A DNA stretch of 64,000 nt, taken from Chitinophaga sp. LS1 (GTDB taxonomy: Bacteria > Bacteroidota > Bacteroidia > Chitinophagales > Chitinophagaceae). Shown piece after piece: positions 1 to 64,000 of the stretch; position 1 is the stretch's first letter, and each line of letters starts with the position of its first letter. The notes beneath the pieces were generated by a model. It had not been told where the DNA came from. It saw only the letters and a list, made by a program, of their open reading frames with translations, and searched no databases. The position numbers and the translations under genes are program-made. The DNA lies in assembly GCF_034274695.1 (NCBI RefSeq), contig NZ_CP128362.1, forward strand, positions 4,156,501 to 4,220,500, written 5' to 3'.

Positions 1-223
1 ATTATCAGCTTTGTTTTGATATCTGTACAGATCGTTTTCGTAGTACTAATCATGTATAATAGGGTGCAAATCTGATAAAAATGGGGCCTTGTATCCTTAA
101 ATAAAACATTCATGAAAAGGAAATTCGCCAACGGGGAATGAAAACCATTTTCAGAAAAAACCCTCATGAACCGGGTTCACAAACGACTATGAAAATGGTG
201 GTACCTTCGACAAAAGTACTACC
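1..223 (+). other. Non-coding stretch before the IS110 transposase, possibly its left end
   Basis: No gene is visible here. In the IS110 group the region between the element end and the transposase start encodes the bridge RNA that guides recombination, so this stretch is where such an RNA would lie; that is inference. An inverted repeat is visible: ATGGTGGTAC at 195-204 and GTACTACCAT at 216-225, 9 of 10 pairs, and its right arm contains the transposase start codon at 224. The element boundary is not visible and may lie outside the window. Confidence 0.35.
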
Positions 224-1399
224 ATGGAACAATCACATATCAGTTTTGAACAGGTTGTGAGTCGCGGCTGTGGCCTCGATGTTCACCAGGAGAATGTAGT
301 AGCCACCATCAGAGGAAATGGGTTGGAAGAACAAACCCGCACTTTTAGCACTTTCACAAGTTCACTTAGGGACCTGGTAGCTTGGCTTGAAGAATCCGGC
401 ATTACACATGTCGCAATGGAGAGCACGGGGTTTACTGGAAGCCTGTTTTTAATATACTGAAACCTCACTTTGAACTTATTCTGGTCAATGCCCGGCATAT
501 TAAATATGTGCCGGGGCATAAGACCGATCGCAATGACAGTGCCTGGATTGCAAAATTATTGCTAAGCGGGCTACTAAAGGGAAGTTTTATTCCACCGCAA
601 TACACTCGCGAATTACGGGAATTGTACCGATACAAACGTAAAGTAATAGGACAGCGGTCCAGTGAATATAACCGGTTACAGAACATTTTAGAGACAGCCA
701 ATATCAAATTGAGCACTGTAGTCAGTGATGTATTCGGTGTAAGTGGCTGGTCAATGATCACTGCCATTATTGAAGGAGAACAGGATCCTATGATATTGGC
801 CAATTTGGCAAAAGGTAGGCTCAAAATCAAAAAACAAGAGCTTATTCTTGCATTAGAAGGCCATCTCAATGAGCATCACCGTTTTATGCTCAGCCTGTCT
901 AAAACTGTTATTTTACAGCTAAATGACCTACTTGGTCAGGTGGATAACCGTATAGATCAGTACTTAAAAAAATGGGAGGAAGAAGTAAAATTACTTCAGA
1001 CTATTCCCGAGTACAAAAACAAACAGCTACCGCCATCTTAGCCGAAATAGGTACAGATATGCATGCGTTCCCTAATCAGCATCATTTGGCTAGTTGGTGT
1101 GGTTTATGTCCTGGTAATAATGAAAGTGCCGGAAAAAGAAAAGTGAAAGAATCAATCATGGCAACAGATCCCTTAAAACCGCACTCGTGGAAGCAGCATG
1201 GGCTGCAGCACATACGAAAGATACTTATCTGAAAAGAAAATATTATACTTTGAGTATACGAAGAGGCAAAAAACGAGCACTTATTGCAATTTCACACAAA
1301 ATCCTAATTGCCGCTTATTTTATACTCAAAAATAGAGTGCCATATATGGAACCTGATAATCAGGAGTGGCTAAAAAAGAAAGCAGGCGCAGATAAATAA
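224..1399 (+). pseudogene. IS110-family transposase, broken by three frameshifts
   Basis: This is a DEDD-type recombinase of the IS110 family, read in four pieces. The N-terminal RuvC-like part has GLDVHQ near residue 18 and ESTG near 66; the middle has DRNDSAWIA; the C-terminal Tnp20 part has SWCGLCPGNNESAGKR with the expected serine. Each break is explained by one lost base: in a G run near 427-432 (restoring ESTGVYWKPVFN), near 1008-1010 (restoring TIPGVQKQTATAI), and in an A-rich run near 1131-1146. The reading frame moves in the same direction all three times. No fourth lesion is seen and the C-terminal end at 1399 looks complete. The copy should be unable to make active transposase. Family assignment is firm; the exact bases lost are inferred from frame continuity. 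Confidence 0.9.
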
Positions 1400-1636
1400 T
1401 TATCTCAGACGCCTGCGCGAGCTTGAGGCATTACCCCCATCTCAATAAGATTACTAAGTTACAAAAATCGACCTTTTATTGGTGCTTTTTCAGCCTGTAG
1501 AAAAAACTGATTTAAGACTCTAAGTACAAACGATTGTTGCTATAAGCACGAAAAGAAAATTTTAATCCTATAGAGTCATATCAAATTATGGCCTGGACGA
1601 ACTATTTTCAAAGAAAAAAGGATATTTTTAGCTACC

Positions 1637-2989
1637 ATGATGAAAAAACTATATTTAACCCTTGCTGGCTGTATCTATATCGCAGCAACTATTTCTGCCC
1701 AAACTACCGGTTTGCAGGAGCAATTACCCCTGTTAATGCACCGTGATCATATTCCCGGCCTGTCGGCTGCCTATATCTATCACGGCAAGGTAACCTGGGT
1801 GCAACATTTCGGTACCGCCGACGAAACTACCCATTCCCCTGTAACAGACAGTACCCTGTTTGAAGCAGCCTCACTTACAAAAGTCGTGACTGCCTATGCC
1901 GCCATGCAACTCATTTCCGAAGGGAAACTTAATCCTGACAAACCGCTCAATGAATACCTGGGTAATAACTACGATATCGGAAACGACCCCCGTATCCACA
2001 AGATCACCGCCCGCAGGGTGTTGTCACATAGCGCCGGTTTGCCTAACTGGCGCCCCAATAAAGATTCATCCCTGCCTATCAATTTTACCCCCGGCGATCA
2101 CTTTAGCTATTCAGGAGAAGGGTTCGTATACCTCGCCGTAGTCATGGAAAAGATCACAGGCATGACCTATGAGCAATTGATCAATAAAAGGGTATTCCTC
2201 CCATTAGGAATGAAACATAGCCATCTCACCTATCTTCCGGCTATTAAATCATATGCCAGAAGACATGACTGGATGGGAAACCCCACCTGGCTACCTGATT
2301 ATACCAATATTAATGCTGCTGCCAGTCTGCGTACCACCGCAAAGGACTACGCTACCTTCCTGGCTGCTATACTGAATACACCCAAAGGCATGTTTCAGTC
2401 ACAGATTCATGTAGATACCGCAAAGGCTCCTCAACTCAGCTGGGGATTAGGTGTAGGACTGGATAGTGTTGCAGCGACCCGGTATTGCTGGCATTGGGGG
2501 GATCAGGGCGATTCAAGGGCCTTCTTTTGTGGAGATATCAGTAAAAAGGATGGCATCGTATTTTTAACCAATAGTGCCAACGGCTTATCTATCGTACCCG
2601 ATGTATTGGAGGTTGTATTTGGACCGCAGCAACTGGATATCAATAAATTTGTTGCGTATGGAAAATTCGAGCCTACTGCGCTAACTTTAATACAGACTAT
2701 TCAAAAAGACGGTGCCGGAAAGGCGCTCATTGATAGCAAAATCGATGAAGACCATCTCAATACCATCGGCTATTATTTTTTAAACAAAAAGGATTATACG
2801 AACGCCATCGGCGTGTTTGCAAAAGCTACTACCGACCATCCGGATTCTTACAATGCGTGGGATAGTTTGGCAGAAGCATATATGAACCAGGGCAACAAAG
2901 AAAAGGCGATCGAATATTATGAAAAATCATTGGTGCTGAATCCGCAGAATAATAATGCGGTGGAGAAACTGAAAGAATTGAGGAAGTGA
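1637..2989 (+). CDS. Serine beta-lactamase-like hydrolase (family S12) with C-terminal TPR
   Basis: A predicted secreted or periplasmic penicillin-binding-protein/class C beta-lactamase-fold hydrolase. Residues 1-22 form a signal peptide ending ISAQ. The catalytic set is present: SLTK with nucleophile S79 and K82, the Tyr motif YSG at 158-160, and HWG at 286-288 in the place of the KTG box. Residues about 385-450 add a tetratricopeptide-type stretch (AWDSLAEAYMNQG, then YYEKSLVLNP), a combination often seen in Bacteroidota S12 proteins. Substrate cannot be read from the sequence; members act as esterases, D-amino-acid peptidases or DD-carboxypeptidases, so resistance should not be assumed. 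The gene stands alone. The start follows an A-rich stretch with AAAGGA about 13 bases upstream. Confidence 0.88.
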   Translation: MMKKLYLTLAGCIYIAATISAQTTGLQEQLPLLMHRDHIPGLSAAYIYHGKVTWVQHFGTADETTHSPVTDSTLFEAASLTKVVTAYAAMQLISEGKLNPDKPLNEYLGNNYDIGNDPRIHKITARRVLSHSAGLPNWRPNKDSSLPINFTPGDHFSYSGEGFVYLAVVMEKITGMTYEQLINKRVFLPLGMKHSHLTYLPAIKSYARRHDWMGNPTWLPDYTNINAAASLRTTAKDYATFLAAILNTPKGMFQSQIHVDTAKAPQLSWGLGVGLDSVAATRYCWHWGDQGDSRAFFCGDISKKDGIVFLTNSANGLSIVPDVLEVVFGPQQLDINKFVAYGKFEPTALTLIQTIQKDGAGKALIDSKIDEDHLNTIGYYFLNKKDYTNAIGVFAKATTDHPDSYNAWDSLAEAYMNQGNKEKAIEYYEKSLVLNPQNNNAVEKLKELRK

Positions 2990-3242
2990 TCACTTCCTCA
3001 ATTGCGTAGGTGGAAAACCAAATAACTTCTTGAAAGCATAACTTATTATACCTCGCGAGATGATTCCTGCGGACAATACAATACTGTCCGGGCAATAGCG
3101 TATAGCTTTTATGCCCATCATATCCTTCCATCTTTCCCTTCAGTAAATAAATAAAAATATGTTCTGCAATAAATGCTTCCGGTGAAATATGATGACCAAT
3201 GTAGCAGGACCTGATCTGATCGATTTTCATGAGCATGACCAA
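2990..3242 (-). pseudogene. AraC-family regulator remnant (N-terminal sensor part only)
   Basis: The minus-strand frame encodes a segment typical of the N-terminal cupin-like sensing domain of Bacteroidota AraC regulators: EAFIAEHIFIYLLKG, then YTLLPGQYCIVRRNHLARY. The DNA-binding helix-turn-helix half is absent. After EVIWF the frame runs into the antisense of the serine hydrolase gene, where the sequence no longer looks like the family. The natural start is probably the ATG at 3227 (MKIDQ). I read it as a 3'-truncated gene whose remainder was lost when 2990 became joined to the hydrolase gene. Confidence 0.6.
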
Positions 3243-3244
3243 AT

Positions 3245-3609
3245 TTACTGAATTGCACTATATTTAATCAGGCTTTCTGCCGCTGCTAACACAGCAGTTT
3301 CATTACTCCGTGGAGCCCAGCCTAAAACCTTTATCGCCTTTTGATTGCTGGCATTGCGGTTGACTCCCAATAACGGCGCTATTGCTTTTGCCTTTTGATT
3401 ACCCAAAAGCGCAGCGAGTTTTACTTTCCAGTCAGCCAATGGTTTTGTAGATATTTTAACTCCCACAGCAGGCATTTTATTTTTTATATACTGGGCTATC
3501 TGCAGCAGACTCATAGTGCCACCTGCTAATGCCAGGAACCTTTCTCCATTGGCCTGATACAGTGACTTGCTACGAATCCTGTGCCACCGGTGACGAGTAC
3601 CTGTTGCAT
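3245..3609 (-). pseudogene. NAD-dependent epimerase/SDR gene collapsed by internal deletion
   Basis: The ATG at 3609 opens MQQVLVTGGTGFVASHCI, the Rossmann start (TGGTGFVA) of an extended short-chain dehydrogenase/epimerase. It then meets a stop after about 26 codons. In another frame from about 3568 down to 3245 runs the normal C-terminal part of the same family (ANGERFLALAGGTMSLLQIA, ending in a KVLGWAPRS-type motif). The roughly 200 residues usually between these parts, including the YxxxK catalytic pair, are missing. Both ends of one gene therefore survive, fused out of frame at about 3556-3570. It cannot make an active enzyme. It adjoins the AraC remnant, with which it may once have been paired. 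Confidence 0.75.
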
Positions 3610-3734
3610 TGTTGTTTTTATACAAATGTCAGGTGTATTTGAGTTGGTAGCTTTGTTGAGAAGTCATTTTTTGAAAAAAAAGAAGGTGTATCATAGATAA
3701 AAGAAACTCCTGAGAAACGGATAAAATAGAATCT

Positions 3735-3797
3735 GGCCCCATCAGGTCTCCGAATTAAAAGAGGGTGTATCTGACTTGTGATACACCCCCCTTTTTC
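3735..3797 (-). terminator. Hairpin terminator, GTATC-family copy 1
   Basis: GGGTGTATC (3763-3771) pairs with GATACACCC (3780-3788) around an 8-base loop. A T run follows at 3792-3796 on the plus strand, and on the minus strand CTCTTTT follows. It lies 5 bases behind the stop codon of the sorted protein gene at 3802. The flank 3735-3762 resembles the flanks of the hairpins at 38624 and 47010. Confidence 0.7.
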
Positions 3798-3801
3798 ATA
3801 A

Positions 3802-6800
3802 CTATTTCTTCACAATCGTTTTTGTCGTTCGTGTACCATTCGCATCAATGGTTATCATATAAGCACCCTTCGGTAATGCAGATATATTCAACGTTTCTCC
3901 TGATTGCACCGGTCTTGCCGGCATCACCTGTCTGCCCAGTAAATCAAATATCGTCACCTTGGCCTGTGCCGCATTAAATTGCAGGTGAACATCATTAGAT
4001 GTAGGATTTGGATAAATGAGCACCTTCGTAGGCGTAGTTACCAGTTGTAGCGCAGCTACGCGTGCTGTACTAGTCAAACCGGTTGTATACAACTGATTGG
4101 TTGGAATAATCTCTTTTACCTGTGAGCTACTTGACCATGACAGCTTTGCATTTGCACCGCCATAGTCTTCAAAGTATTCCATCTTAAAATCGTACTGCTG
4201 ACCAGCCGTCAACGCAATCGTGCCACTATATTCAATATCCCAGTCATTAATCCATTTGTCAATCACCAGCTGGTTATTGATCCACAAACGTCTGCCATTA
4301 TCACTGGTGATATAGAAAGTATATGTACCCGTGTAACGTGGCTCGATCTTACCCGTCCAGCGAATAGAGGTGTGGTCGATTGTAAGTCCGGGAGCAGGTG
4401 AACCTTCACCCCAATCGAAATTAATATTCGGATCAATCCGGGATATTTTCAGGGTATCGAAGTTCATACCATTGTAATAGTTACCTGTGAGGCCATTGCC
4501 ATTACCTACAGTGGCACCTTGGTACAATTGCCACCTGGATGACAACTGGCCGGTATCTGCTCTTTGCACCAATCTTGCTTCCGCAGCAGTACTTTCATTT
4601 TCAATGGAGATCACTTTTCCACTTAATACATTGATGAATTTGTAATACCCACTATCTGCAGCGATCGCAATGAATTGCTGATTCGTGGCATGTTGATCTG
4701 TATATTGCCAGATGTATGCATTGTCTGCCGTGCTGGAATTTGCCACATCCAGTACTTTGGCGCTGTGATACGCAGTGAGGGAGTAGATACCATCACCCAT
4801 ATGTTTGAAAGTAAAAGTCTGGTTCGCCGCTCCGGTAGGTGTCCATAATTGCAGACTCGCACCATTGCCTGTGCCACCAAGACCACCACGTACATCCATG
4901 TAGTAGTTGCTTTTTACGTTTCTTAAAGTATAAGAACCTGCCAGGTTAGGGTCACCGTTAGCACGTACCCGTAATGAACTGAGTTTATCATCCCAGCTGT
5001 TCAGGAAAGCTGTATCACGGGTCAGCACAAGACTGTCTCCACCAAATTCGTCATTCCAATAGAGCACTGCCTGGTAACCTTTGGCAATCTTTACAGAAGT
5101 GACTTCGTCATTGTTGATCCCCTTTAACTTCAGACCGGATAATTTATACGCACCGATATTAAACCCTGCATGGAAGCCCGCGTAATTCAGGTCCTGGTAC
5201 AAGGTAACCGGTCCTGAGCTGGTATCAGGTCTGCTGAATAATTGCGCGGCCGGAACGATCTGTTTAGACTGTGAAGCGCTTTCCCAGGAGAGATGACAGA
5301 AGGCATCACCAACACCTTCTCCATATTGCAATTCAATATTGTATTTCTGACCCGCTGTGAGCGCAATAGTGCCAGTGCGGGTATAAGCACCCTGTGTTTC
5401 GTAATCGTTGATGAGGGTTTGTCCATTTACAATGAGCTTCACTCCATCATCGGAATAACAGGAGAAGGTATACGTTTCAGAATACAAAGGTTGAATTTGT
5501 CCAGACCATTTTACAGAGAAATTATTATATCCCAGGTATTGATTGTTGGGAGAAAGATTCGCCCAGTCAGCATCTATGTTTTGGTTAAAAAGCCTATACC
5601 TGAGCGTATCCTGGTGATAACCGCTGTAGAAGTCCGCACGCAATCCATTTCCTTGTCCAACATTCAATCCTTTGATATTCTTGCGGATGAGCCACACGAA
5701 TTCATCAGGAGCTACTACACGTACATTACTGTTCAGCCGGTTGATACAATCAATGACATCATCTACACTTCTGTCCCATACGTGTACAGAGATCAGGCTA
5801 TAGCCATCCTGTGAGTTGATATTCGTGGATGCTGCATTGAGGGTATTGGCCAGCGAAGTGGGAGAGGACAAGGTGCCCCACAGTGTATATCTGCCACCGA
5901 TAGACGGTTTATCTTTGTACCAGTCTATTTGTCCGGCTCTGCCTGTGTAGTTGGCGCCGTAGCTATAGTAAAAAAGTGCATCGATATTATCCTGCTTCAG
6001 GTAAGGAGTAGGATCGTTATCACTGTCATCTGCATCGATGATGTTCACGATACGGAGGTCCGCCTGTTTCATGTATTTATTGAGCAGGTTACACTCTGTA
6101 GTGAGGTCGGCATCCGGCACACGACCGGGGAAAAAGTAACCTCTGCCAGAAGGACCGGCAATGAGCACATTACGACCATCAGGCGTGGTGAGACAGTTAT
6201 CTACATACTTCTCGTACATAAGCGGTGCGGCTTCAGACAAAGAGGGGGAGATGGTCCAGCCGAGGTTCACGTGGCCACGGTTAGGGTTTGCCCAGTTGTT
6301 CGTATTGTCCGAAGTGCCGAGTAACCATTGCAGGTTATCGCCATCAGTAATAACAAAGCATACGGTGTGTACATTTGGTACTACCTCGTATGGTTTGATA
6401 GCCGGCTTTTGTTGAAAGCCATCTTTTTTAGGTGGGATCTGGGAGAGGGCAGACATATTCGGCGCCCAGTCTGAAGGGAGTATCAAAGCAGTATGCAGGG
6501 ACAATTGCTCTACGGTATTGTACTCAGATGGCCCCCAGCCAAAGTAGGCAGCGCCTTTGTTCATACGGTTGTACACATTGCTGGCCAGCACACCGGTAAC
6601 GGTATCAGACCAGAACTGAAAGGCTTTGCTGTAACTGGAAAAGTCGCCCATGTAGTAGACCCTGTCATCAGAACTTTGCTGGTAAGTAGCGACGTTCTTG
6701 TTGAAGAGACTACCATAATTGGCAAGTACCCAGGCTTCGTCGTGGGTGGTCACATCCAGTAGTTTTGTGAGGCCAGCATTGATGGCTTCAGATTCGATGT

Positions 6801-7212
6801 CGGTTGGGATCGCGACAGCATTCATCACACCGGCCAGTGAGATGGCTGCATTCGTAGATTTGTCCTTTGGGTTACAAAGGATGTAACCGGCCAGGCGGTT
6901 GGCATAGTGGGCCAGCAGACCGGCGAAGTTGTTGTAGTAAGTGGTATTGGTTTTAATACCGGCGTTTTCTACCAGGGTACGGTGACCATAGGTGTCTCTC
7001 AGGATTTCAGGTTTCGTCTGGGCAATGACGCCTTGCAGGGTTTGTAGGGCGACCTTTTCAGAGGTAGACATGTTCTCTGAGGTGACGAAGAGGCTATCGG
7101 GTACGGCAGATAATGTGAATGGGCTGCCAGCTACACGGGGCGGTTTTCGTTGTGCCTGTGCAGAAAGTACGGATAGCAGGATTACCAGAGGAATTAGGTA
7201 ATGTGTTTTCAT
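3802..7212 (-). CDS. Secreted GxGYxYP/PA14/ricin-like protein with type IX sorting signal
   Basis: A 1136-residue exported protein, probably surface-attached and acting on or binding glycans. Domains in order: signal peptide 1-20; an N-terminal GxGYxYP-type region with the signature GPSGRGYFFPG; a PA14 domain at about 520-662 (GNGLRADFYSG start); a beta/gamma-crystallin-like segment at about 665-755 (YQDLNYAGFHAGF); a ricin-type beta-trefoil at about 758-895 with repeated NQ[TQ]F motifs; a second PA14 at about 900-1045; and a Por/T9SS C-terminal sorting domain at about 1060-1136 (VLIYPNPTSNDV, YMITIDANG). GxGYxYP domains occur in predicted carbohydrate-active proteins, but no activity can be named. 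Cleavage and anchoring by the type IX machinery is inferred from the C-terminal domain. The gene has its own terminator. Confidence 0.88.
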   Translation of the reverse strand: MKTHYLIPLVILLSVLSAQAQRKPPRVAGSPFTLSAVPDSLFVTSENMSTSEKVALQTLQGVIAQTKPEILRDTYGHRTLVENAGIKTNTTYYNNFAGLLAHYANRLAGYILCNPKDKSTNAAISLAGVMNAVAIPTDIESEAINAGLTKLLDVTTHDEAWVLANYGSLFNKNVATYQQSSDDRVYYMGDFSSYSKAFQFWSDTVTGVLASNVYNRMNKGAAYFGWGPSEYNTVEQLSLHTALILPSDWAPNMSALSQIPPKKDGFQQKPAIKPYEVVPNVHTVCFVITDGDNLQWLLGTSDNTNNWANPNRGHVNLGWTISPSLSEAAPLMYEKYVDNCLTTPDGRNVLIAGPSGRGYFFPGRVPDADLTTECNLLNKYMKQADLRIVNIIDADDSDNDPTPYLKQDNIDALFYYSYGANYTGRAGQIDWYKDKPSIGGRYTLWGTLSSPTSLANTLNAASTNINSQDGYSLISVHVWDRSVDDVIDCINRLNSNVRVVAPDEFVWLIRKNIKGLNVGQGNGLRADFYSGYHQDTLRYRLFNQNIDADWANLSPNNQYLGYNNFSVKWSGQIQPLYSETYTFSCYSDDGVKLIVNGQTLINDYETQGAYTRTGTIALTAGQKYNIELQYGEGVGDAFCHLSWESASQSKQIVPAAQLFSRPDTSSGPVTLYQDLNYAGFHAGFNIGAYKLSGLKLKGINNDEVTSVKIAKGYQAVLYWNDEFGGDSLVLTRDTAFLNSWDDKLSSLRVRANGDPNLAGSYTLRNVKSNYYMDVRGGLGGTGNGASLQLWTPTGAANQTFTFKHMGDGIYSLTAYHSAKVLDVANSSTADNAYIWQYTDQHATNQQFIAIAADSGYYKFINVLSGKVISIENESTAAEARLVQRADTGQLSSRWQLYQGATVGNGNGLTGNYYNGMNFDTLKISRIDPNINFDWGEGSPAPGLTIDHTSIRWTGKIEPRYTGTYTFYITSDNGRRLWINNQLVIDKWINDWDIEYSGTIALTAGQQYDFKMEYFEDYGGANAKLSWSSSSQVKEIIPTNQLYTTGLTSTARVAALQLVTTPTKVLIYPNPTSNDVHLQFNAAQAKVTIFDLLGRQVMPARPVQSGETLNISALPKGAYMITIDANGTRTTKTIVKK

Positions 7213-7374
7213 GATGGAACGGGTTTTTGTTTGGAAACAAGAGTACTTCTGGAATAGAAAGCGTTTTCATTATGTAGAATGATAGGTAAGTCGTGGAATT
7301 GGGTTAGTGTCATTTACAGCACTTGACTAAGATATGTTTTGTTCGGGGAATTTGCAAGGCATTGAAATTTGTAC

Positions 7375-7404
7375 TTGGCGATTTACACTTTATTAATAAC
7401 TTTG
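7375..7404 (+). promoter_or_regulatory. Bacteroidota-type promoter candidate
   Basis: TAACTTTG at 7397-7404 matches the -7 consensus TAnnTTTG. A TTG at 7375-7377 lies 19 bases upstream in the -33 position. The start codon it would serve is at 7522. The rest of the 309-base gap 7213-7521 shows no gene or clear structure. Confidence 0.45.
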
Positions 7405-7521
7405 TGGTGATTGCTGTAGTGAGTAGTTAACTTTAAGAACTGCACTACATTGGAATTATCCCATATTTGTATAAGTGAGTGTAAACCCAATATTCAGATT
7501 TAATTTTTTTAATTTTCTATT

Positions 7522-8712
7522 ATGAAATCAATTTTACTGATTTTATCCCTTACATGTTCTTTAGTATTGCCAGTGCATGCGCAATATTATAATGACATTT
7601 GTTCCTTTTCTATTAACCAGACACCCACTTATGGGGCAAAGATTAAAACGAATATTCCCTTTGCAAACAGCTCTGCTATGCCAACGGTAATTATAGAGGG
7701 ATTTGATTACGCAACTAGTTCCCCTTTGAATCTGACGCTAACCTGGTACGTTTTCAATAACATCTTTTATAAGAGTTCTGTTGCAACGGCTGGTGGGTCC
7801 AATCCTCCCATTACGTTGGCAAACGAGAATGGGAAAATTTCAATATTCCTGGATTACAAGAGTTATTATTTGCGTTTCCATGTACGGGCTTTTGCAAAAG
7901 GTCTGAATGAAGAGACCGCGGCAAATTTTTCCAACTGGACGGTTGTTGACTCTGCGTTGATAACGGACGCAAGTACGGTGACGACTATCAGTTACAGGAA
8001 TAACTATGCCGGTACGGTGTACCTGCCGGATAGTATTACTGCTACGGGTGCAGGCAAATTTGGAGTAGGTACCCTGAATCCAAGGGCCTCGCTTGATGTG
8101 GCGACAACGTTACCTGATACGGTGACTTCGGTACTAGGGCGGTTAGCTCCCGGCAATACGGTGGCAGATGGTACTTATCTTGGTGTGAAATCATATAGTG
8201 CTTCGGGGACTAACATACCAATGTTTGGTTTGATTAGTAAATACGCTGCATTTTTGAATAGTGGGATTATCTTTAATAAAGGTAGTAATACGATAGGGGG
8301 ATATCTCACTTTTTTGACAAATGATGGAACAGAACAGATGCGGTTGGATAAGAATGGAAATCTGCTGATCGGTACTACAATAACGGGAAACTTTAAACTC
8401 GCAGTAGCAGGTACCATTGGTGCTAAGAAACTACAAATTACGCAATCTGGTTGGGCAGACTATGTATTCAATCCTGGTTATAAACTACCTTCATTAGCAG
8501 AAGTTGAAGCCCATATCCAGGCAAATCACAGATTACCTGAAATTCCCTCAGAGAAAGAAATTTCAGAAAAAGGACTGGATGTAGCCGAAATGCAGAAATT
8601 ACAAATGCAAAAGATTGAAGAACTAACCTTGTACCTGATAGAGGAGCACAAGGCAAATGTGAAATTACAACAGGAAGTAGCGGAGTTAAAAGCGAAATTA
8701 GAGAATAAGTAG
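7522..8712 (+). CDS. Secreted protein with tail-fibre-like C-terminus and coiled coil
   Basis: The product has 396 residues and a signal peptide at 1-20 ending PVHAQ. The middle contains beta-rich repeats (AGKFGVGTLNPRASLDV, then EQMRLDKNGNLLIGT) typical of Bacteroidota surface proteins that resemble phage tail-fibre shafts. The C-terminus (GWADYVFNPGYKLPSLAEVE, LPEIPSEKEI) is a common Bacteroidota ending that usually leads into a heptad coiled coil, here about 355-396 (KIEELTLYLIEEHK onward). No intramolecular-chaperone peptidase catalytic pair is obvious. Function is unknown; a trimeric cell-surface or extracellular fibre is my inference. It stands alone behind the TAACTTTG promoter candidate. 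Confidence 0.78.
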   Translation: MKSILLILSLTCSLVLPVHAQYYNDICSFSINQTPTYGAKIKTNIPFANSSAMPTVIIEGFDYATSSPLNLTLTWYVFNNIFYKSSVATAGGSNPPITLANENGKISIFLDYKSYYLRFHVRAFAKGLNEETAANFSNWTVVDSALITDASTVTTISYRNNYAGTVYLPDSITATGAGKFGVGTLNPRASLDVATTLPDTVTSVLGRLAPGNTVADGTYLGVKSYSASGTNIPMFGLISKYAAFLNSGIIFNKGSNTIGGYLTFLTNDGTEQMRLDKNGNLLIGTTITGNFKLAVAGTIGAKKLQITQSGWADYVFNPGYKLPSLAEVEAHIQANHRLPEIPSEKEISEKGLDVAEMQKLQMQKIEELTLYLIEEHKANVKLQQEVAELKAKLENK

Positions 8713-8934
8713 ATTGGAATTGGCCTGCGGCAGCAAGGAAGATGTCTCATTTCAGCTGGCGCCGATGAGGGGCGGTTTTGTAGCTGAGAGAACGAAGATT
8801 CTTGTTAACTGGCGCCATCTATGGTGGACTTTGTAGCTACCAGTATAACTGCTCTTTTGAACTCAAACCATGATACAGGATTTTAATTCCCATCGCCAGG
8901 TACAAATGACCTAATTTCATAGAAATATTTACCT

Positions 8935-9489
8935 ATGAAGGAGCTCTTTATTTTCATTGTCGAAGCTTTTATCTTCACCTTCCTGGCCCTCAGGCTGGCT
9001 GACCTCCTATGGGACTGGTTAATAAAAGCGCCTCAAAACGATGAAATAAAGAAATTCAAAATAGGACGCGGCATCCTTATCTGGATCCTCTTTGCCTCTT
9101 TAAAACACATCGTGTTTTATTTCGACGAAGGCGGCTCTGAATACCGAAGCATCCCTGTTCAATATCCTTATTTTATAAAGGAGGGAGTGGATGGCAGCTA
9201 CCTCTACAAACAAAATGATGATGAGGCAATACCATGCGAGATCAGTCAATTCGCTATCAGCGGATCAAAGTTCTACTATACCTGCAAAGAACACAGAACA
9301 GATATTCGCATCTTCGATTGTAATGATCAATCCATCAGAATTGCCCAAACCGGTCCAGTATTAAAGGATTTCTCCCCCCAATACTACTGGTATCATCTTG
9401 TGAAAATTGACCTGTCAGGTATTATAATATTCGCAGTCCTTCAACTATGGATCATGTTCAAACTAAACAAAAGCCGGTCAAAACATTGA
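8935..9489 (+). CDS. Hypothetical membrane protein
   Basis: The product has 184 residues and no family I recognise. Hydrophobic segments lie at about 5-25 and 46-60, followed by a soluble stretch of about 95 residues containing two cysteines (PCEISQF and YYTCKEH), and a last membrane span at about 160-177 before a basic tail. The gene ends inside a hairpin shared with the convergent hydrogenase maturation protease gene, so it is probably a single-gene unit. Its link to the hydrogenase is only by position. Confidence 0.65.
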   Translation: MKELFIFIVEAFIFTFLALRLADLLWDWLIKAPQNDEIKKFKIGRGILIWILFASLKHIVFYFDEGGSEYRSIPVQYPYFIKEGVDGSYLYKQNDDEAIPCEISQFAISGSKFYYTCKEHRTDIRIFDCNDQSIRIAQTGPVLKDFSPQYYWYHLVKIDLSGIIIFAVLQLWIMFKLNKSRSKH

Positions 9490-9499
9490 CCGGCTTTTT
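9471..9499. terminator. Bidirectional terminator between convergent genes
   Basis: AAGCCGGTCA (9471-9480) and TGACCGGCTT (9487-9496) form a perfect 10-bp stem with a 6-base loop. T runs follow on both strands. The stop codon of the plus-strand gene (9487-9489) lies inside the stem, and the minus-strand gene ends 2 bases beyond at 9501. Confidence 0.85.
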
Positions 9500-9500
9500 A

Positions 9501-9950
9501 CTAAATAACACTTCTTATTTCCTCCAACAACAAAGGTATACACCCCTCAATCTCCTCAGTCAATTCCATCCCCTGTTGTTGGATACTTTCAATACTTACC
9601 ACGAACAAATACAACTCCGGCATCGTACCCAACAACTGCAACGCACTCACCAAATCCTTCAATCCAATATCATGCGCACTGATCTCCGGCGGAAAATCAC
9701 TCGCATACTTTGGCTGTATACACCTGATCGTTCCCGGCTTCAACCCATCCAAAGTCGCATCCACCAAAATAACCCTTTCATACAGCTCAAAATATTCCAG
9801 CAAATGAAACCCACCTGTTCCACCATCAATTACATCAATCCCCGGAATATCCTGCGATATCTCTAACCGTTGCGCCACATGCACACCGAGTCCTTCATCT
9901 CCCATGAGATAATTTCCAACTCCTAATAATAATGTCTTACTTTTTCTCAT
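9501..9950 (-). CDS. hyaD: Hydrogenase maturation protease
   Basis: This is an endopeptidase of the HyaD/HybD/HoxW family. It removes the C-terminal tail of the Ni-Fe hydrogenase large subunit after nickel is inserted. The product has 149 residues, usual for the family. It has the start motif GVGNYLMGDEGLG, with nickel-sensing positions E19, D64 (ILVDAT) and H93 (SAHDIG) in the order expected from HybD. It is the last gene of the leftward hydrogenase operon and overlaps the cytochrome b gene by 14 bases. Its substrate is presumably the large subunit encoded at 10691-12415, whose tail follows the DPCLACAVH motif. The symbol is by analogy with the E. coli hya operon. Confidence 0.92.
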   Translation of the reverse strand: MRKSKTLLLGVGNYLMGDEGLGVHVAQRLEISQDIPGIDVIDGGTGGFHLLEYFELYERVILVDATLDGLKPGTIRCIQPKYASDFPPEISAHDIGLKDLVSALQLLGTMPELYLFVVSIESIQQQGMELTEEIEGCIPLLLEEIRSVI

Positions 9951-10680
9951 CTGTTAACACGCTTCTGTCAGGAGCTGTTTGTTTATCTTTCTGAAATGCT
10001 TCTTCTTCAATAAATTTCCATCCTCCTACCATACTACTCGTCTCACCACGTCCTTCCACATAATCATGATAGAACACCAGGTACACATGTATCACTACAA
10101 ACAATATAAAGAACCACATAGTCCAGTGATGGATCTGTCTTACCATAATATCTCCACCCAGAATAGTCGGTACCCATGAAAATAACTTAGGGAACCACCA
10201 GTTACTCATAGACGCATACAACCCAAACCCGGTCAATGATTGAATACCAAAAGCAATGAAGGTGAAAAAGTAAATAAAACCCGCCAGTGCATTGTGTCCC
10301 ACACTCAGGTGTTCTTTTCCTTTGAGTTGTAAGATGTCGATCTTCAACACCTGCCAGATCTCTTTAAAGAAGAACTTCCCCGTAGGGATAAACTGCTTCC
10401 AGTTAGCATACTTATTACCCACAAACCCCCAGTACAAACGGAAGATAAAGTTGAAGAAGAAAATATAAGCTGCAATGAAATGGATAGCTCGCATCCATCC
10501 CATTACAAACCGCTTCGACGCCTCCTGGTGACTACTGATCACCAGCGGATTGGAAATGTAAAAGCCGGTGACGATGAGCGCCACCATTACCAATGCATTG
10601 AGCCAATGGTACAGTCGTACCGGCAATTCCCATGTATACACACGTCTGAGCCGGTGTATATGGATATATTTCTTAGCCAT
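9937..10680 (-). CDS. hyaC: Ni-Fe hydrogenase b-type cytochrome subunit
   Basis: An integral membrane di-heme cytochrome b that anchors the hydrogenase and passes electrons from H2 to the quinone pool. The product has 247 residues with four or five membrane spans. Candidate heme-ligand histidines lie in RLYHWLNALV, MRAIHFIAAY, and IHHWTMWFFILFVVIHVY near the C-terminus, matching the HyaC/HupC pattern. The C-terminal 25 residues are charged and cytoplasmic. The gene sits 10 bases after the large-subunit gene and overlaps the protease gene, consistent with one transcript. Quinone is the likely acceptor because no other electron carrier gene is in this operon. Confidence 0.92.
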   Translation of the reverse strand: MAKKYIHIHRLRRVYTWELPVRLYHWLNALVMVALIVTGFYISNPLVISSHQEASKRFVMGWMRAIHFIAAYIFFFNFIFRLYWGFVGNKYANWKQFIPTGKFFFKEIWQVLKIDILQLKGKEHLSVGHNALAGFIYFFTFIAFGIQSLTGFGLYASMSNWWFPKLFSWVPTILGGDIMVRQIHHWTMWFFILFVVIHVYLVFYHDYVEGRGETSSMVGGWKFIEEEAFQKDKQTAPDRSVLTDEKK

Positions 10681-10690
10681 AAGTTCGCAT

Positions 10691-12415
10691 TTATGCTTCT
10701 AATACACTCACCCTGTTGATATGATTACCATGTTCATCATACAGGTGCACGGCACATGCCAGACATGGATCAAATGAATGCACCGTACGCAGTATTTCCA
10801 GTGGTTGCTTTTCATCTGCCACCGGTGTACCGACCAATGCAGATTCATAAGCAGAGAGCTGACCTTTACTGTCGCGTGGAGATGCATTCCAGGTAGTAGG
10901 TACTACAAGCTGGTAGTTGGAGATCTTTTTATCTTCGATATTGATCCAGTGTGCGAGTGCACCACGAGGTGCTTCGGCATGTCCTACACCAATGGCTTTC
11001 TTAGGCCAGGTATCCGGGTTGAACATGTCCATATTCGCCATACGGGTATCTCCTTTTTTGATATTATCTACCAGTTGATAGTAGAAGTCCAATGCCCACT
11101 GAGATACGAGTGAAGCTTCGAATCCTCTTGCAGCAGTACGACCTAAAGTGGAGATGAGTGCAGTAGCAGGAATATCCAGTGTTTTCAAAGCTCTGTCTAC
11201 AACATCTTTAAATTCTTCGCGACCTCTGGCATAGCCTACCAGCACACGTGCCAGCGGGCCCACTTCCATAGCATGTCCCTGCCAGCGGGGTGTTTTTAAA
11301 TAGCTATAGGCCTGAGACATATCCAGGTGTTCGAACGGTGGCTTAGGACCTGTGTACTTGATCTTGCTTTCTCCTTTCCATGGATGCAACCCAATATCTT
11401 TTCCCCCTTTATATTCGTACCAGCTATGTGTAATGAATTCCTGTACATCGCCATCGTTGCGTAAGTCTACCTCATAGAGTTTGCTCAGGTCTTTATTTAA
11501 AATCACACCGGGAGGGAATTTGTAAGAGGATGCATCGCGATAGCCATTCCATGGCAGATCGCCATACACCATAAAGTTTCCCAGACCGCCACCGATGCTA
11601 CCCCATTCCTTATAATAAGAAGCAATGGTCATCAGGTCAGGAATATATACCTGTTCGATGAACGTTTTGGCTTCATCTAAAATACTTTTCACTAATGACA
11701 ATCGTTCTGCATTGATACCGCTTACATCGTCCATACCGATGGCGCAGGCCATACCACCTACAAGGTAGTTAGGGTGTGGGTTCTTACCACCAAATACGGC
11801 ATGTACTTTCACCACTTCTTTCTGCCATTCCAGTGCTTCGAGATAGTGAGCCAGACCGATCAGATTTACTTCAGGAGGTAGTTTGTAAGCGGGGTGACCC
11901 CAATACCCATTGGAGAAAATACCCAATTGGCCACTGTCTACAAGTTTTTTAATTCTCTTTTGCAAGTCACTAAAATAACCTGGAGAGCTTTTAGGCCATT
12001 TGGATATTTTCTGCGCAAGAGCAGATGTCTGTTGTGGATCAGCTTTGAGGGCATTCACAACATCAATCCAGTCCATGGCATGGAGGTGATAGAAATGGAC
12101 AACGTGATCATGCATAAAAGACGTGCAATACATAATATTGCGTACCAGTTCAGCGTTGGGCGGGACGGTGATATTCAAAGCGTCTTCTACAGATCTTACG
12201 GAGGTGAGCGAGTGTACAGAAGTGCACACACCGCATACACGGCCTACAATAGCCCATGCATCGCGGGGATCACGGTTCCGGAGTATTTCTTCCAGCAGGC
12301 GCACCATGGTACCGCTACTGTAAGCATCTTTTATTTTCCCATTTTCTATTTCTGCTTCTATACGAAGGTGTCCTTCAATCCTCGTGACAGGATCTACGAC
12401 AATTCTTTTATTCAT
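10691..12415 (-). CDS. hyaB: Ni-Fe hydrogenase large subunit (group 1)
   Basis: The catalytic subunit of a membrane-bound uptake hydrogenase, which oxidises H2 at a Ni-Fe(CN)2CO centre. The product has 574 residues, normal for group 1. The two cysteine pairs that bind nickel are present: RVCGVC (C61, C64) with the RIEGHLRIE motif before it, and DPCLACAVH (C551, C554, H557). The tail after H557 is 17 residues (LYDEHGNHINRVSVLEA) and would be cut off by the protease encoded two genes downstream. It has no signal peptide of its own, so export with the Tat-tagged small subunit is expected. The gene lies 14 bases after the small-subunit gene. Confidence 0.96.
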   Translation of the reverse strand: MNKRIVVDPVTRIEGHLRIEAEIENGKIKDAYSSGTMVRLLEEILRNRDPRDAWAIVGRVCGVCTSVHSLTSVRSVEDALNITVPPNAELVRNIMYCTSFMHDHVVHFYHLHAMDWIDVVNALKADPQQTSALAQKISKWPKSSPGYFSDLQKRIKKLVDSGQLGIFSNGYWGHPAYKLPPEVNLIGLAHYLEALEWQKEVVKVHAVFGGKNPHPNYLVGGMACAIGMDDVSGINAERLSLVKSILDEAKTFIEQVYIPDLMTIASYYKEWGSIGGGLGNFMVYGDLPWNGYRDASSYKFPPGVILNKDLSKLYEVDLRNDGDVQEFITHSWYEYKGGKDIGLHPWKGESKIKYTGPKPPFEHLDMSQAYSYLKTPRWQGHAMEVGPLARVLVGYARGREEFKDVVDRALKTLDIPATALISTLGRTAARGFEASLVSQWALDFYYQLVDNIKKGDTRMANMDMFNPDTWPKKAIGVGHAEAPRGALAHWINIEDKKISNYQLVVPTTWNASPRDSKGQLSAYESALVGTPVADEKQPLEILRTVHSFDPCLACAVHLYDEHGNHINRVSVLEA

Positions 12416-12429
12416 AATGGTGGAATTTC

Positions 12430-13548
12430 TCAGTGATCCAATTCTTTTTCATCTTTTCTGCCTTCATCTTCCAACATATGGATGTTGTCTTTCTTGCGGA
12501 TGTTCGTCATCACAGCATGTCCCAATACTCCGGCTGCGGTAGCTCCCAGGGCGATGCCGCCTACCACATCGGCAGTGGCTTCGATACCAAAGCCAGCAAA
12601 TGCAGAAGCGCGCTCGTACAAGCGTCCGTTGTCCCAGTAGTTTTCTTCACTACATCCTATACATCCATGGCCTGACTGGATAGGGAAGCTGGTACCTCCA
12701 TTCCATTTCGTGACACCACAGGCATTGTAAGTAACCGGACCTTTACATCCTACCTTATATAAACAGTATCCTTTCTTTGCATTTTCGTCATCAAAGCTTT
12801 CCACGTACAATCCGGCATCGAAGAATGGCCTGCGATAGCAGGTGTCATGAATACGTTTGCTATAGAAAGCTTTTGGTCTGCCCAAAGCATCCAGTTGAGG
12901 AATACGGTCAAAGGTGACGAGGTGAACGATCACCCCTGCCATTACCTCGCCGATTGGCGGACAGCCAGGTACCTTAATAATAGGTATCCCTTTTACGAGT
13001 TTGTGAATAGGGGTGGCAGCAGTTGGGTTCGGCTTTGCAGCCTGTACACAACCATTGCAGGCACAGCTTCCCCAGGCAATCACTGCCTTGGCGCCGGCTG
13101 CGGCTTCTTCCAGGATCTGCATGGAGGTTTTACCACCTATCATACAGTATACACCATCAGCTTCTACAGGCACACTACCTTCCACACAAAGGATGTATTC
13201 TCCTTTATATTTGGTCATCGTATTGTGCATCGCTTCTTCTGCCTGGAAACCGGACGCGGCCATCAGGGTTTCTGTGTAGTCAAGCGATATCTGGTCCAGG
13301 AGAATATCGGCAACAATAGGGTGGGAGGACCGGATAAAGCTTTCGCTGCAACAGGTGCATTCCTGGAAATGTAACCATATCACCGGTATTCTGGGCTTGT
13401 TGGCCATCGACTTAGCGATTTGGCCGACTGCAGACCGTTCCAACCCCATGAAGGCTGCCATCATAGTGGCAAATTTCATGAAGTCACGCCGGCTGTAGCC
13501 CTTGTTTTTCATTTCGTCGTAATACGTTAAAGGCTGGCTCATGAGCAT
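12430..13548 (-). CDS. hyaA: Ni-Fe hydrogenase small subunit, probable oxygen-tolerant type
   Basis: The electron-transfer subunit with three Fe-S clusters. It starts with a twin-arginine signal, SRRDFMK at 19-25, followed by a hydrophobic stretch. The proximal-cluster motif is ECTCCSESF, with C64, C66 and C67, and a further cysteine, C135, lies in VYCMIGG. In characterised enzymes such as the Ralstonia and E. coli membrane-bound hydrogenases these two extra cysteines (CTCC instead of CTGC, and the later one) build the 4Fe-3S cluster linked to oxygen tolerance. The medial/distal ligands [10 protein letters not shown] are present, and a membrane anchor lies at about 320-345. ATGs at 13548, 13542 and 13512 are all possible starts; the longest is listed. 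Confidence 0.94.
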
Positions 13549-13562
13549 ATGTTTATCGTCAT

Positions 13563-13605
13563 TGAAGTTACCGCAAATGGCAGGGGCCGGAGATGATGAC
13601 CATCA
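13563..13605 (-). promoter_or_regulatory. Crp/Fnr-type palindrome upstream of the hydrogenase operon
   Basis: TGAT-GACC-ATCA at 13594-13605 is a perfect TGAT-N4-ATCA palindrome in the gap between the divergent hydrogenase and hyp units. On the minus strand a weak -7-like element TAACTTCA (13570-13563, 4 of 6 fixed bases) has its TA step exactly 30 bp from the palindrome centre. Control of the rightward hyp unit from the same site is possible, but I see no -7 element at the matching distance. Confidence 0.55.
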
Positions 13606-13676
13606 GAAATACGGCTGATCCTAGTTACCCTTTTTGCGGCAATTCAATCTTTACTTTGAGGGTACAAACGAGCCCA

Positions 13677-13871
13677 ATGAAAAGATCACTAATACTCTCA
13701 ATCATTTTATTGCCACTTATGGCGTCGGCACATCCCGGTCATGGAACGACTGAAGGCTTTACAATCATCCACTACTTTACGGAATGGAACCATGCTATGT
13801 TTACATGGCCGGTGATACTGCTGACTATCGGATTAATAATAAGAGCAAAGAGAAGCACGGGGAATGCATGA
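13677..13871 (+). CDS. Small membrane protein with HPGH signal region, HupE-like fragment
   Basis: The product has 64 residues. I chose the ATG at 13677 because it opens directly into a signal peptide (MKRSLILSIILLPLMASA); a longer frame from 13593 has an unlikely N-terminus. After cleavage the protein would begin HPGHG, the metal-binding start seen in HupE/UreJ-type nickel or metal permeases, and it has one further membrane span at about 42-58. It is far shorter than HupE and cannot be a full transporter. It overlaps hypA by 8 bases and is the first gene of the rightward maturation unit, so a role in hydrogenase biogenesis is a reasonable inference. Confidence 0.7.
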   Translation: MKRSLILSIILLPLMASAHPGHGTTEGFTIIHYFTEWNHAMFTWPVILLTIGLIIRAKRSTGNA

Positions 13872-14196
13872 GTTGTCCATAGTAATGGGCATCATTGATG
13901 TAGTCACGGAATATGCACAGGGTACACCCGTCAAAGAGGTAACACTGGATATTGGTTGCCTCACGACGATCGAGCTATTTGCTTTTGATATGGCCTGGAA
14001 ACAGGCGATCAAAGGTACACTACTTGAAAGCGCTACGCTGGACATTAACCGGATCGAAGGGAAGGCCTTGTGCCTGGAGTGTGGGGAAGAGTTTGCTATT
14101 AATGAAGTATATGATGCCTGTACAGGATGCGGAAGTCACCTGATACAAATTGCACAGGGAAAGGAATTGAAAGTACGTTCATTGATCATTTATTAA
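13864..14196 (+). CDS. hypA: Hydrogenase nickel-insertion zinc protein HypA
   Basis: Metallochaperone that delivers nickel to the hydrogenase large subunit together with HypB. The product has 110 residues. It begins MHELSIV, in which the His at position 2 is the nickel ligand, and carries two CxxC pairs, CLECG and CTGCGS, that bind the structural zinc. Both the length and the motifs match the family. It overlaps the preceding small membrane protein gene and is followed by hypB, a typical order. Whether it also supplies urease cannot be told, as no urease genes are in the window. Confidence 0.93.
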   Translation: MHELSIVMGIIDVVTEYAQGTPVKEVTLDIGCLTTIELFAFDMAWKQAIKGTLLESATLDINRIEGKALCLECGEEFAINEVYDACTGCGSHLIQIAQGKELKVRSLIIY

Positions 14197-14206
14197 ATTG
14201 AAAGTT

Positions 14207-14911
14207 ATGTGCGCTACTTGTGGATGCGATACACATACTCATACACATTCTCATACTCATGATGAGAAACATATAGCTGTAGAGAAGGATGTCTTATATG
14301 AGAATAACTTATTGGCGGCAAGGAATCGTGGTTTTTTCGATGCAAAGAACATACTCGCGATCAATCTGGTCAGCTCACCGGGTTCAGGGAAGACGACATT
14401 ATTAGAAAGGACATTGACAGACCTGAAAGAACAAGTGAGTTTTAGCGTAATAGAAGGAGATCAGCAAACTACCCGTGATGCTGACCGGATACATGCCACA
14501 GGAACAAAAGTAGTTCAGATCAATACTGGTAAAGGTTGTCATCTGGATGCGCATATGGTAATGCATGCCTTACAGGGAATGCATCCGCATGAAGATGGTG
14601 TATTATTTATAGAGAATGTGGGCAACCTGGTTTGCCCTGCGATGTTCGATCTGGGAGAGAAAGAACGAGTTGTCGTGATGAGTGTAACAGAGGGTGATGA
14701 CAAGCCGTTGAAATATCCGGACATGTTTCATACATCTCATCTGTGCATCATTAATAAAATAGATTTATTGCCCTATGTCCCTTTTTCTCTTGACAAGGCA
14801 ATTGCCAATGCAAAGCGGATTAATCCAAAACTGGAAGTGATTACGCTGAGTTGTACATCAGGAGAGGGACTGGATAAATGGTATCAATGGCTGGAATCAA
14901 AAAAATCGTGA
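14207..14911 (+). CDS. hypB: Hydrogenase nickel-incorporation GTPase HypB
   Basis: GTPase that drives nickel transfer into the large subunit. I place the start at the ATG at 14207, not the upstream TTG at 14198, because it gives MCATCGC, the N-terminal nickel-binding motif of HypB (E. coli: MCTTCGC). A short histidine-rich stretch (THTHTHSHTH) follows and should store nickel. The P-loop is SSPGSGKTTLLE; later come GDQQTTRDADRI, FIENVGNLVCP with the metal-site cysteine, and the NKID GTP-specificity motif. Length is 234 residues. The end overlaps the start of hypF by 34 bases, so translation is likely coupled. Confidence 0.95.
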   Translation: MCATCGCDTHTHTHSHTHDEKHIAVEKDVLYENNLLAARNRGFFDAKNILAINLVSSPGSGKTTLLERTLTDLKEQVSFSVIEGDQQTTRDADRIHATGTKVVQINTGKGCHLDAHMVMHALQGMHPHEDGVLFIENVGNLVCPAMFDLGEKERVVVMSVTEGDDKPLKYPDMFHTSHLCIINKIDLLPYVPFSLDKAIANAKRINPKLEVITLSCTSGEGLDKWYQWLESKKS

Positions 14912-17064
14912 ATTCGTATCATATCCATATCAGCGGTCGTGTACAGGGAGTTGGCTTCCGACCATTCGTGGCCCGGGTAGCAAAAGACCTGCATATACTG
15001 GGAGCGGTAAGCAATAGTCCGGATGGGGTACATATTGCATTCAACGCCTCGGCAGGAGAAGCAGCTCATTTTTATAACACTATTATTTCGCAACCTCCCG
15101 TACATGCCCTGATTACCCATCACCATATGCGACCAGCGCCATTGTTTCCCTTTACCACCTTCACGATTTTACCTGGTACAGCTGCTTCAGCTACCAGTCT
15201 TTTACTGACGCCGGATATTGCGCTTTGCGATACCTGCAGGCGGGAATTGAATAATACTTCCAACCGGCGTTATCAATATGCATTTACTACCTGTACAAAT
15301 TGTGGTCCACGGTATTCGATCATACGGGCATTGCCTTATGAACGTGAGAATACCAGTATGTCGCACTTACAGCAGTGTGAAGATTGCAATGAAGAATATC
15401 TGAATAGTGCCGACAGGCGTTTCCATAGCGAAACGAATTCCTGTCCTGAATGTGGTGTACCTGTATCAGGACCTTCACTACAGGAAGTAGATGATTGCCT
15501 GCGCAAAGGTGGCATTTTGGCGGTGAAAGGGATCGGCGGCTATTTGCTGCTGTGCGATGTGTCGCAATCGTCGGTAATGCGTACAAAGAAAAACAGGCCA
15601 CAAAAACCTTTTGCAGTATTATACCCAACACTTGAGCAGGCTGCAGAAGATGTATACCTCACTGCGCAGGAGTCGCTTGAATTATTAGGACCTGTAGCGC
15701 CAGTGGTATTGTGTAAGCTCAAAAAGCCCGCTGAAGGCTTAGCGCCGGGGCTGGACAGATTAGGTGTGATATTACCTTATTCACCTTTATTACAATTGAT
15801 TTCATCGAGATATGGGAAACCACTGATTGCCACAAGCGCAAATGGACATGGTGTGCCTATTATTTACAAAGATGAGGATGCGGTTGGAATAGCAGACCTG
15901 GTCCTGAGCTTTGACAGAGAGATTGTATTTCCACAGGACGATAGTGTGATCTGCTTTACATCGAAAGGACGCCGTATCATTCTACGAGGAGGACGAGGCC
16001 TGGCACCAGTGTATTTACACAAGCATAGCAGAGATGGCATACTCGCCATGGGGGCGGAATTAAAGAGCACATTTGCATTGACCGGCGAAGATTACTGGCT
16101 GATCAGTCAGTACCTGGGTAGCCATGGTACACTGGAAACAGAAGAGCGATTTGAAGAGACATTAAATAACTTATTACAACTATTACATAAACGACCAGTA
16201 CAGATCCTGACGGATATGCATCCAGGCTATTTTGTTTCCAGACTGGGCAAACAAATGGCCGGGGTATCCGGCGCTACACTGACGACGATACAGCATCACA
16301 AAGCGCATTTTGGAGCTGTACTGGCAGAAAATAACCTGTTACAGCAACGGCATCCTGTGTTGGGCATTATATGGGATGGTGCCGGTTATGGTGAAGATGA
16401 ACAGATATGGGGTGGGGAAGTTTTTGTATATAAAGAAGGCCAGATGAAGCGGGTGGGACACCTTGATTATTTTCCTCAGTTAATGGGAGACAAAATGAAC
16501 AAAGAACCACGGTTGTCGGCATTGGCTTTATTACAAAACTTCCCCGGACGGCACGGCATAATCAGGCATTATTTTACTGACCAGGAATGGCGGTATTATC
16601 ATCAGTTGCTACACGGGCATATTGCGTTAAAGACCAGTAGTATGGGACGTTTGCTGGATGGCGTGGCGGCGATACTGGGCGTGACTGGTATCAATACATA
16701 TGAAGGAGAGGCAGTGATGAAGATGGAAGCTTGTATTGGTGATGTAGTGACGCATACTTATTATGACATGCCGATATATGGCGATTTAATACAATGGAGA
16801 CCATTGATACTGGGTGTGATGGATGATGTGGAAAGAGGCATGGATAAGGGGGAGATTGCTTATAAAGTATATTACTCTTTAGCAAATTTAGTGGCGAAAT
16901 TGAAAAGGCATTTTCAGACTGAGAAGGTGGCGTTTAGTGGCGGGGTGTTTCAGAGTCCTTTGTTATCAGGGATGATGCAGGGGCACTTTCACAGAATGTT
17001 GAGTCCCAATGATGAATGTATAGCAGCCGGACAACTGGCTTGCTTTAGTATACAAAACGATTAA
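14878..17064 (+). CDS. hypF: Carbamoyltransferase HypF
   Basis: Makes the cyanide ligands of the Ni-Fe site by transferring carbamoyl groups to the C-terminal cysteine of HypE. The product has 728 residues with the expected domain order: acylphosphatase-like (GRVQGVGFRPFVARVA, about 20-36), two zinc-finger motifs (CDTC...CTNCGPRYS and CEDC...CPECG, about 110-200), a YrdC-like domain (KNRPQKPFAVL), and a Kae1-like domain with the metal-binding QHHKAHFGAV at about 480. An in-frame ATG at 14887 is an alternative start. The gene overlaps hypB and is followed 2 bases later by hypC. Confidence 0.95.
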   Translation: MVSMAGIKKIVNSYHIHISGRVQGVGFRPFVARVAKDLHILGAVSNSPDGVHIAFNASAGEAAHFYNTIISQPPVHALITHHHMRPAPLFPFTTFTILPGTAASATSLLLTPDIALCDTCRRELNNTSNRRYQYAFTTCTNCGPRYSIIRALPYERENTSMSHLQQCEDCNEEYLNSADRRFHSETNSCPECGVPVSGPSLQEVDDCLRKGGILAVKGIGGYLLLCDVSQSSVMRTKKNRPQKPFAVLYPTLEQAAEDVYLTAQESLELLGPVAPVVLCKLKKPAEGLAPGLDRLGVILPYSPLLQLISSRYGKPLIATSANGHGVPIIYKDEDAVGIADLVLSFDREIVFPQDDSVICFTSKGRRIILRGGRGLAPVYLHKHSRDGILAMGAELKSTFALTGEDYWLISQYLGSHGTLETEERFEETLNNLLQLLHKRPVQILTDMHPGYFVSRLGKQMAGVSGATLTTIQHHKAHFGAVLAENNLLQQRHPVLGIIWDGAGYGEDEQIWGGEVFVYKEGQMKRVGHLDYFPQLMGDKMNKEPRLSALALLQNFPGRHGIIRHYFTDQEWRYYHQLLHGHIALKTSSMGRLLDGVAAILGVTGINTYEGEAVMKMEACIGDVVTHTYYDMPIYGDLIQWRPLILGVMDDVERGMDKGEIAYKVYYSLANLVAKLKRHFQTEKVAFSGGVFQSPLLSGMMQGHFHRMLSPNDECIAAGQLACFSIQND

Positions 17065-17066
17065 TT

Positions 17067-17312
17067 ATGTGTCTGGCTATACCGGGAAAAGTCATCACCA
17101 TTGATGAAGGAGAAGATGCATTGTTCAGAAAAGGCAAGGTCTCTTTCAGTGGGATAACAAGAGAAGTGAATCTTTGTATGGTGCCGGAAGCGGTATTGGG
17201 AGATTATGTGTTGGTGCATGTGGGCGTGGCAATTGGGGTGGTGAATGAGGAGGAGGCGAAGGAGATCTTCTCGTATTTGGAGCAGATGGGGGATTTGGAG
17301 GAGTTATTGTGA
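17067..17312 (+). CDS. hypC: Hydrogenase assembly chaperone HypC
   Basis: Small chaperone that, with HypD, carries the Fe(CN)2CO unit and docks it on the large subunit. The product has 81 residues and opens MCLAIPGKV, where the cysteine after the initiator Met is the essential iron ligand. It follows hypF by 2 bases. The 78-base gap to hypD is longer than the other junctions in this unit and holds a partial copy of the hypD start region. Confidence 0.95.
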   Translation: MCLAIPGKVITIDEGEDALFRKGKVSFSGITREVNLCMVPEAVLGDYVLVHVGVAIGVVNEEEAKEIFSYLEQMGDLEELL

Positions 17313-17333
17313 GATAGATCTTTTCATATCCTG

Positions 17334-17410
17334 TAAAGGAATTGTAATGAAGTATGTCGGTAAATACATTTGTGATCTGAAGGAATTGTTATGAAATACA
17401 TCAGTGAATA
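17334..17410 (+). repeat. Duplicated hypD translation start with 15-codon leader frame
   Basis: AAGGAATTGTAATGAAGTAT near 17337-17356 is repeated 44 bases later as AAGGAATTGTTATGAAATAC, the real hypD start. The upstream copy opens an ATG at 17347 that encodes [15 protein letters not shown] and stops at a TGA (17392-17394) overlapping the hypD ATG (17391). This is a decoy start or a translationally coupled leader. Confidence 0.7.
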
Positions 17411-18485
17411 TCGAGATCCACAGCTGGTAAAAAAATATCTGCATGAATTGTACCGTGTCACAACACGGCCATGGACGCTGATGGAAATTTGCGGCGGACA
17501 GACGCATAGTCTGGTGAAGAATGGTTTGCTCGATATGTTGCCGCCACAGATCAATATGGTGCATGGTCCGGGTTGTCCGGTATGTGTAACGAGTGTGGGG
17601 GTGCTGGATGAGGCAATGTGGCTGGCGCAGCAACAGGATGTGATCTTTTGTTCATTTGGAGATATGTTGAGAGTGCCGGGGTCATCGCAGAGTTTACTGC
17701 ATGCAAAGGCAGCGGGGGCAGATGTCCGAATCTTGTATTCTCCTTTAGAGGCGGTGCAGTTGGCAATTGATAACCCTTCGAAAGAAGTGGTGTTTTTTGC
17801 AGTAGGTTTTGAAACAACGGCACCTGCAAATGCGCTTTCAGTAATACAGGCAGCGGCAAGAGGTGTTACTAATTATAGCATCCTCTCATCGCATGTACTG
17901 GTGCCGCCGGCGATGGAAGCGATATTAGGTGACCCATCTAATGTAATAGATGGTTTTCTGGCCGCAGGGCATGTATGTACCATTATGGGTACGACGGAGT
18001 ACGATCCGATTGCATTGAAATATAAAGTACCTATTGTAGTGACAGGTTTTGAACCGGCAGATTTGTTGCAGGGGATACTGATGACGGTATCACAGTTAGA
18101 GAAAGGTACATACAAAGTAGAAAATCAATATGCACGCATGGTGGCCCGGGAAGGAAATGCGATGGCGATGAAGGCGATCCATGAAGTGTTTGATGTAAGT
18201 GATAGAATGTGGAGAGGGATAGGAGCCATACCAGATAGTGGGTATGAAGTGAAGGACGCTTACAAACAGTATAATGCAAGGTTAAAGTTTAATATACATT
18301 TGCCTGTAAGAGAGGAAGACCCTGATTGTATTAGTGGTGATATAATGCGGGGGCATAAAAAACCGGTTCAATGTCCTGCCTTTGGAGGCAGGTGCAGACC
18401 AGAGCATCCTTTGGGAGCGCCGATGGTGAGCAGCGAGGGGGCATGTGCCGCTTATTACCAATATAAAAGTTCAGTATGCAGTTAA
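17391..18485 (+). CDS. hypD: Hydrogenase formation protein HypD
   Basis: Fe-S scaffold on which the Fe(CN)2CO moiety is built. The product has 364 residues. Conserved cysteine motifs are visible: [10 protein letters not shown] near 43, [10 protein letters not shown] near 68, GFETTAP, and a C-terminal cluster region (CPAFGGRC near 337, then EGACAAYY). The start at 17391 gives [16 protein letters not shown], the usual N-terminus; an upstream 15-codon frame ends on this start codon. The gene's 3' end overlaps hypE by 10 bases. Confidence 0.95.
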
Positions 18486-19516
18486 CTTGTCCTTTACCTT
18501 CTTCTGGTGTTGGTGAGATCATTACCCTGGGTCATGGTAGTGGTGGATTGATGACACATCAGTTGTTACAAACAGAGGTGTTTGATTTATTACACAATGA
18601 CTGGCTGGATCAGCAGCATGATGGGGCGACTTTTTCATTGAATGGAAAGGTGGCTTTTAGTACGGATAGTTATGTAGTGTCTCCTTTGTTTTTCCCTGGG
18701 GGGAATATTGGGGATCTGGCTATCAATGGTACGGTCAATGATCTGGCGATGTGTGGGGCGATGGCGCGGTATCTGTCATTGTCATTTATCATCGAAGAGG
18801 GGTTGGAGATATCTTTATTCAGAGAAGTGTTGCAGCATATTAAGGCGGCAGCGCAGGCAGCGGGAGTGGCGATAGTAACGGGCGATACGAAGGTGGTGGA
18901 GAGAGGAAAGGGAGATCAGTTGTTTGTAAATACATCGGGGATTGGACATATACATCCAAGGGCGGCTATTCATCATAACAGGATTGTGCCGGGTGATGTG
19001 GTGATCGTGAGTGGGGAGATTGCGACGCATGGGATGGCGATCATGAGTGTAAGGAAGGGATTGGAGTTTGAGACGGAGGTATGTAGTGATACAAGGCCAT
19101 TGCATGAGATGGTGGGGAAATTATTGGATTGTTTTGGAGAGCAGATAAAGTTTTTGCGGGATCCGACGAGGGGTGGATTGGCGTCCGTGTTGAATGAAAT
19201 GACGGAGGCGACGAAGTTGGGCGTGATGATGAATGAGGATAGTTTGCCAGTGAATGAGCAGGTGGCGGCGGCTTGTGAGATGTTGGGATTGGATCCGTTG
19301 TATGTGGCGAATGAGGGTATCATGGTGGCGATTGTGAGTGAGGCGGTGGCGCCCACATTGTTGGAGGTATTGAGGGGGATGAAGGGAGGAGAGCAGGCGG
19401 CGATCATTGGAACGGTGACGAAGGAGCATGCGGGGAAGGTCGTGTTGCAGAGTAGGATAGGTGGGCATAGGGTGGTGAATTTTTTGCCGGGAGAGCAGTT
19501 GCCGAGGATTTGTTAG
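18476..19516 (+). CDS. hypE: Carbamoyl dehydratase HypE
   Basis: PurM-like ATPase that dehydrates the carbamoyl group on its C-terminal cysteine to give the cyanide ligand. The product has 346 residues. The N-terminal part has LGHGSGG and the C-terminus ends PRIC, the essential tail in which the last residue is the modified cysteine. [12 protein letters not shown] and RDPTRGGLA motifs of the AIR-synthase fold are present. The start overlaps hypD. It completes hypA-B-F-C-D-E, so every general maturation factor is encoded here. A terminator candidate follows at 19654. Confidence 0.95.
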
Positions 19517-19653
19517 GGGAGAATTGGTGAGGTTAGTGTGATGGGGTTTTGCTGGTGAAGGATTTGCGGAAGAAGTGCCGGGGAGGTTTTAGTGTGATTG
19601 ATGTTTTATCAGGGATTTGCTGGTGTAGAAATATAAAATGAAAATTTAGTAGT

Positions 19654-19720
19654 CTCCATCCTGAAGGATGCATTTGTCCAGTTTAAATTGGCAGGCATTC
19701 ATTGGGATGGAGTTTTTTTT
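19654..19720 (+). terminator. Terminator candidate after the hyp operon
   Basis: CTCCATCC (19654-19661) pairs with GGATGGAG (19705-19712), followed directly by eight T (19713-19720). The loop is long (43 bases) and can fold further. It lies 137 bases after hypE; the stretch between is G/T-rich with no gene. Confidence 0.6.
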
Positions 19721-19766
19721 GTAATAGATATATGGCTGTAGGTTAATTTGCATAGGCGTTATTATT

Positions 19767-20696
19767 TTAGTTCGTGTAGGAGTATTTCTTGGGTTTCATC
19801 CCTATATGTTTTTCAAACAATCTTGTAAAGTGGCTGAGATTACTAAACCCCAATTTGTACCCTGTTTCCGACACTGATAGTTGTTGTTCTTTAATCAGGT
19901 ACGCAGCTTCCTTCATTCTCAGGGTCTGGTAATAATTGTAGATACTATCCCCAAAGATCTGTTTAAATAACCGTTGAATTTTACTTTCACTCATACCGGC
20001 TTGTTGTGCCAGTGCTTTGACGTCGGGTGTAATACTCAGGTCTTTAATAATTTCATTTCGTACATTATAAATGAGCTTTACATCTTCTCCGTTCAATGCG
20101 TAAGAAGTAGTGTGTTGTCGTTTCTGTAAATCTACAAAGAAAAGGTATATCAACTCTTCAGCTTTAAGGCGGAGGTAAAAATTTAATAATGCTGCAGGTG
20201 CGTGGGGAGTGATAATGTGTGCAGCTACATTTTGAATTTCAGGGGAAATGATTTCTTCATAGAGGTAGGAGGGTTGTTGTAAGAGAGAATGATTATTGAG
20301 CAAATCCTTCAGTAATTCCCCTTCGATAGTGATCATGATGGTAGTGATGAGGGTATTGGCGGGAAAAATGACTTCCATGGGAAGGTTGGGAGATGGTAGT
20401 TGAACGGCGGGAAGGAGGCGGATGTCTCCTTTGCGGGGTTGGGTGTTATGGAAGTTGAGGGTGAGGGTATCGGGTGATTCTCCCATACGGCTTCTTCTAT
20501 AAATCAGTTCTTCTTTGAGTTCGTAATGATGGAGCATCATGCGGAGGTTGGGGCCGAAGTCAAAGCCTTTCATATAACCATTGCCCAGGGAAGGAGGGAG
20601 CAAGATATGGCCTTTGGCTATGATAGTGCTGCCGGTAGCTTTCACAAAGGCGCGCATGGCGCCAATGCGCTCGGGAGAATTGAATTCGAAGATCAT
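19767..20696 (-). CDS. AraC-family transcriptional regulator
   Basis: The product has 309 residues. The C-terminal ~100 residues form the double helix-turn-helix (MSESKIQRLFKQIFG then LGFSNLSHFTRLFEKHIGM), ending with the usual KPKKY. The N-terminal two thirds is a sensor region with no recognised ligand motif. The gene is divergent from the flavin monooxygenase gene, with 90 bases between the start codons, so regulation of that gene is the simplest inference. No operator is evident in the gap. Confidence 0.88.
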   Translation of the reverse strand: MIFEFNSPERIGAMRAFVKATGSTIIAKGHILLPPSLGNGYMKGFDFGPNLRMMLHHYELKEELIYRRSRMGESPDTLTLNFHNTQPRKGDIRLLPAVQLPSPNLPMEVIFPANTLITTIMITIEGELLKDLLNNHSLLQQPSYLYEEIISPEIQNVAAHIITPHAPAALLNFYLRLKAEELIYLFFVDLQKRQHTTSYALNGEDVKLIYNVRNEIIKDLSITPDVKALAQQAGMSESKIQRLFKQIFGDSIYNYYQTLRMKEAAYLIKEQQLSVSETGYKLGFSNLSHFTRLFEKHIGMKPKKYSYTN

Positions 20697-20786
20697 TATT
20701 GACTGATTAGGACTATTTTTTGGCTAAAAGTAGCTATTTTATGCGGATAGCGTTACGGAACTTTGTTTGATCAAAAACGAAATTCT

Positions 20787-21884
20787 ATGAAGAAAATAGC
20801 CATTGTAGGTGGAGGCCCTGGAGGATTGACGCTAGCGCGTCTATTGCAGGTAAAGGGTGTCTCGTCAGTAAAAGTATATGAGAGAGATATCAATAAGGAT
20901 GCGAGGGTGCAGGGTGCGACTTTAGACTTGCATGAAGAGTCTGGTCTGGCGGCATTGCGTGAGGCTGGGTTAATACCGGCGTTTATGGAGAATTATCGCC
21001 CGGGGGCTGATAAGATCAGGATATTGGATAAGGATGCGAATATCATAGTGGACGAGCATGCAGGGCAGAAAGTGGAATACAGGCCGGAGATAGACAGGGG
21101 GCCGTTGAGAAAGATCCTCCTCGAATCATTGGCTGATGATACAGTGGTATGGGATAGTCAGTTTGCAGATATGGAGAGAAGTGGTGAAGGGTGGTTACTG
21201 CAATTTAAGAATGGTACGACGGCGTATGCGGATATTGTGGTGGGTGCTGACGGAGCGAATTCTAAAATAAGGCCGTTTTTAACCCCGATAAAGCCGTTTT
21301 TCGTTGGGATGACAGCCGTAGAAGGAAGTGTGTATGATGCCTCTGAAAAAGTGCCTGAAATGGTTGAATTGGTGAAGGGAGGGAAGTTGTTCATCTTTGG
21401 AGATAGTAAAACGTTGATAGTAAGTGCGAAGGGAGATGGGACGTTGTCTTTTTATGCAGGGTTTCAATCTGCGGCGGATTGGGAGATACAAGGTAGTGTG
21501 TTGGATTGGTTTAAGTCTGCGTTCAAAGGATGGGCGCCTATATATGAAAGTTTGATCGCGAATGTGTCAGGCGGAGTGATTCCAAGGCCGCAATATTGTA
21601 TGCCATTGGATCAGGATTGGGAGGCGCAGGCTAATTTGACAATGTTGGGAGATGCGGCGCATTTGATGCCTCCTTATGCAGGGGAGGGGGTGAATATGGC
21701 GATGCTGGATGCGTTGGAGTTAAGTCGTTGTTTGACGGAAGGTGAGGATATGCTTGCGGCGATTGCAAAGTATGAGAGAGAGATGAGGGAGCGGGCATCG
21801 GCTACAGCAGCGATGACGTTGGAGCAGACGGAGGTGTTGCATGGGCCGGATGCGATGCAGCATATGTTGGGGTTAGTGTCATAA
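20787..21884 (+). CDS. FAD-dependent monooxygenase, Tet(X)-like
   Basis: A class A flavoprotein monooxygenase of 365 residues. The ATG at 20787 opens directly into the FAD-binding MKKIAIVGGGPGGLTLARLL, so I reject the upstream TTG at 20763. The second FAD motif is GDAAHLMPPYAGEGVNMAML, close in pattern to the Tet(X) tetracycline-inactivating enzymes and related hydroxylases. Substrate cannot be deduced; Bacteroidota carry many such enzymes that do not inactivate drugs. It is divergent from an AraC regulator, a typical inducible pair. The glycine-rich motif and the DG motif (VGADGANSKIR) are intact, so activity is likely. Confidence 0.88.
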   Translation: MKKIAIVGGGPGGLTLARLLQVKGVSSVKVYERDINKDARVQGATLDLHEESGLAALREAGLIPAFMENYRPGADKIRILDKDANIIVDEHAGQKVEYRPEIDRGPLRKILLESLADDTVVWDSQFADMERSGEGWLLQFKNGTTAYADIVVGADGANSKIRPFLTPIKPFFVGMTAVEGSVYDASEKVPEMVELVKGGKLFIFGDSKTLIVSAKGDGTLSFYAGFQSAADWEIQGSVLDWFKSAFKGWAPIYESLIANVSGGVIPRPQYCMPLDQDWEAQANLTMLGDAAHLMPPYAGEGVNMAMLDALELSRCLTEGEDMLAAIAKYEREMRERASATAAMTLEQTEVLHGPDAMQHMLGLVS

Positions 21885-22058
21885 GAATGTTGGCGATATT
21901 AGTGTCATAAATTGATTTTTAGAAGAAGATTGGAGATTCGCTGACTGTAGTGTCCAAAATTGGTTCTAAAGATTAGGTTAGAAATGTGCATTCAATCGAT
22001 CATAATTTTATCCGTTTCAATACAAGCCCCCAGAAGCTTTCGGGATTTTCGATAGCAC

Positions 22059-22391
22059 TTGCTAGGAAGTGGCTTGACGGAGGCTAGAAGTTTCTTGACT
22101 GAGTTAAAAAGTGCAAATGATCGGTTTTATGTAACAATAAGCGACACCGAAAAATCAGAGGTGATCAACAATGCTTTCAGAGTATACCAGGGGATAATTG
22201 ATGATTGGCAGGTTGATAATGATTTCGAAATCGTGTCATCTTTTTTAGAAAATACTGATTATAAAATAGTAGCTGAAAAATTAAACAAAAACAGATCACT
22301 TATGTGGAAACGTGAGAAGAGCTTGAGGTATAAAGAATACGTTTCCTTAAAACAAGTGATATATTATTTAGGTCATAATCATCATGTGTAA
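22059..22391 (+). CDS. Uncertain: C-terminal part of a SatD-like protein, possibly a remnant
   Basis: The product is a 110-residue frame opened by TTG at 22061 or nearby, with an in-frame stop just upstream at 22053. The C-terminal half (VSSFLENTDYKIVAEKLNKN, then SLMWKREKSLRYKEY) looks like the small DNA-binding end of SatD-type proteins. The N-terminal cyclase-like half expected for that family is absent. Another frame just upstream (SGFSIALARKWLDGG) hints at lost coding sequence. I judge it a 5'-truncated gene or a short stand-alone form; function unknown. Confidence 0.4.
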   Translation: MLGSGLTEARSFLTELKSANDRFYVTISDTEKSEVINNAFRVYQGIIDDWQVDNDFEIVSSFLENTDYKIVAEKLNKNRSLMWKREKSLRYKEYVSLKQVIYYLGHNHHV

Positions 22392-22399
22392 ATTTAATT

Positions 22400-22759
22400 T
22401 TGTTAACAGCAGGTTTCGCAATTTCAGAAGTCATACTCGCATTTGCATTCGCAGCCATCGCCCAGATTTATTACAAGGAAATAAAAGGGTTTGAGTTCAA
22501 GTCTATACTTAAAGGCACTTTTGAAAGACTTTTTATCGCCATAGCCCTAATCCACGACCTTCTACATGCACTGACATTATTTAGTGCGCTGAAACTTGCC
22601 AACAGGTTAAAGCATAGTGAACCAGATTCAGCCCACAACAATAAGTTCAAAGACTACTATTTAATGGGAAATCTTGCTTCTGTAATTGTAGCAATATTCT
22701 ATACCCATGCATTTAAAGAATTTGATGCGATCCCTTTATTTAATACGATCTGCCCTTAG
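22400..22759 (+). CDS. Hypothetical multi-span membrane protein
   Basis: The product has about 119 residues from a TTG at 22400; the frame is open upstream into the previous gene, so the real start is unclear. It has hydrophobic spans at about 5-22, 43-64 and 87-105 and a conserved-looking FERLFIAIALIHD stretch. I do not recognise the family. It follows the SatD-like frame closely, and a protein pair of DNA-binding plus membrane protein is plausible. Its last 20 bases overlap the end of the convergent membrane protein gene. Confidence 0.5.
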   Translation: MLTAGFAISEVILAFAFAAIAQIYYKEIKGFEFKSILKGTFERLFIAIALIHDLLHALTLFSALKLANRLKHSEPDSAHNNKFKDYYLMGNLASVIVAIFYTHAFKEFDAIPLFNTICP

Positions 22760-23894
22760 CCACCATCACGCCAATCCCCGTCATCATCACCACGCCCGCA
22801 CTAAATAACCAATACACCACTGTCGGCGTACCACTCCCCCAAAAGTAAGCCATCACACACTGTGTCATCAATATCACTTCATTCGCAATCACTCCCGTAA
22901 TAAATATCATCAACCCTCCCTTATTCCCCTTCACCAACTTATTCAATATCAAAAAACCTAAAATCAAAAAGCTCACAAACCCTAACACCACCAAATGCAA
23001 ATACCCTATCACCACCGGTCTGAATCCGTAGGCAAACCTGCCCAATGCTGTTACCAACGTCAACACCTGCAATACAATCTTAATAATAAACGCCAGTGAA
23101 GCCAATACCCACAGCGGATGTAAATTCTTTATCACCGGCACCGCCAGTATTAAAAACACCAATGCCGCTAACTGTATCATCCCTGCCGCTCCTGCGATTG
23201 TATATATCCACCCTGCCGGATGAGACCATAACATAGACAAACAATACGCCGGGATACAGGCAATCGCCATCAAAATAACAAACACCTTACTGAAATTAGG
23301 TGCCAGGTAAATGTGAAATCGAGGTGCCGCCCAAAAGAACAATGCCATCACCGCAAAGGTGAACCAACCATTGTATTGAAAATGCAGGTAGAAGTAAATA
23401 GCATTGTTATAATAGACCATATCCCCCTTGCCAAACGCCAGCATGAACGGCCCCGCGCTGGAAATTAATAAAAATGCAATCGCCAGCCGTAAACAAGACT
23501 TTACCAAAGGAGGAAAACTGATATCTGCAATATCATTCAAATATGCAATAGCAAACCAAAAACTAAACACCACCGACAATGCTGAAAACGCAATTGACAC
23601 AGGTCCATATCCCTGTATCGTAAAACTGATCAGCATACCGAAACTGGCTACCTGGTTCAGCCAGAACTGGTAAGTATATGTTTTCCTATAAGGAATCAAA
23701 TAAACAAAACAGGTAAATAATATCGTCGTCACCCATCCTGAAAAGGCGAAATGAGAATGTGCGTGCAAGAGGCATTTGTAATCCAGCACTGGCAGAGGAA
23801 AAGCGGCTTTATATCTTAGTATCACTCCAAGAATGGATACTATCAGTAAATTTACTAAGGACAAATATGCCCATTTCTTAATGGTTTCAGACAT
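22740..23894 (-). CDS. Heme-copper oxidase subunit I-like membrane protein
   Basis: The product has 384 residues with about 12 predicted spans. HAHSHFAFSGW near 45-55 and YLHFQYNGWF near 168-177 resemble the heme-ligand regions of oxidase/NO reductase subunit I, and short proteins of this kind in Bacteroidota are often labelled cbb3-type subunit I. The protein is too short and lacks an obvious second His-His pair, so a full oxygen or nitric oxide reductase is doubtful. Its position beside the Crp/Fnr gene and the nos operon suggests a role in anaerobic or NO-related metabolism. This is inference. Confidence 0.65.
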   Translation of the reverse strand: MSETIKKWAYLSLVNLLIVSILGVILRYKAAFPLPVLDYKCLLHAHSHFAFSGWVTTILFTCFVYLIPYRKTYTYQFWLNQVASFGMLISFTIQGYGPVSIAFSALSVVFSFWFAIAYLNDIADISFPPLVKSCLRLAIAFLLISSAGPFMLAFGKGDMVYYNNAIYFYLHFQYNGWFTFAVMALFFWAAPRFHIYLAPNFSKVFVILMAIACIPAYCLSMLWSHPAGWIYTIAGAAGMIQLAALVFLILAVPVIKNLHPLWVLASLAFIIKIVLQVLTLVTALGRFAYGFRPVVIGYLHLVVLGFVSFLILGFLILNKLVKGNKGGLMIFITGVIANEVILMTQCVMAYFWGSGTPTVVYWLFSAGVVMMTGIGVMVAKGRSY

Positions 23895-23964
23895 ACACGT
23901 TTCCTTTATTAACGAATAGATCGCATTGCTGAAAAAATCACTTCATAGATACATCACTTACGCC

Positions 23965-24555
23965 TCACACATATACCTTCCCCTTATTCACCAGCAAATC
24001 TCCCTTCTTATACATCCCCCTGATCGTCCTTATCACCGTCTCCACCCTCAACCCTGTCATATCCGCAATCTGCTGCCTCGTCAACGTTACCCGTAACTTT
24101 CCCTGCAATAATTCCGGTACCGTATACCGCTTCAACACGCCTCTTATCAACACGGCCGGCTCACTACATGTCATCTCTCTTGATAAAATAGACTTCTGTC
24201 TCAACCGCATCGCCAGCAAAGTAGTAAATGCATAATGTATCTCCGGATTCTCTTTCAGCAACTGAATAAACGTGGGCTTCGGCAATCGTAAAATAACACT
24301 ATCACTATCAGCTACAGCCGCTGCCGGATAACCCATACCCGTAAATAGCGGCGGCTCTCCAAACGAGTCTCCTGCTACAAATATCCCCTGTATAAACTCC
24401 TTCCCATTCATGCCCGTGTTCACCATCCTGACTTCCCCGGATTCAATCTGGTAGTAAAAATGTGCTTCTTCCCCCTCGGTAAAGATAACCCGGCCTTTTT
24501 CCGCTGTTAACCGGATAGCACCCCATTTCCTCAGCAGGTCGGTGTGGATAATCAT
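23965..24555 (-). CDS. Crp/Fnr-family transcriptional regulator
   Basis: The product has 197 residues from the ATG at 24555 (MIIHTDLLRKW), which fits the family; a longer frame begins at 24678. A cyclic-nucleotide-binding-like beta barrel (GRVIFTEGEEAHFYYQIESG, GDSFGEPPLF) is followed by a winged helix-turn-helix (TLTRQQIADMTG, recognition helix RVETVIRTIRGM). In E. coli FNR the recognition helix reads VETISR; here the Glu and Arg that contact TGAT half-sites are kept and the Ser is Ile. There is only one cysteine, so an FNR-type 4Fe-4S oxygen sensor is excluded; a heme/NO-sensing DNR/NnrR-like mode is possible. It is divergent from the nos operon and is the likely user of the TGAT-N4-ATCA sites. 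Confidence 0.9.
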   Translation of the reverse strand: MIIHTDLLRKWGAIRLTAEKGRVIFTEGEEAHFYYQIESGEVRMVNTGMNGKEFIQGIFVAGDSFGEPPLFTGMGYPAAAVADSDSVILRLPKPTFIQLLKENPEIHYAFTTLLAMRLRQKSILSREMTCSEPAVLIRGVLKRYTVPELLQGKLRVTLTRQQIADMTGLRVETVIRTIRGMYKKGDLLVNKGKVYV

Positions 24556-24630
24556 TGTGAATGATTTATTAACTATACCAAAGCTAGCCCTACCCGTCAT
24601 CCGGATAAATGATTGAAAACAGTTTTCCTG

Positions 24631-24644
24631 ATGATTAGTATCAA
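24631..24644. promoter_or_regulatory. Crp/Fnr box, distal copy upstream of cytochrome c-nos
   Basis: ATGAT-TAGT-ATCAA matches the FNR consensus TTGAT-N4-ATCAA at 9 of 10 fixed positions. It lies between the divergent regulator and cytochrome c genes, 24 bp (centre to centre) from the second box. Confidence 0.65.
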
Positions 24645-24654
24645 GACCGTTTTT

Positions 24655-24698
24655 ATGATCTGGATCATATCCTCGCACTTTTAAGTAGCGTAATGTTG
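24655..24698 (+). promoter_or_regulatory. Crp/Fnr box and -7 element of the cytochrome c-nos promoter
   Basis: TGAT-CTGG-ATCA (24656-24667) is a perfect palindrome core. TAATGTTG at 24691-24698 matches TAnnTTTG at 5 of 6 fixed bases, with its TA exactly 30 bp from the palindrome centre, placing the box near -41 as in class II activation. The gene start is at 24733. Confidence 0.65.
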
Positions 24699-24732
24699 TA
24701 CTCAGGTATTGTCAGAACACAATCTTTAATAA

Positions 24733-25218
24733 ATGAAAAAGTACGTTTACATAGCAGTGCTCCTGGGGCTGACCTGGGCCTGCTCAAATAACAGCCAACC
24801 TCCCAAAGAGGAATCCCCGGCACCTGTAGTTGAAGACAATAGTCTTGCAAGTTCCAATTCTGCATCAGCATACGATTCCATCAAAGGGGCAGGGAAATTT
24901 ACTAATGTAGCCCTTAGCGCCACATTAGATCAGAAAATGATTGCCGCAGGCAAAACCGTGTACGAAGTAAAATGTGCCGCCTGCCATAAGCTAACCGACG
25001 AAAAGCTGGTGGGACCCGGCTGGAAAGGTGTTACGAAGAAAAAATCCGCTGAATGGATTATGAACTTTGTCACCAACACTGATGAGATGATCGACAAAGA
25101 TCCTCATGCTCAGGCTATGCTGGCAGTTTGTATGGTTCGCATGCCAAACCAGCACCTGACTGATGAGGAAACAAGAGACGTATTTGAATTTATGCGTAAC
25201 AATGATTCATCTAAATAG
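24733..25218 (+). CDS. Cytochrome c lipoprotein, electron donor candidate for NosZ
   Basis: The product has 161 residues with a lipoprotein signal (MKKYVYIAVLLGLTWAC, lipid Cys at 17), so it is membrane-tethered in the periplasm. One heme c site CAACH lies at 81-85, and M137 in RMPNQ is the likely sixth ligand. A cytochrome c gene next to nosZ is typical of clade II nos operons, where it is thought to feed electrons to the N2O reductase. It is the first gene of the operon, 88 bases behind a pair of Crp/Fnr boxes. The nosZ start lies 7 bases after its stop, or overlaps it if the upstream ATG is used. Confidence 0.92.
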   Translation: MKKYVYIAVLLGLTWACSNNSQPPKEESPAPVVEDNSLASSNSASAYDSIKGAGKFTNVALSATLDQKMIAAGKTVYEVKCAACHKLTDEKLVGPGWKGVTKKKSAEWIMNFVTNTDEMIDKDPHAQAMLAVCMVRMPNQHLTDEETRDVFEFMRNNDSSK

Positions 25219-25225
25219 TTATTCT

Positions 25226-27187
25226 ATGCGGTTATGTTCAATAGCGGTGCTTATCATAGCACTCGCATCCTGTAAACCACGTAATGAAGCCGGCGCCATC
25301 AATGCAGGTGCTGCTGAAAAAGTTTACGTTGCACCGGGTAAATACGACGAGTTCTACAACTTCGTTTCCGGTGGTTTTAATGGTCAGGTGTCTGTTTATG
25401 GTATTCCTTCTGGCCGTTTGCTCAAAATTATCCCTGTATTCTCTGTAATGCCTGAAAATGGCTATGGATATAGCGAAGAAACTAAACCTATGCTGGAAAC
25501 CTCTCACGGTTCTCTGCCATGGGATGACCAACACCACCTGGAACTGTCTCAGAAAGATGGTACCCCAGATGGTCGCTGGCTCTTCGCTAATGCCAACAAC
25601 ACTCCAAGGGTAGCACGTATCAACCTCGCTACTTTCAGAACAGAAGAGATCATCGAACTGCCTAACAGCGCCGGTAACCACTCTTCTCCTTTCTGTACTG
25701 AAAACACAGAATATGTAGTAGCGGGTACCCGCTTCAGCGTTCCTGTTGGTGACAATCAGGACGTACCTATCGCTGATTACAAGAAGTCTTTCAACGGTAC
25801 CGTGAGCTTTATCAAAATTGATTCCAGCAATGGTCGCATGTCTCTGGCTTTCCAGTTGCTGACCCCTGCTATCAACTTTGACCTGAGCCATGCCGGTAAA
25901 GGACCAAGCCACGACTGGTTCTTCTTTTCCTGCTACAATGTAGAACAGGCACATACCCTGCTTGAAGTAAACGCTTCTCAGCGTGATAAAGACTTCATCA
26001 TGGCGGTGAACTGGAAGAAAGCGGAAGAATTTATCCGTAATAACAAAGGTACATTGAAGAACTCCCGTTATGCACACAACGTGTATAATGAAACGACTCA
26101 CAGCGCTACTTCTGCTATCGAAACCAAAGTGCTGACACTGGATCCATCTCAACTGAAAGATTTCGTGTACTTCATTCCCTGTCCTAAATCTCCACATGGT
26201 GTTGATATCGACCCAAGCGGTGAATATATCGTAGGTAGTGGTAAACTGGCGGCACTCATTCCTGTATTCTCTTTTACCAAACTGATGACGGCAATTGAGA
26301 AGAAAGATTTTGATGGCGACTACCAGGGTATCCCTGTTGTTAAATACGAATCAGCCCTGTACGGTGAAGTACAGAAACCAGGCCTTGGTCCATTGCACAC
26401 TGAGTTCGACGGAAAGGGCAATGCGTATACTTCCTTCTTCGTTTCTTCCGAAGTAGTGAAATGGAGCATCAAAGACCTGAAAGTACTCGACAGAAAACCT
26501 ACTTATTATTCCGTAGGGCACCTGTGTATTCCAGGCGGCGATACCAAACATCCTTTTGGCAAATACCTGATTGCATATAACAAGATCACAAAAGACCGCT
26601 ATCTGCCTACAGGTCCTGAGCTGGCTCAAAGTGCACAGCTGTACGACATCTCAGGTGATAAGATGGAACTGTTGCTGGACTTCCCTACTGTAGGTGAACC
26701 TCACTATGCACAGGCACTGCCTGCTGACCTGATTAAGAATAACTCTGTGAAGTATTTCAAGATCGAGGAAAACAAACATCCTTATGTAACAAAGGGTGAA
26801 AAAGAAGCGAAGGTAGTTCGTGAAGGTAACAAAGTACATGTGTATATCACTTCTATACGTTCCCACTTTACACCTGATAACATCGAAGGTGTATGTGTTG
26901 GCGATGAAGTATATTTCCATGTTACTAACCTGGAACAGGATTGGGATATTCCACACGGCTTTGCTGTGAAAGGTGCTGCCAATGCAGAGATCCTGATCAT
27001 GCCTGGCGAAACCTGTACACTGAAGTGGGTACCAGATGCAGAAGGTGTTTATCCAATATACTGTACTGACTTCTGTAGCGCGTTGCACCAGGAAATGCAG
27101 GGTTATGTAAGAGTATCTAAAGCTGGTGCAAACACACCACTCAAGTACGGTACTAACCTACCTGATAGTGCAGTAGCGAAAAACTAA
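25226..27187 (+). CDS. nosZ: Nitrous oxide reductase, clade II (Sec/lipoprotein type)
   Basis: Catalyses N2O + 2H+ + 2e- to N2 + H2O in the periplasm. The start at 25226 gives a lipoprotein signal (MRLCSIAVLIIALASC); an in-frame ATG at 25202 is possible. There is no twin-arginine motif, which separates clade II from clade I enzymes. A seven-bladed propeller region with the CuZ histidine motif DDQHHLELS near residue 100 is followed by a cupredoxin domain with the CuA ligands C613, C617, H621 and M624 (CTDFCSALHQEM). Length is 653 residues. Plain overlap with a cytochrome c gene before and nosL, nosD, nosF, nosY after confirms the assignment. Confidence 0.96.
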   Translation: MRLCSIAVLIIALASCKPRNEAGAINAGAAEKVYVAPGKYDEFYNFVSGGFNGQVSVYGIPSGRLLKIIPVFSVMPENGYGYSEETKPMLETSHGSLPWDDQHHLELSQKDGTPDGRWLFANANNTPRVARINLATFRTEEIIELPNSAGNHSSPFCTENTEYVVAGTRFSVPVGDNQDVPIADYKKSFNGTVSFIKIDSSNGRMSLAFQLLTPAINFDLSHAGKGPSHDWFFFSCYNVEQAHTLLEVNASQRDKDFIMAVNWKKAEEFIRNNKGTLKNSRYAHNVYNETTHSATSAIETKVLTLDPSQLKDFVYFIPCPKSPHGVDIDPSGEYIVGSGKLAALIPVFSFTKLMTAIEKKDFDGDYQGIPVVKYESALYGEVQKPGLGPLHTEFDGKGNAYTSFFVSSEVVKWSIKDLKVLDRKPTYYSVGHLCIPGGDTKHPFGKYLIAYNKITKDRYLPTGPELAQSAQLYDISGDKMELLLDFPTVGEPHYAQALPADLIKNNSVKYFKIEENKHPYVTKGEKEAKVVREGNKVHVYITSIRSHFTPDNIEGVCVGDEVYFHVTNLEQDWDIPHGFAVKGAANAEILIMPGETCTLKWVPDAEGVYPIYCTDFCSALHQEMQGYVRVSKAGANTPLKYGTNLPDSAVAKN

Positions 27188-27197
27188 ACTGATCATA

Positions 27198-28157
27198 ATG
27201 CAAAGAAAATTGTCAACCCGTTTTCGGGCAATCATTTTCATGCTTTCATTGGCGATGGTGGCAGTGCTCTATTTTCCTATCTGGAAAATAGAGCTGGCCG
27301 CTCCCCAATACCCGGAAGGCCTGACGTTGAAAATTGCTGCTAACGGATTACGCGGGGATGTGGATATCGTGAATGGATTGAACCATTACATTGGTATGCA
27401 AACATTGCACACCGAAGATTTTATAGAGTTTAAGATCTTACCTTTTATACTGGGGGGATTGGCTGTGCTTGGGTTTGTTGTATGTGCACTGAATAACAGA
27501 AAGGTATATTATGGGTGGGTGGTATTGTTCCTGCTGGTAGCGGTTGTTGCGATGGTTGATTTTTACAGATGGGAATATAACTATGGTCATCACCTGAATC
27601 CCGAAGCGCCAATCAGGGTACCGGGCATGGCATATCAGCCACCATTACTGGGTTATAAACAGTTGTTGAATTTCGGGGCGTATTCTATACCCGATGTAGG
27701 TGGATGGATCTTTATTGGAGTAGGAGCGTTGTTGGTGTTGCTCTCATTTAAATTTAAGAAAGGTTTTTTTGTAGTGGCAGGGTTGACGTTGGGATTACAG
27801 AGTTGTAGTTCAGGTCCTGCACCTATCAGGTATGGACAGGATGCTTGTGACTTCTGTAAAATGGGCTTTACAGACAAGCGTTTTGGTGCAGAGATCGTAA
27901 CAAAGAAGGGGAAGGTTTTTAAGTATGACGATGTGCATTGTTTGCTGGCGGCATTAAAAGCTGGCGGACAGGAAGTAGGCGGGATCTGGTTTCTGGACTT
28001 TACTGATGGACAATGGATCAAAGCGGAAGATAGCAGGTTATTGCACAATACTGCATTTCATTCTCCAATGGGTAGTGACATTGCTGCGTTTGCAGACAGT
28101 GTGCATATGAAAGAATTTAACGGAGAATCACTCACATGGAAAGGGCTATATCGGTAA
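27198..28157 (+). CDS. nosL: Membrane protein fused to NosL copper chaperone domain
   Basis: The product has 319 residues. Residues 1-190 have four hydrophobic spans (about 10-28, 77-96, 106-122, 168-188) of a membrane protein often found in clade II nos operons. From about 187 the sequence reads KKGFFVVAGLTLGLQSC, a complete lipoprotein signal with Cys203, followed by NosL itself with the copper-binding CDFCKM at 217-222. NosL supplies copper to NosZ. The frame is continuous, so either a two-domain protein is made or translation also begins internally at a TTG/GTG near 27730-27740. The gene starts 10 bases after nosZ and overlaps nosD by 22 bases. Confidence 0.85.
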   Translation: MQRKLSTRFRAIIFMLSLAMVAVLYFPIWKIELAAPQYPEGLTLKIAANGLRGDVDIVNGLNHYIGMQTLHTEDFIEFKILPFILGGLAVLGFVVCALNNRKVYYGWVVLFLLVAVVAMVDFYRWEYNYGHHLNPEAPIRVPGMAYQPPLLGYKQLLNFGAYSIPDVGGWIFIGVGALLVLLSFKFKKGFFVVAGLTLGLQSCSSGPAPIRYGQDACDFCKMGFTDKRFGAEIVTKKGKVFKYDDVHCLLAALKAGGQEVGGIWFLDFTDGQWIKAEDSRLLHNTAFHSPMGSDIAAFADSVHMKEFNGESLTWKGLYR

Positions 28158-29356
28158 TAATTTTATGGCTGTTGTCTTTGCAGGCATGGGCCGGGGTATT
28201 GACGGTGAAAGGGTCTATAAAAGAAACCTTGCAGCGGGCAGTGGCAGGTGATACTGTTGTAGTACCCGCAGGTGTTTACTACGAAAAAGGCCTGGTGATT
28301 GATAAAGCTATTTATCTGAAAGGGATCAACAAGCCGGTTCTGGATGGAGAGAATAAATATGAAGTGATATTGATACTGTCCAGTCATGTGACGGTGGATG
28401 GATTTGTGATCAGGCATTCCGGTTTTTCTGACTGGAAAGATCTGGCAGGAATCAAACTGGGCAATGTGCGGCATGTGACGATTCAAAACAATGTACTGGA
28501 AGAAACGTTCTTTGGCATTTACTGTCAGCAGTCTGATAGCTGCACCATACAAAACAATACATTGCGTTCCAATGCCAGTCAGCGTATTCAATCCGGAAAT
28601 GGTATTCATTGCTGGCACTGTGATGGCATGCAACTGATAGGGAATACGGTCACGCAGCACAGAGATGGTATCTACTTTGAGTTTGTAACGAATTCACTGA
28701 TCAAAGGGAATCATAGTTTTAAAAATGTGCGGTATGGTTTGCACTTTATGTTTTCGCACAATGACCACTATGAGGATAATATTTTTGATCACAACGAGGC
28801 GGGCGTATCTGTGATGTTTTCACATGGTGTGGATATGAAGCGGAATACATTCGCTGGCAATCAGGGTGGTGGTGCGTATGGAATATTGCTGAAAGAGATT
28901 ACAGACAGCAAAATGGAGAAGAGCCACTTTGAAGACAATACGGTTGGGATTTATATGGAAGGTACCACGAGAGTGCAGGTGATGGACAATGTGTTTAAGG
29001 CAAATGGCTGGGCCATGAAGGTGCAGGCAAGTTGTTCTGAGAACAGAATCACCCGCAATAACTTTGTCGGCAACACATTTGATGTAGCGACGAATGGCTC
29101 ACTGGTACTGAACAATTTTGATAATAATTACTGGGACAAATATGAAGGGTATGATCTGAACAGAGATGGAAAAGGAGACGTGCCTTATCACCCGGTGAGT
29201 TTGTATGCAATGGTGGCAGATAAGAACCCGGCTGTGATGATGTTGTTTCACAGTTTCATGGTGAGTTTGCTGGACCGGACGGAAAAAGTAATGCCGGGTA
29301 TCACACCTGTGAACCTGGTGGATCGTGCACCGAGTATGAAACCCCTTTCATTATGA
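28136..29356 (+). CDS. nosD: NosD, periplasmic parallel beta-helix protein for CuZ assembly
   Basis: The product has 406 residues with a signal peptide (about 1-20). It is made of right-handed beta-helix (CASH) repeats visible as recurring N-rich turns such as GIYCQQSDSCTIQNNTL, GIYFEFVTNSLIKGN and GIYMEGTTRVQVMDN. NosD works with the NosFY ABC transporter to mature the copper-sulfide centre of NosZ. It overlaps nosL at its start and nosF by 4 bases at its end (ATGA), indicating coupled translation. The C-terminal 60 residues include a hydrophobic helix (AVMMLFHSFMVSLL) of unclear role. Confidence 0.94.
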   Translation: MERAISVIILWLLSLQAWAGVLTVKGSIKETLQRAVAGDTVVVPAGVYYEKGLVIDKAIYLKGINKPVLDGENKYEVILILSSHVTVDGFVIRHSGFSDWKDLAGIKLGNVRHVTIQNNVLEETFFGIYCQQSDSCTIQNNTLRSNASQRIQSGNGIHCWHCDGMQLIGNTVTQHRDGIYFEFVTNSLIKGNHSFKNVRYGLHFMFSHNDHYEDNIFDHNEAGVSVMFSHGVDMKRNTFAGNQGGGAYGILLKEITDSKMEKSHFEDNTVGIYMEGTTRVQVMDNVFKANGWAMKVQASCSENRITRNNFVGNTFDVATNGSLVLNNFDNNYWDKYEGYDLNRDGKGDVPYHPVSLYAMVADKNPAVMMLFHSFMVSLLDRTEKVMPGITPVNLVDRAPSMKPLSL

Positions 29357-30060
29357 TTCGTTTTACAAATATATACAAACGATTTGGCCGGCTACAGGCA
29401 TTGGATAATATCAATCTCTTTTTTGAAGAAGGAAAGAGTATTGCTTTGATTGGACCAAATGGTAGTGGGAAGACCACTTTGATCAAGGGTCTGTTGGGAA
29501 TGGTGGTGCCTGATAAGGGGGATATCGCTTTTAAAGGAGTTTCCGTATTAGGTAGTTGCGAATACAGGGGCAATATTGGTTATATGCCGCAGATAAGCAG
29601 TTATCCTGAGAATATGACTATTGCACAGGTGATAGAGATGATGAAGGATATCAGGCAGTATACAACGTTGGATGAAGACCTGGTACATGCCTTTAAATTG
29701 CCACAGCTGGCCAATAAGCGCATGCGGACATTATCTGGTGGTACAAGGCAGAAGGTGAGTGCTTGTCTGGCGTTTTTATTCAATCCTGAAGTGTTGGTGC
29801 TGGATGAACCTACTGCGGGATTGGACCCGGTAGCATCAGGGATTTTGCAGGACAAGATCCTGCAGGAGACAAAGAATGGTAAGCTGGTGCTAATCACCTC
29901 ACATATCTTGTCGGAACTGGATGATCTGGTAGATGAGGTGGCGTATCTGCAGGATGGTAAAGTACAGTTTCATAAGCAGGTGGCAGAGTTGCAGGCGGAG
30001 ACAGGGGAGCAAAAGTTAGTACGCGCAATAGCACGTATCATGGAAAATGGAGGACTATAA
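29353..30060 (+). CDS. nosF: NosF, ABC transporter ATP-binding subunit
   Basis: The product has 235 residues. Walker A is GPNGSGKTT (residues 36-44), the signature is LSGGTRQK, Walker B is VLVLDEPTAG, and the switch His lies in ITSHILSE. With NosY it powers a sulfur-related export step in NosZ copper-site assembly. The gene overlaps nosD by 4 bases. Its last 11 codons are the first copy of a 62-bp tandem repeat that now separates it from nosY; in the repeat's last copy the same position reads CTATGA, suggesting that the original stop overlapped the nosY start. Confidence 0.94.
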   Translation: MIRFTNIYKRFGRLQALDNINLFFEEGKSIALIGPNGSGKTTLIKGLLGMVVPDKGDIAFKGVSVLGSCEYRGNIGYMPQISSYPENMTIAQVIEMMKDIRQYTTLDEDLVHAFKLPQLANKRMRTLSGGTRQKVSACLAFLFNPEVLVLDEPTAGLDPVASGILQDKILQETKNGKLVLITSHILSELDDLVDEVAYLQDGKVQFHKQVAELQAETGEQKLVRAIARIMENGGL

Positions 30061-30186
30061 AAAAGGGTAATAAGCACACAGTGCATGTAATAGCACGTGT
30101 CATGGAAAATGGAGGACTATAAAAAAGGGTAATAAGCACACAGTGCATGTAATAGCATGTGTCATGGAAAATGGAGGACTATGAAA
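30027..30186 (+). repeat. 62-bp tandem repeat (2.6 copies) at the nosF/nosY junction
   Basis: Copies begin at 30027, 30089 and 30151, each starting AATAGCA. The first copy codes the NosF tail and ends GGAGGACTATAA. The third gives GGAGGACTATGAAAAAG, which provides the ribosome-binding site and ATG (30181) of nosY. Only a few bases differ between copies, so the duplication looks recent. Confidence 0.9.
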
Positions 30187-30948
30187 AAGATTATTAAATA
30201 CGTATTACTAGACATCTTACGTAACAGGATATTGGTAAGTTATACAGTACTGCTATTGGTCGTGTCAATGTTATTACTCTGTCTTACAGACAACAGCACA
30301 AAAGCGTTACTGAGCTTATTAAATATCGTGCTGATTGTATTACCACTGGTGAGTATTATTTTTTCAACGATCTATTATTATAATGCATCGGCGTTTATAG
30401 AGTTGCTGGTTTGTCAGCCGTTGCGAAGAACGAAGATATTATTAAGTGTCTATACCGGATTGGGGTTGTCATTGCTGATTGCATTTGTAGTAGGAGTGGG
30501 GGTACCGTTAATGATCTTTGACGGGAGTATGACGGCGGTGTTGTTGATATTGGTAGGCATGGCGCTGACAGTGATCTTTTCAGCGCTGGCCATTTTAGGA
30601 TCTGTGATTATGCGTGACAAGGCGAGAGGCATTGGGGTAGCGATATTGGCGTGGTTTTATTTCTCCTTGTTGTATGATGGGTTGGTGCTGTTTCTCTTGT
30701 TTCAGTTCAGCGACTATCCGTTGGAGAAACCGGCAGTCGTGATGGGAGCATTGAACCCGATAGATCTGGGTAGAATCATAGTTTTATTAAGATTGGATAG
30801 TTCTGCGATGATGGGGTATACAGGCGCGGTGTTTGCCTCATTTTTCGGAAGCGTGGGTGGTATGCTCACGGGTTTTACACTCTTGTTATTATGGATGGGG
30901 TGGCCGTTATGCTGCGCGCTGCGGCGATTTAATAGAAAAGACTTGTAA
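30181..30948 (+). CDS. nosY: NosY, ABC transporter permease subunit
   Basis: The product has 255 residues with six predicted spans (for example ILVSYTVLLLVVSMLLLCL, then LSLLIAFVVGVGVPLMIF). The start at 30181 has GGAGG 5 bases upstream; the longer frame from 30157 begins within repeat sequence and is rejected. NosY forms the membrane channel of the NosDFY complex. A 62-bp tandem duplication lies between it and nosF, adding about 120 bases of untranslated sequence. The next gene, ric, begins 20 bases after its stop. Confidence 0.92.
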   Translation: MKKIIKYVLLDILRNRILVSYTVLLLVVSMLLLCLTDNSTKALLSLLNIVLIVLPLVSIIFSTIYYYNASAFIELLVCQPLRRTKILLSVYTGLGLSLLIAFVVGVGVPLMIFDGSMTAVLLILVGMALTVIFSALAILGSVIMRDKARGIGVAILAWFYFSLLYDGLVLFLLFQFSDYPLEKPAVVMGALNPIDLGRIIVLLRLDSSAMMGYTGAVFASFFGSVGGMLTGFTLLLLWMGWPLCCALRRFNRKDL

Positions 30949-30968
30949 TCAAATTTAACAATTTCAAC

Positions 30969-31664
30969 ATGGTAAGAAATAATGTAATCACAGTCGGAGA
31001 AATGGCTGGAAAGGACTATCGCATGGCTGATGTTTTCAGAGGTTTTGGTATCGATTTTTGTTGTGGTGGCGGTCAGACCATTGCGCAGGCTGCAACACAG
31101 GGTGGTATTACAGAAGAAGAGCTGTGGACAGCACTGGAAACGGCAGCGTTAAAGGCGAAACAGCCAGCGAGCGACTTCAGTGTATTAGCACCTCAGTTAC
31201 TGGCAGAACACATTCTGAGTACACACCATAAATATGTGAAAGAAGCATTGCCAGTGATCTGGGAGTTTGCACAGAAGGTAGCAGGACATCATGGGGATAC
31301 GCATCCAGAGCTGATTGATCTGAGAGCTGCTGTGCTGCGTGAAGCAGAAGATCTGCTGGATCATCTGGAAAAAGAAGAACAGATCCTGTTCCCGGCTATC
31401 AAACAAATGGCTGCTGGCGAAACAGGGCTGCCATATGTAAAAGGTGCGGTAGAAAGTATGATGAAAGAACACAGTTCATCAGGAGAATCACTGGAAGAAT
31501 GGCGTAGGTTGACGAATAATTACCAGGTGCCGGAAGGTGCGTGCAATTCATACAGATTCCTCTTTGAGAAATTGCAGGAGTTCGATACAGACTTAAGACA
31601 ACATATTCATTTAGAGAATAACATTTTATTTCCCAAGGCTTTGGCAATGTTGCAGGAAGCTTAA
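30969..31664 (+). CDS. ric: Iron-sulfur cluster repair di-iron protein (Ric/ScdA/YtfE)
   Basis: Repairs Fe-S clusters damaged by nitric oxide or oxidants. The product has 231 residues. The N-terminal DUF542 motif FGIDFCCGGGQT at about 28-39 is followed by a hemerythrin-like four-helix domain with His/Glu di-iron ligands (HILSTHHKYV, HHGDTHPEL, LEKEEQILFPAI, HLENNILFPKA). It follows nosY by 20 bases on the same strand and has a terminator behind it, so it is probably the last gene of the nos operon. The association fits handling of NO and N2O stress. Confidence 0.94.
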   Translation: MVRNNVITVGEMAGKDYRMADVFRGFGIDFCCGGGQTIAQAATQGGITEEELWTALETAALKAKQPASDFSVLAPQLLAEHILSTHHKYVKEALPVIWEFAQKVAGHHGDTHPELIDLRAAVLREAEDLLDHLEKEEQILFPAIKQMAAGETGLPYVKGAVESMMKEHSSSGESLEEWRRLTNNYQVPEGACNSYRFLFEKLQEFDTDLRQHIHLENNILFPKALAMLQEA

Positions 31665-31706
31665 ATGAGCGTTTTTTCGTTAAAGAGCTAAAGAGCTAAT
31701 GAGTGA

Positions 31707-31733
31707 CCGGGGGCTTTCCAGCCTTCGGTTTTT
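31707..31733 (+). terminator. Terminator after ric
   Basis: CCGGGGGCT (31708-31716) pairs with AGCCTTCGG (31720-31728), with G-T or G-G imperfections in the middle, and TTTTT follows at 31729-31733. It lies about 45 bases behind the ric stop and would close the nos-ric operon. Confidence 0.6.
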
Positions 31734-31739
31734 AATTTA

Positions 31740-32041
31740 CATCTTTACCATTCATTTCAATCCCTTTATCCAGGTTACCATCGTAGATACATACCCATTC
31801 CTTTCATTCCATGATCTGCAAAAGGTAACTTTTGGCAATATCACTTCCAGAGAAAGGAGGCCTTACCTCCGGGTTCTGTTTCATGAGAACCTTTGGCTGT
31901 TAGTAACATGATCGGAATATGCCTCTTAAGTGCTTTAGTTTTTAAAGGTTCATTGATGTATGTATTCATAATACGTGGTGGTAAATTATGGGCATAAAGT
32001 AAGCCCATATAGGCAGAATAGTCTATAAAATGTAAGAGAAA
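31740..32041 (-). pseudogene. Degenerate coding remnant, family not recognised
   Basis: Reading the minus strand from about 32041 gives a long plausible protein stretch (FIDYSAYMGLLYAHNLPP, NTYINEPLKTKALKRH, IPIMLLTAKGSHETEP). It breaks at about 31870 and continues in another frame (EVRPPFSGSDIAKSYLLQIM), then again (KEWVCIYDGNLDKGIEMNG). No start codon precedes it, because plsC ends at 32062. I interpret it as the 3' end of a broken gene. This is the only content of the 330-base gap after the ric terminator. Confidence 0.35.
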
Positions 32042-32061
32042 TTGGTGAAAAATTGTAGACT

Positions 32062-32802
32062 TTAGTATTGATTTTCAATACTTTTCCTAACAGCGTCTTC
32101 TGCTTCCTGCAAAACTACCTCTGCAGAGCGACCTGCAGGTTCGATAGGAGTGAGTACGGACCAACTCATTTTTTCGAATGTGCCCAGTGGGAAATTTCCA
32201 TACCTGAAAAACTTCCAGCTACCATTAATGGCGACAGGAACGATGAGTGCCTGAGGAACTTTTTTAAGCAGGATGCTGACGCCCCCGGTCATGAAAGGCT
32301 TCATTTCGCCCTTCCGGCTACGGGTACCTTCGGGGAAGATAACGGCAGACCAGTTCTTTTCCTGCATACGGGTACCTAGCTTGAGCAGTTCACCCATAGA
32401 TTGCTTTTTGTCTTTGCGGTCGATGTTGGCCGCACCACCATATTTAAGGTTAAAACTGATGCTTGGGATGCCACTGGCCAGTTCAATTTTGGAAACGAAC
32501 TTGGCGTGGTACTTCCGGAGGTGCCAGATCAGTGGTGGAATATCGTACATGCTCTGGTGGTTCGCCACGAAAATAATAGGACGGTCGTTGGGCAAGGTCT
32601 GGTGATTGACAAAGCGGGCACGACAGCCCAGGATCATATAGGTACTGGATAGCAATCCGTTCAGAATATCAACAGAGGTCTTATGGGCTTTGTAGCCTCC
32701 TAATTTGAGACAGAGCCACTGGATGGGGTGGAAAATCAGCAGAAATCCACCAAAGAATAAATAATGGATGGGGGATAAGATATATCCGGGCAGTTTCTTC
32801 AT
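32062..32802 (-). CDS. plsC: 1-acyl-sn-glycerol-3-phosphate acyltransferase (PlsC family)
   Basis: Adds the second acyl chain in phosphatidic acid synthesis, or acylates a related lipid. The product has 246 residues. The catalytic HX4D box is NHQSMYD at about 81-87, and the substrate-binding FPEGTRSR lies at about 159-166. A hydrophobic N-terminus (about 10-30) anchors it to the inner membrane. It stands alone. Unusually, a TGAT-N4-ATCA palindrome and a perfect TAnnTTTG element lie just upstream, with the same 30-bp spacing as at the nos operon, so expression may follow oxygen or NO status. Which acyl acceptor it uses cannot be told. Confidence 0.9.
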   Translation of the reverse strand: MKKLPGYILSPIHYLFFGGFLLIFHPIQWLCLKLGGYKAHKTSVDILNGLLSSTYMILGCRARFVNHQTLPNDRPIIFVANHQSMYDIPPLIWHLRKYHAKFVSKIELASGIPSISFNLKYGGAANIDRKDKKQSMGELLKLGTRMQEKNWSAVIFPEGTRSRKGEMKPFMTGGVSILLKKVPQALIVPVAINGSWKFFRYGNFPLGTFEKMSWSVLTPIEPAGRSAEVVLQEAEDAVRKSIENQY

Positions 32803-32833
32803 TATATCAATACTTTTTTCAATAATCCGGGGA

Positions 32834-32876
32834 CAAATTTAGGGAGAATAAGGCTAATTGCGTCTGATAATGATCA
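32834..32876 (-). promoter_or_regulatory. Crp/Fnr box and promoter of plsC
   Basis: TGAT-AATG-ATCA occupies 32865-32876. On the minus strand TAAATTTG (32841-32834) is a full match to TAnnTTTG, and its TA lies exactly 30 bp from the palindrome centre. The plsC ATG is at 32802, 32 bases downstream of the element. Confidence 0.6.
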
Positions 32877-33063
32877 GAGATGCATTTAGATTTTTATATG
32901 TTTACCTATATTACCTATGCTTACCCAGTACGAATTGGAAGGCAATGTACAATATGCAGCGTACTTTAACAAGGATAGCAAAATTCATGCTATGCTCCGC
33001 TCGATTTAAAAGGAATAAATGAAGCGGGTATCCAAAAGATCTTATGGGCGGGCGAAAGTTTTT

Positions 33064-33603
33064 TTATACCTCTATAAATGTAGGTGTGTGTTTTGTATGT
33101 TGGAGAAAGTCATTGAGTATCCATTCCCTGCTTATTTTCATATAGCCTTTGGGTGTACCATCGCTGCAACCGTACCATTCTTCATTGAGTACGTCTTTGT
33201 CTATCAGTACCTGTACCTTATTTTCCTTGTCCAGCAGGGTGCCGAAAATGGTGGCGCCGCCTACCGGTGTGCCTAAGAGATTGTTCAATAATTCTACAGA
33301 AGCAAATGATACGCGGGGAATACCTACGGCGCTGCTGAAATCTTTGGTCACGAAAGGCTTGTCTGCTGTTGTGACAAAAAGATAGAAGTTCGTTTGCTGG
33401 CGGTTGCAGAGGAAGAGTGTCTTTACAATCTGCACATTGAGTTTTTCATTGATCAGTATACAGTCTTCCATGGTGATGGCTTCGTCTGTATCAACGCGTT
33501 CAAAAGGTACCTGCAGGTGTTGTAAGGTAGTATACACCAGTTCCTGTAGGGGTGTTTTGAATGCGGCCGGTGGGGCGGTCTGTATTTCGCTGATATAGAA
33601 CAT
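33064..33603 (-). CDS. YbaK/ProX-type aminoacyl-tRNA deacylase
   Basis: The product has 179 residues and belongs to the YbaK/prolyl-tRNA-editing family, which hydrolyses mischarged tRNA such as Ala-tRNA(Pro) or Cys-tRNA(Pro). Visible features are the N-terminal LQHLQVPFERVDTDE, the substrate-binding lysine stretch VQIVKTLFLCNRQ, and GGATIFGTLLDKENKVQVLI with the conserved Gly turn. Length fits a free-standing ProX/PrdX-type enzyme. It has no operon partner on the left and is separated from the following genes by 31 bases, so it may share their transcript. Confidence 0.85.
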   Translation of the reverse strand: MFYISEIQTAPPAAFKTPLQELVYTTLQHLQVPFERVDTDEAITMEDCILINEKLNVQIVKTLFLCNRQQTNFYLFVTTADKPFVTKDFSSAVGIPRVSFASVELLNNLLGTPVGGATIFGTLLDKENKVQVLIDKDVLNEEWYGCSDGTPKGYMKISREWILNDFLQHTKHTPTFIEV

Positions 33604-33634
33604 TGATGACTTTGTATTGATGGATCTGTCGGTT

Positions 33635-34024
33635 TTATTTATTCCATTTGATCAACGTATCCTTCGGCACATCGTATTCATACAACTGTCGGTTCACGGT
33701 ATCAATATACACCCACTGTGCCGAAACGAACCTCGCCCCGCCTGCATCTACCACATCTTTCCCAATATTACAAATGTAATAGGTAGTCGTCTTGTTCGTC
33801 ACCATCCGATCCCATATCCAGGACACACTATCTTTCCCAATGGATTTTAACAGTGCATTGTCAGAATGCTGTACATACCTTTCTACCAGCGCATCTTTCC
33901 ACGGAAGGGTATCAGTGGCAACCGAAGGCGCCACAACTGCCGTAGAATCTGAACCATTAGCACCAGGCGCCGGGTCACAACCTGCAAAACCCATAGCTAC
34001 TACCAGGATGTAGAAATATTTCAT
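33635..34024 (-). CDS. Hypothetical lipoprotein
   Basis: The product has 129 residues. A lipoprotein signal MKYFYILVVAMGFAGC gives lipid Cys16, followed by a low-complexity linker rich in Ala, Ser and Thr. The rest (DSVSWIWDRMVTNKTTTYYI, GKDVVDAGGARFVSAQWVYI) is a compact domain I do not recognise. Its ATG overlaps the stop of the preceding gene by 4 bases (minus strand), so the two are co-translated and probably functionally linked. Confidence 0.75.
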   Translation of the reverse strand: MKYFYILVVAMGFAGCDPAPGANGSDSTAVVAPSVATDTLPWKDALVERYVQHSDNALLKSIGKDSVSWIWDRMVTNKTTTYYICNIGKDVVDAGGARFVSAQWVYIDTVNRQLYEYDVPKDTLIKWNK

Positions 34025-34596
34025 TGTATAGTTTGATTAATCTGATCCATTTTAACAATATCCTCGGCTAACTGAAACATCACTTTACAACTTTCATAGT
34101 TAAAAGGATACACCCCATAGATCAGGCATTTATGATCCTTTACCTCTACATTCAGGTCCTGAACACTCATGATCTTATTAAAAAACTCAATACCGATCGT
34201 TTGTTCTATCGTACCAGCGTCAGCAGCTTCAAGTATGTATTTGTGATTAAATGCCGGTACTGCCTTTACCTTGACAGAATTGGGGAGGTATAAATTGAGG
34301 AATTTATCATTTTCTGTGTTGGCTGTGATTTTAAACTCAGGCAGTAAGTGCATCAGGTCTATGCAGACGCCTGCATACCTGGATTTATCCTTTATGGCCG
34401 TGTTCCGATATTTTACAAAACTTACTTGTTGTAAAGAATTAGCGAGTTTCCAGGCGTAAGTAATTTTGAAATTATCACCGTTGCGGAAAGAAGAGAAATG
34501 AGCCAGATTGATTTCCTTCGATGACTCTTTCGTCATTGGGTAATCTTTCTTTAATTCGGCGAGTATTTCTTTTTCCAGCTTTGCTTCTTCAGCCAT
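34021..34596 (-). CDS. Hypothetical cytoplasmic protein
   Basis: The product has 191 residues without signal peptide or membrane span. The N-terminus is a charged helix (EEAKLEKEILAELKKDYP), and the remainder is predicted mixed alpha/beta with no motif I can assign. It is translationally coupled to the lipoprotein gene downstream (4-base overlap). I see no hint of function beyond that pairing. Confidence 0.7.
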   Translation of the reverse strand: MAEEAKLEKEILAELKKDYPMTKESSKEINLAHFSSFRNGDNFKITYAWKLANSLQQVSFVKYRNTAIKDKSRYAGVCIDLMHLLPEFKITANTENDKFLNLYLPNSVKVKAVPAFNHKYILEAADAGTIEQTIGIEFFNKIMSVQDLNVEVKDHKCLIYGVYPFNYESCKVMFQLAEDIVKMDQINQTIQ

Positions 34597-34932
34597 GTTG
34601 AGTTTTTAGTTGTTTAACCAGGTCAAATGCATAGGTAAATGGAACTTTCTAATCTTTCGATCTATATAGATGCTGAAGAATTGAAATATGGTTTCCAGAT
34701 AATGTTGTGGTCTGCACCTGCATTTTCATAGTATAGATTCAGTTACAAATATAATAACTCTTACAGATTAGTGCAATTGGGGAGGTGTTTTTATTGATAA
34801 TCAATAATTTATATTGATAAAGGCCCGCTTTTTAAGGACTGAGCGCTGATAATTACTGCTAATAATTCTGTATTATTTAATTGGCTGGGGAGTATATTTT
34901 TATAGGAAACCCAAACCTATAAAGCCGCATTT
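34597..34932. other. Non-coding gap
   Basis: The 336 bases are AT-rich. I see no convincing gene; a 30-codon plus-strand frame at about 34639 lacks support. No hairpin with a T run and no TAnnTTTG element stand out. Confidence 0.5.
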
Positions 34933-35302
34933 ATGAAGTTCAAACTTTACTTTTTGTTCCTTTTATTGCCCTGTATTGTTACTGATGTATGCGCACAGTA
35001 TGTAGATCTGACCTTTACCGTTAAGAACACAAGCAGTGATGGCGATGGCTCCACAGCTGTAATTGGCCAGACACTAACATATACAATTACAATGAAAAAT
35101 CTCTCTACTACTACCAGCATTACTGGCGTCCGGCTAATCGCCGACATTCCTTACGGAACGAATTATAAACCTGGCACCACAAAGCAAGGTGCCGCAGTGC
35201 TGGCAGATGTAATTGGAAACTGACTTGCCAAAAGGTATATATATTGTAGAAGTACTGGCAGGTAATAAGCGCATTTACAAGCAGAAACTGGAAAAGTTAT
35301 AG
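34933..35302 (+). pseudogene. DUF11-type surface protein collapsed by internal deletion
   Basis: From 34933 a signal peptide (MKFKLYFLFLLLPCIVTDVC) leads into a DUF11-like repeat start (TLTYTITMKNLSTTTSITGV, DIPYGTNYK), which stops at 35221. In another frame, from about 35214 to the TAG at 35300-35302, runs the final strand of a type IX sorting domain (DLPKGIYIVEVLAGNKRIYK). The first and last parts of a large DUF11 adhesin-like gene have been joined out of frame, with everything between lost. This mirrors the SDR remnant at 3245. Confidence 0.7.
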
Positions 35303-35344
35303 GTTGGCTGCATATTACCGAATCGTAGGTTCTTGTTAGCAATC

Positions 35345-36025
35345 TTAATTTCTTAATACCAACTCTATACAATTACTCCTGGAAACCTTATCAGGGTCAA
35401 TTCTATTTCTTGTATTGGCAAGGTTGCCAAGAGTAATTGTGTCATTTATAAAATGCTGGATAAAAAACTTGCCTACATACCCTTTATCAGCCAATACATC
35501 CACCATCTCCTGAATATCCGCTTCATGCAGTAATGAAGTATGCACCGTCGTCCTCACTTCAAAAGGAATCGCTCCATTCATCAACAACTGTAACGTCGCT
35601 TCAAAGTGCTCATATAATGAAGACTTTGTGATCGCCTCATATTTATAAACAGGTGCTTTGTAATCCAGCGCAACATAATCGATCAATCCATTTTTCATCA
35701 AATCAGCCATTAAAGAAGGATTAGACCCATTCGTATCGACCTTCACCAAAAAACCCTCTTCTTTCACCTGTTCACAAAACGTCACCAACTCCTTATGCAA
35801 CGTACATTCCCCACCACTCAATACCACTCCATCCAACAACCCCTTCCGCTTACGCAAAAACCGCAGCGCATCTTCATAGCTAAGCTTCCCTTTCCCAAGC
35901 ACAATCCCCGGATTATAACAATACACACATCTCATATTACAGCCTGCAAACCAAAGTATGCAGGCTGTCTTATCCGGATAATCCAGTAATGTAAAAGGCG
36001 TAATACTATGAATAGGCTTATTCAC
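35345..36025 (-). CDS. nrdG: Anaerobic ribonucleotide reductase activating protein
   Basis: Radical SAM enzyme that installs the glycyl radical on NrdD. The product has 226 residues. The 4Fe-4S motif CxxxCxxC is C29, C33, C36 in AGCNMRCVYCYNPG, followed by VVLSGGECTLH, the Gly-rich SAM contact. Its ATG (36025) overlaps the nrdD stop by 8 bases, so the pair is co-translated. It is somewhat longer than E. coli NrdG and closer to the pyruvate-formate-lyase-activase-like form common in anaerobes. Confidence 0.93.
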   Translation of the reverse strand: MNKPIHSITPFTLLDYPDKTACILWFAGCNMRCVYCYNPGIVLGKGKLSYEDALRFLRKRKGLLDGVVLSGGECTLHKELVTFCEQVKEEGFLVKVDTNGSNPSLMADLMKNGLIDYVALDYKAPVYKYEAITKSSLYEHFEATLQLLMNGAIPFEVRTTVHTSLLHEADIQEMVDVLADKGYVGKFFIQHFINDTITLGNLANTRNRIDPDKVSRSNCIELVLRN

Positions 36026-38210
36026 AATGGATCATTTCCGTAAAATGCACTCTTTGTTTATGTTCCCCTTTTTTACCGATATTGAAACTCTCCACCGGTC
36101 TGTGATAACCCATCACACGTGTATACACCAGGCATTTCTGGCTTTCATCTTCACATATCGGACAATGCTCATGCTCACCTGAAAGGTACCCATGTTCAGG
36201 ACAAATACTGAACACCGGTGTTACCGTGATGTAAGGCAGCCTAAACTGTGATAATACTTTTTTTACCAGGTTGCGACATGCTTCAGGCGTACTGATCTTC
36301 TCTCTCATGTACAAATGCAGCACGGTGCCTCCTGTATATTTACATTGCAGTTCATCCTGCAATAGCAGTGCTTCAAACGGATCGTCTGTATAGTCCACCG
36401 GGATCTGTGAACTGTTGGTATAATAGATATTACTATCCATCCCCGCCTGTATAATATCCGGGAAGCGTTTTTTATCTTCTTTCGCAAACCGGTATGTAGT
36501 ACCCTCTGCTGGCGTGGCTTCCAGGTTGTATAGGTTGCCTGTTTCAGTTTGGTACTGCGTCATCTTTTTACGGATGTGTTCCAGTACATCAGCAGCCATT
36601 TCACGACCAGTTTCAGAAATAATATCATCCTGATCATTGGTGAAGTTCCTGATCATTTCATTGATACCATTCACTCCAATGGTAGAAAAGTGATTCCGAA
36701 AATGTGTGAGGTAGCGTTTTGTATACGGGAATAATCCCCTGTCGTACATATCCTGTATAAACACTCTTTTCTTTTCCAGCGTTGATTTAGCAAGGTCCAG
36801 TAAGAAATCTAATCGCTTGTACATCGCATGGTGATCCCCTTTGTACAGGTATCCCAGTCGCGCCATATTGATGGTCACTACCCCAATACTTCCTGTCATT
36901 TCTGCACTACCAAACAGCCCATTACCGCGTTTTAATAATTCACGCAGATCCAGCTGTAAGCGGCAGCACATGCTTCTCACCGCATTGGGTTTATAAGCAT
37001 TCGGATTTTCTACCCGATTGCCATTGTCATCAAAGATGTATTGACTACCGATAAAATTCTGGAAGTAAGAAGACCCGATACGTGCTGTGTTTTCAAACAG
37101 CAGGTCTGTATTCTCACCATACCAGTCAAAGTCTTCCGTGATATTCACAGTAGGGATCGGGAAAGTAAACGGTTGCCCATTGGCATCGCCTTCTGTCATC
37201 ACAGTATAATACGCTTTGTTGATCAGGTTCATCTCAGGTTGGAAATGAATGTAGGTCAGTTCGCTGAGTTGATCCACCCCTCTGTCTTTGGCTTTCTGTA
37301 AAATAACCGGATCAGTGATGCCATCAAAAAGATGTATATCTTTTTTGGTCGGGAACTGTAATTTCAAATCTTCCGGCACCGTCCAGTCGATAGTAATATT
37401 TGTAAACGGAGATTGTCCCCAGCGGGCAGGTACATTCAGGTTGTATACAAAGCTCCTGACTGCTTTCAGGATATCTTCATAGCGAAGATCATCTTTAAAA
37501 ACATACGGGGCAAGGTAGGTGTCGAAAGAGCTGAAAGCCTGTGCGCCGGCCCATTCGCTTTGGAGAATACCGAGGAAGTTCGCCATCTGGCCCAGTGCTT
37601 CGCGAAAGTGATTCGGAGGGCGGCTTTCCACACGTCCTCTTACACCATTGAAACCCTCATTCAGTAATGCACGCAAGCTCCATCCGGCACAGTATCCTGT
37701 AAGGCAGTCGATATCATGGATGTGAACATCACCATTGCGATGTGCATAACCTTCTTCCTGGGAATATACCTTATCCAGCCAGTAGTTGGCAATGATCTTA
37801 CCCGCTACATTGTTCACCAGTCCTGCGTTGGAATAAGAAGTATTCGCATTGGCATTGATGCGCCAGTCAGTCTGAGTGATGTATTCTTCAATCGTTTGTG
37901 TGGTATCCACCAGCGTAGTAGATGGCGTAAGGCCATGTACATGTTCCCGTTGTAATTTACGGGTGTGTCTGTATAGCATAAATGCCCGCATCACTTCAAA
38001 GTGACTGTGTGCAAACAATTCTTTTTCGATGATATCCTGGATCTCTTCTACTGACCACACTTCTTTGTGCAGCAGTTGAGCCGTGACCTGTTGGCAGATT
38101 GTTTCATCAGGTTTTTTATTCACACCGATGAACCCCTTTTCTATCGCATCTTTTATCTTAAACGCTTTAAAAGGTTCAAACTCACCATTTCTTTTGATAA
38201 CGTAATTCAT
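36018..38210 (-). CDS. nrdD: Anaerobic (class III) ribonucleoside-triphosphate reductase
   Basis: Reduces ribonucleotides without oxygen. The product has 730 residues: ATP-cone allosteric domain (about 1-90), the 10-stranded barrel core with RSMCCRLQLDLRELLKRGNG, a zinc site (CPEHGYLSGEHEHCPIC, near 673-690), and the glycyl radical loop YTRVMGYHRP with G701 as the radical residue. Together with nrdG it lets the cell make dNTPs in the absence of oxygen, in line with the hydrogenase and nos genes. A TGAT-N4-ATCA palindrome lies 173 bases upstream of the start. Confidence 0.95.
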   Translation of the reverse strand: MNYVIKRNGEFEPFKAFKIKDAIEKGFIGVNKKPDETICQQVTAQLLHKEVWSVEEIQDIIEKELFAHSHFEVMRAFMLYRHTRKLQREHVHGLTPSTTLVDTTQTIEEYITQTDWRINANANTSYSNAGLVNNVAGKIIANYWLDKVYSQEEGYAHRNGDVHIHDIDCLTGYCAGWSLRALLNEGFNGVRGRVESRPPNHFREALGQMANFLGILQSEWAGAQAFSSFDTYLAPYVFKDDLRYEDILKAVRSFVYNLNVPARWGQSPFTNITIDWTVPEDLKLQFPTKKDIHLFDGITDPVILQKAKDRGVDQLSELTYIHFQPEMNLINKAYYTVMTEGDANGQPFTFPIPTVNITEDFDWYGENTDLLFENTARIGSSYFQNFIGSQYIFDDNGNRVENPNAYKPNAVRSMCCRLQLDLRELLKRGNGLFGSAEMTGSIGVVTINMARLGYLYKGDHHAMYKRLDFLLDLAKSTLEKKRVFIQDMYDRGLFPYTKRYLTHFRNHFSTIGVNGINEMIRNFTNDQDDIISETGREMAADVLEHIRKKMTQYQTETGNLYNLEATPAEGTTYRFAKEDKKRFPDIIQAGMDSNIYYTNSSQIPVDYTDDPFEALLLQDELQCKYTGGTVLHLYMREKISTPEACRNLVKKVLSQFRLPYITVTPVFSICPEHGYLSGEHEHCPICEDESQKCLVYTRVMGYHRPVESFNIGKKGEHKQRVHFTEMIHCE

Positions 38211-38382
38211 GGCTTTTAATGGGTTATTTCGGGTGCAAAATACCTGTTCGGTAGAAGAAGCGTTTTAAAACTTGTCAACAGAGGGTGCGAAAATAAATGG
38301 CATTCAACCGCCATTTTTGAGCCGGTATCTGATGAAATAACAGCCGGAGAATTAAGACAGGCAAGGTTCAATTATTAAACCA

Positions 38383-38394
38383 TGATGGTGATCA
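38383..38394. promoter_or_regulatory. Crp/Fnr-type palindrome upstream of nrdD
   Basis: TGAT-GGTG-ATCA is a perfect TGAT-N4-ATCA core, 173 bp upstream of the nrdD ATG. Unlike the other boxes, no -7-like element lies 30 bp away, so its role is less certain. The rest of the 38211-38646 gap shows only a small hairpin (GCCGGA/TCCGGC, 38530-38547). Confidence 0.5.
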
Positions 38395-38623
38395 GGGTTT
38401 TCTAACTAATTAGAATAGAGATATATAGATATCTTCAATCATTATGTTTTATTACGGAGTCATTAATTTGTTATATTAGGGAATGGCCCAACAATTGTTT
38501 ATTTCATTATTTCTCTAAATGAGGCGCTGGCCGGAAAGAGGTCCGGCGTTATTGGGTATATTGTGCTATTAGCATGTTTTCAAAAATAAAATAACGTCAT
38601 GAGAATCGTTTAAAACGATACAT

Positions 38624-38732
38624 GGCTCCGTCAGGTACCCAAATAAAAAAGAGCCTGTATCTTTTCTTTTAAGTACCCCTAAAAGTGTCTGAAATTGTGG
38701 GTGCACTTCTTCTTATGATACAGGCTCTTTTA
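38624..38732 (-). terminator. Large hairpin terminator, GTATC-family copy 2
   Basis: AAAGAGCCTGTATC (38648-38661) pairs perfectly with GATACAGGCTCTTT (38717-38730), enclosing 55 bases that can form an inner stem (AAGT.CCC with GGG..ACTT). It ends 5 bases before the stop codon of the DUF6263-like gene. The flank at 38624-38647 resembles copies 1 (3735) and 3 (47010). Confidence 0.65.
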
Positions 38733-38736
38733 AATA

Positions 38737-39591
38737 TTATTCTACTTCCATTTTTACACTCGTCTTCGCATTACAATCCATATCCATCTTCATTCCATTT
38801 ATCTCCATATCAATCTTATACTTCGTATCTGCATCAGACTTATCCATCATCTTCTTGTCTATATCAAAAATCATCACACCTGTTCCACTACCAGTACCTG
38901 TGATCTTGTAAGGCGTATCTGTCATACTCATATCCATAGCAATATCCTGCTTCAGATCAAATATCGCTTTACTCCCTTTGATCTCCTTCAGCGTATACTT
39001 CGCATGCACTTTCATCTTCACCTGCATCTGTGCAATAGGCATTACCAGCGGTGTCTCCTGGTCAAAAGAATCTCCGATCTTCAATTCATTTTCAGGAAAT
39101 TTGATTGCCGCCTGTATATTGTTGACGATGGTTTTCAAATTGGCTCTCATACCTTCATCCAGATTACCAATGATCGTATCTACCTTGATTTTGCCATCCC
39201 CTTCGGTTGTACCTTTTATCACTGCATCTGAAAACGGGTTGGTTTCCTGTGTATTTTCCTGTCCGCCAATATTGGTGGTAACGCTCATTTTATCATAGGT
39301 GATCGTCACAGGGATCTTCTTATCTGCCTGCGTGGCACCGGTTTTGGTGGTCATAAACATACCCTGGTTCATCGTCATGGTCATTGGGCTTTTCATGCCG
39401 CTGGCACTTAATTGTTCCATCATCGCTGAATCTCCGCTCATGTTCATGACCATGTTCATCTGGTTATTCATTTCGGTTTTGTAAACCTTATTAGGCGACA
39501 GTGAACCATTTAGCAAAACCTTTTTCTGAGCATTGGTACATTGCGTAAATGCGCTCAGCAGGAGTAACATGTACAATCGATAGTGTCTCAT
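38737..39591 (-). CDS. DUF6263-like secreted protein
   Basis: The product has 284 residues with an N-terminal signal (MRHYRLYMLLLLSAFTQC); the cysteine at 18 may be a lipid site. It is unusually rich in methionine (NQMNMVMNMSGDSAMMEQL, KSPMTMTMNQGMF, EINGMKMDMDC). The fold is beta-rich and resembles the DUF6263 family of Bacteroidota, whose function is unknown. Methionine richness raises the idea of copper contact, but this is only a suggestion. A large terminator hairpin follows. Confidence 0.7.
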   Translation of the reverse strand: MRHYRLYMLLLLSAFTQCTNAQKKVLLNGSLSPNKVYKTEMNNQMNMVMNMSGDSAMMEQLSASGMKSPMTMTMNQGMFMTTKTGATQADKKIPVTITYDKMSVTTNIGGQENTQETNPFSDAVIKGTTEGDGKIKVDTIIGNLDEGMRANLKTIVNNIQAAIKFPENELKIGDSFDQETPLVMPIAQMQVKMKVHAKYTLKEIKGSKAIFDLKQDIAMDMSMTDTPYKITGTGSGTGVMIFDIDKKMMDKSDADTKYKIDMEINGMKMDMDCNAKTSVKMEVE

Positions 39592-39632
39592 TTCTCAATT
39601 AGCTTTTTAATATTTATAGGGATGTCTATAAA

Positions 39633-39706
39633 GGTGCTGATAACAGGACTCGAACCTGTGTCCACCCGAATAAGGGCCGGGCGCTCTGCCGCTGAGCTAT
39701 ACCAAC
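39633..39706 (-). tRNA. tRNA with anticodon CTT (Lys?) and atypical C33
   Basis: The minus strand folds as a full cloverleaf. The acceptor GTTGGTA pairs with TATCAGC (two G-T pairs), the D-stem is GCTC/GAGC with loop AGCGGCA, the anticodon stem is CCCGG/TCGGG, and the T-arm is ACAGG-TTCGAGT-CCTGT. The anticodon loop reads CCCTTAT, so positions 34-36 are CTT, which would be lysine. Position 33, almost always U, is C here. Only CC of the CCA end is encoded (then T). That it is a tRNA gene is well supported; its identity is uncertain. Confidence 0.78.
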
Positions 39707-39845
39707 TAATTTTTCAATATTTTTCCCGAAAACCATTTCCTGCCAGCATGGGCTACATCTTCGGGGCGTAGTCTTAGTAGTAAGGAGTTGTACATAAAAT
39801 CAATATCGGGCATCCTCAAAAATAATAAAAAAGAAGATGTATCAA

Positions 39846-39886
39846 TAAAAAAATAGCCCCCAAAAAGCATATAGCTTTTTGGGGGC
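39846..39886 (-). terminator. Terminator of the metalloprotease gene
   Basis: GCCCCCAAAAAGC (39856-39868) and GCTTTTTGGGGGC (39874-39886) form a perfect 13-bp stem with a 5-base loop. On the minus strand it is followed by TA and a seven-T run (39853-39847). It lies 20 bases behind the protease stop. Confidence 0.92.
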
Positions 39887-39905
39887 ATATTACCTTTTGA
39901 AGATA

Positions 39906-42900
39906 TTATTGTTTAATGATCTTCGTCGTACTCACTTCTTTTGTTCCATTCTTCACTCTTATTATATACACACCTGGAGTTAATGTAGAAATATCCAGCT
40001 GTAAATTTGCCGCATTCACTTCACGACGCATTACCTGACGGCCGTTTATATCAAACAGGCTTACTTCTGATTTCCCTTTCACACCAGCAAGGTTAATGTT
40101 CACCACACTATTGGCAGGATTTGGATATACCTGCACCTTGTCCTGATCGCTGGTAAGGTCAACGGAACGGGTGGCAGTACCCAATGCTACCCGCAGGGTG
40201 TAACAGGTAGTTGCGCTATTCGCACCATTGTAACCATATACCTGTACATAGTAAGTACCTGCACTGACTGTACGACTGATGCTTTCACTCGTCGTACCGG
40301 ATGCCTGTGAAACATTCAGCTGTGTACCTGAGCTGTTATACAGTTTCAGGTCATAATCACCAGGCAATGTACCCAAAGTAATGGTAATTGTACCACTGGT
40401 AGTGATCACGAATTTATAATAATCCACGTCTCCACTTGGGCTGATCAGACCAGTGACATCTGTATTAAATGGAATGGTAGCAGCACCTGAGGTCGTGCCA
40501 TTGGTAGAATTATCCAATGTATTAGCACAACCTGAAGCTGTGAGGGTCGTAAATTGTGCTGCAATATATGAACCGCTGCCACTTGTACAATTGGTTCTTA
40601 CTCTCCAGTCATACAGGGAAGCCGCTGTTAAGCCACTTAAGGTAACAGAAGTAGCAGTAGTGGCAGTCGCCGCACTTGTCCAGGTAGAAGACGAATTCAG
40701 TTTATAGTCTACGCTATAACTTGTTGCACCACTTGCAGCCGTCCAGCTTACAGTAGCTCCGGTAGATGTAACAGAAGCACTTGTCAGCGCGGTAGGCACA
40801 TTACAGCTATCAGTAGAGATGGTGGTAAACTGTGCAGCAGTATACGTACTGGTATCGCTGGTGCAGGTGGTTCTTACTCTGTAGTCATAAGTAGTACCCT
40901 GGGTCAAACCGGTCAGGCTTACAGAAGTAGCAGTTGTAGCAGTCGCTGCACTGATCCATGTACTGGATGAGGTAGCTTTGTAATCTACTTTGTAAGATGC
41001 CGCACCGCTTACAGCTGTCCATCCTACGGTAGCGGATGTAGTTGTCACGGAAGAGGAAGTTAACCCTGTTGGTGCAGCGCAACCCGTACCGGCAGTGATA
41101 GTGAAGTTGGTATTAGAAATATCAAAGAAGATATTGCCAACAGCTTCTACCTTTATTCTGGCAGTAGTGGTGGGGGTATTGGGAATCGTTACCACCTCAC
41201 TACCATCGTTCGGCGTACTTGCAACCAGTGTGCTGAAGGTCGTACCACCATCGGTAGAGAGGGAGATCTTTACATTGGCTGTGCTCACTGGTGATGCGGT
41301 GGTGCTGGCTACATTCCAGGTGATGGTCTGGGATGAATTGCCTGCCCATGATACAGCGGTATTAGGCGCCGTTACTGCAAACGGACCTGATGTATTCGAA
41401 ACGGTTACCGTTACATCCGCATAATTCGTTTGACCGACAGACACCGGTGAAGTCGAACTATAAGGTGCATTATCCCTTACAGTTAACCGGAAATGCAAAG
41501 TCCTTGACACAGAACTCAGTGCTTCCGTATTCGCACTTGCATCGCCACCGGTCAATGGTCCGGATACTAAACTACCTGCCAGGATAGTGGCCAGTTTTGG
41601 GAAGTACCTGGTAGGAGTAGTAGTGGGTGCAAAGGATATCCAGTTAGGACCAGATGCTTTACTCGCACTGGCTACGCTGCTGCTGCCTGTTTGTGAAGAC
41701 GAGGCATTGTCAGTCTGTTCCCAGCAATAAGTGAGCACATCGCTGGCATTGGCATCGGTAGCAGAACCCGTCAGTGCAAATGGGGTACTGATTGGGATGG
41801 TATAACTACTACCTCCACTTACTACAGGAGTTGCGTTATTGGCAGAGATACTGGTAGTGGTTGGACAGGTCTTACTGCTAAGATTTGTCTGAATTTGTCC
41901 AATAGAAACGGCATGGAAGATATCAATTGAGTGTGGTGCCAGGTCATAGCTGGTAATACCAGCATAACCCATAATAGTAATACCGGAACCGGGTTCCACA
42001 TTGACGCCGGTGCCTTCATTACCATAAGAGAAAGTATGGTTGGCACCCAGCTGGTGGCCTACTTCATGTGCTACATAATCGATATCGAAGTTATCGCCCT
42101 GTGGAATAGCGTCGGCAGGAGAGGTGAAGCCACTCCCTTTTGAAGCATCGACACAGATACAACCAATACAACCGGCATTACCACCACCACCGGATGCACC
42201 AAACAGGTGACCGATGTCATAATTGGCAGCGCCGATTACAGAGGTGAGGGTACTTTGTAACTCACTGTTCCAGGATCCGGAGGCGCCTGTGCTGGCGTTG
42301 GAATACGGATCGGTAGAGGAGTTGTAATAAAATACATTGGTCGTGGTCGAGACCAGGTTCAGGTGGAGCGCGAGGTCTTTTTCATACACGCCATTACAAC
42401 GTGTCAGTGTGGCATTGACAGCGGCGAGCACCAATGCAACCTGGCTGGAACTGGTAGCACCGAAATAATTGGAGTATTCAGCGGTCACGGATTGAGCCAG
42501 GCGTAATGTTTTCAGGTCACCGGTAGAGCGGGCGGCAACGTTATTACTCAGGTCAGTAACCAGTTTTTGCTCAGGCGTTCCGCATTTCCAGGGTAATGCC
42601 TTTGGTTGCTTTTTAAACACGGAGTAGACAGTGTGATCGGAAGAATAGGGTTCGATAAATTCAGTTTCTTTTTCCACACGGAATACAGTCGTTTGTATTC
42701 CCTGTGGGGAGATGCTCAGCTTTAAGATAGCGGATTTGTCGGTGATACCTTTTCCTGAAAATGCCCTGATATCAGGAAATTTCGCTTGCAGGGCAGGTTC
42801 GAAATTGGAAGCTTCAACGATTTCGAATTGTTCAATCTGGCCGTCTGCATTGGGCAGGGAGATGATGGTTCCATGGGTGGCAGTATTGCCGACAGCTCTG

Positions 42901-43085
42901 AATGCCTCGGTTCGTAGGGGTGTCAGATCCAGGTCGAATAGTTTGTATTCGGCTGGAAATGCGAGGCGGGATACGGATTTGTCGGGGGTAATTCTGGCAC
43001 CGTCGGTGTGGGGTCTCCAGTAGTTTTGGGCAAAAGATAGGGTACTGCATAGTAATGCAGTGACGAATAGTAGAACTTGTCTCAT
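39906..43085 (-). CDS. Secreted metzincin metalloprotease with FN3, PPC and type IX sorting domains
   Basis: The product has 1059 residues and is exported (signal peptide 1-19). The catalytic zinc site is HEVGHQLGANH near residues 338-348, the HExxHxxGxxH motif of reprolysin-like metzincins, with the Met-turn GITIMGYAG after it. A propeptide precedes it (residues about 20-190). After the catalytic region come an Ig-like segment, two near-identical fibronectin type III domains at about 668-755 and 760-850 (each with a Y.V.YK..SSSTW motif), a bacterial pre-peptidase C-terminal domain (GDVDYYKFVITTSGTITITL), and a Por sorting domain (VQVYPNPANSVVNI). It is probably a surface or secreted protein-degrading enzyme. 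It has its own strong terminator. Confidence 0.92.
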   Translation of the reverse strand: MRQVLLFVTALLCSTLSFAQNYWRPHTDGARITPDKSVSRLAFPAEYKLFDLDLTPLRTEAFRAVGNTATHGTIISLPNADGQIEQFEIVEASNFEPALQAKFPDIRAFSGKGITDKSAILKLSISPQGIQTTVFRVEKETEFIEPYSSDHTVYSVFKKQPKALPWKCGTPEQKLVTDLSNNVAARSTGDLKTLRLAQSVTAEYSNYFGATSSSQVALVLAAVNATLTRCNGVYEKDLALHLNLVSTTTNVFYYNSSTDPYSNASTGASGSWNSELQSTLTSVIGAANYDIGHLFGASGGGGNAGCIGCICVDASKGSGFTSPADAIPQGDNFDIDYVAHEVGHQLGANHTFSYGNEGTGVNVEPGSGITIMGYAGITSYDLAPHSIDIFHAVSIGQIQTNLSSKTCPTTTSISANNATPVVSGGSSYTIPISTPFALTGSATDANASDVLTYCWEQTDNASSSQTGSSSVASASKASGPNWISFAPTTTPTRYFPKLATILAGSLVSGPLTGGDASANTEALSSVSRTLHFRLTVRDNAPYSSTSPVSVGQTNYADVTVTVSNTSGPFAVTAPNTAVSWAGNSSQTITWNVASTTASPVSTANVKISLSTDGGTTFSTLVASTPNDGSEVVTIPNTPTTTARIKVEAVGNIFFDISNTNFTITAGTGCAAPTGLTSSSVTTTSATVGWTAVSGAASYKVDYKATSSSTWISAATATTATSVSLTGLTQGTTYDYRVRTTCTSDTSTYTAAQFTTISTDSCNVPTALTSASVTSTGATVSWTAASGATSYSVDYKLNSSSTWTSAATATTATSVTLSGLTAASLYDWRVRTNCTSGSGSYIAAQFTTLTASGCANTLDNSTNGTTSGAATIPFNTDVTGLISPSGDVDYYKFVITTSGTITITLGTLPGDYDLKLYNSSGTQLNVSQASGTTSESISRTVSAGTYYVQVYGYNGANSATTCYTLRVALGTATRSVDLTSDQDKVQVYPNPANSVVNINLAGVKGKSEVSLFDINGRQVMRREVNAANLQLDISTLTPGVYIIRVKNGTKEVSTTKIIKQ

Positions 43086-43415
43086 GCGTAGGGTTTTTTG
43101 GTCAATAATTTGCTCTATATATGAATGTAGTGCAATTCGCTGCAGCCTCGGGTGTATTGGCGGTTTGAATATGGCTGTTTTTTGAGGGGGAATTTTATTT
43201 TGGTGTATGGAGTTTTTTGTGGGGGCGGTTTTGCGGAGAGAGGTGGGTGTGGTTGGTGAGTTTTGCGAAGGAAGTTTTACGAGGTTTGCGCAGAGAGTTT
43301 TACGGATTTAGCGCAGCTCATTTTGCGAAAGGTGAGTATAAATTGCGAAGGAGGATGTATGAATTGATATTATTTGCAAAGAAAGGAGCATTCATAGCAA
43401 AGGAAGATGAATTAA
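43086..43415. other. Non-coding gap with GTTTTRCG-type repeats
   Basis: The part at 43215-43345 repeats short units such as GTTTTGCGAAGG, GTTTTACGAGG, GTTTGCGCAGAG and ATTTTGCGAAAGG. A frame through it encodes FAK-rich, low-complexity sequence that I do not accept as a gene. The remainder contains nothing recognisable. Confidence 0.5.
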
Positions 43416-43640
43416 TTATTTCACCTTCCCACTTTTCAGCGCATCTTTATAAAACTCTTCCACCTTTGTTCTTGCCCACGGTGTTTTGCGAAGAAACCTG
43501 AGAGAAGATTGAACCGAAGGATTACTAATAAAGCAGTTGATCCTGATCTGGTACCCCAACTCATCCCACCCATAAGCATCTACCAGTTGGGTAAGCAATT
43601 TCTCAAGCGTAATGCCGTGTAGAGGATCTTTTGATTCCAT
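43416..43640 (-). CDS. VF530-family small DNA-binding protein
   Basis: The product has 74 residues from the ATG at 43640 ([16 protein letters not shown]), the standard N-terminus of the VF530/DUF2132 family; a longer frame from 43661 is rejected. The middle ([20 protein letters not shown]) and the end ([20 protein letters not shown]) match the family well. It is described as a DNA-binding fold; its cellular role is unknown. It is divergent from the ABC exporter gene (74 bases between the starts). Confidence 0.85.
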
Positions 43641-43713
43641 TTCATATTGTTTGTGCCGCAAATATACAGCACATTATTTTTTATATCTTTGCATCATATC
43701 TAATTTTATCGCT

Positions 43714-45492
43714 ATGGCCAACCCATATATCTCCCTGCTGCGCACTGCCTGGCATTACGCACGAAAGGAGAGGAGGAGATATGTACTGGTGTATGCCATG
43801 TTTACAGTTTCTGCTATTATTTACGCATTATACCCAATGCTGCTGGGATGGTTTATCAATAAGATCCAACAGGATACTCAGCAGGTATTACACTTCGCTT
43901 TCCTTTACGCCGCCAGTTATTTCGGCCTAAAAGTACTGGAATGGTGCTTCCACGGCCCTGCCCGTGTAATGGAACGGGACCTTGCTTTTAACCTGAGCCG
44001 TAACTTCCTCCATACCCGATATCACCAGGTACTGCACCTGCCCGTAAAATGGCACCAGGATCACCATAGTGGCGCCACCATCAATCGTATCCGTAAGGCA
44101 TACGAAGCCCTGAAGACCTTCTTCGATCATGGCTTTATGTATTTAAGAGCTATTGGGAAACTGATCTTTTCTGTCATTGCCATCGTTTATTTCTCGCCAT
44201 TATTTGGTACCATCGGTGTTGTGCTCGGTGCCATCACCATCTGGGTGATCTTTAAATTTGACAAGCCTTTTATTCGTACACTGGATGAGGTGAATGAAAG
44301 AGAGCATGTGGTCTCTTCGACCCTGTTCGATAGTCTTTCCAATATCATGACAGTAATTACCCTGCGTTTGGAAAAGAGCATGGAAACTGGCTTATTATCA
44401 AAAGTAGCCCTGATACTACCTCCATTTAAAAAGAACGTCCGGATCAATGAATGGAAATGGTTTGTAGCTGATATGTTGATCACCCTTATTTATTGTGTAA
44501 TAGCGGTAGGATACATATTGCAAAACTGGAAACAGGGAACGGTATTTTATGTAGCTGGCCTCGTTACGCTACTGGGATATGTGAACCAATTCACCAGCGT
44601 GTTCTACGATTTTGCCTGGCAGTATACAGATATTACACAGTACAATACCTCTGTACAAACGGCCGCCAATATTGATAGCGCATTCAAACAACAACACCGC
44701 CCTGATGCACATACAGACCTGCCGCACACCTGGCAGGAGATTCAGATAAGAGACCTGAGCTTTTCTCACAGAGAAAAATACGATGCCGAACATGGACCAC
44801 AAAGTCTGCATGGCCTGAACCTCCGTATACCCCGTGGTAAACGGATAGCACTGATAGGAGAAAGTGGCAGTGGTAAAAGTACGCTCTTATCCTTATTGAG
44901 AGGACTATATGAGCCGCGCCCGGGTATGCAACTGACAGTAGATGGAATGGCATACGACATGGATACGCTCAATGAAACAGTGACCCTCTTTCCACAGGAG
45001 CCTGAGATCTTTGAGAATACCATTGCTTACAATGTGACCCTGGGGCTGCCTTTCAGCGAAGCTGATATACATGCAGTATGTGAAAACGCACATTTTACAG
45101 ATGTGATCAGCCAGCTGCCTATGGGCCTGGAATCGGATATCCGTGAAAAAGGGGTGAACCTATCCGGTGGACAAAAACAACGACTGGCGCTGGCCAGAGG
45201 TATACTCGCGGCACGTGAAAGTGAAGTGGTATTGCTGGATGAACCTACCAGTAGTGTAGATCCTAAGACGGAAGTCATGATTTACAATAAGCTGTTTGCG
45301 GCATTTGCAGATAAGGCTGTGATCTCTTCTATTCATCGCCTGCACCTGCTGCCACAATTTGACTATGTGTATGTGTTGCACCAGGGGCGTATTGTGGATG
45401 AAGGGACATTTGAACATCTTCGGAATAATAGTCCGATCTTTCAGGAGTTATGGAAACACCAGAAGGATACGATGGGGAAGCATTTTCAGTAA
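43714..45492 (+). CDS. ABC exporter, fused membrane and ATP-binding domains
   Basis: The product has 592 residues from the ATG at 43714 (MANPYISLLR); the longer frame from 43612 runs over the divergent gene and is rejected. Six spans lie within about 20-315, then a nucleotide-binding domain with Walker A GESGSGKST, signature LSGGQKQR and Walker B VVLLDEPTSS. It is a half-transporter of the lipid/multidrug/peptide exporter type, expected to work as a dimer. Substrate unknown. A TATCTTTG at 43684-43691 could be its -7 element, though no -33 element stands at the right distance. Confidence 0.92.
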   Translation: MANPYISLLRTAWHYARKERRRYVLVYAMFTVSAIIYALYPMLLGWFINKIQQDTQQVLHFAFLYAASYFGLKVLEWCFHGPARVMERDLAFNLSRNFLHTRYHQVLHLPVKWHQDHHSGATINRIRKAYEALKTFFDHGFMYLRAIGKLIFSVIAIVYFSPLFGTIGVVLGAITIWVIFKFDKPFIRTLDEVNEREHVVSSTLFDSLSNIMTVITLRLEKSMETGLLSKVALILPPFKKNVRINEWKWFVADMLITLIYCVIAVGYILQNWKQGTVFYVAGLVTLLGYVNQFTSVFYDFAWQYTDITQYNTSVQTAANIDSAFKQQHRPDAHTDLPHTWQEIQIRDLSFSHREKYDAEHGPQSLHGLNLRIPRGKRIALIGESGSGKSTLLSLLRGLYEPRPGMQLTVDGMAYDMDTLNETVTLFPQEPEIFENTIAYNVTLGLPFSEADIHAVCENAHFTDVISQLPMGLESDIREKGVNLSGGQKQRLALARGILAARESEVVLLDEPTSSVDPKTEVMIYNKLFAAFADKAVISSIHRLHLLPQFDYVYVLHQGRIVDEGTFEHLRNNSPIFQELWKHQKDTMGKHFQ

Positions 45493-45671
45493 ATTGAAAG
45501 AATGGTCTGCTATTGGTGCTTCGTTCCGTTGTGAGGAGTAGTAAGTTCTTTGAGTCTTCAATGGTAACATGCGGGAAGTCTTCACTTATTTTATTGCAAG
45601 CGTCTGGCTACTAAAGGGTCTGCTATGTAAAGTACTGAACCTTGTGGCTGGGTATGAAAAAATTTGGGTTC

Positions 45672-46431
45672 TTACTTTTTTTCTCCTTCTCCTTTTTTCT
45701 CTTCTTTTTCTTTATCTGAGTCTTCCTGGGGAGGATGTAAAATATCCAGCAGGTTAAATACATCTTCTGATTTAAGGCCAAGATTTATCATTTCCCCTAT
45801 CATCTGACGCTTTACAATTGCAAGGCTTTTGGGATCTTCACTAAGTCCATCTTTTGTGTTTTCCAGTAAAGTAAAGAAGTAAGCAAGGTTCGTAGTATCC
45901 TTGTGTTCAGCATCCTCTCCTTCTTCCAAAAGGTCTAACAGCGGAACTATTTTTTCCTGTTCCAGCTTTTCGCTTTTTGTTTCCTGTTTATCGATGATTT
46001 GTTGTTGTATCCTAACCCATTCGTACAATTCAATCATTAGCGCGACGTGCAATTCCCATTCATGAGCAAAAGTGACATTCATTTGCGGTAAACTTTGTTC
46101 CAGATTTTCAGTTTTTTCGTCCTCATCTTTACTTATAATCTTCATAAATGGATATTTGTTAACGCGTAAACTAATATCCATTGAGATCATTTTTAGATAA
46201 TCACCATTTTCTCTGGCGGTTTTTAATAGATTGGGAGCATCTCCAATGTTGTCTAGATAATAAGCGTTATGTTTACCTCCTTCTACATAGATGGCACCTC
46301 TTGTACTCCCCAGTACATTCAGTGATTTTTCATCTTTCTGGCTATCGTCCAGAATTATCTTGCAGGTGATTACTTCAAACGATTGCTGACCCGCATTTAC
46401 CGTTGGTAGGAATGGTGCAGGGTTTACTCAT
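45672..46431 (-). pseudogene. Hypothetical protein gene, frameshifted near its start
   Basis: An ATG at 46190 opens 172 residues (MISMDISLRVNKYPF), but the same frame is open much further upstream, with sensible protein (VNAGQQSFEVITCKIIL, STRGAIYVEGGKHNAYYLDN), up to a TGA near 46434. No start codon exists in that frame. The ATG at 46431-46429 is in another frame; removing one A from the AAA after its second codon would give MSNPAPFLPTVNAGQQ and join both. I conclude the true gene is about 252 codons with one extra base near codon 3. The C-terminus is acidic/lysine-rich (EKEEKKGEGEKK). Function unknown. Confidence 0.55.
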
Positions 46432-46585
46432 TGAATAAATTTAGGATTGGGAGTAAATATATTGTAATAATTGTATTGGCATGCTGAAAATATAACTATT
46501 ATGTGAGCAGGAACTTCTTCATGGAAGACAGATTCAGCCATTCATAGATGATTTAATCTTAAGGCAATATTACTTCGAAAATCTA

Positions 46586-46996
46586 ATGAATTGCCTTCAA
46601 TCATTCGGAATGCTCCCAATACAACATTCAGCTATTTGCCATAATTATAAAGCATTGCTTGAGATGGACGATACCGTTGCACTGGAAGCACTAAAACTGG
46701 CCAACAATATACTGGGCGATCCGGAAATAAAGCCCGGCTATGATCTTGCATTACAAGATCATCTGAATTTGATACGGTCATCGCTGAATTATTATGCTAT
46801 TCTTAATATTCCTGATTTTACCGAAGTGCAGGATGAAATTTATGATGGACGCTTTTATGAAGTGATGCGATTTCAGCCACCGGAGGATCATGTAGAGGCA
46901 TTGGCATATGTGGCAGCGGCGTATGAGGTACTGTCAGATCTGGAAAAAAAGGAAAAGTATGATGCTGAATTAAGAATAAGAGTGGGTTATCATTAA
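46586..46996 (+). CDS. Hypothetical protein with degenerate J-domain-like repeats
   Basis: The product has 136 residues. NYYAILNIPDFTEVQDEI, followed by AYVAAAYEVLSDLEKKEKYD, resembles the outline of a DnaJ domain (NYYEILGI ... AYEVLSDPEKRKxYD), and an earlier stretch ALKLANNILGDPEIKPGYD looks like the end of another such unit. The HPD motif is absent, so it should not stimulate DnaK. No neighbours suggest a role. The start at 46586 is the first ATG; a later Met at 46610 is possible. Confidence 0.6.
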   Translation: MNCLQSFGMLPIQHSAICHNYKALLEMDDTVALEALKLANNILGDPEIKPGYDLALQDHLNLIRSSLNYYAILNIPDFTEVQDEIYDGRFYEVMRFQPPEDHVEALAYVAAAYEVLSDLEKKEKYDAELRIRVGYH

Positions 46997-47009
46997 TAAA
47001 TGAAAATCC

Positions 47010-47063
47010 GGATCTATCCGGTAGCCGAATGAAGAGCGTGTATCTTATTTGATACACGCTCTT
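47010..47063 (-). terminator. Hairpin terminator, GTATC-family copy 3
   Basis: AAGAGCGTGTATC (47032-47044) pairs perfectly with GATACACGCTCTT (47051-47063) around TTATTT. It lies 4 bases behind the stop of the NAD(P)-binding protein gene at 47068. The flank CCGGTAGCCGAAT (47018-47030) aligns with the flanks of the other two copies. Confidence 0.8.
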
Positions 47064-47067
47064 ATTG

Positions 47068-47685
47068 TTATACATTACCTATAAATGGTGCAGTCCTGTA
47101 GTATGTTTGATCATCCAGCTGTCTCACCAGAAAGTTTCCCAGGCTGGTCGCACTGATCTTACCGGAGGGACAATCAGTGAGACTAACGGTCACGCCGGTA
47201 TTATCATCAGTCAGTTCAATTAACGGCAGCCGGACCATTGTCCAGTTCAGCTGACTATTTTGCAATAATTCGTATTCAGTTTGTTTATCGCTGGTGGTGG
47301 CGGGGTAATGTTGATACATCCAATCTGTAGCCTGTGTTACCCATGGACTTTTTTCATCATTTGGGGTATTTACACTTAATCCGGTAGTCACAATATAACG
47401 TTGAATATGTGTCTGCATCACATTAGCAGTGGCTGCGCTGAATATGGGCAGGTCATTGCCCCGTTGTCCGATGGTGCTGATAAGGGCATCGGCTCCTGCT
47501 ACGAGTGTTTTGACTGCTGTTAGATCTCTGGCATCTCCCTGAATTAATGTGATTCGCGGGTCGTTTATAGCGTGGTTGCGGACTAGCAATCGCACGGCGA
47601 AGTTTTGTTGAAGGAGAGCTTTTACGAGGTATTGGCCGGATTTACCGGTACCACCGATAACGGCGATAGTGGTATGTGGTTGCAT
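47068..47685 (-). CDS. NAD(P)-binding, NmrA-like short-chain reductase
   Basis: The product has 205 residues with an N-terminal Rossmann motif IAVIGGTGKSGQYLVKALL and the atypical-SDR pattern seen in NAD(P)H-binding/NmrA-like proteins (GDARDLTAVKTLVAGADALI, STIGQRG, LNWTMVRLPLI). There is no clear YxxxK catalytic pair, as is common in this group. It is a probable flavin- or quinone-related reductase or redox sensor; substrate unknown. It stands alone and is followed at once by a terminator. Confidence 0.82.
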   Translation of the reverse strand: MQPHTTIAVIGGTGKSGQYLVKALLQQNFAVRLLVRNHAINDPRITLIQGDARDLTAVKTLVAGADALISTIGQRGNDLPIFSAATANVMQTHIQRYIVTTGLSVNTPNDEKSPWVTQATDWMYQHYPATTSDKQTEYELLQNSQLNWTMVRLPLIELTDDNTGVTVSLTDCPSGKISATSLGNFLVRQLDDQTYYRTAPFIGNV

Positions 47686-47828
47686 GTTGATTTTTTGATA
47701 AAGGAATGTCAGCCTACTGGAGCAGTAAGCAAAAATGGCCGGAGCGGCCCAGATGGAATATGATCAACAGATGCGTTTAATAAGGTGAAGGTAAGGGGAA
47801 ATACAATATAACATAACTATACTTCCAT

Positions 47829-47933
47829 AAGGTCACTATAAGGGCATTAAAAGGGCACCTCAATATCGATTTGATATTGAAGTGACCTTTTAATGATATA
47901 TTAGTATTGATATAGTGATAAAGATTCACTATA
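47829..47933. repeat. Nested inverted repeats upstream of a small gene
   Basis: A 51-base near-perfect hairpin spans 47845-47895: 23-base arms from CATTAAAAGG to CCTTTTAATG with two mismatches and a 5-base loop. Around it TCACTATA occurs at 47833-47840 and 47926-47933 and its inverse TATAGTGA at 47911-47918; the last two form a separate palindrome. This could be operator clusters, an attenuator or a small inverted-repeat element remnant. Confidence 0.6.
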
Positions 47934-47983
47934 TTAGCATAACTATATTTATTATTGATTTTATAACCTCAAAACTGTTTGTT

Positions 47984-48523
47984 ATGGCTCTTGTAAAAGA
48001 CAACATACTCCTCCAATGCATCCGAGGCTCCCTCGGTGATCAACTCACGATTTACGAAAGGAACGGGCAGATTATTATTGCCAAAAAGCGCGGTCCGTCG
48101 AAGAATAAGCCGACAATAAAGCAGCTGGAAGCCAGGTATAAGATGAAGATAGCGGCGGCTTATGCCCTGGCGATCCTGGAAGATCCCGACCTGAAGGCTT
48201 ATTATAAGTCGCTGGCAGGGCCTGGGCAGAATGCTTATAATATGGCGGTGAAGGATGCTTATAAGTCTCCGGAAGTGCAGAATATCCGGTTTGAAGAAGA
48301 GACTGTGGTAGTGACTGCGAAGGATGAATTTAGGGTAGCAGCGGTGGAAATACGGGTGGTGGATGCTGATGGTGTGATAGTGGATAGAGGAGCCGCTGTT
48401 TTAGGCAGGAATGGCGTGGATTGGTATTATAAGGTAGCGAGTCAGCCACCGGGTGGTAAGATAATAGTGGTGGCGGTGGATTTGCCGGGGAATGAAACGG
48501 TCAGGGAAGTGAGATTGGAGTAA
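47984..48523 (+). CDS. Conserved hypothetical protein, Bacteroidota type
   Basis: The product has 179 residues from the ATG at 47984 (MALVKDNILLQCIRG); the longer frame from 47915 begins inside an AT-rich inverted-repeat area. The N-terminus (LLQCIRGSLGDQLTIYERNG) and the basic middle (RGPSKNKPTIKQLEARYKMK) are typical of small proteins I have seen annotated only as hypothetical in Bacteroidota. The C-terminal half is beta-rich (VAAVEIRVVDADGVIVDRGA). No signal peptide. A striking set of inverted repeats lies in the 150 bases before the start and may regulate it. Confidence 0.7.
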   Translation: MALVKDNILLQCIRGSLGDQLTIYERNGQIIIAKKRGPSKNKPTIKQLEARYKMKIAAAYALAILEDPDLKAYYKSLAGPGQNAYNMAVKDAYKSPEVQNIRFEEETVVVTAKDEFRVAAVEIRVVDADGVIVDRGAAVLGRNGVDWYYKVASQPPGGKIIVVAVDLPGNETVREVRLE

Positions 48524-48588
48524 ATGAGGGAAACATTTGTCCCTGTAATCTTAGAAAACAGAAACAAATGTTTGTGGAGGCTATCTAC

Positions 48589-48670
48589 GTGAATGCTTAT
48601 GTTGAATTAGACAGTGCTGTCTGAGTGAATGCTTGTGCATTTGACAGTTGTCTGAGTGAATATTTGTGTC
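48589..48670 (+). repeat. Imperfect tandem repeats, GTGAATGCTT units
   Basis: GTGAATGCTTATG (48589), GTGAATGCTTGTG (48625) and GTGAATATTTGTG (48656) recur at 36- and 31-base steps, each followed by a GACAG/CTGTCTGA-like element in the first two. They lie between the hypothetical gene and the end of the ExbD gene; no coding reading is convincing. Confidence 0.5.
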
Positions 48671-48690
48671 GAATCAGAAAGTCATCTTCG

Positions 48691-49329
48691 TTAACTCTTT
48701 ACCGCCGCTGCCGTCCCTTCCGGAGCTGCTTCCAGATTCGTGACCAGATTCACATGTTGTATATTTTTCTCCTTAAAAGTATCCAGTACTCTCCTTACTA
48801 CCGGATAAGGTGTTTCATTATCCGCCTTGATACAATATTTCAATTGCTTGATATTACTGGTCTGAGCGGCCCTGCCGTATTCAATCCAGGTTACTAATTC
48901 ATTATTGGTTGAATCAGTTGGAATCCCTTTTTCAAGCGGTGATTTTTTCCTGTCATTAGATTTTAAAGAAAGGTATTCTTTCAGATGGTTAAGATCTGTT
49001 CCTACTGATGCCCCCATTGTAAAGTTAATGATCTGCGCATCTGATAATCCCAGTTTAAACTGATCATTGATATCCTGAATTAACTTTTGCCGTTGGCCCT
49101 GACCCTGCATGTCGAAAAATACACGTCCGTTTTTATCGATACTAATTAAAATGACATCCGCATCAGGTAAGAGTGATGTATTTATAGAAGAAGGTGTAAC
49201 GATTGCAACAGGTTCATCCGGTTTAAAGGTGGTCGTCATAATAAAGAAATTCAGGAGAAGGAACACCACGTCACACATCGCTGTCATATCAACTGATGTA
49301 GACTTCCTTGCTAATTTAGCTCTGGCCAT
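48691..49329 (-). CDS. ExbD/TolR-family biopolymer transport protein
   Basis: The product has 212 residues from the ATG at 49329 (MARAKLARKSTSVDM), typical for Bacteroidota ExbD; a longer frame starts at 49359. One membrane span (MCDVVFLLLNFFIMTTTF, about 15-32) carries the essential Asp (D17 region) of the proton path, and the rest is periplasmic. ExbD works with ExbB as the motor for TonB-dependent transporters. No exbB, tonB or second exbD gene lies nearby, so this is an orphan copy that must borrow its partners. Confidence 0.88.
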   Translation of the reverse strand: MARAKLARKSTSVDMTAMCDVVFLLLNFFIMTTTFKPDEPVAIVTPSSINTSLLPDADVILISIDKNGRVFFDMQGQGQRQKLIQDINDQFKLGLSDAQIINFTMGASVGTDLNHLKEYLSLKSNDRKKSPLEKGIPTDSTNNELVTWIEYGRAAQTSNIKQLKYCIKADNETPYPVVRRVLDTFKEKNIQHVNLVTNLEAAPEGTAAAVKS

Positions 49330-49424
49330 AACATTGCTTTTTTCTACTGCAAGTTGCAATTTGCAGTGGTGTTAACAAATGGCCATATTGCTCCAGTATA
49401 TGTCTATTTCACTCCTTGGAAGAA

Positions 49425-50324
49425 TTAATCAGACACCAGGTTTCTATATTCACTGGGACTGATGCCGGTGGTTCTTTTAAAGAATTTACTAAAGAAGAAC
49501 TGGTCACTGAATGCTAACCTTTCTGCGATTTTACTGATGGGGTCAGAGAGGTCGCTTAACATAAATTTGGCTTCTACAATGACCATTTGTGTAATGACTT
49601 CGCTGGTTGATTTACCAAAAATCTCTTTCACACATTTAGTGAGATATTTGGGAGTGACGTTTAATCTTTCAGCATAGAATTCAACATTCCTTCTTTTTTT
49701 AAAGTTAGATGTCAGCTCTGCATAGAATTTCTTTACCAGTACTTCTTTACTGTTTAACTGAATTTGTTGGGCAGCTATTTTATCATGCAATACTGAGGCA
49801 ACTTCGAAAAATAATACTCTGAATAGATTAAGGAGCAGTTCACTGATAAAAGGGTGTTCTTTGGGCAATTTATTTTTGATGGCGAGAAGGTCCATAATGG
49901 CTTTAATACTGCGGACTTCCATCTGGCTGAGACCGTGTACGGGTATATGTTGTCTTGTGTAAATACCAAATCCATCCATGTATTTTTTATTCAACGCAGT
50001 TTCTGCCAAAAGCGTTGCGCTAAAATCAGCGGCTATGAAAGTGCATTTGCGCATGTCGCTTAAGAACTCAAAAATCATATTGGGGTTGCAGATGATGAGG
50101 GAATTAGCAGGAATGTCGTATTCAACAAGATTTAAGCGCATTTTCAATTTTCCACTTGTGACAAGGATAATTGTATAATGGTCTAAAAGAAATGGAATGG
50201 ATATTTCCGGCTCTATTACAAGTTCGCCGTTGTTGAAAATATTGAATTCTTTGCCATGTTTAGTGCCGGCAGCAACCATGATTTCCTGTATGGTGAGTAG
50301 CCTTACTGATGTGCTTTTTTTCAT
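49425..50324 (-). CDS. AraC-family transcriptional regulator
   Basis: The product has 299 residues. The C-terminal helix-turn-helix pair is clear (FYAERLNVTPKYLTKCVKEI, LAFSDQFFFSKFFKRTTGI, ending SPSEYRN). The N-terminal half is a cupin-like sensor (NSLIICNPNMIFEFLSDM). It has no adjacent target: ExbD lies convergently behind it and a 295-base gap with a VOC remnant lies upstream. Its regulon is unknown. Confidence 0.88.
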   Translation of the reverse strand: MKKSTSVRLLTIQEIMVAAGTKHGKEFNIFNNGELVIEPEISIPFLLDHYTIILVTSGKLKMRLNLVEYDIPANSLIICNPNMIFEFLSDMRKCTFIAADFSATLLAETALNKKYMDGFGIYTRQHIPVHGLSQMEVRSIKAIMDLLAIKNKLPKEHPFISELLLNLFRVLFFEVASVLHDKIAAQQIQLNSKEVLVKKFYAELTSNFKKRRNVEFYAERLNVTPKYLTKCVKEIFGKSTSEVITQMVIVEAKFMLSDLSDPISKIAERLAFSDQFFFSKFFKRTTGISPSEYRNLVSD

Positions 50325-50619
50325 GTTGCGTTAATTCCAATTGTTTGATGTCTCCATATGGCAATTAAGAGAAATCAGTTCTGTTAGATGTGATAATTTA
50401 GTCCACTTAATATAGGTGTCCCATGTATCTCCATTCCACGGGCCGAATCTGCCGCTTGCAGTATAGTATATCGTCATGTTCCTATCAGTTCAATATCTTC
50501 CTGAAATCCCAATGCCAAAAAGATAACTAAATGACTATTTGGAAGATAGTAGTGTATTCCTTAAGTGATTTTGCCATTGTGATAAGGGATGTGAAGCGTA
50601 ATATTAAGCATTTTCTCTT

Positions 50620-50937
50620 TTAATCTATATGAGCAAGGATATTTACAAGCTTCTCAAAAGGGGCACGTACGTAAAAGCGGCGTACGCCCCATAGTTCATT
50701 CACGATTCCATATTTAATGACCAAACCAGCTTCCTGCATTTTTGTATAAGCTTCATCTACGATATCTACTCCTATTGATAAATCAGCTACAGCCGTGTTT
50801 GAACCTCCCTGTGCGGCTATGCTTAATTGGAGTTTCATTTCTGTAGGGGTACCGTATGTGACGATCCAGCCCATATCCATTATTACATCCGGGCTGGAAA
50901 TGTCATGGTAGAAGTGTGTAGCGGCCGGGACATTATA
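50620..50937 (-). pseudogene. VOC/glyoxalase-family protein lacking its start
   Basis: An ATG at 50880 opens 86 residues (MDMGWIVTYGTPTEMKLQLS), yet the same frame is open upstream to 50937 and reads NVPAATHFYHDISSPDVI, the expected first helix and strand of a VOC domain (AxxFYxxxLGxxVVMDxGW). No ATG, GTG or TTG lies in that frame before a TAA. About ten N-terminal residues and the start codon are missing. A shortened product from 50880 would lack the first beta-alpha unit and should not fold normally. Confidence 0.6.
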
Positions 50938-51204
50938 TAAGGGATTTTACTTCGGAATATTATTATTTGGATGGGAATGTCAGCAAGAAGCAGCATATAG
51001 GACGAATGTAAGGTTTACATTGAATGAGGCCGCAGCTGTAGGGGGGATTTTTTGGATGTGAATAATTCATTGACTTACCGTTTTTTGTTTGAATATATAG
51101 TGAAGAAGGGGTAAGTTGAGATAAAGAGTAAAGCAGGAGGGCTTTTGCTTGGCGCTAGGTGCGCGAACTAAATATTTAGTAAATAAGGTTGGTCATTCGA
51201 GGTG
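50938..51204. other. Non-coding gap
   Basis: No supported gene. A CTTACC ... GGTAAG inverted repeat (about 51075-51115) has a long AT-rich loop and no T run. The operator-like array of the fic gene begins at 51205. Confidence 0.45.
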
Positions 51205-51332
51205 TAATCGTTTTTTCTAAAAAATTGCATAAAGTAATCATTTTACTGTAAATTTAGCCAAATATAATCGTTTTACCGTAAAAGATGCTTAAAATAATCG
51301 TTTTACAGTGCTAAGTATTCTTTTACCATAAA
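51205..51332 (+). promoter_or_regulatory. 30-bp-phased operator-like array upstream of fic
   Basis: TAATCRTTTT(AC) recurs at 51205, 51235, 51265 and 51295, a strict 30-bp step, with a further TTTTAC at 51321. In three of the units TTTAC is followed by N-GTAAA or N-ATAAA, making the palindrome TTTAC-N-GTAAA (51242-51252 and 51272-51282 are perfect). The last unit ends 10 bases before the fic start codon. Confidence 0.7.
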
Positions 51333-51341
51333 CATAACTAT

Positions 51342-52838
51342 ATGGTCTCAAGCCCTGCCGGCAATCAATGGTTGAAGGAAAAGTTTAATATATCTGGGTA
51401 TATATTGACCCATTGTTCCTACATTGGAAATAATGATTCAATAGAAATTACCAATAAAGGAAATATTGAGCAGGTGTATAACCGAAAGTATGCTCCCCAT
51501 GAAGACACTCCAATGTCTCATTTGGAATTTTCATTAAAATATGATGATTTGAATCTTCCTTTTTTGAGAAAGGTGTTTGATAATATTGTCATAGAAGATA
51601 TAGAAAGGTTTATTGAGTTATCTCCATCGAGCAAATATTCCAAAAGAATAGGTTTCTTATTTGAATTTTTAACTGGTAAACAATTAGCGATCAGGAAACC
51701 CATTAGTGGGAATTATGTGGATTTATTAGAGGATGATAGATATGTCACCGGAAATATAGTAAAGAATACGCGGTGGCGGATTAATAATAATCTTTTAGGA
51801 ACGACTTCTTATTGCCCTATAATAAGAAAAACTAATAAGCTAAAGGAGTTATTGACGCAAGACATCAATGCAAAGATTGAACAGTTAAAAATTGATTTCT
51901 CGCCATCAGTTTTTCACAGAGCTATTAATTACTTATATAATAAGGAAACAAGATCTTCTTATGAAATAGAAAAGGAGCAACCAACTCCCGATAGAATGGA
52001 AAAGTTTGTGGCCTTACTAACACAAGCCGGAACAGAGGATACCGAAGTAATGCTTGATGAGCGCAGATTGACACAGCTGCAGAACGCTATTATTGATAAT
52101 AGATTTGCAGCCGAAGGATTTAGAGATTTTCAGAACTATATCGGACAGTCCTTACCGGGATACCTGGATTTGATCCACTACATATGTCCACCACCAATTT
52201 TTGTTCAGTCTCTGATGGCAGGGCTTATGGATGTTTCTAACAAGACTAGTGGAATATCATCTGAAATCAGGGCTGCTGTCATTTCATTTGGTTTTGTTTT
52301 TATTCATCCATTTGAAGATGGGAATGGAAGGATACATCGATTTTTAATTCATGATGTATTAGTGCATGATAACGTTGTTCCTAAGGGACTCATTATACCA
52401 GTGTCAGCTCATATGTTAAATAATATAAGAGGTTATGATGGTATACTTGAGCGTTATTCTAAACCATTAATGCAGATTATTAAATACACTAAAACCCAGG
52501 AAGGCGGGATTAAAGTCCTGAATTCAGAAGACGTGGAAGCTTACTACCGGTTCCCCGATTTAACAGAACAGAGCATTTATTTGGCAGAAACAATTCATGC
52601 GACTTTGAAAGAAGATATGCCCGAAGAATTATTGTTTATACAACGGTATGATGAAGTAAAGCGGGCACTTCAGGATATTGTAGATATGCCAGATCGGAAT
52701 ATAAACATGATGATTTTGTTTTTACATCAGAACAAAGGAATATTCCCGAAGCGTAGGAGGGAACAATTTTCTAAATTGACTGATCAGGAAATAGAAAAGA
52801 TGGAAATTGAATATCGTAAGATATTTGAGTTAGAATAG
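51342..52838 (+). CDS. Fic-family protein (probable AMP-transferase)
   Basis: The product has 498 residues. The catalytic motif HPFEDGNGRIHR begins at H322 and is fully canonical, so nucleotide transfer (AMPylation) from ATP to a protein hydroxyl is expected. Upstream, SSYEIEKE near 205-212 sits where class II Fic proteins carry the inhibitory helix ([S/T]xxxE[G/N]), with K in place of G/N. A flap-like stretch precedes the motif. The N-terminal 190 residues and C-terminal 130 residues are not recognised; the C-terminal part may hold a winged helix. The promoter region has a phased operator array, suggesting tight or self-control. Confidence 0.88.
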   Translation: MVSSPAGNQWLKEKFNISGYILTHCSYIGNNDSIEITNKGNIEQVYNRKYAPHEDTPMSHLEFSLKYDDLNLPFLRKVFDNIVIEDIERFIELSPSSKYSKRIGFLFEFLTGKQLAIRKPISGNYVDLLEDDRYVTGNIVKNTRWRINNNLLGTTSYCPIIRKTNKLKELLTQDINAKIEQLKIDFSPSVFHRAINYLYNKETRSSYEIEKEQPTPDRMEKFVALLTQAGTEDTEVMLDERRLTQLQNAIIDNRFAAEGFRDFQNYIGQSLPGYLDLIHYICPPPIFVQSLMAGLMDVSNKTSGISSEIRAAVISFGFVFIHPFEDGNGRIHRFLIHDVLVHDNVVPKGLIIPVSAHMLNNIRGYDGILERYSKPLMQIIKYTKTQEGGIKVLNSEDVEAYYRFPDLTEQSIYLAETIHATLKEDMPEELLFIQRYDEVKRALQDIVDMPDRNINMMILFLHQNKGIFPKRRREQFSKLTDQEIEKMEIEYRKIFELE

Positions 52839-52942
52839 CTTCTTCAAAATTAATATTTACTGGTTGCGACCTATCAAACAAAATGTAAAAGTTAATAATT
52901 TTATAAGCCTACCCTATATCAAGTGACTAAAAAATTGCTTAG

Positions 52943-53239
52943 CCAGCGGCACCCAATATTCTATCTGTCTGGACAAAACGTATCAAAAGACAGCTGACCA
53001 GGTACCCAGATAAATGTCTGGAAGGGGAATTGAGGATTGATGAAGAGTCGGATTATGCGTATCATGTTGAAGAAAAAGAACACCAGTTCCTAAAGATAGA
53101 TGCACAGTTTTATAGGAAGAATGAAATATGGCGGCATAAGATATTGAAATTTCAGAGTGGGAAGGTAGTGGAGACGGAATTGGTGACGAAGAATTTTGCG
53201 AGGGTGACTTATACGTCGGAGAGTTATGCGGAGGGGTGA
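52943..53239 (+). pseudogene. Fragment of an unknown protein gene
   Basis: A frame open from 52943 reads like real protein through 53239 (RIKRQLTRYPDKCLEGELRI, DESDYAYHVEEKEHQF-like region, KILKFQSGKVVETELVTKNF). The only start-type codon is a TTG at 53030; codons before it also look coding. I judge it the 3' end of a gene whose 5' part was lost. No family recognised. Confidence 0.4.
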
Positions 53240-53375
53240 ATGATGGGATTCAGATTGTTAGAATAACCTCATAAGGCAAAGCTGGAATCTAAATTTAACT
53301 TGTTGAAAAGTTACTAATTATAAACCCTGCTCGATTAGTAGGGTTCGTTTTTTATTCACTTCCCCAAATTATAAT

Positions 53376-53422
53376 GTTTATAATATTAAACAAAAACGCT
53401 AATTTTGTCAATAATATTAAAC
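53376..53422. promoter_or_regulatory. Paired operator-like sites of hipBA
   Basis: GTTTATAATATTAAAC (53376-53391) has perfect GTTTA/TAAAC arms. A near copy, GTCAATAATATTAAAC, lies at 53407-53422, 31 bp downstream and 3 bases before the antitoxin ATG (53426). Two sites about three helical turns apart fit cooperative autorepression by a HipB-type protein. Confidence 0.65.
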
Positions 53423-53425
53423 ATT

Positions 53426-53743
53426 ATGAAGGAATCCTCCCCCTTGTTACCACGAGCTCGCCGAGTGATGGAGCAAATGGGACAGAACATTCATCTGGCA
53501 CGAAGAAGGCGAAAAATAAGCGCTCAACAAGTAGCTGATAGGGCCGGACTGAGCCGGGCTACTCTATGGCAAATTGAAAAAGGATCACCTTCTGTAACGA
53601 TCGGCAATTACTTTATGGTTTTGTTCGTATTAGGCTTAGAGAACGATTTCCTTAAACTTGCTGAAGATGATCAGCTTGGCAGGAAGTTACAGGATGCCGG
53701 GTTGGTAACTCCCCAAAGAGCTCCTAAACGAAATACAAAGTAA
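53426..53743 (+). CDS. hipB: HipB-like XRE-family antitoxin/regulator
   Basis: The product has 105 residues from the ATG at 53426 (MKESSPLLPRARRV); a TTG at 53405 is rejected because the operator-like repeat covers it. The helix-turn-helix is clear (ISAQQVADRAGLSRATLWQI, EKGSPSVTIGNY). It lies 10 bases before hipA. The expected role is to bind HipA and repress the operon at the paired sites just upstream. It is longer at the C-terminus than E. coli HipB. Confidence 0.88.
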   Translation: MKESSPLLPRARRVMEQMGQNIHLARRRRKISAQQVADRAGLSRATLWQIEKGSPSVTIGNYFMVLFVLGLENDFLKLAEDDQLGRKLQDAGLVTPQRAPKRNTK

Positions 53744-53753
53744 ACAGGAGATA

Positions 53754-55019
53754 ATGCAAAATGAAAAGACAATATATGTATACGCAGATTGGGAAGGGCT
53801 GAATGGAGCGCCATTACTTATGGGCACTTTAAATAGTGTACATAATAAGGGTAAAGAAATTTTTTCTTTCGAATATGAACAAAAATGGCTTGCATCTGGC
53901 AATGGTCAGGTGTTAGACCCCGATCTTCAATTTTATGCAGGACGTCAGTATGGTGGTGGCGAGAAACTAAATTTCGGTTTATTTCTCGATTCTTCACCAG
54001 ACAGATGGGGCCGGGTATTAATGAAAAGACGTGAAGCTATCATAGCAAGGAAAGAGAATCGTAAGCAAGCAACTTTGTTCGAATCCGACTATTTATTAGG
54101 TGTATACGATGAACATCGCATAGGTGCATTACGGTTTAAATTAAACCCTGATGGTGGTTTTGTTAGTGGGGAACAAGAATTAGCGGCACCGCCCTGGACG
54201 TCATTGCGAGAACTTGAAAAAGCTAGTCTTCAATTAGAACAAGATGACTTTGATGATGACGAAGCATTAAAATGGTTGAATATGCTGATGGCGCCAGGAT
54301 CCTCACTGGGAGGTGCACGCCCTAAAGCAAGTGTAAAAGATCCTAATGGCCAATTATGGATTGCTAAATTTCCAAGTGGTGGTGATATAGTTGACATTGG
54401 TGGGTGGGAAGCTGTCGCAATGGAAATAGCTATGAATGCAGGGATAAAAGTGGCACCATGTAAAGCTCAGAAATTTTCCAATAAGTATCATACTTTTTTA
54501 AGTCAACGCTTTGATCGCAATCCGAATGGTGAAAGAATTCATTTTGCATCAGCTATGACCATGCTTGGTTATACTGATGGTGCGGACTATACTACTGGTG
54601 TAAGTTATCTGGAATTGGCAGAGTTTCTTATAAGAAATGGCGCAAATGTAAACGAAGATCTTGAAGAGCTTTGGCGTAGAATTGTATTGAATGTTTGTAT
54701 GAAAAATACAGATGATCATTTGCGCAATCATGGCTTCCTCCTAACGAAACAAGGGTGGATTCTTTCTCCGGTATATGACGTGAACCCATTTCCGGATGGA
54801 ACTGGCCTGACGCTGAATATTTCAGATGACGATAATTCTTTGGACCTGGATTTAGTACGATCAGTGATTACATATTTTCGGGTATCCAATCATAAGGCTG
54901 AAGCAATAATTGAGCAGGTATTAAATGCAGTTTGTAATTGGCGAAGAATTGCGGTGAAAATAGGGTTGCCTAAGCGGGAACAGGATTTGATGGAAAGAGC
55001 ATTTACTGACCAGTTTTAA
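53754..55019 (+). CDS. hipA: HipA-family serine/threonine kinase toxin
   Basis: The product has 421 residues. The N-terminal subdomain (IYVYADWEGLNGAPLLMGTL) is followed by the kinase fold: a Gly-rich/Ser loop SSLGGARPKASV, the ATP-lysine stretch WIAKFPSGGD, the catalytic loop NTDDHLRNHGF with D320/D321, and the metal-binding YDVNP with D342. HipA toxins phosphorylate a translation target (glutamyl-tRNA synthetase in E. coli) and cause dormancy. All key residues are intact, so the kinase should be active. It forms an operon with the XRE gene and ends at a terminator. Confidence 0.93.
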   Translation: MQNEKTIYVYADWEGLNGAPLLMGTLNSVHNKGKEIFSFEYEQKWLASGNGQVLDPDLQFYAGRQYGGGEKLNFGLFLDSSPDRWGRVLMKRREAIIARKENRKQATLFESDYLLGVYDEHRIGALRFKLNPDGGFVSGEQELAAPPWTSLRELEKASLQLEQDDFDDDEALKWLNMLMAPGSSLGGARPKASVKDPNGQLWIAKFPSGGDIVDIGGWEAVAMEIAMNAGIKVAPCKAQKFSNKYHTFLSQRFDRNPNGERIHFASAMTMLGYTDGADYTTGVSYLELAEFLIRNGANVNEDLEELWRRIVLNVCMKNTDDHLRNHGFLLTKQGWILSPVYDVNPFPDGTGLTLNISDDDNSLDLDLVRSVITYFRVSNHKAEAIIEQVLNAVCNWRRIAVKIGLPKREQDLMERAFTDQF

Positions 55020-55123
55020 ATCCAATTTCTAATCCTTAGGCATTCATTATACGCCGTCTGCTTAAAAAATAATAGTTCTGAAATAGCCCCCACGAGCTGG
55101 CACAGGAGCGTAAGCTTTAATAC

Positions 55124-55166
55124 TGTAAAGCCCCCGAAAATTCCGGAAGCTTTACAATACTTTTTT
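55124..55166 (+). terminator. Terminator after hipA
   Basis: TGTAAAGC (55124-55131) and GCTTTACA (55149-55156) form a perfect 8-bp stem with a C/G-rich inner part (CCGAAAATTCCGG), and six T follow at 55161-55166. The T run reaches the stop codon of the convergent GH92 gene. Confidence 0.7.
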
Positions 55167-57438
55167 ATTTTGATGGTGGTCTCACCTGTGTGCCCCATGT
55201 AGAAGGTTGATCTCCCATTTCCAGTACCAGTTCTCCTCCATTTACAATATCCTGGTGCTCTATCCATGATTTGTCATAACCCTGCCCATTCAGTTTTACC
55301 GACCTGATATAGCTATTCTTTTTTGAAAGATGATGTGCGATGATGGCAAAATCCTTTCCATTTTCCTGATGAATTACCGTCTTACTAAAATACGGTGCAT
55401 TGATCAGATAATAAGACTGTCCTGCATTTGGGAAGAGCCCCATCATATGGAAATCCAGCCAGGAAGACATCGCGCCGGAATCATCATTACCGGGTAAACC
55501 AGCAGCAGATGTATTATAACTGCTGTCTATAATGTGATGTATTCTTATAGAGCTCAGATCCGGTCTGCCTATCCAGTGATATAGATTGGGGGTGAGGAAG
55601 GAGGGTTCATTGGATACGTTGTAGTACTTGTTGTTAAAGAAGATATCCAGTCTTTTTCTGAATGCTTCTTCTCCGCCACTTTTGCTGATCAGCGTTTTCA
55701 CATCGTGTGGTACATACAAAGAATATTCCCATGAGCTGGCCTCATAAAAAAATGCACACCACCAACATACACACAGCGGATAATCTACTGCCAGCGGATT
55801 GTATTCCATCTTTTTGACAGGCGCATTCAGTACATTACAGTCAATGGTGTCTACCCATCTTCCATCGGAATTTCGGGGGAGTATAAACCCGGTAGCACCA
55901 TTGTTCTCATAAGGTCTCCATAAGTTCTGCCAGTTATCAGATTGTTTCAGAAAACGGTTGTACAGTCTATCCTGTTGCAGCCCTTTTGCCACGGTGGCGA
56001 TACAATAGTCGTTGTATGCATATTCCACTGTACGTGTGCCTGCTCTTACAAAGCGTGTAGATACATAGCCCAGGGTATTATAATCCGTCAGTCCACCACG
56101 TCCTTCTTTTTCTTCAATTCCTCCCGGGGGTACGTCGGCGTTTTTCAGCATTGCCTGCAGTCCCTGGTTGTAGTCAATGCCCTGAAGTCCTTTTACATAA
56201 GCATCGGCTATCAGCACATCGGCATTGGAACCTCCCTGTGTACGGCCATTGTAATTGCCACTGCGTGCGTCAGGCATATAGCCATCACGATGGTAGATGT
56301 TGAGGAGGGAATTGACAATGCTGACTTCCCGTGAAGGCGTAATGAGGGTGAGTAATGGATTGGAAGAACGGAAGGTGTCCCATATGGCATAGAAATCGTC
56401 ATAATAAGGCTCATTAGAGATCCATAAAGGATTTTCTCCGGTTCTGTCCACAGGCATCAGCATGGTATGATACAGGCCGGTATAAAACATAATGCGCTGT
56501 TCCTGTGTAGCGGTTTGATCGATCTCTACTTTGTTGAGTAGTTTCTCCCATTTTTGCTGGTTGGCTGCCAGTACTTTGTTAAACTGCCAGTCAGGAATTT
56601 CCTGATCCAGGTTATAGCGTGCTTTCTCTGTGCTGATGTAAGAGATACCAATCTTTACCTGTATCGTATCTCCGGCTGTGCCATCAAAATAGGCGATAGC
56701 GCCGGTCTTTTCGCCGGAGTCAAACTGGGTGTTTTTCCCGGGATATAATTGTTTGTTTTTCCAGGTGGAGAAGGTATTGAAAGGATGGTCGAATATCAGG
56801 GCAAAATAAACTGTATAGGCAGTACCATTATTCCATCCTCCCCTGATGCGGGTGTAGCCCCTTATCTCGTTATTGCCCGTTACTGTCACTTCAGCGCCTA
56901 CGAACTGCTGTGCTTCGCGTGCATCGGGATTGGGGGTAGACGGTTCACCGAGGAAAAAACCGGCATCCAGTTTTATGGCTTTCTTTCCTTTTTTGTTGAA
57001 TACAAAACGATAGAAGGACGCTCTGTCGGCGGTGGTCAGTTCTGCTTTGATCTTCCACTTTTCCAGTAGTATGCTGTAATAGCCTGCTTGGGCGATCTCT
57101 TCACCCCTGGGGGATTCCTGATAGATGGAATCAAAATCGCCGGAGAAAGGCATAATCTGAATGTTCCCGTATTTTGGTCCGCCACCGGTACCGCTTACAT
57201 GGGTCTGGCTAAAGCCTAAGAGGGGGGCTTTCTTATCCGCAATATATCCGCTGTTGCTATGGCCTTTACAATCCGGGCCTGGTTTTACCATGCCAAAAGG
57301 GGTAGATGGGCCTACAAAGATATGCCCATCTCCACCGGAGCCGATGAAAGGATCTACGGAGGTATATAAGGGGGATTGTGCTGCTGTATATTGAAAAAAT
57401 ACAGAGACCACTGCCAATGATAGAATAATCCGTTTCAT
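55165..57438 (-). CDS. GH92-family alpha-mannosidase, secreted
   Basis: The product has 757 residues from the ATG at 57438 (MKRIILSLAVVSVFFQYTAA, signal peptide); the longer frame from 57465 is rejected. GH92 signatures are visible: DPFIGSGGDGHIFVGPSTPF at the start, GYIADKKAPLLGFSQTHVSG, the central AIWDTFRSSNPLLTLITP, GNDDSGAMSSW and a C-terminal beta-sandwich (NGQGYDKSWIEHQDIVNGG). The NDDSGAMS region holds the catalytic and calcium-binding carboxylates of the family. It would release mannose from alpha-mannosides in the periplasm. It is not in a recognisable polysaccharide-utilisation operon here. Confidence 0.94.
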   Translation of the reverse strand: MKRIILSLAVVSVFFQYTAAQSPLYTSVDPFIGSGGDGHIFVGPSTPFGMVKPGPDCKGHSNSGYIADKKAPLLGFSQTHVSGTGGGPKYGNIQIMPFSGDFDSIYQESPRGEEIAQAGYYSILLEKWKIKAELTTADRASFYRFVFNKKGKKAIKLDAGFFLGEPSTPNPDAREAQQFVGAEVTVTGNNEIRGYTRIRGGWNNGTAYTVYFALIFDHPFNTFSTWKNKQLYPGKNTQFDSGEKTGAIAYFDGTAGDTIQVKIGISYISTEKARYNLDQEIPDWQFNKVLAANQQKWEKLLNKVEIDQTATQEQRIMFYTGLYHTMLMPVDRTGENPLWISNEPYYDDFYAIWDTFRSSNPLLTLITPSREVSIVNSLLNIYHRDGYMPDARSGNYNGRTQGGSNADVLIADAYVKGLQGIDYNQGLQAMLKNADVPPGGIEEKEGRGGLTDYNTLGYVSTRFVRAGTRTVEYAYNDYCIATVAKGLQQDRLYNRFLKQSDNWQNLWRPYENNGATGFILPRNSDGRWVDTIDCNVLNAPVKKMEYNPLAVDYPLCVCWWCAFFYEASSWEYSLYVPHDVKTLISKSGGEEAFRKRLDIFFNNKYYNVSNEPSFLTPNLYHWIGRPDLSSIRIHHIIDSSYNTSAAGLPGNDDSGAMSSWLDFHMMGLFPNAGQSYYLINAPYFSKTVIHQENGKDFAIIAHHLSKKNSYIRSVKLNGQGYDKSWIEHQDIVNGGELVLEMGDQPSTWGTQVRPPSK

Positions 57439-57692
57439 AACGTATTTGTTTTGTCTGACGACCAATGTCGTTTACAAGATAGGACGGTCTTTTGTTTTTT
57501 TCATCAGGGAGGGGGATAAATTTGCCAGCTTGCTCCAGGTATTGGTATCAATTTCCCGGATTAACCATATAAACGTTACAATTAAATCCCGCAATTTCCC
57601 TTTCCTACCAAAATCCACTCCCGGACTGACGAGAAACATAGTTATTGCCAATAATTACCCTTACGTTAGTGACTAACTAACATTAAAGAACT

Positions 57693-58247
57693 ATGAAATT
57701 ATTCTATTATTTCGCCCTCTCCACGTTATGTTTTACTGCCTGCACAAGCACTCAGAGTAAGAAACTTGTTAATAAAGAGGGACTTGTCATCACAGACAAG
57801 CTTTTAGGGACTACTTCCTTATGTAGTATCAGCGAAGTAATTAAAACACTAGCTCCTGCGAAGGTAGATACTACCAATACGGATTATGAGAAGGGGAAAT
57901 GGTATTATGTAAAGGCTATATTGAAAGATAGCTCTTACCTGCTGATGGAAACTTCAGATATCAATGGAGGTAAGGTGCAGCGGTTGTCAACAAATTCAGC
58001 TAAAGTGACTACAGCATCAGGATATGGCGCTGGTACCACGATAGGGGAGCTGTTTGACAAGAATGAGGATGTGGCTGTGACAAAAGAGTGGAGTAAGATA
58101 TTTTTCAAGATCAAGAAGGATAATGTGTCTTTGCAGGCAGATGAAAGGTTTTTCCAGGATTTACCTGCTGAACTGAATTTTGATGTGTTTAAGAAATATC
58201 GGCAGGTACCGTTGACATTGTTGGTGGTAACGCCGGTGTGTCAGTAA
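57693..58247 (+). CDS. Hypothetical lipoprotein
   Basis: The product has 184 residues with a lipoprotein signal (MKLFYYFALSTLCFTAC, lipid Cys at 17). The mature part is a compact domain with no recognised motif (NTDYEKGKWYYVKAILKDSS, KVTTASGYGAGTTIGELFD). It is followed by a perfect hairpin and faces the end of the LytTR operon. Function unknown. Confidence 0.72.
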   Translation: MKLFYYFALSTLCFTACTSTQSKKLVNKEGLVITDKLLGTTSLCSISEVIKTLAPAKVDTTNTDYEKGKWYYVKAILKDSSYLLMETSDINGGKVQRLSTNSAKVTTASGYGAGTTIGELFDKNEDVAVTKEWSKIFFKIKKDNVSLQADERFFQDLPAELNFDVFKKYRQVPLTLLVVTPVCQ

Positions 58248-58287
58248 GGGCTTTGAGTATAAAGGGATATTAACAGTATTAAACAAT

Positions 58288-58314
58288 AACGCCGGAGATT
58301 CAATCTCCGGCGTT
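58288..58314. terminator. Perfect hairpin between convergent units
   Basis: AACGCCGGAGATT (58288-58300) and AATCTCCGGCGTT (58302-58314) form a perfect palindrome with the loop at the centre. No long T run follows, but the position 41 bases behind the lipoprotein stop and 58 bases behind the minus-strand operon end suits a bidirectional terminator. Confidence 0.65.
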
Positions 58315-58371
58315 GGTATAGCTTGCCTGTTCCCTTGTACTCTTTGATATGCAGGCGTTTTTTTGCCTGAT

Positions 58372-58593
58372 CTAGCTCCCATACAAAAGGTCTTTTATCT
58401 TCGTCGTGAGTTCCAGTGTGTCAGCAGCGCCAAAAACATTATTGAGATATTTAGCTGCAAAATCAGATGTGTTGCGCACAACATCTGAGCTAAATTCTGA
58501 CATTGGTGTAGGTCCAATTTTTCCGCTCTTCCTGAATCCGTATCCGTTCAGTAAGTATAAACCCACAGTGATCAGTATGGGTATTATTATCAA
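58372..58593 (-). CDS. Small hypothetical membrane protein, last gene of the LytTR operon
   Basis: The product has 73 residues from a TTG at 58593, with one span (IIPILITVGLYLLNG). The same frame is open back to the LytTR stop codon at 58663-58665 and reads sensibly (FSSIHERLNKRNLLKLTKDL) without any ATG. Either a rare start such as ATT or TTG is used, or the region was once fused to, or read through from, the regulator gene. Function unknown. Confidence 0.5.
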   Translation of the reverse strand: MIIIPILITVGLYLLNGYGFRKSGKIGPTPMSEFSSDVVRNTSDFAAKYLNNVFGAADTLELTTKIKDLLYGS

Positions 58594-58662
58594 ATCCTTT
58601 GTAAGCTTAAGGAGGTTTCTTTTATTGAGGCGCTCATGAATTGAAGAAAATTCTAATCTACC

Positions 58663-59376
58663 TCACTTTTTCTTATTCGCCCTCGTTACAAGATTTTGTT
58701 CAATATATTGCTTGTATATATTCTCTTTCAAATTCCGTGCAATAGGGATTTTATATGAACCCACTTCCAGCTGGTTGCCCTCTATCGCTTCAATATATGC
58801 TATATTGACAATGTATGACCGGTGTATTGATACAAACTGTCCCTGCGGTAAGTTATCTTCCATCATCCTTAATGTGCAGTACACTATTTCTTTAGAATTG
58901 TGGGTATATATCATTATATAATTCTCCTTACCTTCTATAAACAGTATATCTTTCAGCAATACTTTTTTTGTTTTTTTATCCGTTTTGATAAAGATATGAT
59001 CAGTTGCCGTCTGCGTCTTTACAAGTTGATCATGTAGTCTGTTCACGGATTTGAGGAAGCGGTTGAAGGAAACTGGTTTTAATAAGTAATCAAATACTTC
59101 AAGTTCATACCCTTGCAATGCGTATTGTTCATAAGCAGATACAATGATGATTTTAGGAGGATGGGTTATAGTTGAAAGATATTCTATGCCGGAAAGCTCT
59201 GGCATTTCAATATCTAAAAAAACAACATCTGGTTGATTGTTTTTGAGAATAGTATTCAGCTCAAAAGGTGATTCGCACTCTGCCTGTAAAGAGAGGAAAG
59301 GTACTTTCTCTATATAGCTTTTCAAACCCTTGCGTGCTACTGGTTCATCGTCTGTAATGATACATTTTATTTCCAT
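58663..59376 (-). CDS. LytTR-family response regulator
   Basis: The product has 237 residues. The receiver domain (1-120) has the acidic pair D9/D10, phosphoacceptor D55 in VVFLDIEMPE and the switch Lys in DYLLKPVSF. The LytTR DNA-binding domain (about 135-232) shows IFIKTDKKTKKVLLKDILFI and the signature GQFVSIHRSYIVNIAYIEAI. It is co-transcribed with the kinase (4 bases between). Targets typically carry paired imperfect direct repeats; the most likely one is the barrel protein gene at the head of this operon. Confidence 0.93.
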   Translation of the reverse strand: MEIKCIITDDEPVARKGLKSYIEKVPFLSLQAECESPFELNTILKNNQPDVVFLDIEMPELSGIEYLSTITHPPKIIIVSAYEQYALQGYELEVFDYLLKPVSFNRFLKSVNRLHDQLVKTQTATDHIFIKTDKKTKKVLLKDILFIEGKENYIMIYTHNSKEIVYCTLRMMEDNLPQGQFVSIHRSYIVNIAYIEAIEGNQLEVGSYKIPIARNLKENIYKQYIEQNLVTRANKKK

Positions 59377-59380
59377 GTCT

Positions 59381-60406
59381 CTATAATTTGAAGGTGAGTG
59401 AAGCTGTATAGAAACTATCAGCTTTCCGGGTATGCAGACTGTGTTTGCCCGGATAGAGCAGTTCCAGTCTGCGTCTCAGATTTTCTAATCCGATACCGTT
59501 TCCTTTTTTATTTACCGTTGCTATCCGCTCAGAAATAGAATTGTGAATGATACAGTTTACCTGGTTATCGATTAGTTTCAGGGAAACGTCTATACTATAA
59601 GCGCCGGATACATACTTGAACGCGTTTTCAATCAGGGGTTGGAACAATAGCGGCTGTACCTGCTGCTCCTGTAAGGATGGGTCAATATCCAGGTTTACAG
59701 ATAATTTATTCGTTTTGCGGATCTGTTCAAAAGATATGTATGCCCGGATATAATCAATTTCCTGTTTGAATACCGTGCGATGATTAATGTAGTACAGCTG
59801 ATATCGCAATAATCCTGATAGTTGTTCAATGGTTTCTCTTGCTTCCTCATTGCTTTCATCCACCTGAAAATAAATGGTATTAAGGGCATTGAAAAGAAAA
59901 TGAGGATGGTACTGTGCCTTCAGGAAGTTGAGTTCTGCTTCTTTTTTTTCAAGTTTCAGTTTTTCCAATGTCAGCAAATTTGTGTGGATGTTCCTGCTGA
60001 TAATGTTATTGCGTATTAAGGTATAGAAGATTAATAGCAGCGGTAGATAGGTGGCGTTGATTAACATATAATCGATCCAGCCGGCACCCATAAATAAAAC
60101 GCCGGTCAACTGGCCTATCAATAATAGTATATTCAGCGAAACAAATAGTTCTAATGAAGTATAGAGATAGTCCCTGGCAAATGAATGACTTCCGTCGGCA
60201 GTGCATAAGCGGCGTTCCCATAGATGATTGTAGCCGTAGCAGAAAAGTATAGAAAAGAACAGGCCCACTATATGTAGCAGCAGGTTGCCATCCCAGAAAG
60301 GACCGTTGTGAGATAAGTCGGTGATCGCTCTAAGAACGTTGTACATCATTACTCCCCATAAGGTGGGATATATGCGATTCAAAGATATTTTTTTGTATGC
60401 AGTCAT
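59381..60406 (-). CDS. LytS/YehU-type sensor histidine kinase
   Basis: The product has 341 residues with four N-terminal spans (about 15-130) that form the sensor, then the His_kinase domain with the phosphorylated His in KAQYHPHFLFNALNTIYF, and an HATPase region (PLIENAFKYV N-box; GNGIGLENLRRRLELLY G-box). It pairs with the LytTR regulator downstream and follows the outer-membrane protein gene by 21 bases. The signal is unknown; there is no periplasmic ligand domain of note. Confidence 0.93.
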   Translation of the reverse strand: MTAYKKISLNRIYPTLWGVMMYNVLRAITDLSHNGPFWDGNLLLHIVGLFFSILFCYGYNHLWERRLCTADGSHSFARDYLYTSLELFVSLNILLLIGQLTGVLFMGAGWIDYMLINATYLPLLLIFYTLIRNNIISRNIHTNLLTLEKLKLEKKEAELNFLKAQYHPHFLFNALNTIYFQVDESNEEARETIEQLSGLLRYQLYYINHRTVFKQEIDYIRAYISFEQIRKTNKLSVNLDIDPSLQEQQVQPLLFQPLIENAFKYVSGAYSIDVSLKLIDNQVNCIIHNSISERIATVNKKGNGIGLENLRRRLELLYPGKHSLHTRKADSFYTASLTFKL

Positions 60407-60427
60407 TGTTTACGTGGATTCAAGTTA

Positions 60428-62782
60428 TTAATTCATTCTTTTACTTTCTTCCCAGTTAGATTTTTTATCAGTTATTTTAGTCAGGTTACCCGCATTCAGG
60501 TGCCAGGATAAAGTGATGCCTGCCATACGGCTGTCACGTCGTTCTCTATATGCGCCCGACAGTACGCTGTTATTTAATTGGATATGCTGCCCGGTTGTCA
60601 GGAAGATATCATTGGCATAAAGATATATCGACAGTTTATTTTCCAGCAAATTTTTCCTGAGACCTAAAGACAGGGCCCCCATTTCTCCGATAATAGCCTG
60701 TCCCTCCGCCATTTTTCCATTGAAATAGCCCGTGGCTTCTATCATCCACTGGTGGGAAAGGGTAAATTGATTGCTGACCTGTGCTGTGGGTGTAAATAAA
60801 TAATTGTTGTAGGGTGTGTTAAATTCCGACCAGTAAAATGTTCTGTAGGCAAGGCTCACGTTCAGGTGGGTGGTCCACCAGGTGGAGGGTTTCAGGTTAT
60901 TCATGCCTGCCTTGATACTTATGGCATGGCTACGTCCCAGGTTGAGTGGCATTACAATGGTGGTTTGGCTGCCTGTTTCGGTAAGGTAGCTTTTGGTGAT
61001 GGGATTATCCTGTATCGTATAAAGGATGCTAAATACATATTGTGATCGCAGGAGCCATGATAATTCCATATTGTTGATGAGTGTTGGTTGTAGACGGGTG
61101 TTACCTTTTTCCTGGAGATAGCGGTCGTTTACTTCTGTGAATGGATTCAGATCCCGATAGTTAGGTCTTGCGATTCTTCTGCTGTATAAGCATGCTAATA
61201 CTTGATCGTCATTGATTTGATATTTTGCTGAAAGGGTTGGAAATAATTGGGCGTAAGAGCGGCGGAAGAGAGTGGGTGATGCGGTGTTGGTATATTCAAA
61301 ACGTAAGCCGGCCGCTGTGGAGAATCGGGGAGTCCATTTTTTATCTGTCTGCATGTAGCCGGCATATACATTTTCCTGGTAATGGAAACTACTACTCAAC
61401 TTTTCATCCTGTCCTGATTGAGGTGAGTTGTATTGAGCATTGCTTTTGATATTGATGGCAGTCGTTTTAATGCCTGACTGTATGGTAAGATCATCGGAGA
61501 CGATAATATACATATCTGATTGAAAGGTGTAAATATTGATATTATTAGTCATGATCCCTTTTAATACATCGGTATTGCCATGGCTCATTTTACTGTTTTG
61601 GTCCGATTGATCGTCTTGTAAGAAATGAAGGATGTTGAAGGTGTTTTCCCATTTAATTTTTGAGTTGAATTTGTATGCGAAGTTCGCACCTGCGGATAAA
61701 TTTGTTTGTTGGGTGTGTTGTTGATTGACAGTGTGAAGCGTAGAGTCACTGGCAGGCAGGCCATGGTAGAAATCAGATATTGCCAGTTCGTTCTTGTTGC
61801 GTTTAAACCAATTCGTGGATAGATAGGTGTTGATGCTCAGCCGATCTGAGCATTGGTAGTCAATACCTGATTTAAAATATTGGGAGCTGTTGGCAAATTT
61901 TCGTTGGGCCTGCATGTTCAGGTTAAGATCCGTTTTAGCGTACTGGCGGGAAGAGCTGACTAACATGAAGTCCGTGCCTTTATAGAATGAATAGTCGGTG
62001 TAAATAGTGAAGTGTTTATGTTGGAACCGGGCAGAGAAGCTTTGGTTTTGACGGGTATAAATACCTGCTTCGATATTTGAAGCTATATTCAGCTGCAGGC
62101 CGTTTTTTGTTTTTTGTTTTTGTTGGATGTTGATAAATCCGGATGTACCAGCGGCATCGTAGGCGGCAGAAGGGTGTGATATCAGGTCTATTTTATCAAC
62201 GGAATTTGCGGGGATGGAGCGTAGCAGGTTAACAAGATTTTCTCCGGTGAGGTAAGTTGGTTTACCGTTTATCATTACGTTAGCGCCTGTCTGGCCATTG
62301 AGTAGGATGGTGCCATTGTTGAGGATGAGTACACCGGGGATTTTGCCAAGTGTGTTTAAGAGCGTGCCATCAGATCCTGTAGATGCGGCAGAAAGATCGA
62401 CGGTGGTGATACCGGGTTTGATATTATATGGTGAACGTTTACCTGTGATAGTAATGGCATCCATGGTAAATGATGTAGGTGTCAGGATTATTGTTTGCAA
62501 CGATGTAGAGGTCTTTACAGAATACATTTTGTTTGCATAGCCCATTAGAGAAAAATGTAAGAGGACGCTGTCGTAATTTTTGTGCTGGAATGTATAAATG
62601 CCGAGCGAGTCCGTTTGGGCGTTTGTAATATAGTTAGTGTCTGTAGTTAAGATGGTTATGTTTACGTCTGCTAAAGGTATATTTCCATCAGTCACTTTCC
62701 CTGTCACCCTGCCCTGGGCAAAGAGATATATTGGCAATAACAGCAGCATACAGGTATGTGTAAATTTATCTGGACTCATCAT
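60428..62782 (-). CDS. Outer-membrane beta-barrel protein, TonB-receptor-like
   Basis: The product has 784 residues with a signal peptide (about 1-22). A carboxypeptidase-regulatory-like domain (GRVTGKVTDGNIPLADVNIT, 24-110) is followed by a TonB-dependent plug (KIPGVLILNNGTILLNGQTG, GTSGFINIQQK) and a barrel with the OMP_b-brl_3 pattern (YSRRIARPNYRDLNPF). It is co-transcribed with a LytS/LytTR pair, a common Bacteroidota layout in which the barrel protein is the output. Ligand unknown. The last residues are not the usual terminal Phe. Confidence 0.9.
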   Translation of the reverse strand: MMSPDKFTHTCMLLLLPIYLFAQGRVTGKVTDGNIPLADVNITILTTDTNYITNAQTDSLGIYTFQHKNYDSVLLHFSLMGYANKMYSVKTSTSLQTIILTPTSFTMDAITITGKRSPYNIKPGITTVDLSAASTGSDGTLLNTLGKIPGVLILNNGTILLNGQTGANVMINGKPTYLTGENLVNLLRSIPANSVDKIDLISHPSAAYDAAGTSGFINIQQKQKTKNGLQLNIASNIEAGIYTRQNQSFSARFQHKHFTIYTDYSFYKGTDFMLVSSSRQYAKTDLNLNMQAQRKFANSSQYFKSGIDYQCSDRLSINTYLSTNWFKRNKNELAISDFYHGLPASDSTLHTVNQQHTQQTNLSAGANFAYKFNSKIKWENTFNILHFLQDDQSDQNSKMSHGNTDVLKGIMTNNINIYTFQSDMYIIVSDDLTIQSGIKTTAINIKSNAQYNSPQSGQDEKLSSSFHYQENVYAGYMQTDKKWTPRFSTAAGLRFEYTNTASPTLFRRSYAQLFPTLSAKYQINDDQVLACLYSRRIARPNYRDLNPFTEVNDRYLQEKGNTRLQPTLINNMELSWLLRSQYVFSILYTIQDNPITKSYLTETGSQTTIVMPLNLGRSHAISIKAGMNNLKPSTWWTTHLNVSLAYRTFYWSEFNTPYNNYLFTPTAQVSNQFTLSHQWMIEATGYFNGKMAEGQAIIGEMGALSLGLRKNLLENKLSIYLYANDIFLTTGQHIQLNNSVLSGAYRERRDSRMAGITLSWHLNAGNLTKITDKKSNWEESKRMN

Positions 62783-63355
62783 TGTTTTGTGATTATGAGC
62801 CCTAAACTAGTTTGGTGTGCAATGAAGTAGAAACTTTCTTGACGAGTAGTTAATTTGCCTTTATGAAATGTAAGTTTATGGTGCCGCAGGCTAAAGACTG
62901 TATTGTTAAATTATTGGCGCTGTTATTAAATAATTCCTGCCGGTTATCAGCAAAAAGCGGCCAGTTAAGCGAATAATTGTTTAGTATTTAGGCAGATACT
63001 ATTTTTTTACTATTTTTAATTTTACTAAACTGGAAACTCAGGGTGAAGCACCTGAATTTTATGATTAGTATTATCGAAACTATTTGTTACTCTAAAAAAG
63101 AAAAACAAACCTGGATTTGGTTGTGGTAGCCTCAGAAAAGTAAGCACTTACTGTAGCAGTACTATGTACTGTTTATTGTCTTGTAATATCCTTTAGTGAG
63201 AGATTTTTATGAGATAGTATAAATAATACCCCGGATTATTTTCTCTGGCAAATGATCACGTAAACTACTATTTAGCTCGCAAAGCTAAGTGCAGGATTGT
63301 TATTACTCCAAACGAATACAATTCAACTTCAATCAAAAAATAAAACACACTTAGC
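62783..63355. other. Non-coding gap
   Basis: 573 AT-rich bases between the barrel-protein operon and the collagen-like gene, which read away from each other. It should hold both promoters, but I see no clear TAnnTTTG element or other structure. Confidence 0.5.
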
Positions 63356-64000
63356 ATGAAGCGGTTATTACATGTAATTATGTTTATTTCTTTTATGATC
63401 CTGGTATGGGCAGGTTGTAAAAAAGGAGATCAGGGCCCGGTTGGACCACAAGGGGAAACAGGTGCTACAGGGGCACAGGGGGTGGCTGGTCCTGCCGGCA
63501 GTAAGATTTATAGCGGGAGTAGTACACCGGAAACCACCATTGGTGATATTGGTGATTTTTATCTGAATCTTTCCACTTCAGAATTTTATGGTCCTAAGAC
63601 AGCCAATGGTTGGGGAACACCTATTATTTTGAAGGGCGCAACAGGGGCAACGGGAGCTACCGGCGCAACGGGTGCCGCCGGCAGCAGGATACTCAGTGGT
63701 ACAGGTGCTCCTGCCAATAGTGTAGGGAATAACGGCGATTATTACCTGGATAAATCTACCTATAATTTATATGGTCCTAAAGCAGCCGGAGCATGGGGTT
63801 CTGCCTTATCATTGCAAGGCCCCGCAGGCCCACAGGGTCCTGCAGGGCCGGCAGGTACTGCTAATGTGATCTATTCCACCTGGAAATATGCTACTAACTT
63901 CAATGATTCAACAATTGATAATTCTTCATTGAAAGTGGGATACGTAGCAGCACCCAGCTTGTCCACTACCATTCTTAACTCAGGAACGGTAATCGTATAT
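63356..64000 (+). CDS. Collagen-like lipoprotein (runs off the window end)
   Basis: From the ATG at 63356 the frame is open for 215 codons to the last base. A lipoprotein signal (MKRLLHVIMFISFMILVWAGC) gives lipid Cys21. It is followed by collagen-type Gly-X-Y repeats: GDQGPVGPQGETGATGAQG, a second run GATGATGATGATGAAG, and a third QGPAGPQGPAGPAG. The runs are separated by two copies of a 35-40-residue spacer (KIYSGSSTPETTIGDIGDFY and RILSGTGAPANSVGNNGDYY). A non-repetitive domain begins at about 175 and is cut. Such proteins are surface-tethered stalks. Confidence 0.88.
   Translation, partial: MKRLLHVIMFISFMILVWAGCKKGDQGPVGPQGETGATGAQGVAGPAGSKIYSGSSTPETTIGDIGDFYLNLSTSEFYGPKTANGWGTPIILKGATGATGATGATGAAGSRILSGTGAPANSVGNNGDYYLDKSTYNLYGPKAAGAWGSALSLQGPAGPQGPAGPAGTANVIYSTWKYATNFNDSTIDNSSLKVGYVAAPSLSTTILNSGTVIVY

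Follow-up and report, generated by a model that had tools for sequence, protein, structure and literature searches.

How is nitrous oxide respiration switched on in the Bacteroidota? Many clade II N2O reducers belong to this phylum, and as a group they form an important biological sink for a greenhouse gas; the switch that turns on nosZ is poorly known outside the Proteobacteria. The window analysed here, a 64,000-nucleotide stretch of the Chitinophaga sp. LS1 genome, raises the question in concrete form: it carries a nos operon, a Crp/Fnr-family regulator gene and five perfect TGAT-N4-ATCA palindromes, at 13594, 24632, 24656, 32865 and 38383. We consider it probable, at roughly three chances in four, that sequence patterns of this kind mark class II promoters served by at least two Crp/Fnr regulators with sister operators.

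The five cores are the sole exact ones in the window. Four are intergenic on any reading, as had been claimed for all; the fifth, 13594, lies within an ORF (13593-13871) that has an in-frame ATG at 13677 with a signal-peptide-like sequence. This ATG is the probable start of the gene, which would place the 13594 site between genes as well. The chance expectation of about one core per 64 kb was too low: dinucleotide shuffles of the window gave a mean of 2.4 (sd 1.45) and reached five or more in 8 of 100 cases, so five cores in a window of this length say little on their own, and the notion that the number alone is improbable was abandoned. A scan of intergenic against genic DNA, chosen beforehand as the test on which the motif could fail, found the core about 2.6 times denser between ORFs (18 in 170 kb, 7.4 expected) than inside them (58 in 1.43 Mb, 68.3 expected) in a sample of 1.6 Mb, outside the window, of the 8.67-Mb genome. 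The 30-bp phase discussed below was invisible among these 18 intergenic cores, too small a sample. Two longer motifs were set aside: the strict FNR box TTGATN4ATCAA, present 19 times in the genome and never in the window, and, as the mark of a regulon across the LS1 genome, TATGAN6TCATA, which is not enriched there (17 matches versus 22 for the reversed control).

FNR and DNR act as class II activators from positions near -41.5. The original prediction had placed an FNR-type activator near -41 on the strength of a fixed 30-bp distance from palindrome centre to the TA of a Bacteroidota -7 element, TAnnTTTG, and this placement is now strongly supported by sequence comparison far beyond the window. 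The distances given for hydrogenase, nos and plsC are correct and equal a gap of 23 nucleotides (N23); the elements found at that gap are convincing for plsC (TAAATTTG, 6/6) and nos (TAATGTTG, 5/6), and that of hydrogenase (TAACTTCA) matches at only 4/6. Across 60 genomes of the genus, N23 accounts for 237 of 690 TGATN4ATCA...TAnnTTTG pairs, the other 29 gaps averaging 15.6. The LS1 genome itself has N23 in 7 of 22 strict pairs, three of the seven being copies of one coding repeat; loci L054-L056 were ruled out as promoters, since they are repeat copies that lie within coding DNA. Among the matches listed in the genus scan, 52 of 150 pairs are N23, and merging similar strings left 31 families at N23, nine at N24 and at most seven at any other gap. 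When merging used the gap only, under stricter or looser settings, N23 still comprised 25-36 families among the matches listed; merging at 50% identity with the -7 element included reduced it to 9 versus at most 7 elsewhere, in a measure where chance identity is high. Sigma-A promoters of Flavobacterium carry TAnnTTTG at -12 to -5 (PMC9723704), and with 30 bp to the TA the palindrome centre would therefore fall at about -41.5, the class II position.

The nos promoter provides a very strong candidate operator. The 24656 core sits within TATGATCTGGATCATA (24654..24669, + strand), followed at N23 by the -7-like element (24691..24698, +) and then by genes for a cytochrome c (24733..25218, +; Pfam Cytochrom_C), the Sec-dependent clade II nitrous-oxide reductase NosZ (25163..27187, +; TIGR04246, 934 bits, cut-off 625) and, over 27198..31664 (+), a NosL-domain protein, NosD, an ABC ATPase, an ABC-2 permease and a hemerythrin/ScdA_N (RIC-type) protein. 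Both outer half-sites are conserved in all five aligned genus relatives. Among 75 nos loci, TATGA-N6-TCATA occurs in 52 nosZ upstream regions and inside no nosZ gene; the strict form is absent from 23 upstream regions, and even ATGA-N6-TCAT is absent from six, while inside nosZ the latter occurs in 9/75 and the short core in 10/75. With a spacer of 4, TGAT ranks first of 256 half-sites (43/75 loci; next 18; shuffles mean 1.6, maximum 7), and at other spacers it falls to 0-4 loci. A -7-like element lies at N23 in 34 and at N24 in 9 of 53 nos sites, or, counted by merged family, in 21 and 4 of 34. By these comparisons the nos site is a second kind of operator, TATGA-N6-TCATA (type B), phased like the others. 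Its upstream neighbour TGATTAGTATCA (24632..24643, no strand assigned), 24 bp from the nos operator, matches nine of the ten fixed bases of the FNR box, as first noted, and has no -7 element of at least 5/6 at gaps 18-39 in either direction. Its core is retained with a changed spacer in relatives G046, G031 and G051, and not in G041; the site may be an accessory one.

Which proteins read these operators? Beside nos, on the minus strand, lies a gene (23965..24555) for a 196-aa protein with recognition helix TRQQIADMTGLRVETVIR, called regulator B here. It belongs to the CRP/FNR superfamily, with Pfam cNMP_binding and HTH_Crp_2 both above cut-off and with FNR, CRP and DNR as its PDB relatives; it lacks the N-terminal Fe-S cysteine set of the FNR subfamily, having one cysteine in all, and scores 52.7 bits against the Fnr model (cut-off 228). 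Of 80 nos loci, 33 have regulator B alongside, always with the helix [GC][LM]RVETVIR. When 22 nos genomes were searched whole, 19 had a relative with the ETVIR helix (a match in L070 left out of the count), including 13/13 Flavobacterium; no close relative was found in L069, where the operator is present, or in L084. The relatives in four Chryseobacterium/Kaistella are only 28-31% identical, and a CxxC beside the DNA-binding domain, seen in 23 of 34 aligned members, is absent from the window protein.

The idea that this one protein governs all five sites is not supported. The other four sites fit the TATGA-N6-TCATA operator like ordinary genome hits, 29-41% of 76 sampled genome sites scoring as high, and the phased architecture is common in the 48 of 60 genus genomes that lack a close relative of the protein; the majority of such promoters are in genomes of this kind. 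The genome encodes 11 HTH_Crp_2 proteins, and other binders are thus possible. For the genus-wide phased sites, the likeliest binder, judged from genomic context, is an FNR-like protein of the L171 family (regulator A). The best NCBIfam model for this family is Fnr (98.7 bits, cut-off 228). The FNR subfamily is marked by N-terminal cysteines and a further one in the sensor domain; in the L171 family CX2C-X8..13-C and C112 are present in 11 of 13 loci read, plus 12/12 more. At all 12 loci fetched, an N23 promoter lies downstream of a gene whose product is 79-93% identical to L171 and has the N-terminal cysteines. The genus-wide N23 promoters that were read precede cydA, hemN, sdhC or genes just downstream of the FNR-like regulator, and their operators have y before the core and TT after it (type A). 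Two gene assignments made by eye were dropped, a universal stress protein for L168 and a GreA-like one for L066; neither has a Pfam family.

A single regulator of the L171 family might serve every site, nos included, leaving the nos-adjacent protein to another job. The recognition helices of both proteins contain E-x-x-I-R, and their operators have a common core; we nevertheless think it unlikely, given that the outer TA present at nos was not seen at the 30 genus-wide N23 sites read, that the nos site scores as ordinary for type A (equalled by 34% of 76 genome sites) and as the best for type B (equalled by 0/76), and that regulator B keeps such close company with nos.

In the window itself, outside nos, the sites are of unequal quality. 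The plsC operator TGATCATTATCA (32865..32876, - strand) is a fairly good candidate, and by sequence is a phased site and not type B. Its -7 element lies at 32834..32841 (-), N23 from the operator, ahead of a plsC-type acyltransferase gene (32062..32802, -; Pfam Acyltransferase). The core is retained in 4/4 relatives, always at N23, with the -7 element TAAATTTG in G014 and G046 and TATCTTGC in G031 and G051. The core flanks C..G become A..T in G031 and C..T in G051; a symmetric change, at one point read in two relatives, is present in G031 alone. The palindrome TGATGACCATCA (13594..13605, no strand assigned), between the hydrogenase and hyp genes, is a weak candidate operator. It faces a gene for the NiFe hydrogenase small subunit (12430..13548, -; TIGR00391, 498.6 bits, cut-off 179.5), its -7-like element is matched by an equally poor one on the other side (CCTTTTTG, 4/6, also N23), and its core is broken (TGAC) in G046; conservation upstream of the hydrogenase is uninformative, the region being almost unchanged throughout. 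Poorly supported as an operator is TGATGGTGATCA (38383..38394, no strand assigned), upstream of nrdD, the anaerobic ribonucleotide reductase gene (36018..38210, -; NF006126, 1107 bits, cut-off 548): it has no -7 element at N23 and reads TGAT-N4-GTCA in G046, G051 and G031. Neither the hydrogenase nor the nrdD site has a convincing -7 element, and neither is kept in all close relatives.

That the five sites are mostly chance, with only nos and perhaps plsC real, is a proposition we place only slightly short of even, and one compatible with the two-regulator reading elsewhere in the genus. The shuffles that reach five cores, the ordinary scores of four of the five sites and the drift at hydrogenase and nrdD all favour it, against which stand the retention of core and spacing at plsC and of the 24632 core, spacer changed, in three relatives.

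Comparison with known systems sharpens what is distinctive. The FNR and DNR boxes of Proteobacteria (TTGATnnnnATCAA; CTTGATnnnnATCAAG for DNR before nir, nor and nos) have the same inner TGAT-N4-ATCA core, and their proteins share the superfamily and the denitrification targets (PMC1274295, in part). The outer TT/AA of TTGATnnnnATCAA is not found here, where nos has TATGA..TCATA and type A sites yTGAT..ATCATT; the recognition helix is ETVIR or TESAIR here (the former aligned for the window protein) and ETISR in FNR/DNR; and the promoter element is TAnnTTTG in place of a sigma-70 -10. HcpR2 of Bacteroides and others, a Crp/Fnr protein with operator GTAACnnnnGTTAC, is predicted in the same source to control hcp, an N-oxide stress gene; its residue 181 is Pro (or else Ser or Gln), whereas the window protein has Glu (RVETVIR), and its operator differs from TATGA-N6-TCATA. 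Crp/Fnr proteins have been tied to clade II nos in Wolinella (NssA/B), in Nitrosophilus and on a single CFB nos scaffold, where the gene is NnrR-like (PMC11539149, PMC6264515). The Campylobacterota sites searched there are TTGA-N6-TCAA, unlike the nos operator here, and for the CFB scaffold the passages compared give the neighbouring gene and no operator; on the scaffolds described in PMC6264515 (in part), clade II nos is commonly neighboured by Rrf2-family and not Crp/Fnr regulators, which counts against the two-regulator reading. The Flavobacterium study reports cbb3 oxidase and heme genes rising under oxygen limitation and is the source of the TAnnTTTG taken as the -7 element here; a word search of its main text returned neither Crp nor FNR, and the passages compared describe no activator operator (PMC9723704). 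In the portions of the open-licence literature available to us, neither a nos operator of the form TATGA-N6-TCATA nor a -41.5 rule in Bacteroidota was found described.

We infer which protein binds which site, that binding activates and what the signals are as follows. Crp/Fnr-family proteins would activate these class II promoters, themselves adapted to the housekeeping sigma factor of Bacteroidota: a dimer on a palindrome whose centre lies 30 bp, or sometimes 31 bp, before the -7 TA, at about -41.5, would touch RNA polymerase and compensate for weak promoter elements. The geometry would be shared by at least two regulators with related operators, the FNR-like protein A (N-terminal cysteines, helix TESAIR) most likely reading yTGAT-N4-ATCATT before low-oxygen respiration genes genus-wide, and B (helix VETVIR) TATGAY-N4-RTCATA before nos, including 24656. 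Oxygen would be the signal for A, an N-oxide or oxygen that for B. Sensors of the DNR/NnrR type respond to NO, usually through heme; for B the context in this direction is a nos operon whose last gene encodes a RIC-type protein. A stronger form, which we hold at somewhat better than even, puts Bacteroidota N2O respiration under a Crp/Fnr subfamily of its own, as yet uncharacterised, with a constant ETVIR recognition helix, reading its operator at exactly -41.5 on nos promoters with a damaged -7 element while the FNR-like protein applies the same geometry and a sister operator to low-oxygen genes.

An exact -41.5 phase combined with degraded -7 elements, such as TAatCTTG and GAaaTTTG at nos, is typical of class II activation. 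This speaks against the palindromes being repressor operators at which binding near -41 blocks polymerase, a quite improbable reading whose support is a Crp/Fnr gene negatively correlated with nosZ expression in a Campylobacterota species (PMC11539149, in part). The analysis names a regulator, defines its operator precisely and supplies a spacing rule, from which transcription is predicted to start at about 24702-24703 (+) for nos, 32829-32830 (-) for plsC and 24574-24575 (-) for the regulator gene. It suggests that Bacteroidota activators follow the -41.5 rule of Escherichia coli despite different promoter elements, which would aid regulon prediction where few regulons are known; the stronger form above, if true, would give the phylum a class II activation code on the TAnnTTTG promoter.

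Regulator B perhaps also acts weakly on its own gene, which has an imperfect operator, TGTTTTCAATCA (24610..24621, -), missed in the original prediction, at N23 from a perfect -7 element, TAGCTTTG (24579..24586, -). Six sequences were aligned, among them the window and a same-species partner: the half ATCATT is retained throughout, the other half drifts, and the -7 element is kept in five. At the 12 L171-like loci the N23 promoter opens onto a copper-type P-type ATPase gene, with a RIC-like gene between in six.

The Chitinophaga sp. LS1 genome is a single contig of 8.67 Mb, in which the window occupies positions 4156501-4220500. A motif search returned TGAT-N4-ATCA at exactly the five originally predicted positions, 13594, 24632, 24656, 32865 and 38383, and nowhere else in the window. 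This number had been set against about one expected by chance; the count stands but the rarity is only modest, as shuffled sequence gave a mean of 2.4 sites and at least five in 8 of 100 shuffles. The window genes comprise a NiFe hydrogenase with hyp genes, a Crp/Fnr regulator, a clade II nos operon whose last gene encodes a RIC-type protein, plsC, and nrdD, which is adjoined by a radical-SAM protein gene. Among 60 genus genomes, the hydrogenase was detected in five, with one further remote match, and nrdD in the same five and in the relative G041. Hydrogenase, nos regulator and nrdD (9937-38210) co-occur in 5 of 60 genomes, two being of one species; this joint presence suggests acquisition or loss of an anaerobic island as a single unit.

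The original prediction of regulatory sites would have been undermined by a motif no commoner between genes than inside them. In 80 stretches of the LS1 genome (1.6 Mb, 18%; ORFs of at least 80 aa), 18 copies lay in 170 kb between ORFs, where half-site frequencies predict 7.4, and 58 lay in 1.43 Mb inside ORFs, where they predict 68.3. The motif is commoner between genes, but the excess is mild: TGAT ranked 6th of 256 half-sites between genes, where five others exceeded its z-score, and 215th inside.

A fixed spacing of 30 bp from palindrome centre to the TA of a TAnnTTTG-like -7 element (a gap of 23 nt, N23), proposed from three window promoters, is borne out across the genus. Searching the 60 genomes for TGATN4ATCA-N{9,38}-TAnnTTTG yielded 690 pairs: 237 had the N23 gap, against a mean of 15.6 over the other 29 gaps; with LS1 and its same-species partner removed, N23 accounted for 223 of 646. 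The identical search of LS1 gave 22 pairs, seven at N23, of which four stand because three are copies of a repeat within coding sequence. A scan for motifs would be misled by those copies, at 5.09-5.11 Mb, since they match the N23 pattern in full; they were ruled out as promoters. Since related genomes have promoters in common, similar strings among the 150 matches listed (52 at N23) were merged into families, giving 31 at N23, nine at N24 and at most seven at any other gap. For these listed matches, identity cuts of 50%, 60% and 70% on gap bases alone gave 25, 33 and 36 N23 families, and inclusion of the fixed -7 letters at 50% chained the N23 strings into nine. A small secondary excess of merged families among the matches listed appeared genus-wide at N34-36, roughly one turn of the helix farther upstream. 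As the -7 box is placed at -12 to -5 in the consulted part of PMC9723704, an N23 gap would put the palindrome centre at -41.5 from predicted starts, in agreement with the proposed activator position near -41.

The site at 24656 belongs to a second kind of operator. Of 80 nos loci, 75 had more than 1 kb upstream of nosZ; between -1000 and -350, TGAT-N4-ATCA occurred in 43, the highest of 256 half-sites at spacer 4 (runner-up, 18), compared with 0-4 at other spacers and a mean of 1.6 (maximum 7) in shuffled upstreams. The short core also occurs inside nosZ in 10 of 75; ATGA-N6-TCAT is found upstream in 69 and inside nosZ in 9, and TATGA-N6-TCATA in 52 and none, respectively. The 53 strict sites have the rough consensus TATGAYTNNARTCATA; judged by record titles, they belong to Chitinophagaceae, to Flavobacteriaceae or their relatives, to Cyclobacteriaceae and to a single Kapaibacterium record, the last without a -7 element. 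A -7-like element (at least 5/6) lies at N23 in 34 of them and at N24 in nine (next gap, six); after merging, N23 holds 21 of 34 families and N24 four. Many of the -7 elements are damaged (TAATCTTG, GAAATTTG), in line with expectation for activator-dependent promoters. Window positions 24654-24669 form a perfect TATGA-N6-TCATA member. On a matrix from 78 nos sites, none of 76 sampled LS1 TGATN4ATCA sites scored as high, and 29-41% of them scored at least as high as the remaining four sites of the window; support for 24656 as a candidate operator is very strong. The longer word is not enriched in the LS1 genome (17, against 22 for the reversed control), so that in this species it looks nearly dedicated to nos.

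Adjacent to nos, 23965-24555 encodes a 196-aa Crp/Fnr protein with one cysteine. Its recognition helix, VETVIR, aligns with VETISR of FNR, sharing V and E at positions 180 and 181; Rodionov et al. (2005; PMC1274295, in the part consulted) link these two positions with site bases 3 and 6. A relative lies next to nos in 33 of the 80 loci, always with [GC][LM]RVETVIR. When 22 genomes chosen from the 80 loci were searched whole, 19 had an ETVIR-helix protein, including 13/13 Flavobacterium (41-46% identity) and 4/4 Chryseobacterium/Kaistella (28-31%), genera in which none was seen within the nos flanks (up to 5 kb). A match in one further genome, its helix unread, was not counted, and two gave no close relative. 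In 34 aligned sequences, a CxxC immediately precedes the helix-turn-helix in 23 and a C-terminal KVYC motif supplies a cysteine in 20. The window protein has neither, so these cannot be its sensor; they may form a metal or redox site lost in its lineage. An imperfect operator at 24610-24621, with TAGCTTTG at N23 and one half-site conserved, makes autoregulation of its gene likely from sequence.

The phased promoters extend well beyond nos. Of 30 N23 loci inspected among the 237 (at most one per genome), one fell within an ORF of more than 150 aa and 24 had a same-strand ORF within 350 bp. Scans of 13 of those products identified cytochrome bd subunit I, HemN, succinate dehydrogenase cytochrome b, a copper-type P-type ATPase (L248; ATPase-cat_bd domain, CcoI-like by inference), a fatty-acid desaturase, a RIC-like protein (42.7 bits, cut-off 204.7), an inward-rectifier K channel, a FabH-like protein, a DUF3817 protein, an alpha/beta hydrolase, an epimerase and a dehydrogenase; one had no family match. 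In LS1, 33 sites matched with at most one mismatch; eight products scanned included cbb3 oxidase subunit I (its sequence ending at the locus edge), an anaerobic sulfatase maturase, an acetyl-CoA hydrolase/transferase, a nitronate monooxygenase and a peptidase U32, with three lacking a family match. Several further one-mismatch matches within ORFs look like chance. Taken together, the genus and LS1 products resemble an FNR/ANR regulon. At L317 (1897501, 1897523), exact and one-mismatch palindromes stand 22 bp apart 5' of a cbb3 oxidase gene, the second with TAGCTTTG at N23, resembling the tandem pair at nos. Four desaturase-like genes in the genus, one identified by product scan and three by likeness, begin 5 nt past the -7 of an N23 promoter, which probably makes their transcripts leaderless. 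Oxygen-dependent desaturation seems to use the same promoter architecture as the low-oxygen genes.

A VETVIR-type regulator occurs in 12 of 60 genus genomes; the other 48, whose best match is weaker than 1e-19 or so, yet have 191 of 531 pairs at N23. A likely regulator of this first kind of site is the FNR-like L171 family. In 12 genomes an N23 site lies, by coordinates, directly 3' of a Crp/Fnr gene; all 12 products are 79-93% identical to LS1 L171, with helix SREEIANLVGTATESAI and N-terminal cysteines, and in all 12 the promoter faces an L248-like P-type ATPase, a RIC-like gene intervening in six. Of 13 additional TESAIR-helix loci, 11 retain CX2C-X8..13-C and C112. Among NCBIfam models, Fnr matches L171 best, at 98.7 bits against a cut-off of 228. 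Six other LS1 proteins appear by eye to fuse a response-regulator receiver to a Crp/Fnr module.

From the observed words, phase, conservation and co-occurrence we infer the binding, activation and signals of both proteins; the best reading is that two Crp/Fnr proteins with sister operators would bind at -41.5 and serve TAnnTTTG promoters as class II activators, start sites being predicted. In the consulted portions of earlier publications, PMC1274295 describes proteobacterial DNR/FNR motifs and the HcpR2 of Bacteroides; PMC6264515 notes an NnrR-like gene on a single nos scaffold of the CFB group and finds Rrf2-family regulators commoner as clade II nos neighbours; PMC11539149 places TTGA-N6-TCAA sites for Crp/Fnr proteins close to the clade II denitrification genes of Campylobacterota; PMC8510549 assigns to MalR CRP/FNR proteins from MAGs of Flavobacteriales and Saprospiraceae; and PMC12040651 deals with HcpR and PgRsp of Porphyromonas, both of which bind heme. 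These portions contain no description of a TATGA-N6-TCATA nos operator or of the phase.

The remaining window sites differ in conservation. At 38383 (nrdD) three relatives have TGATN4GTCA, and no -7 lies at N23. At 13594 (hydrogenase) the core is broken in G046, with 4/6 -7-like elements on either side. The core at 24632, which has no fitting -7 element, is retained with altered spacer in G046, G031 and G051, not in G041; it is an accessory site or chance. At 32865 (plsC) the core is retained in 4/4 relatives, with spacer altered in three and the flanking pair C..G changed to A..T in G031 and C..T in G051. All have TA at N23: the -7 of G014 and G046 is TAAATTTG, that of G031 and G051 TATCTTGC, which matches TAnnTTGY, the SM5 form of Flavobacterium, and not TAnnTTTG.
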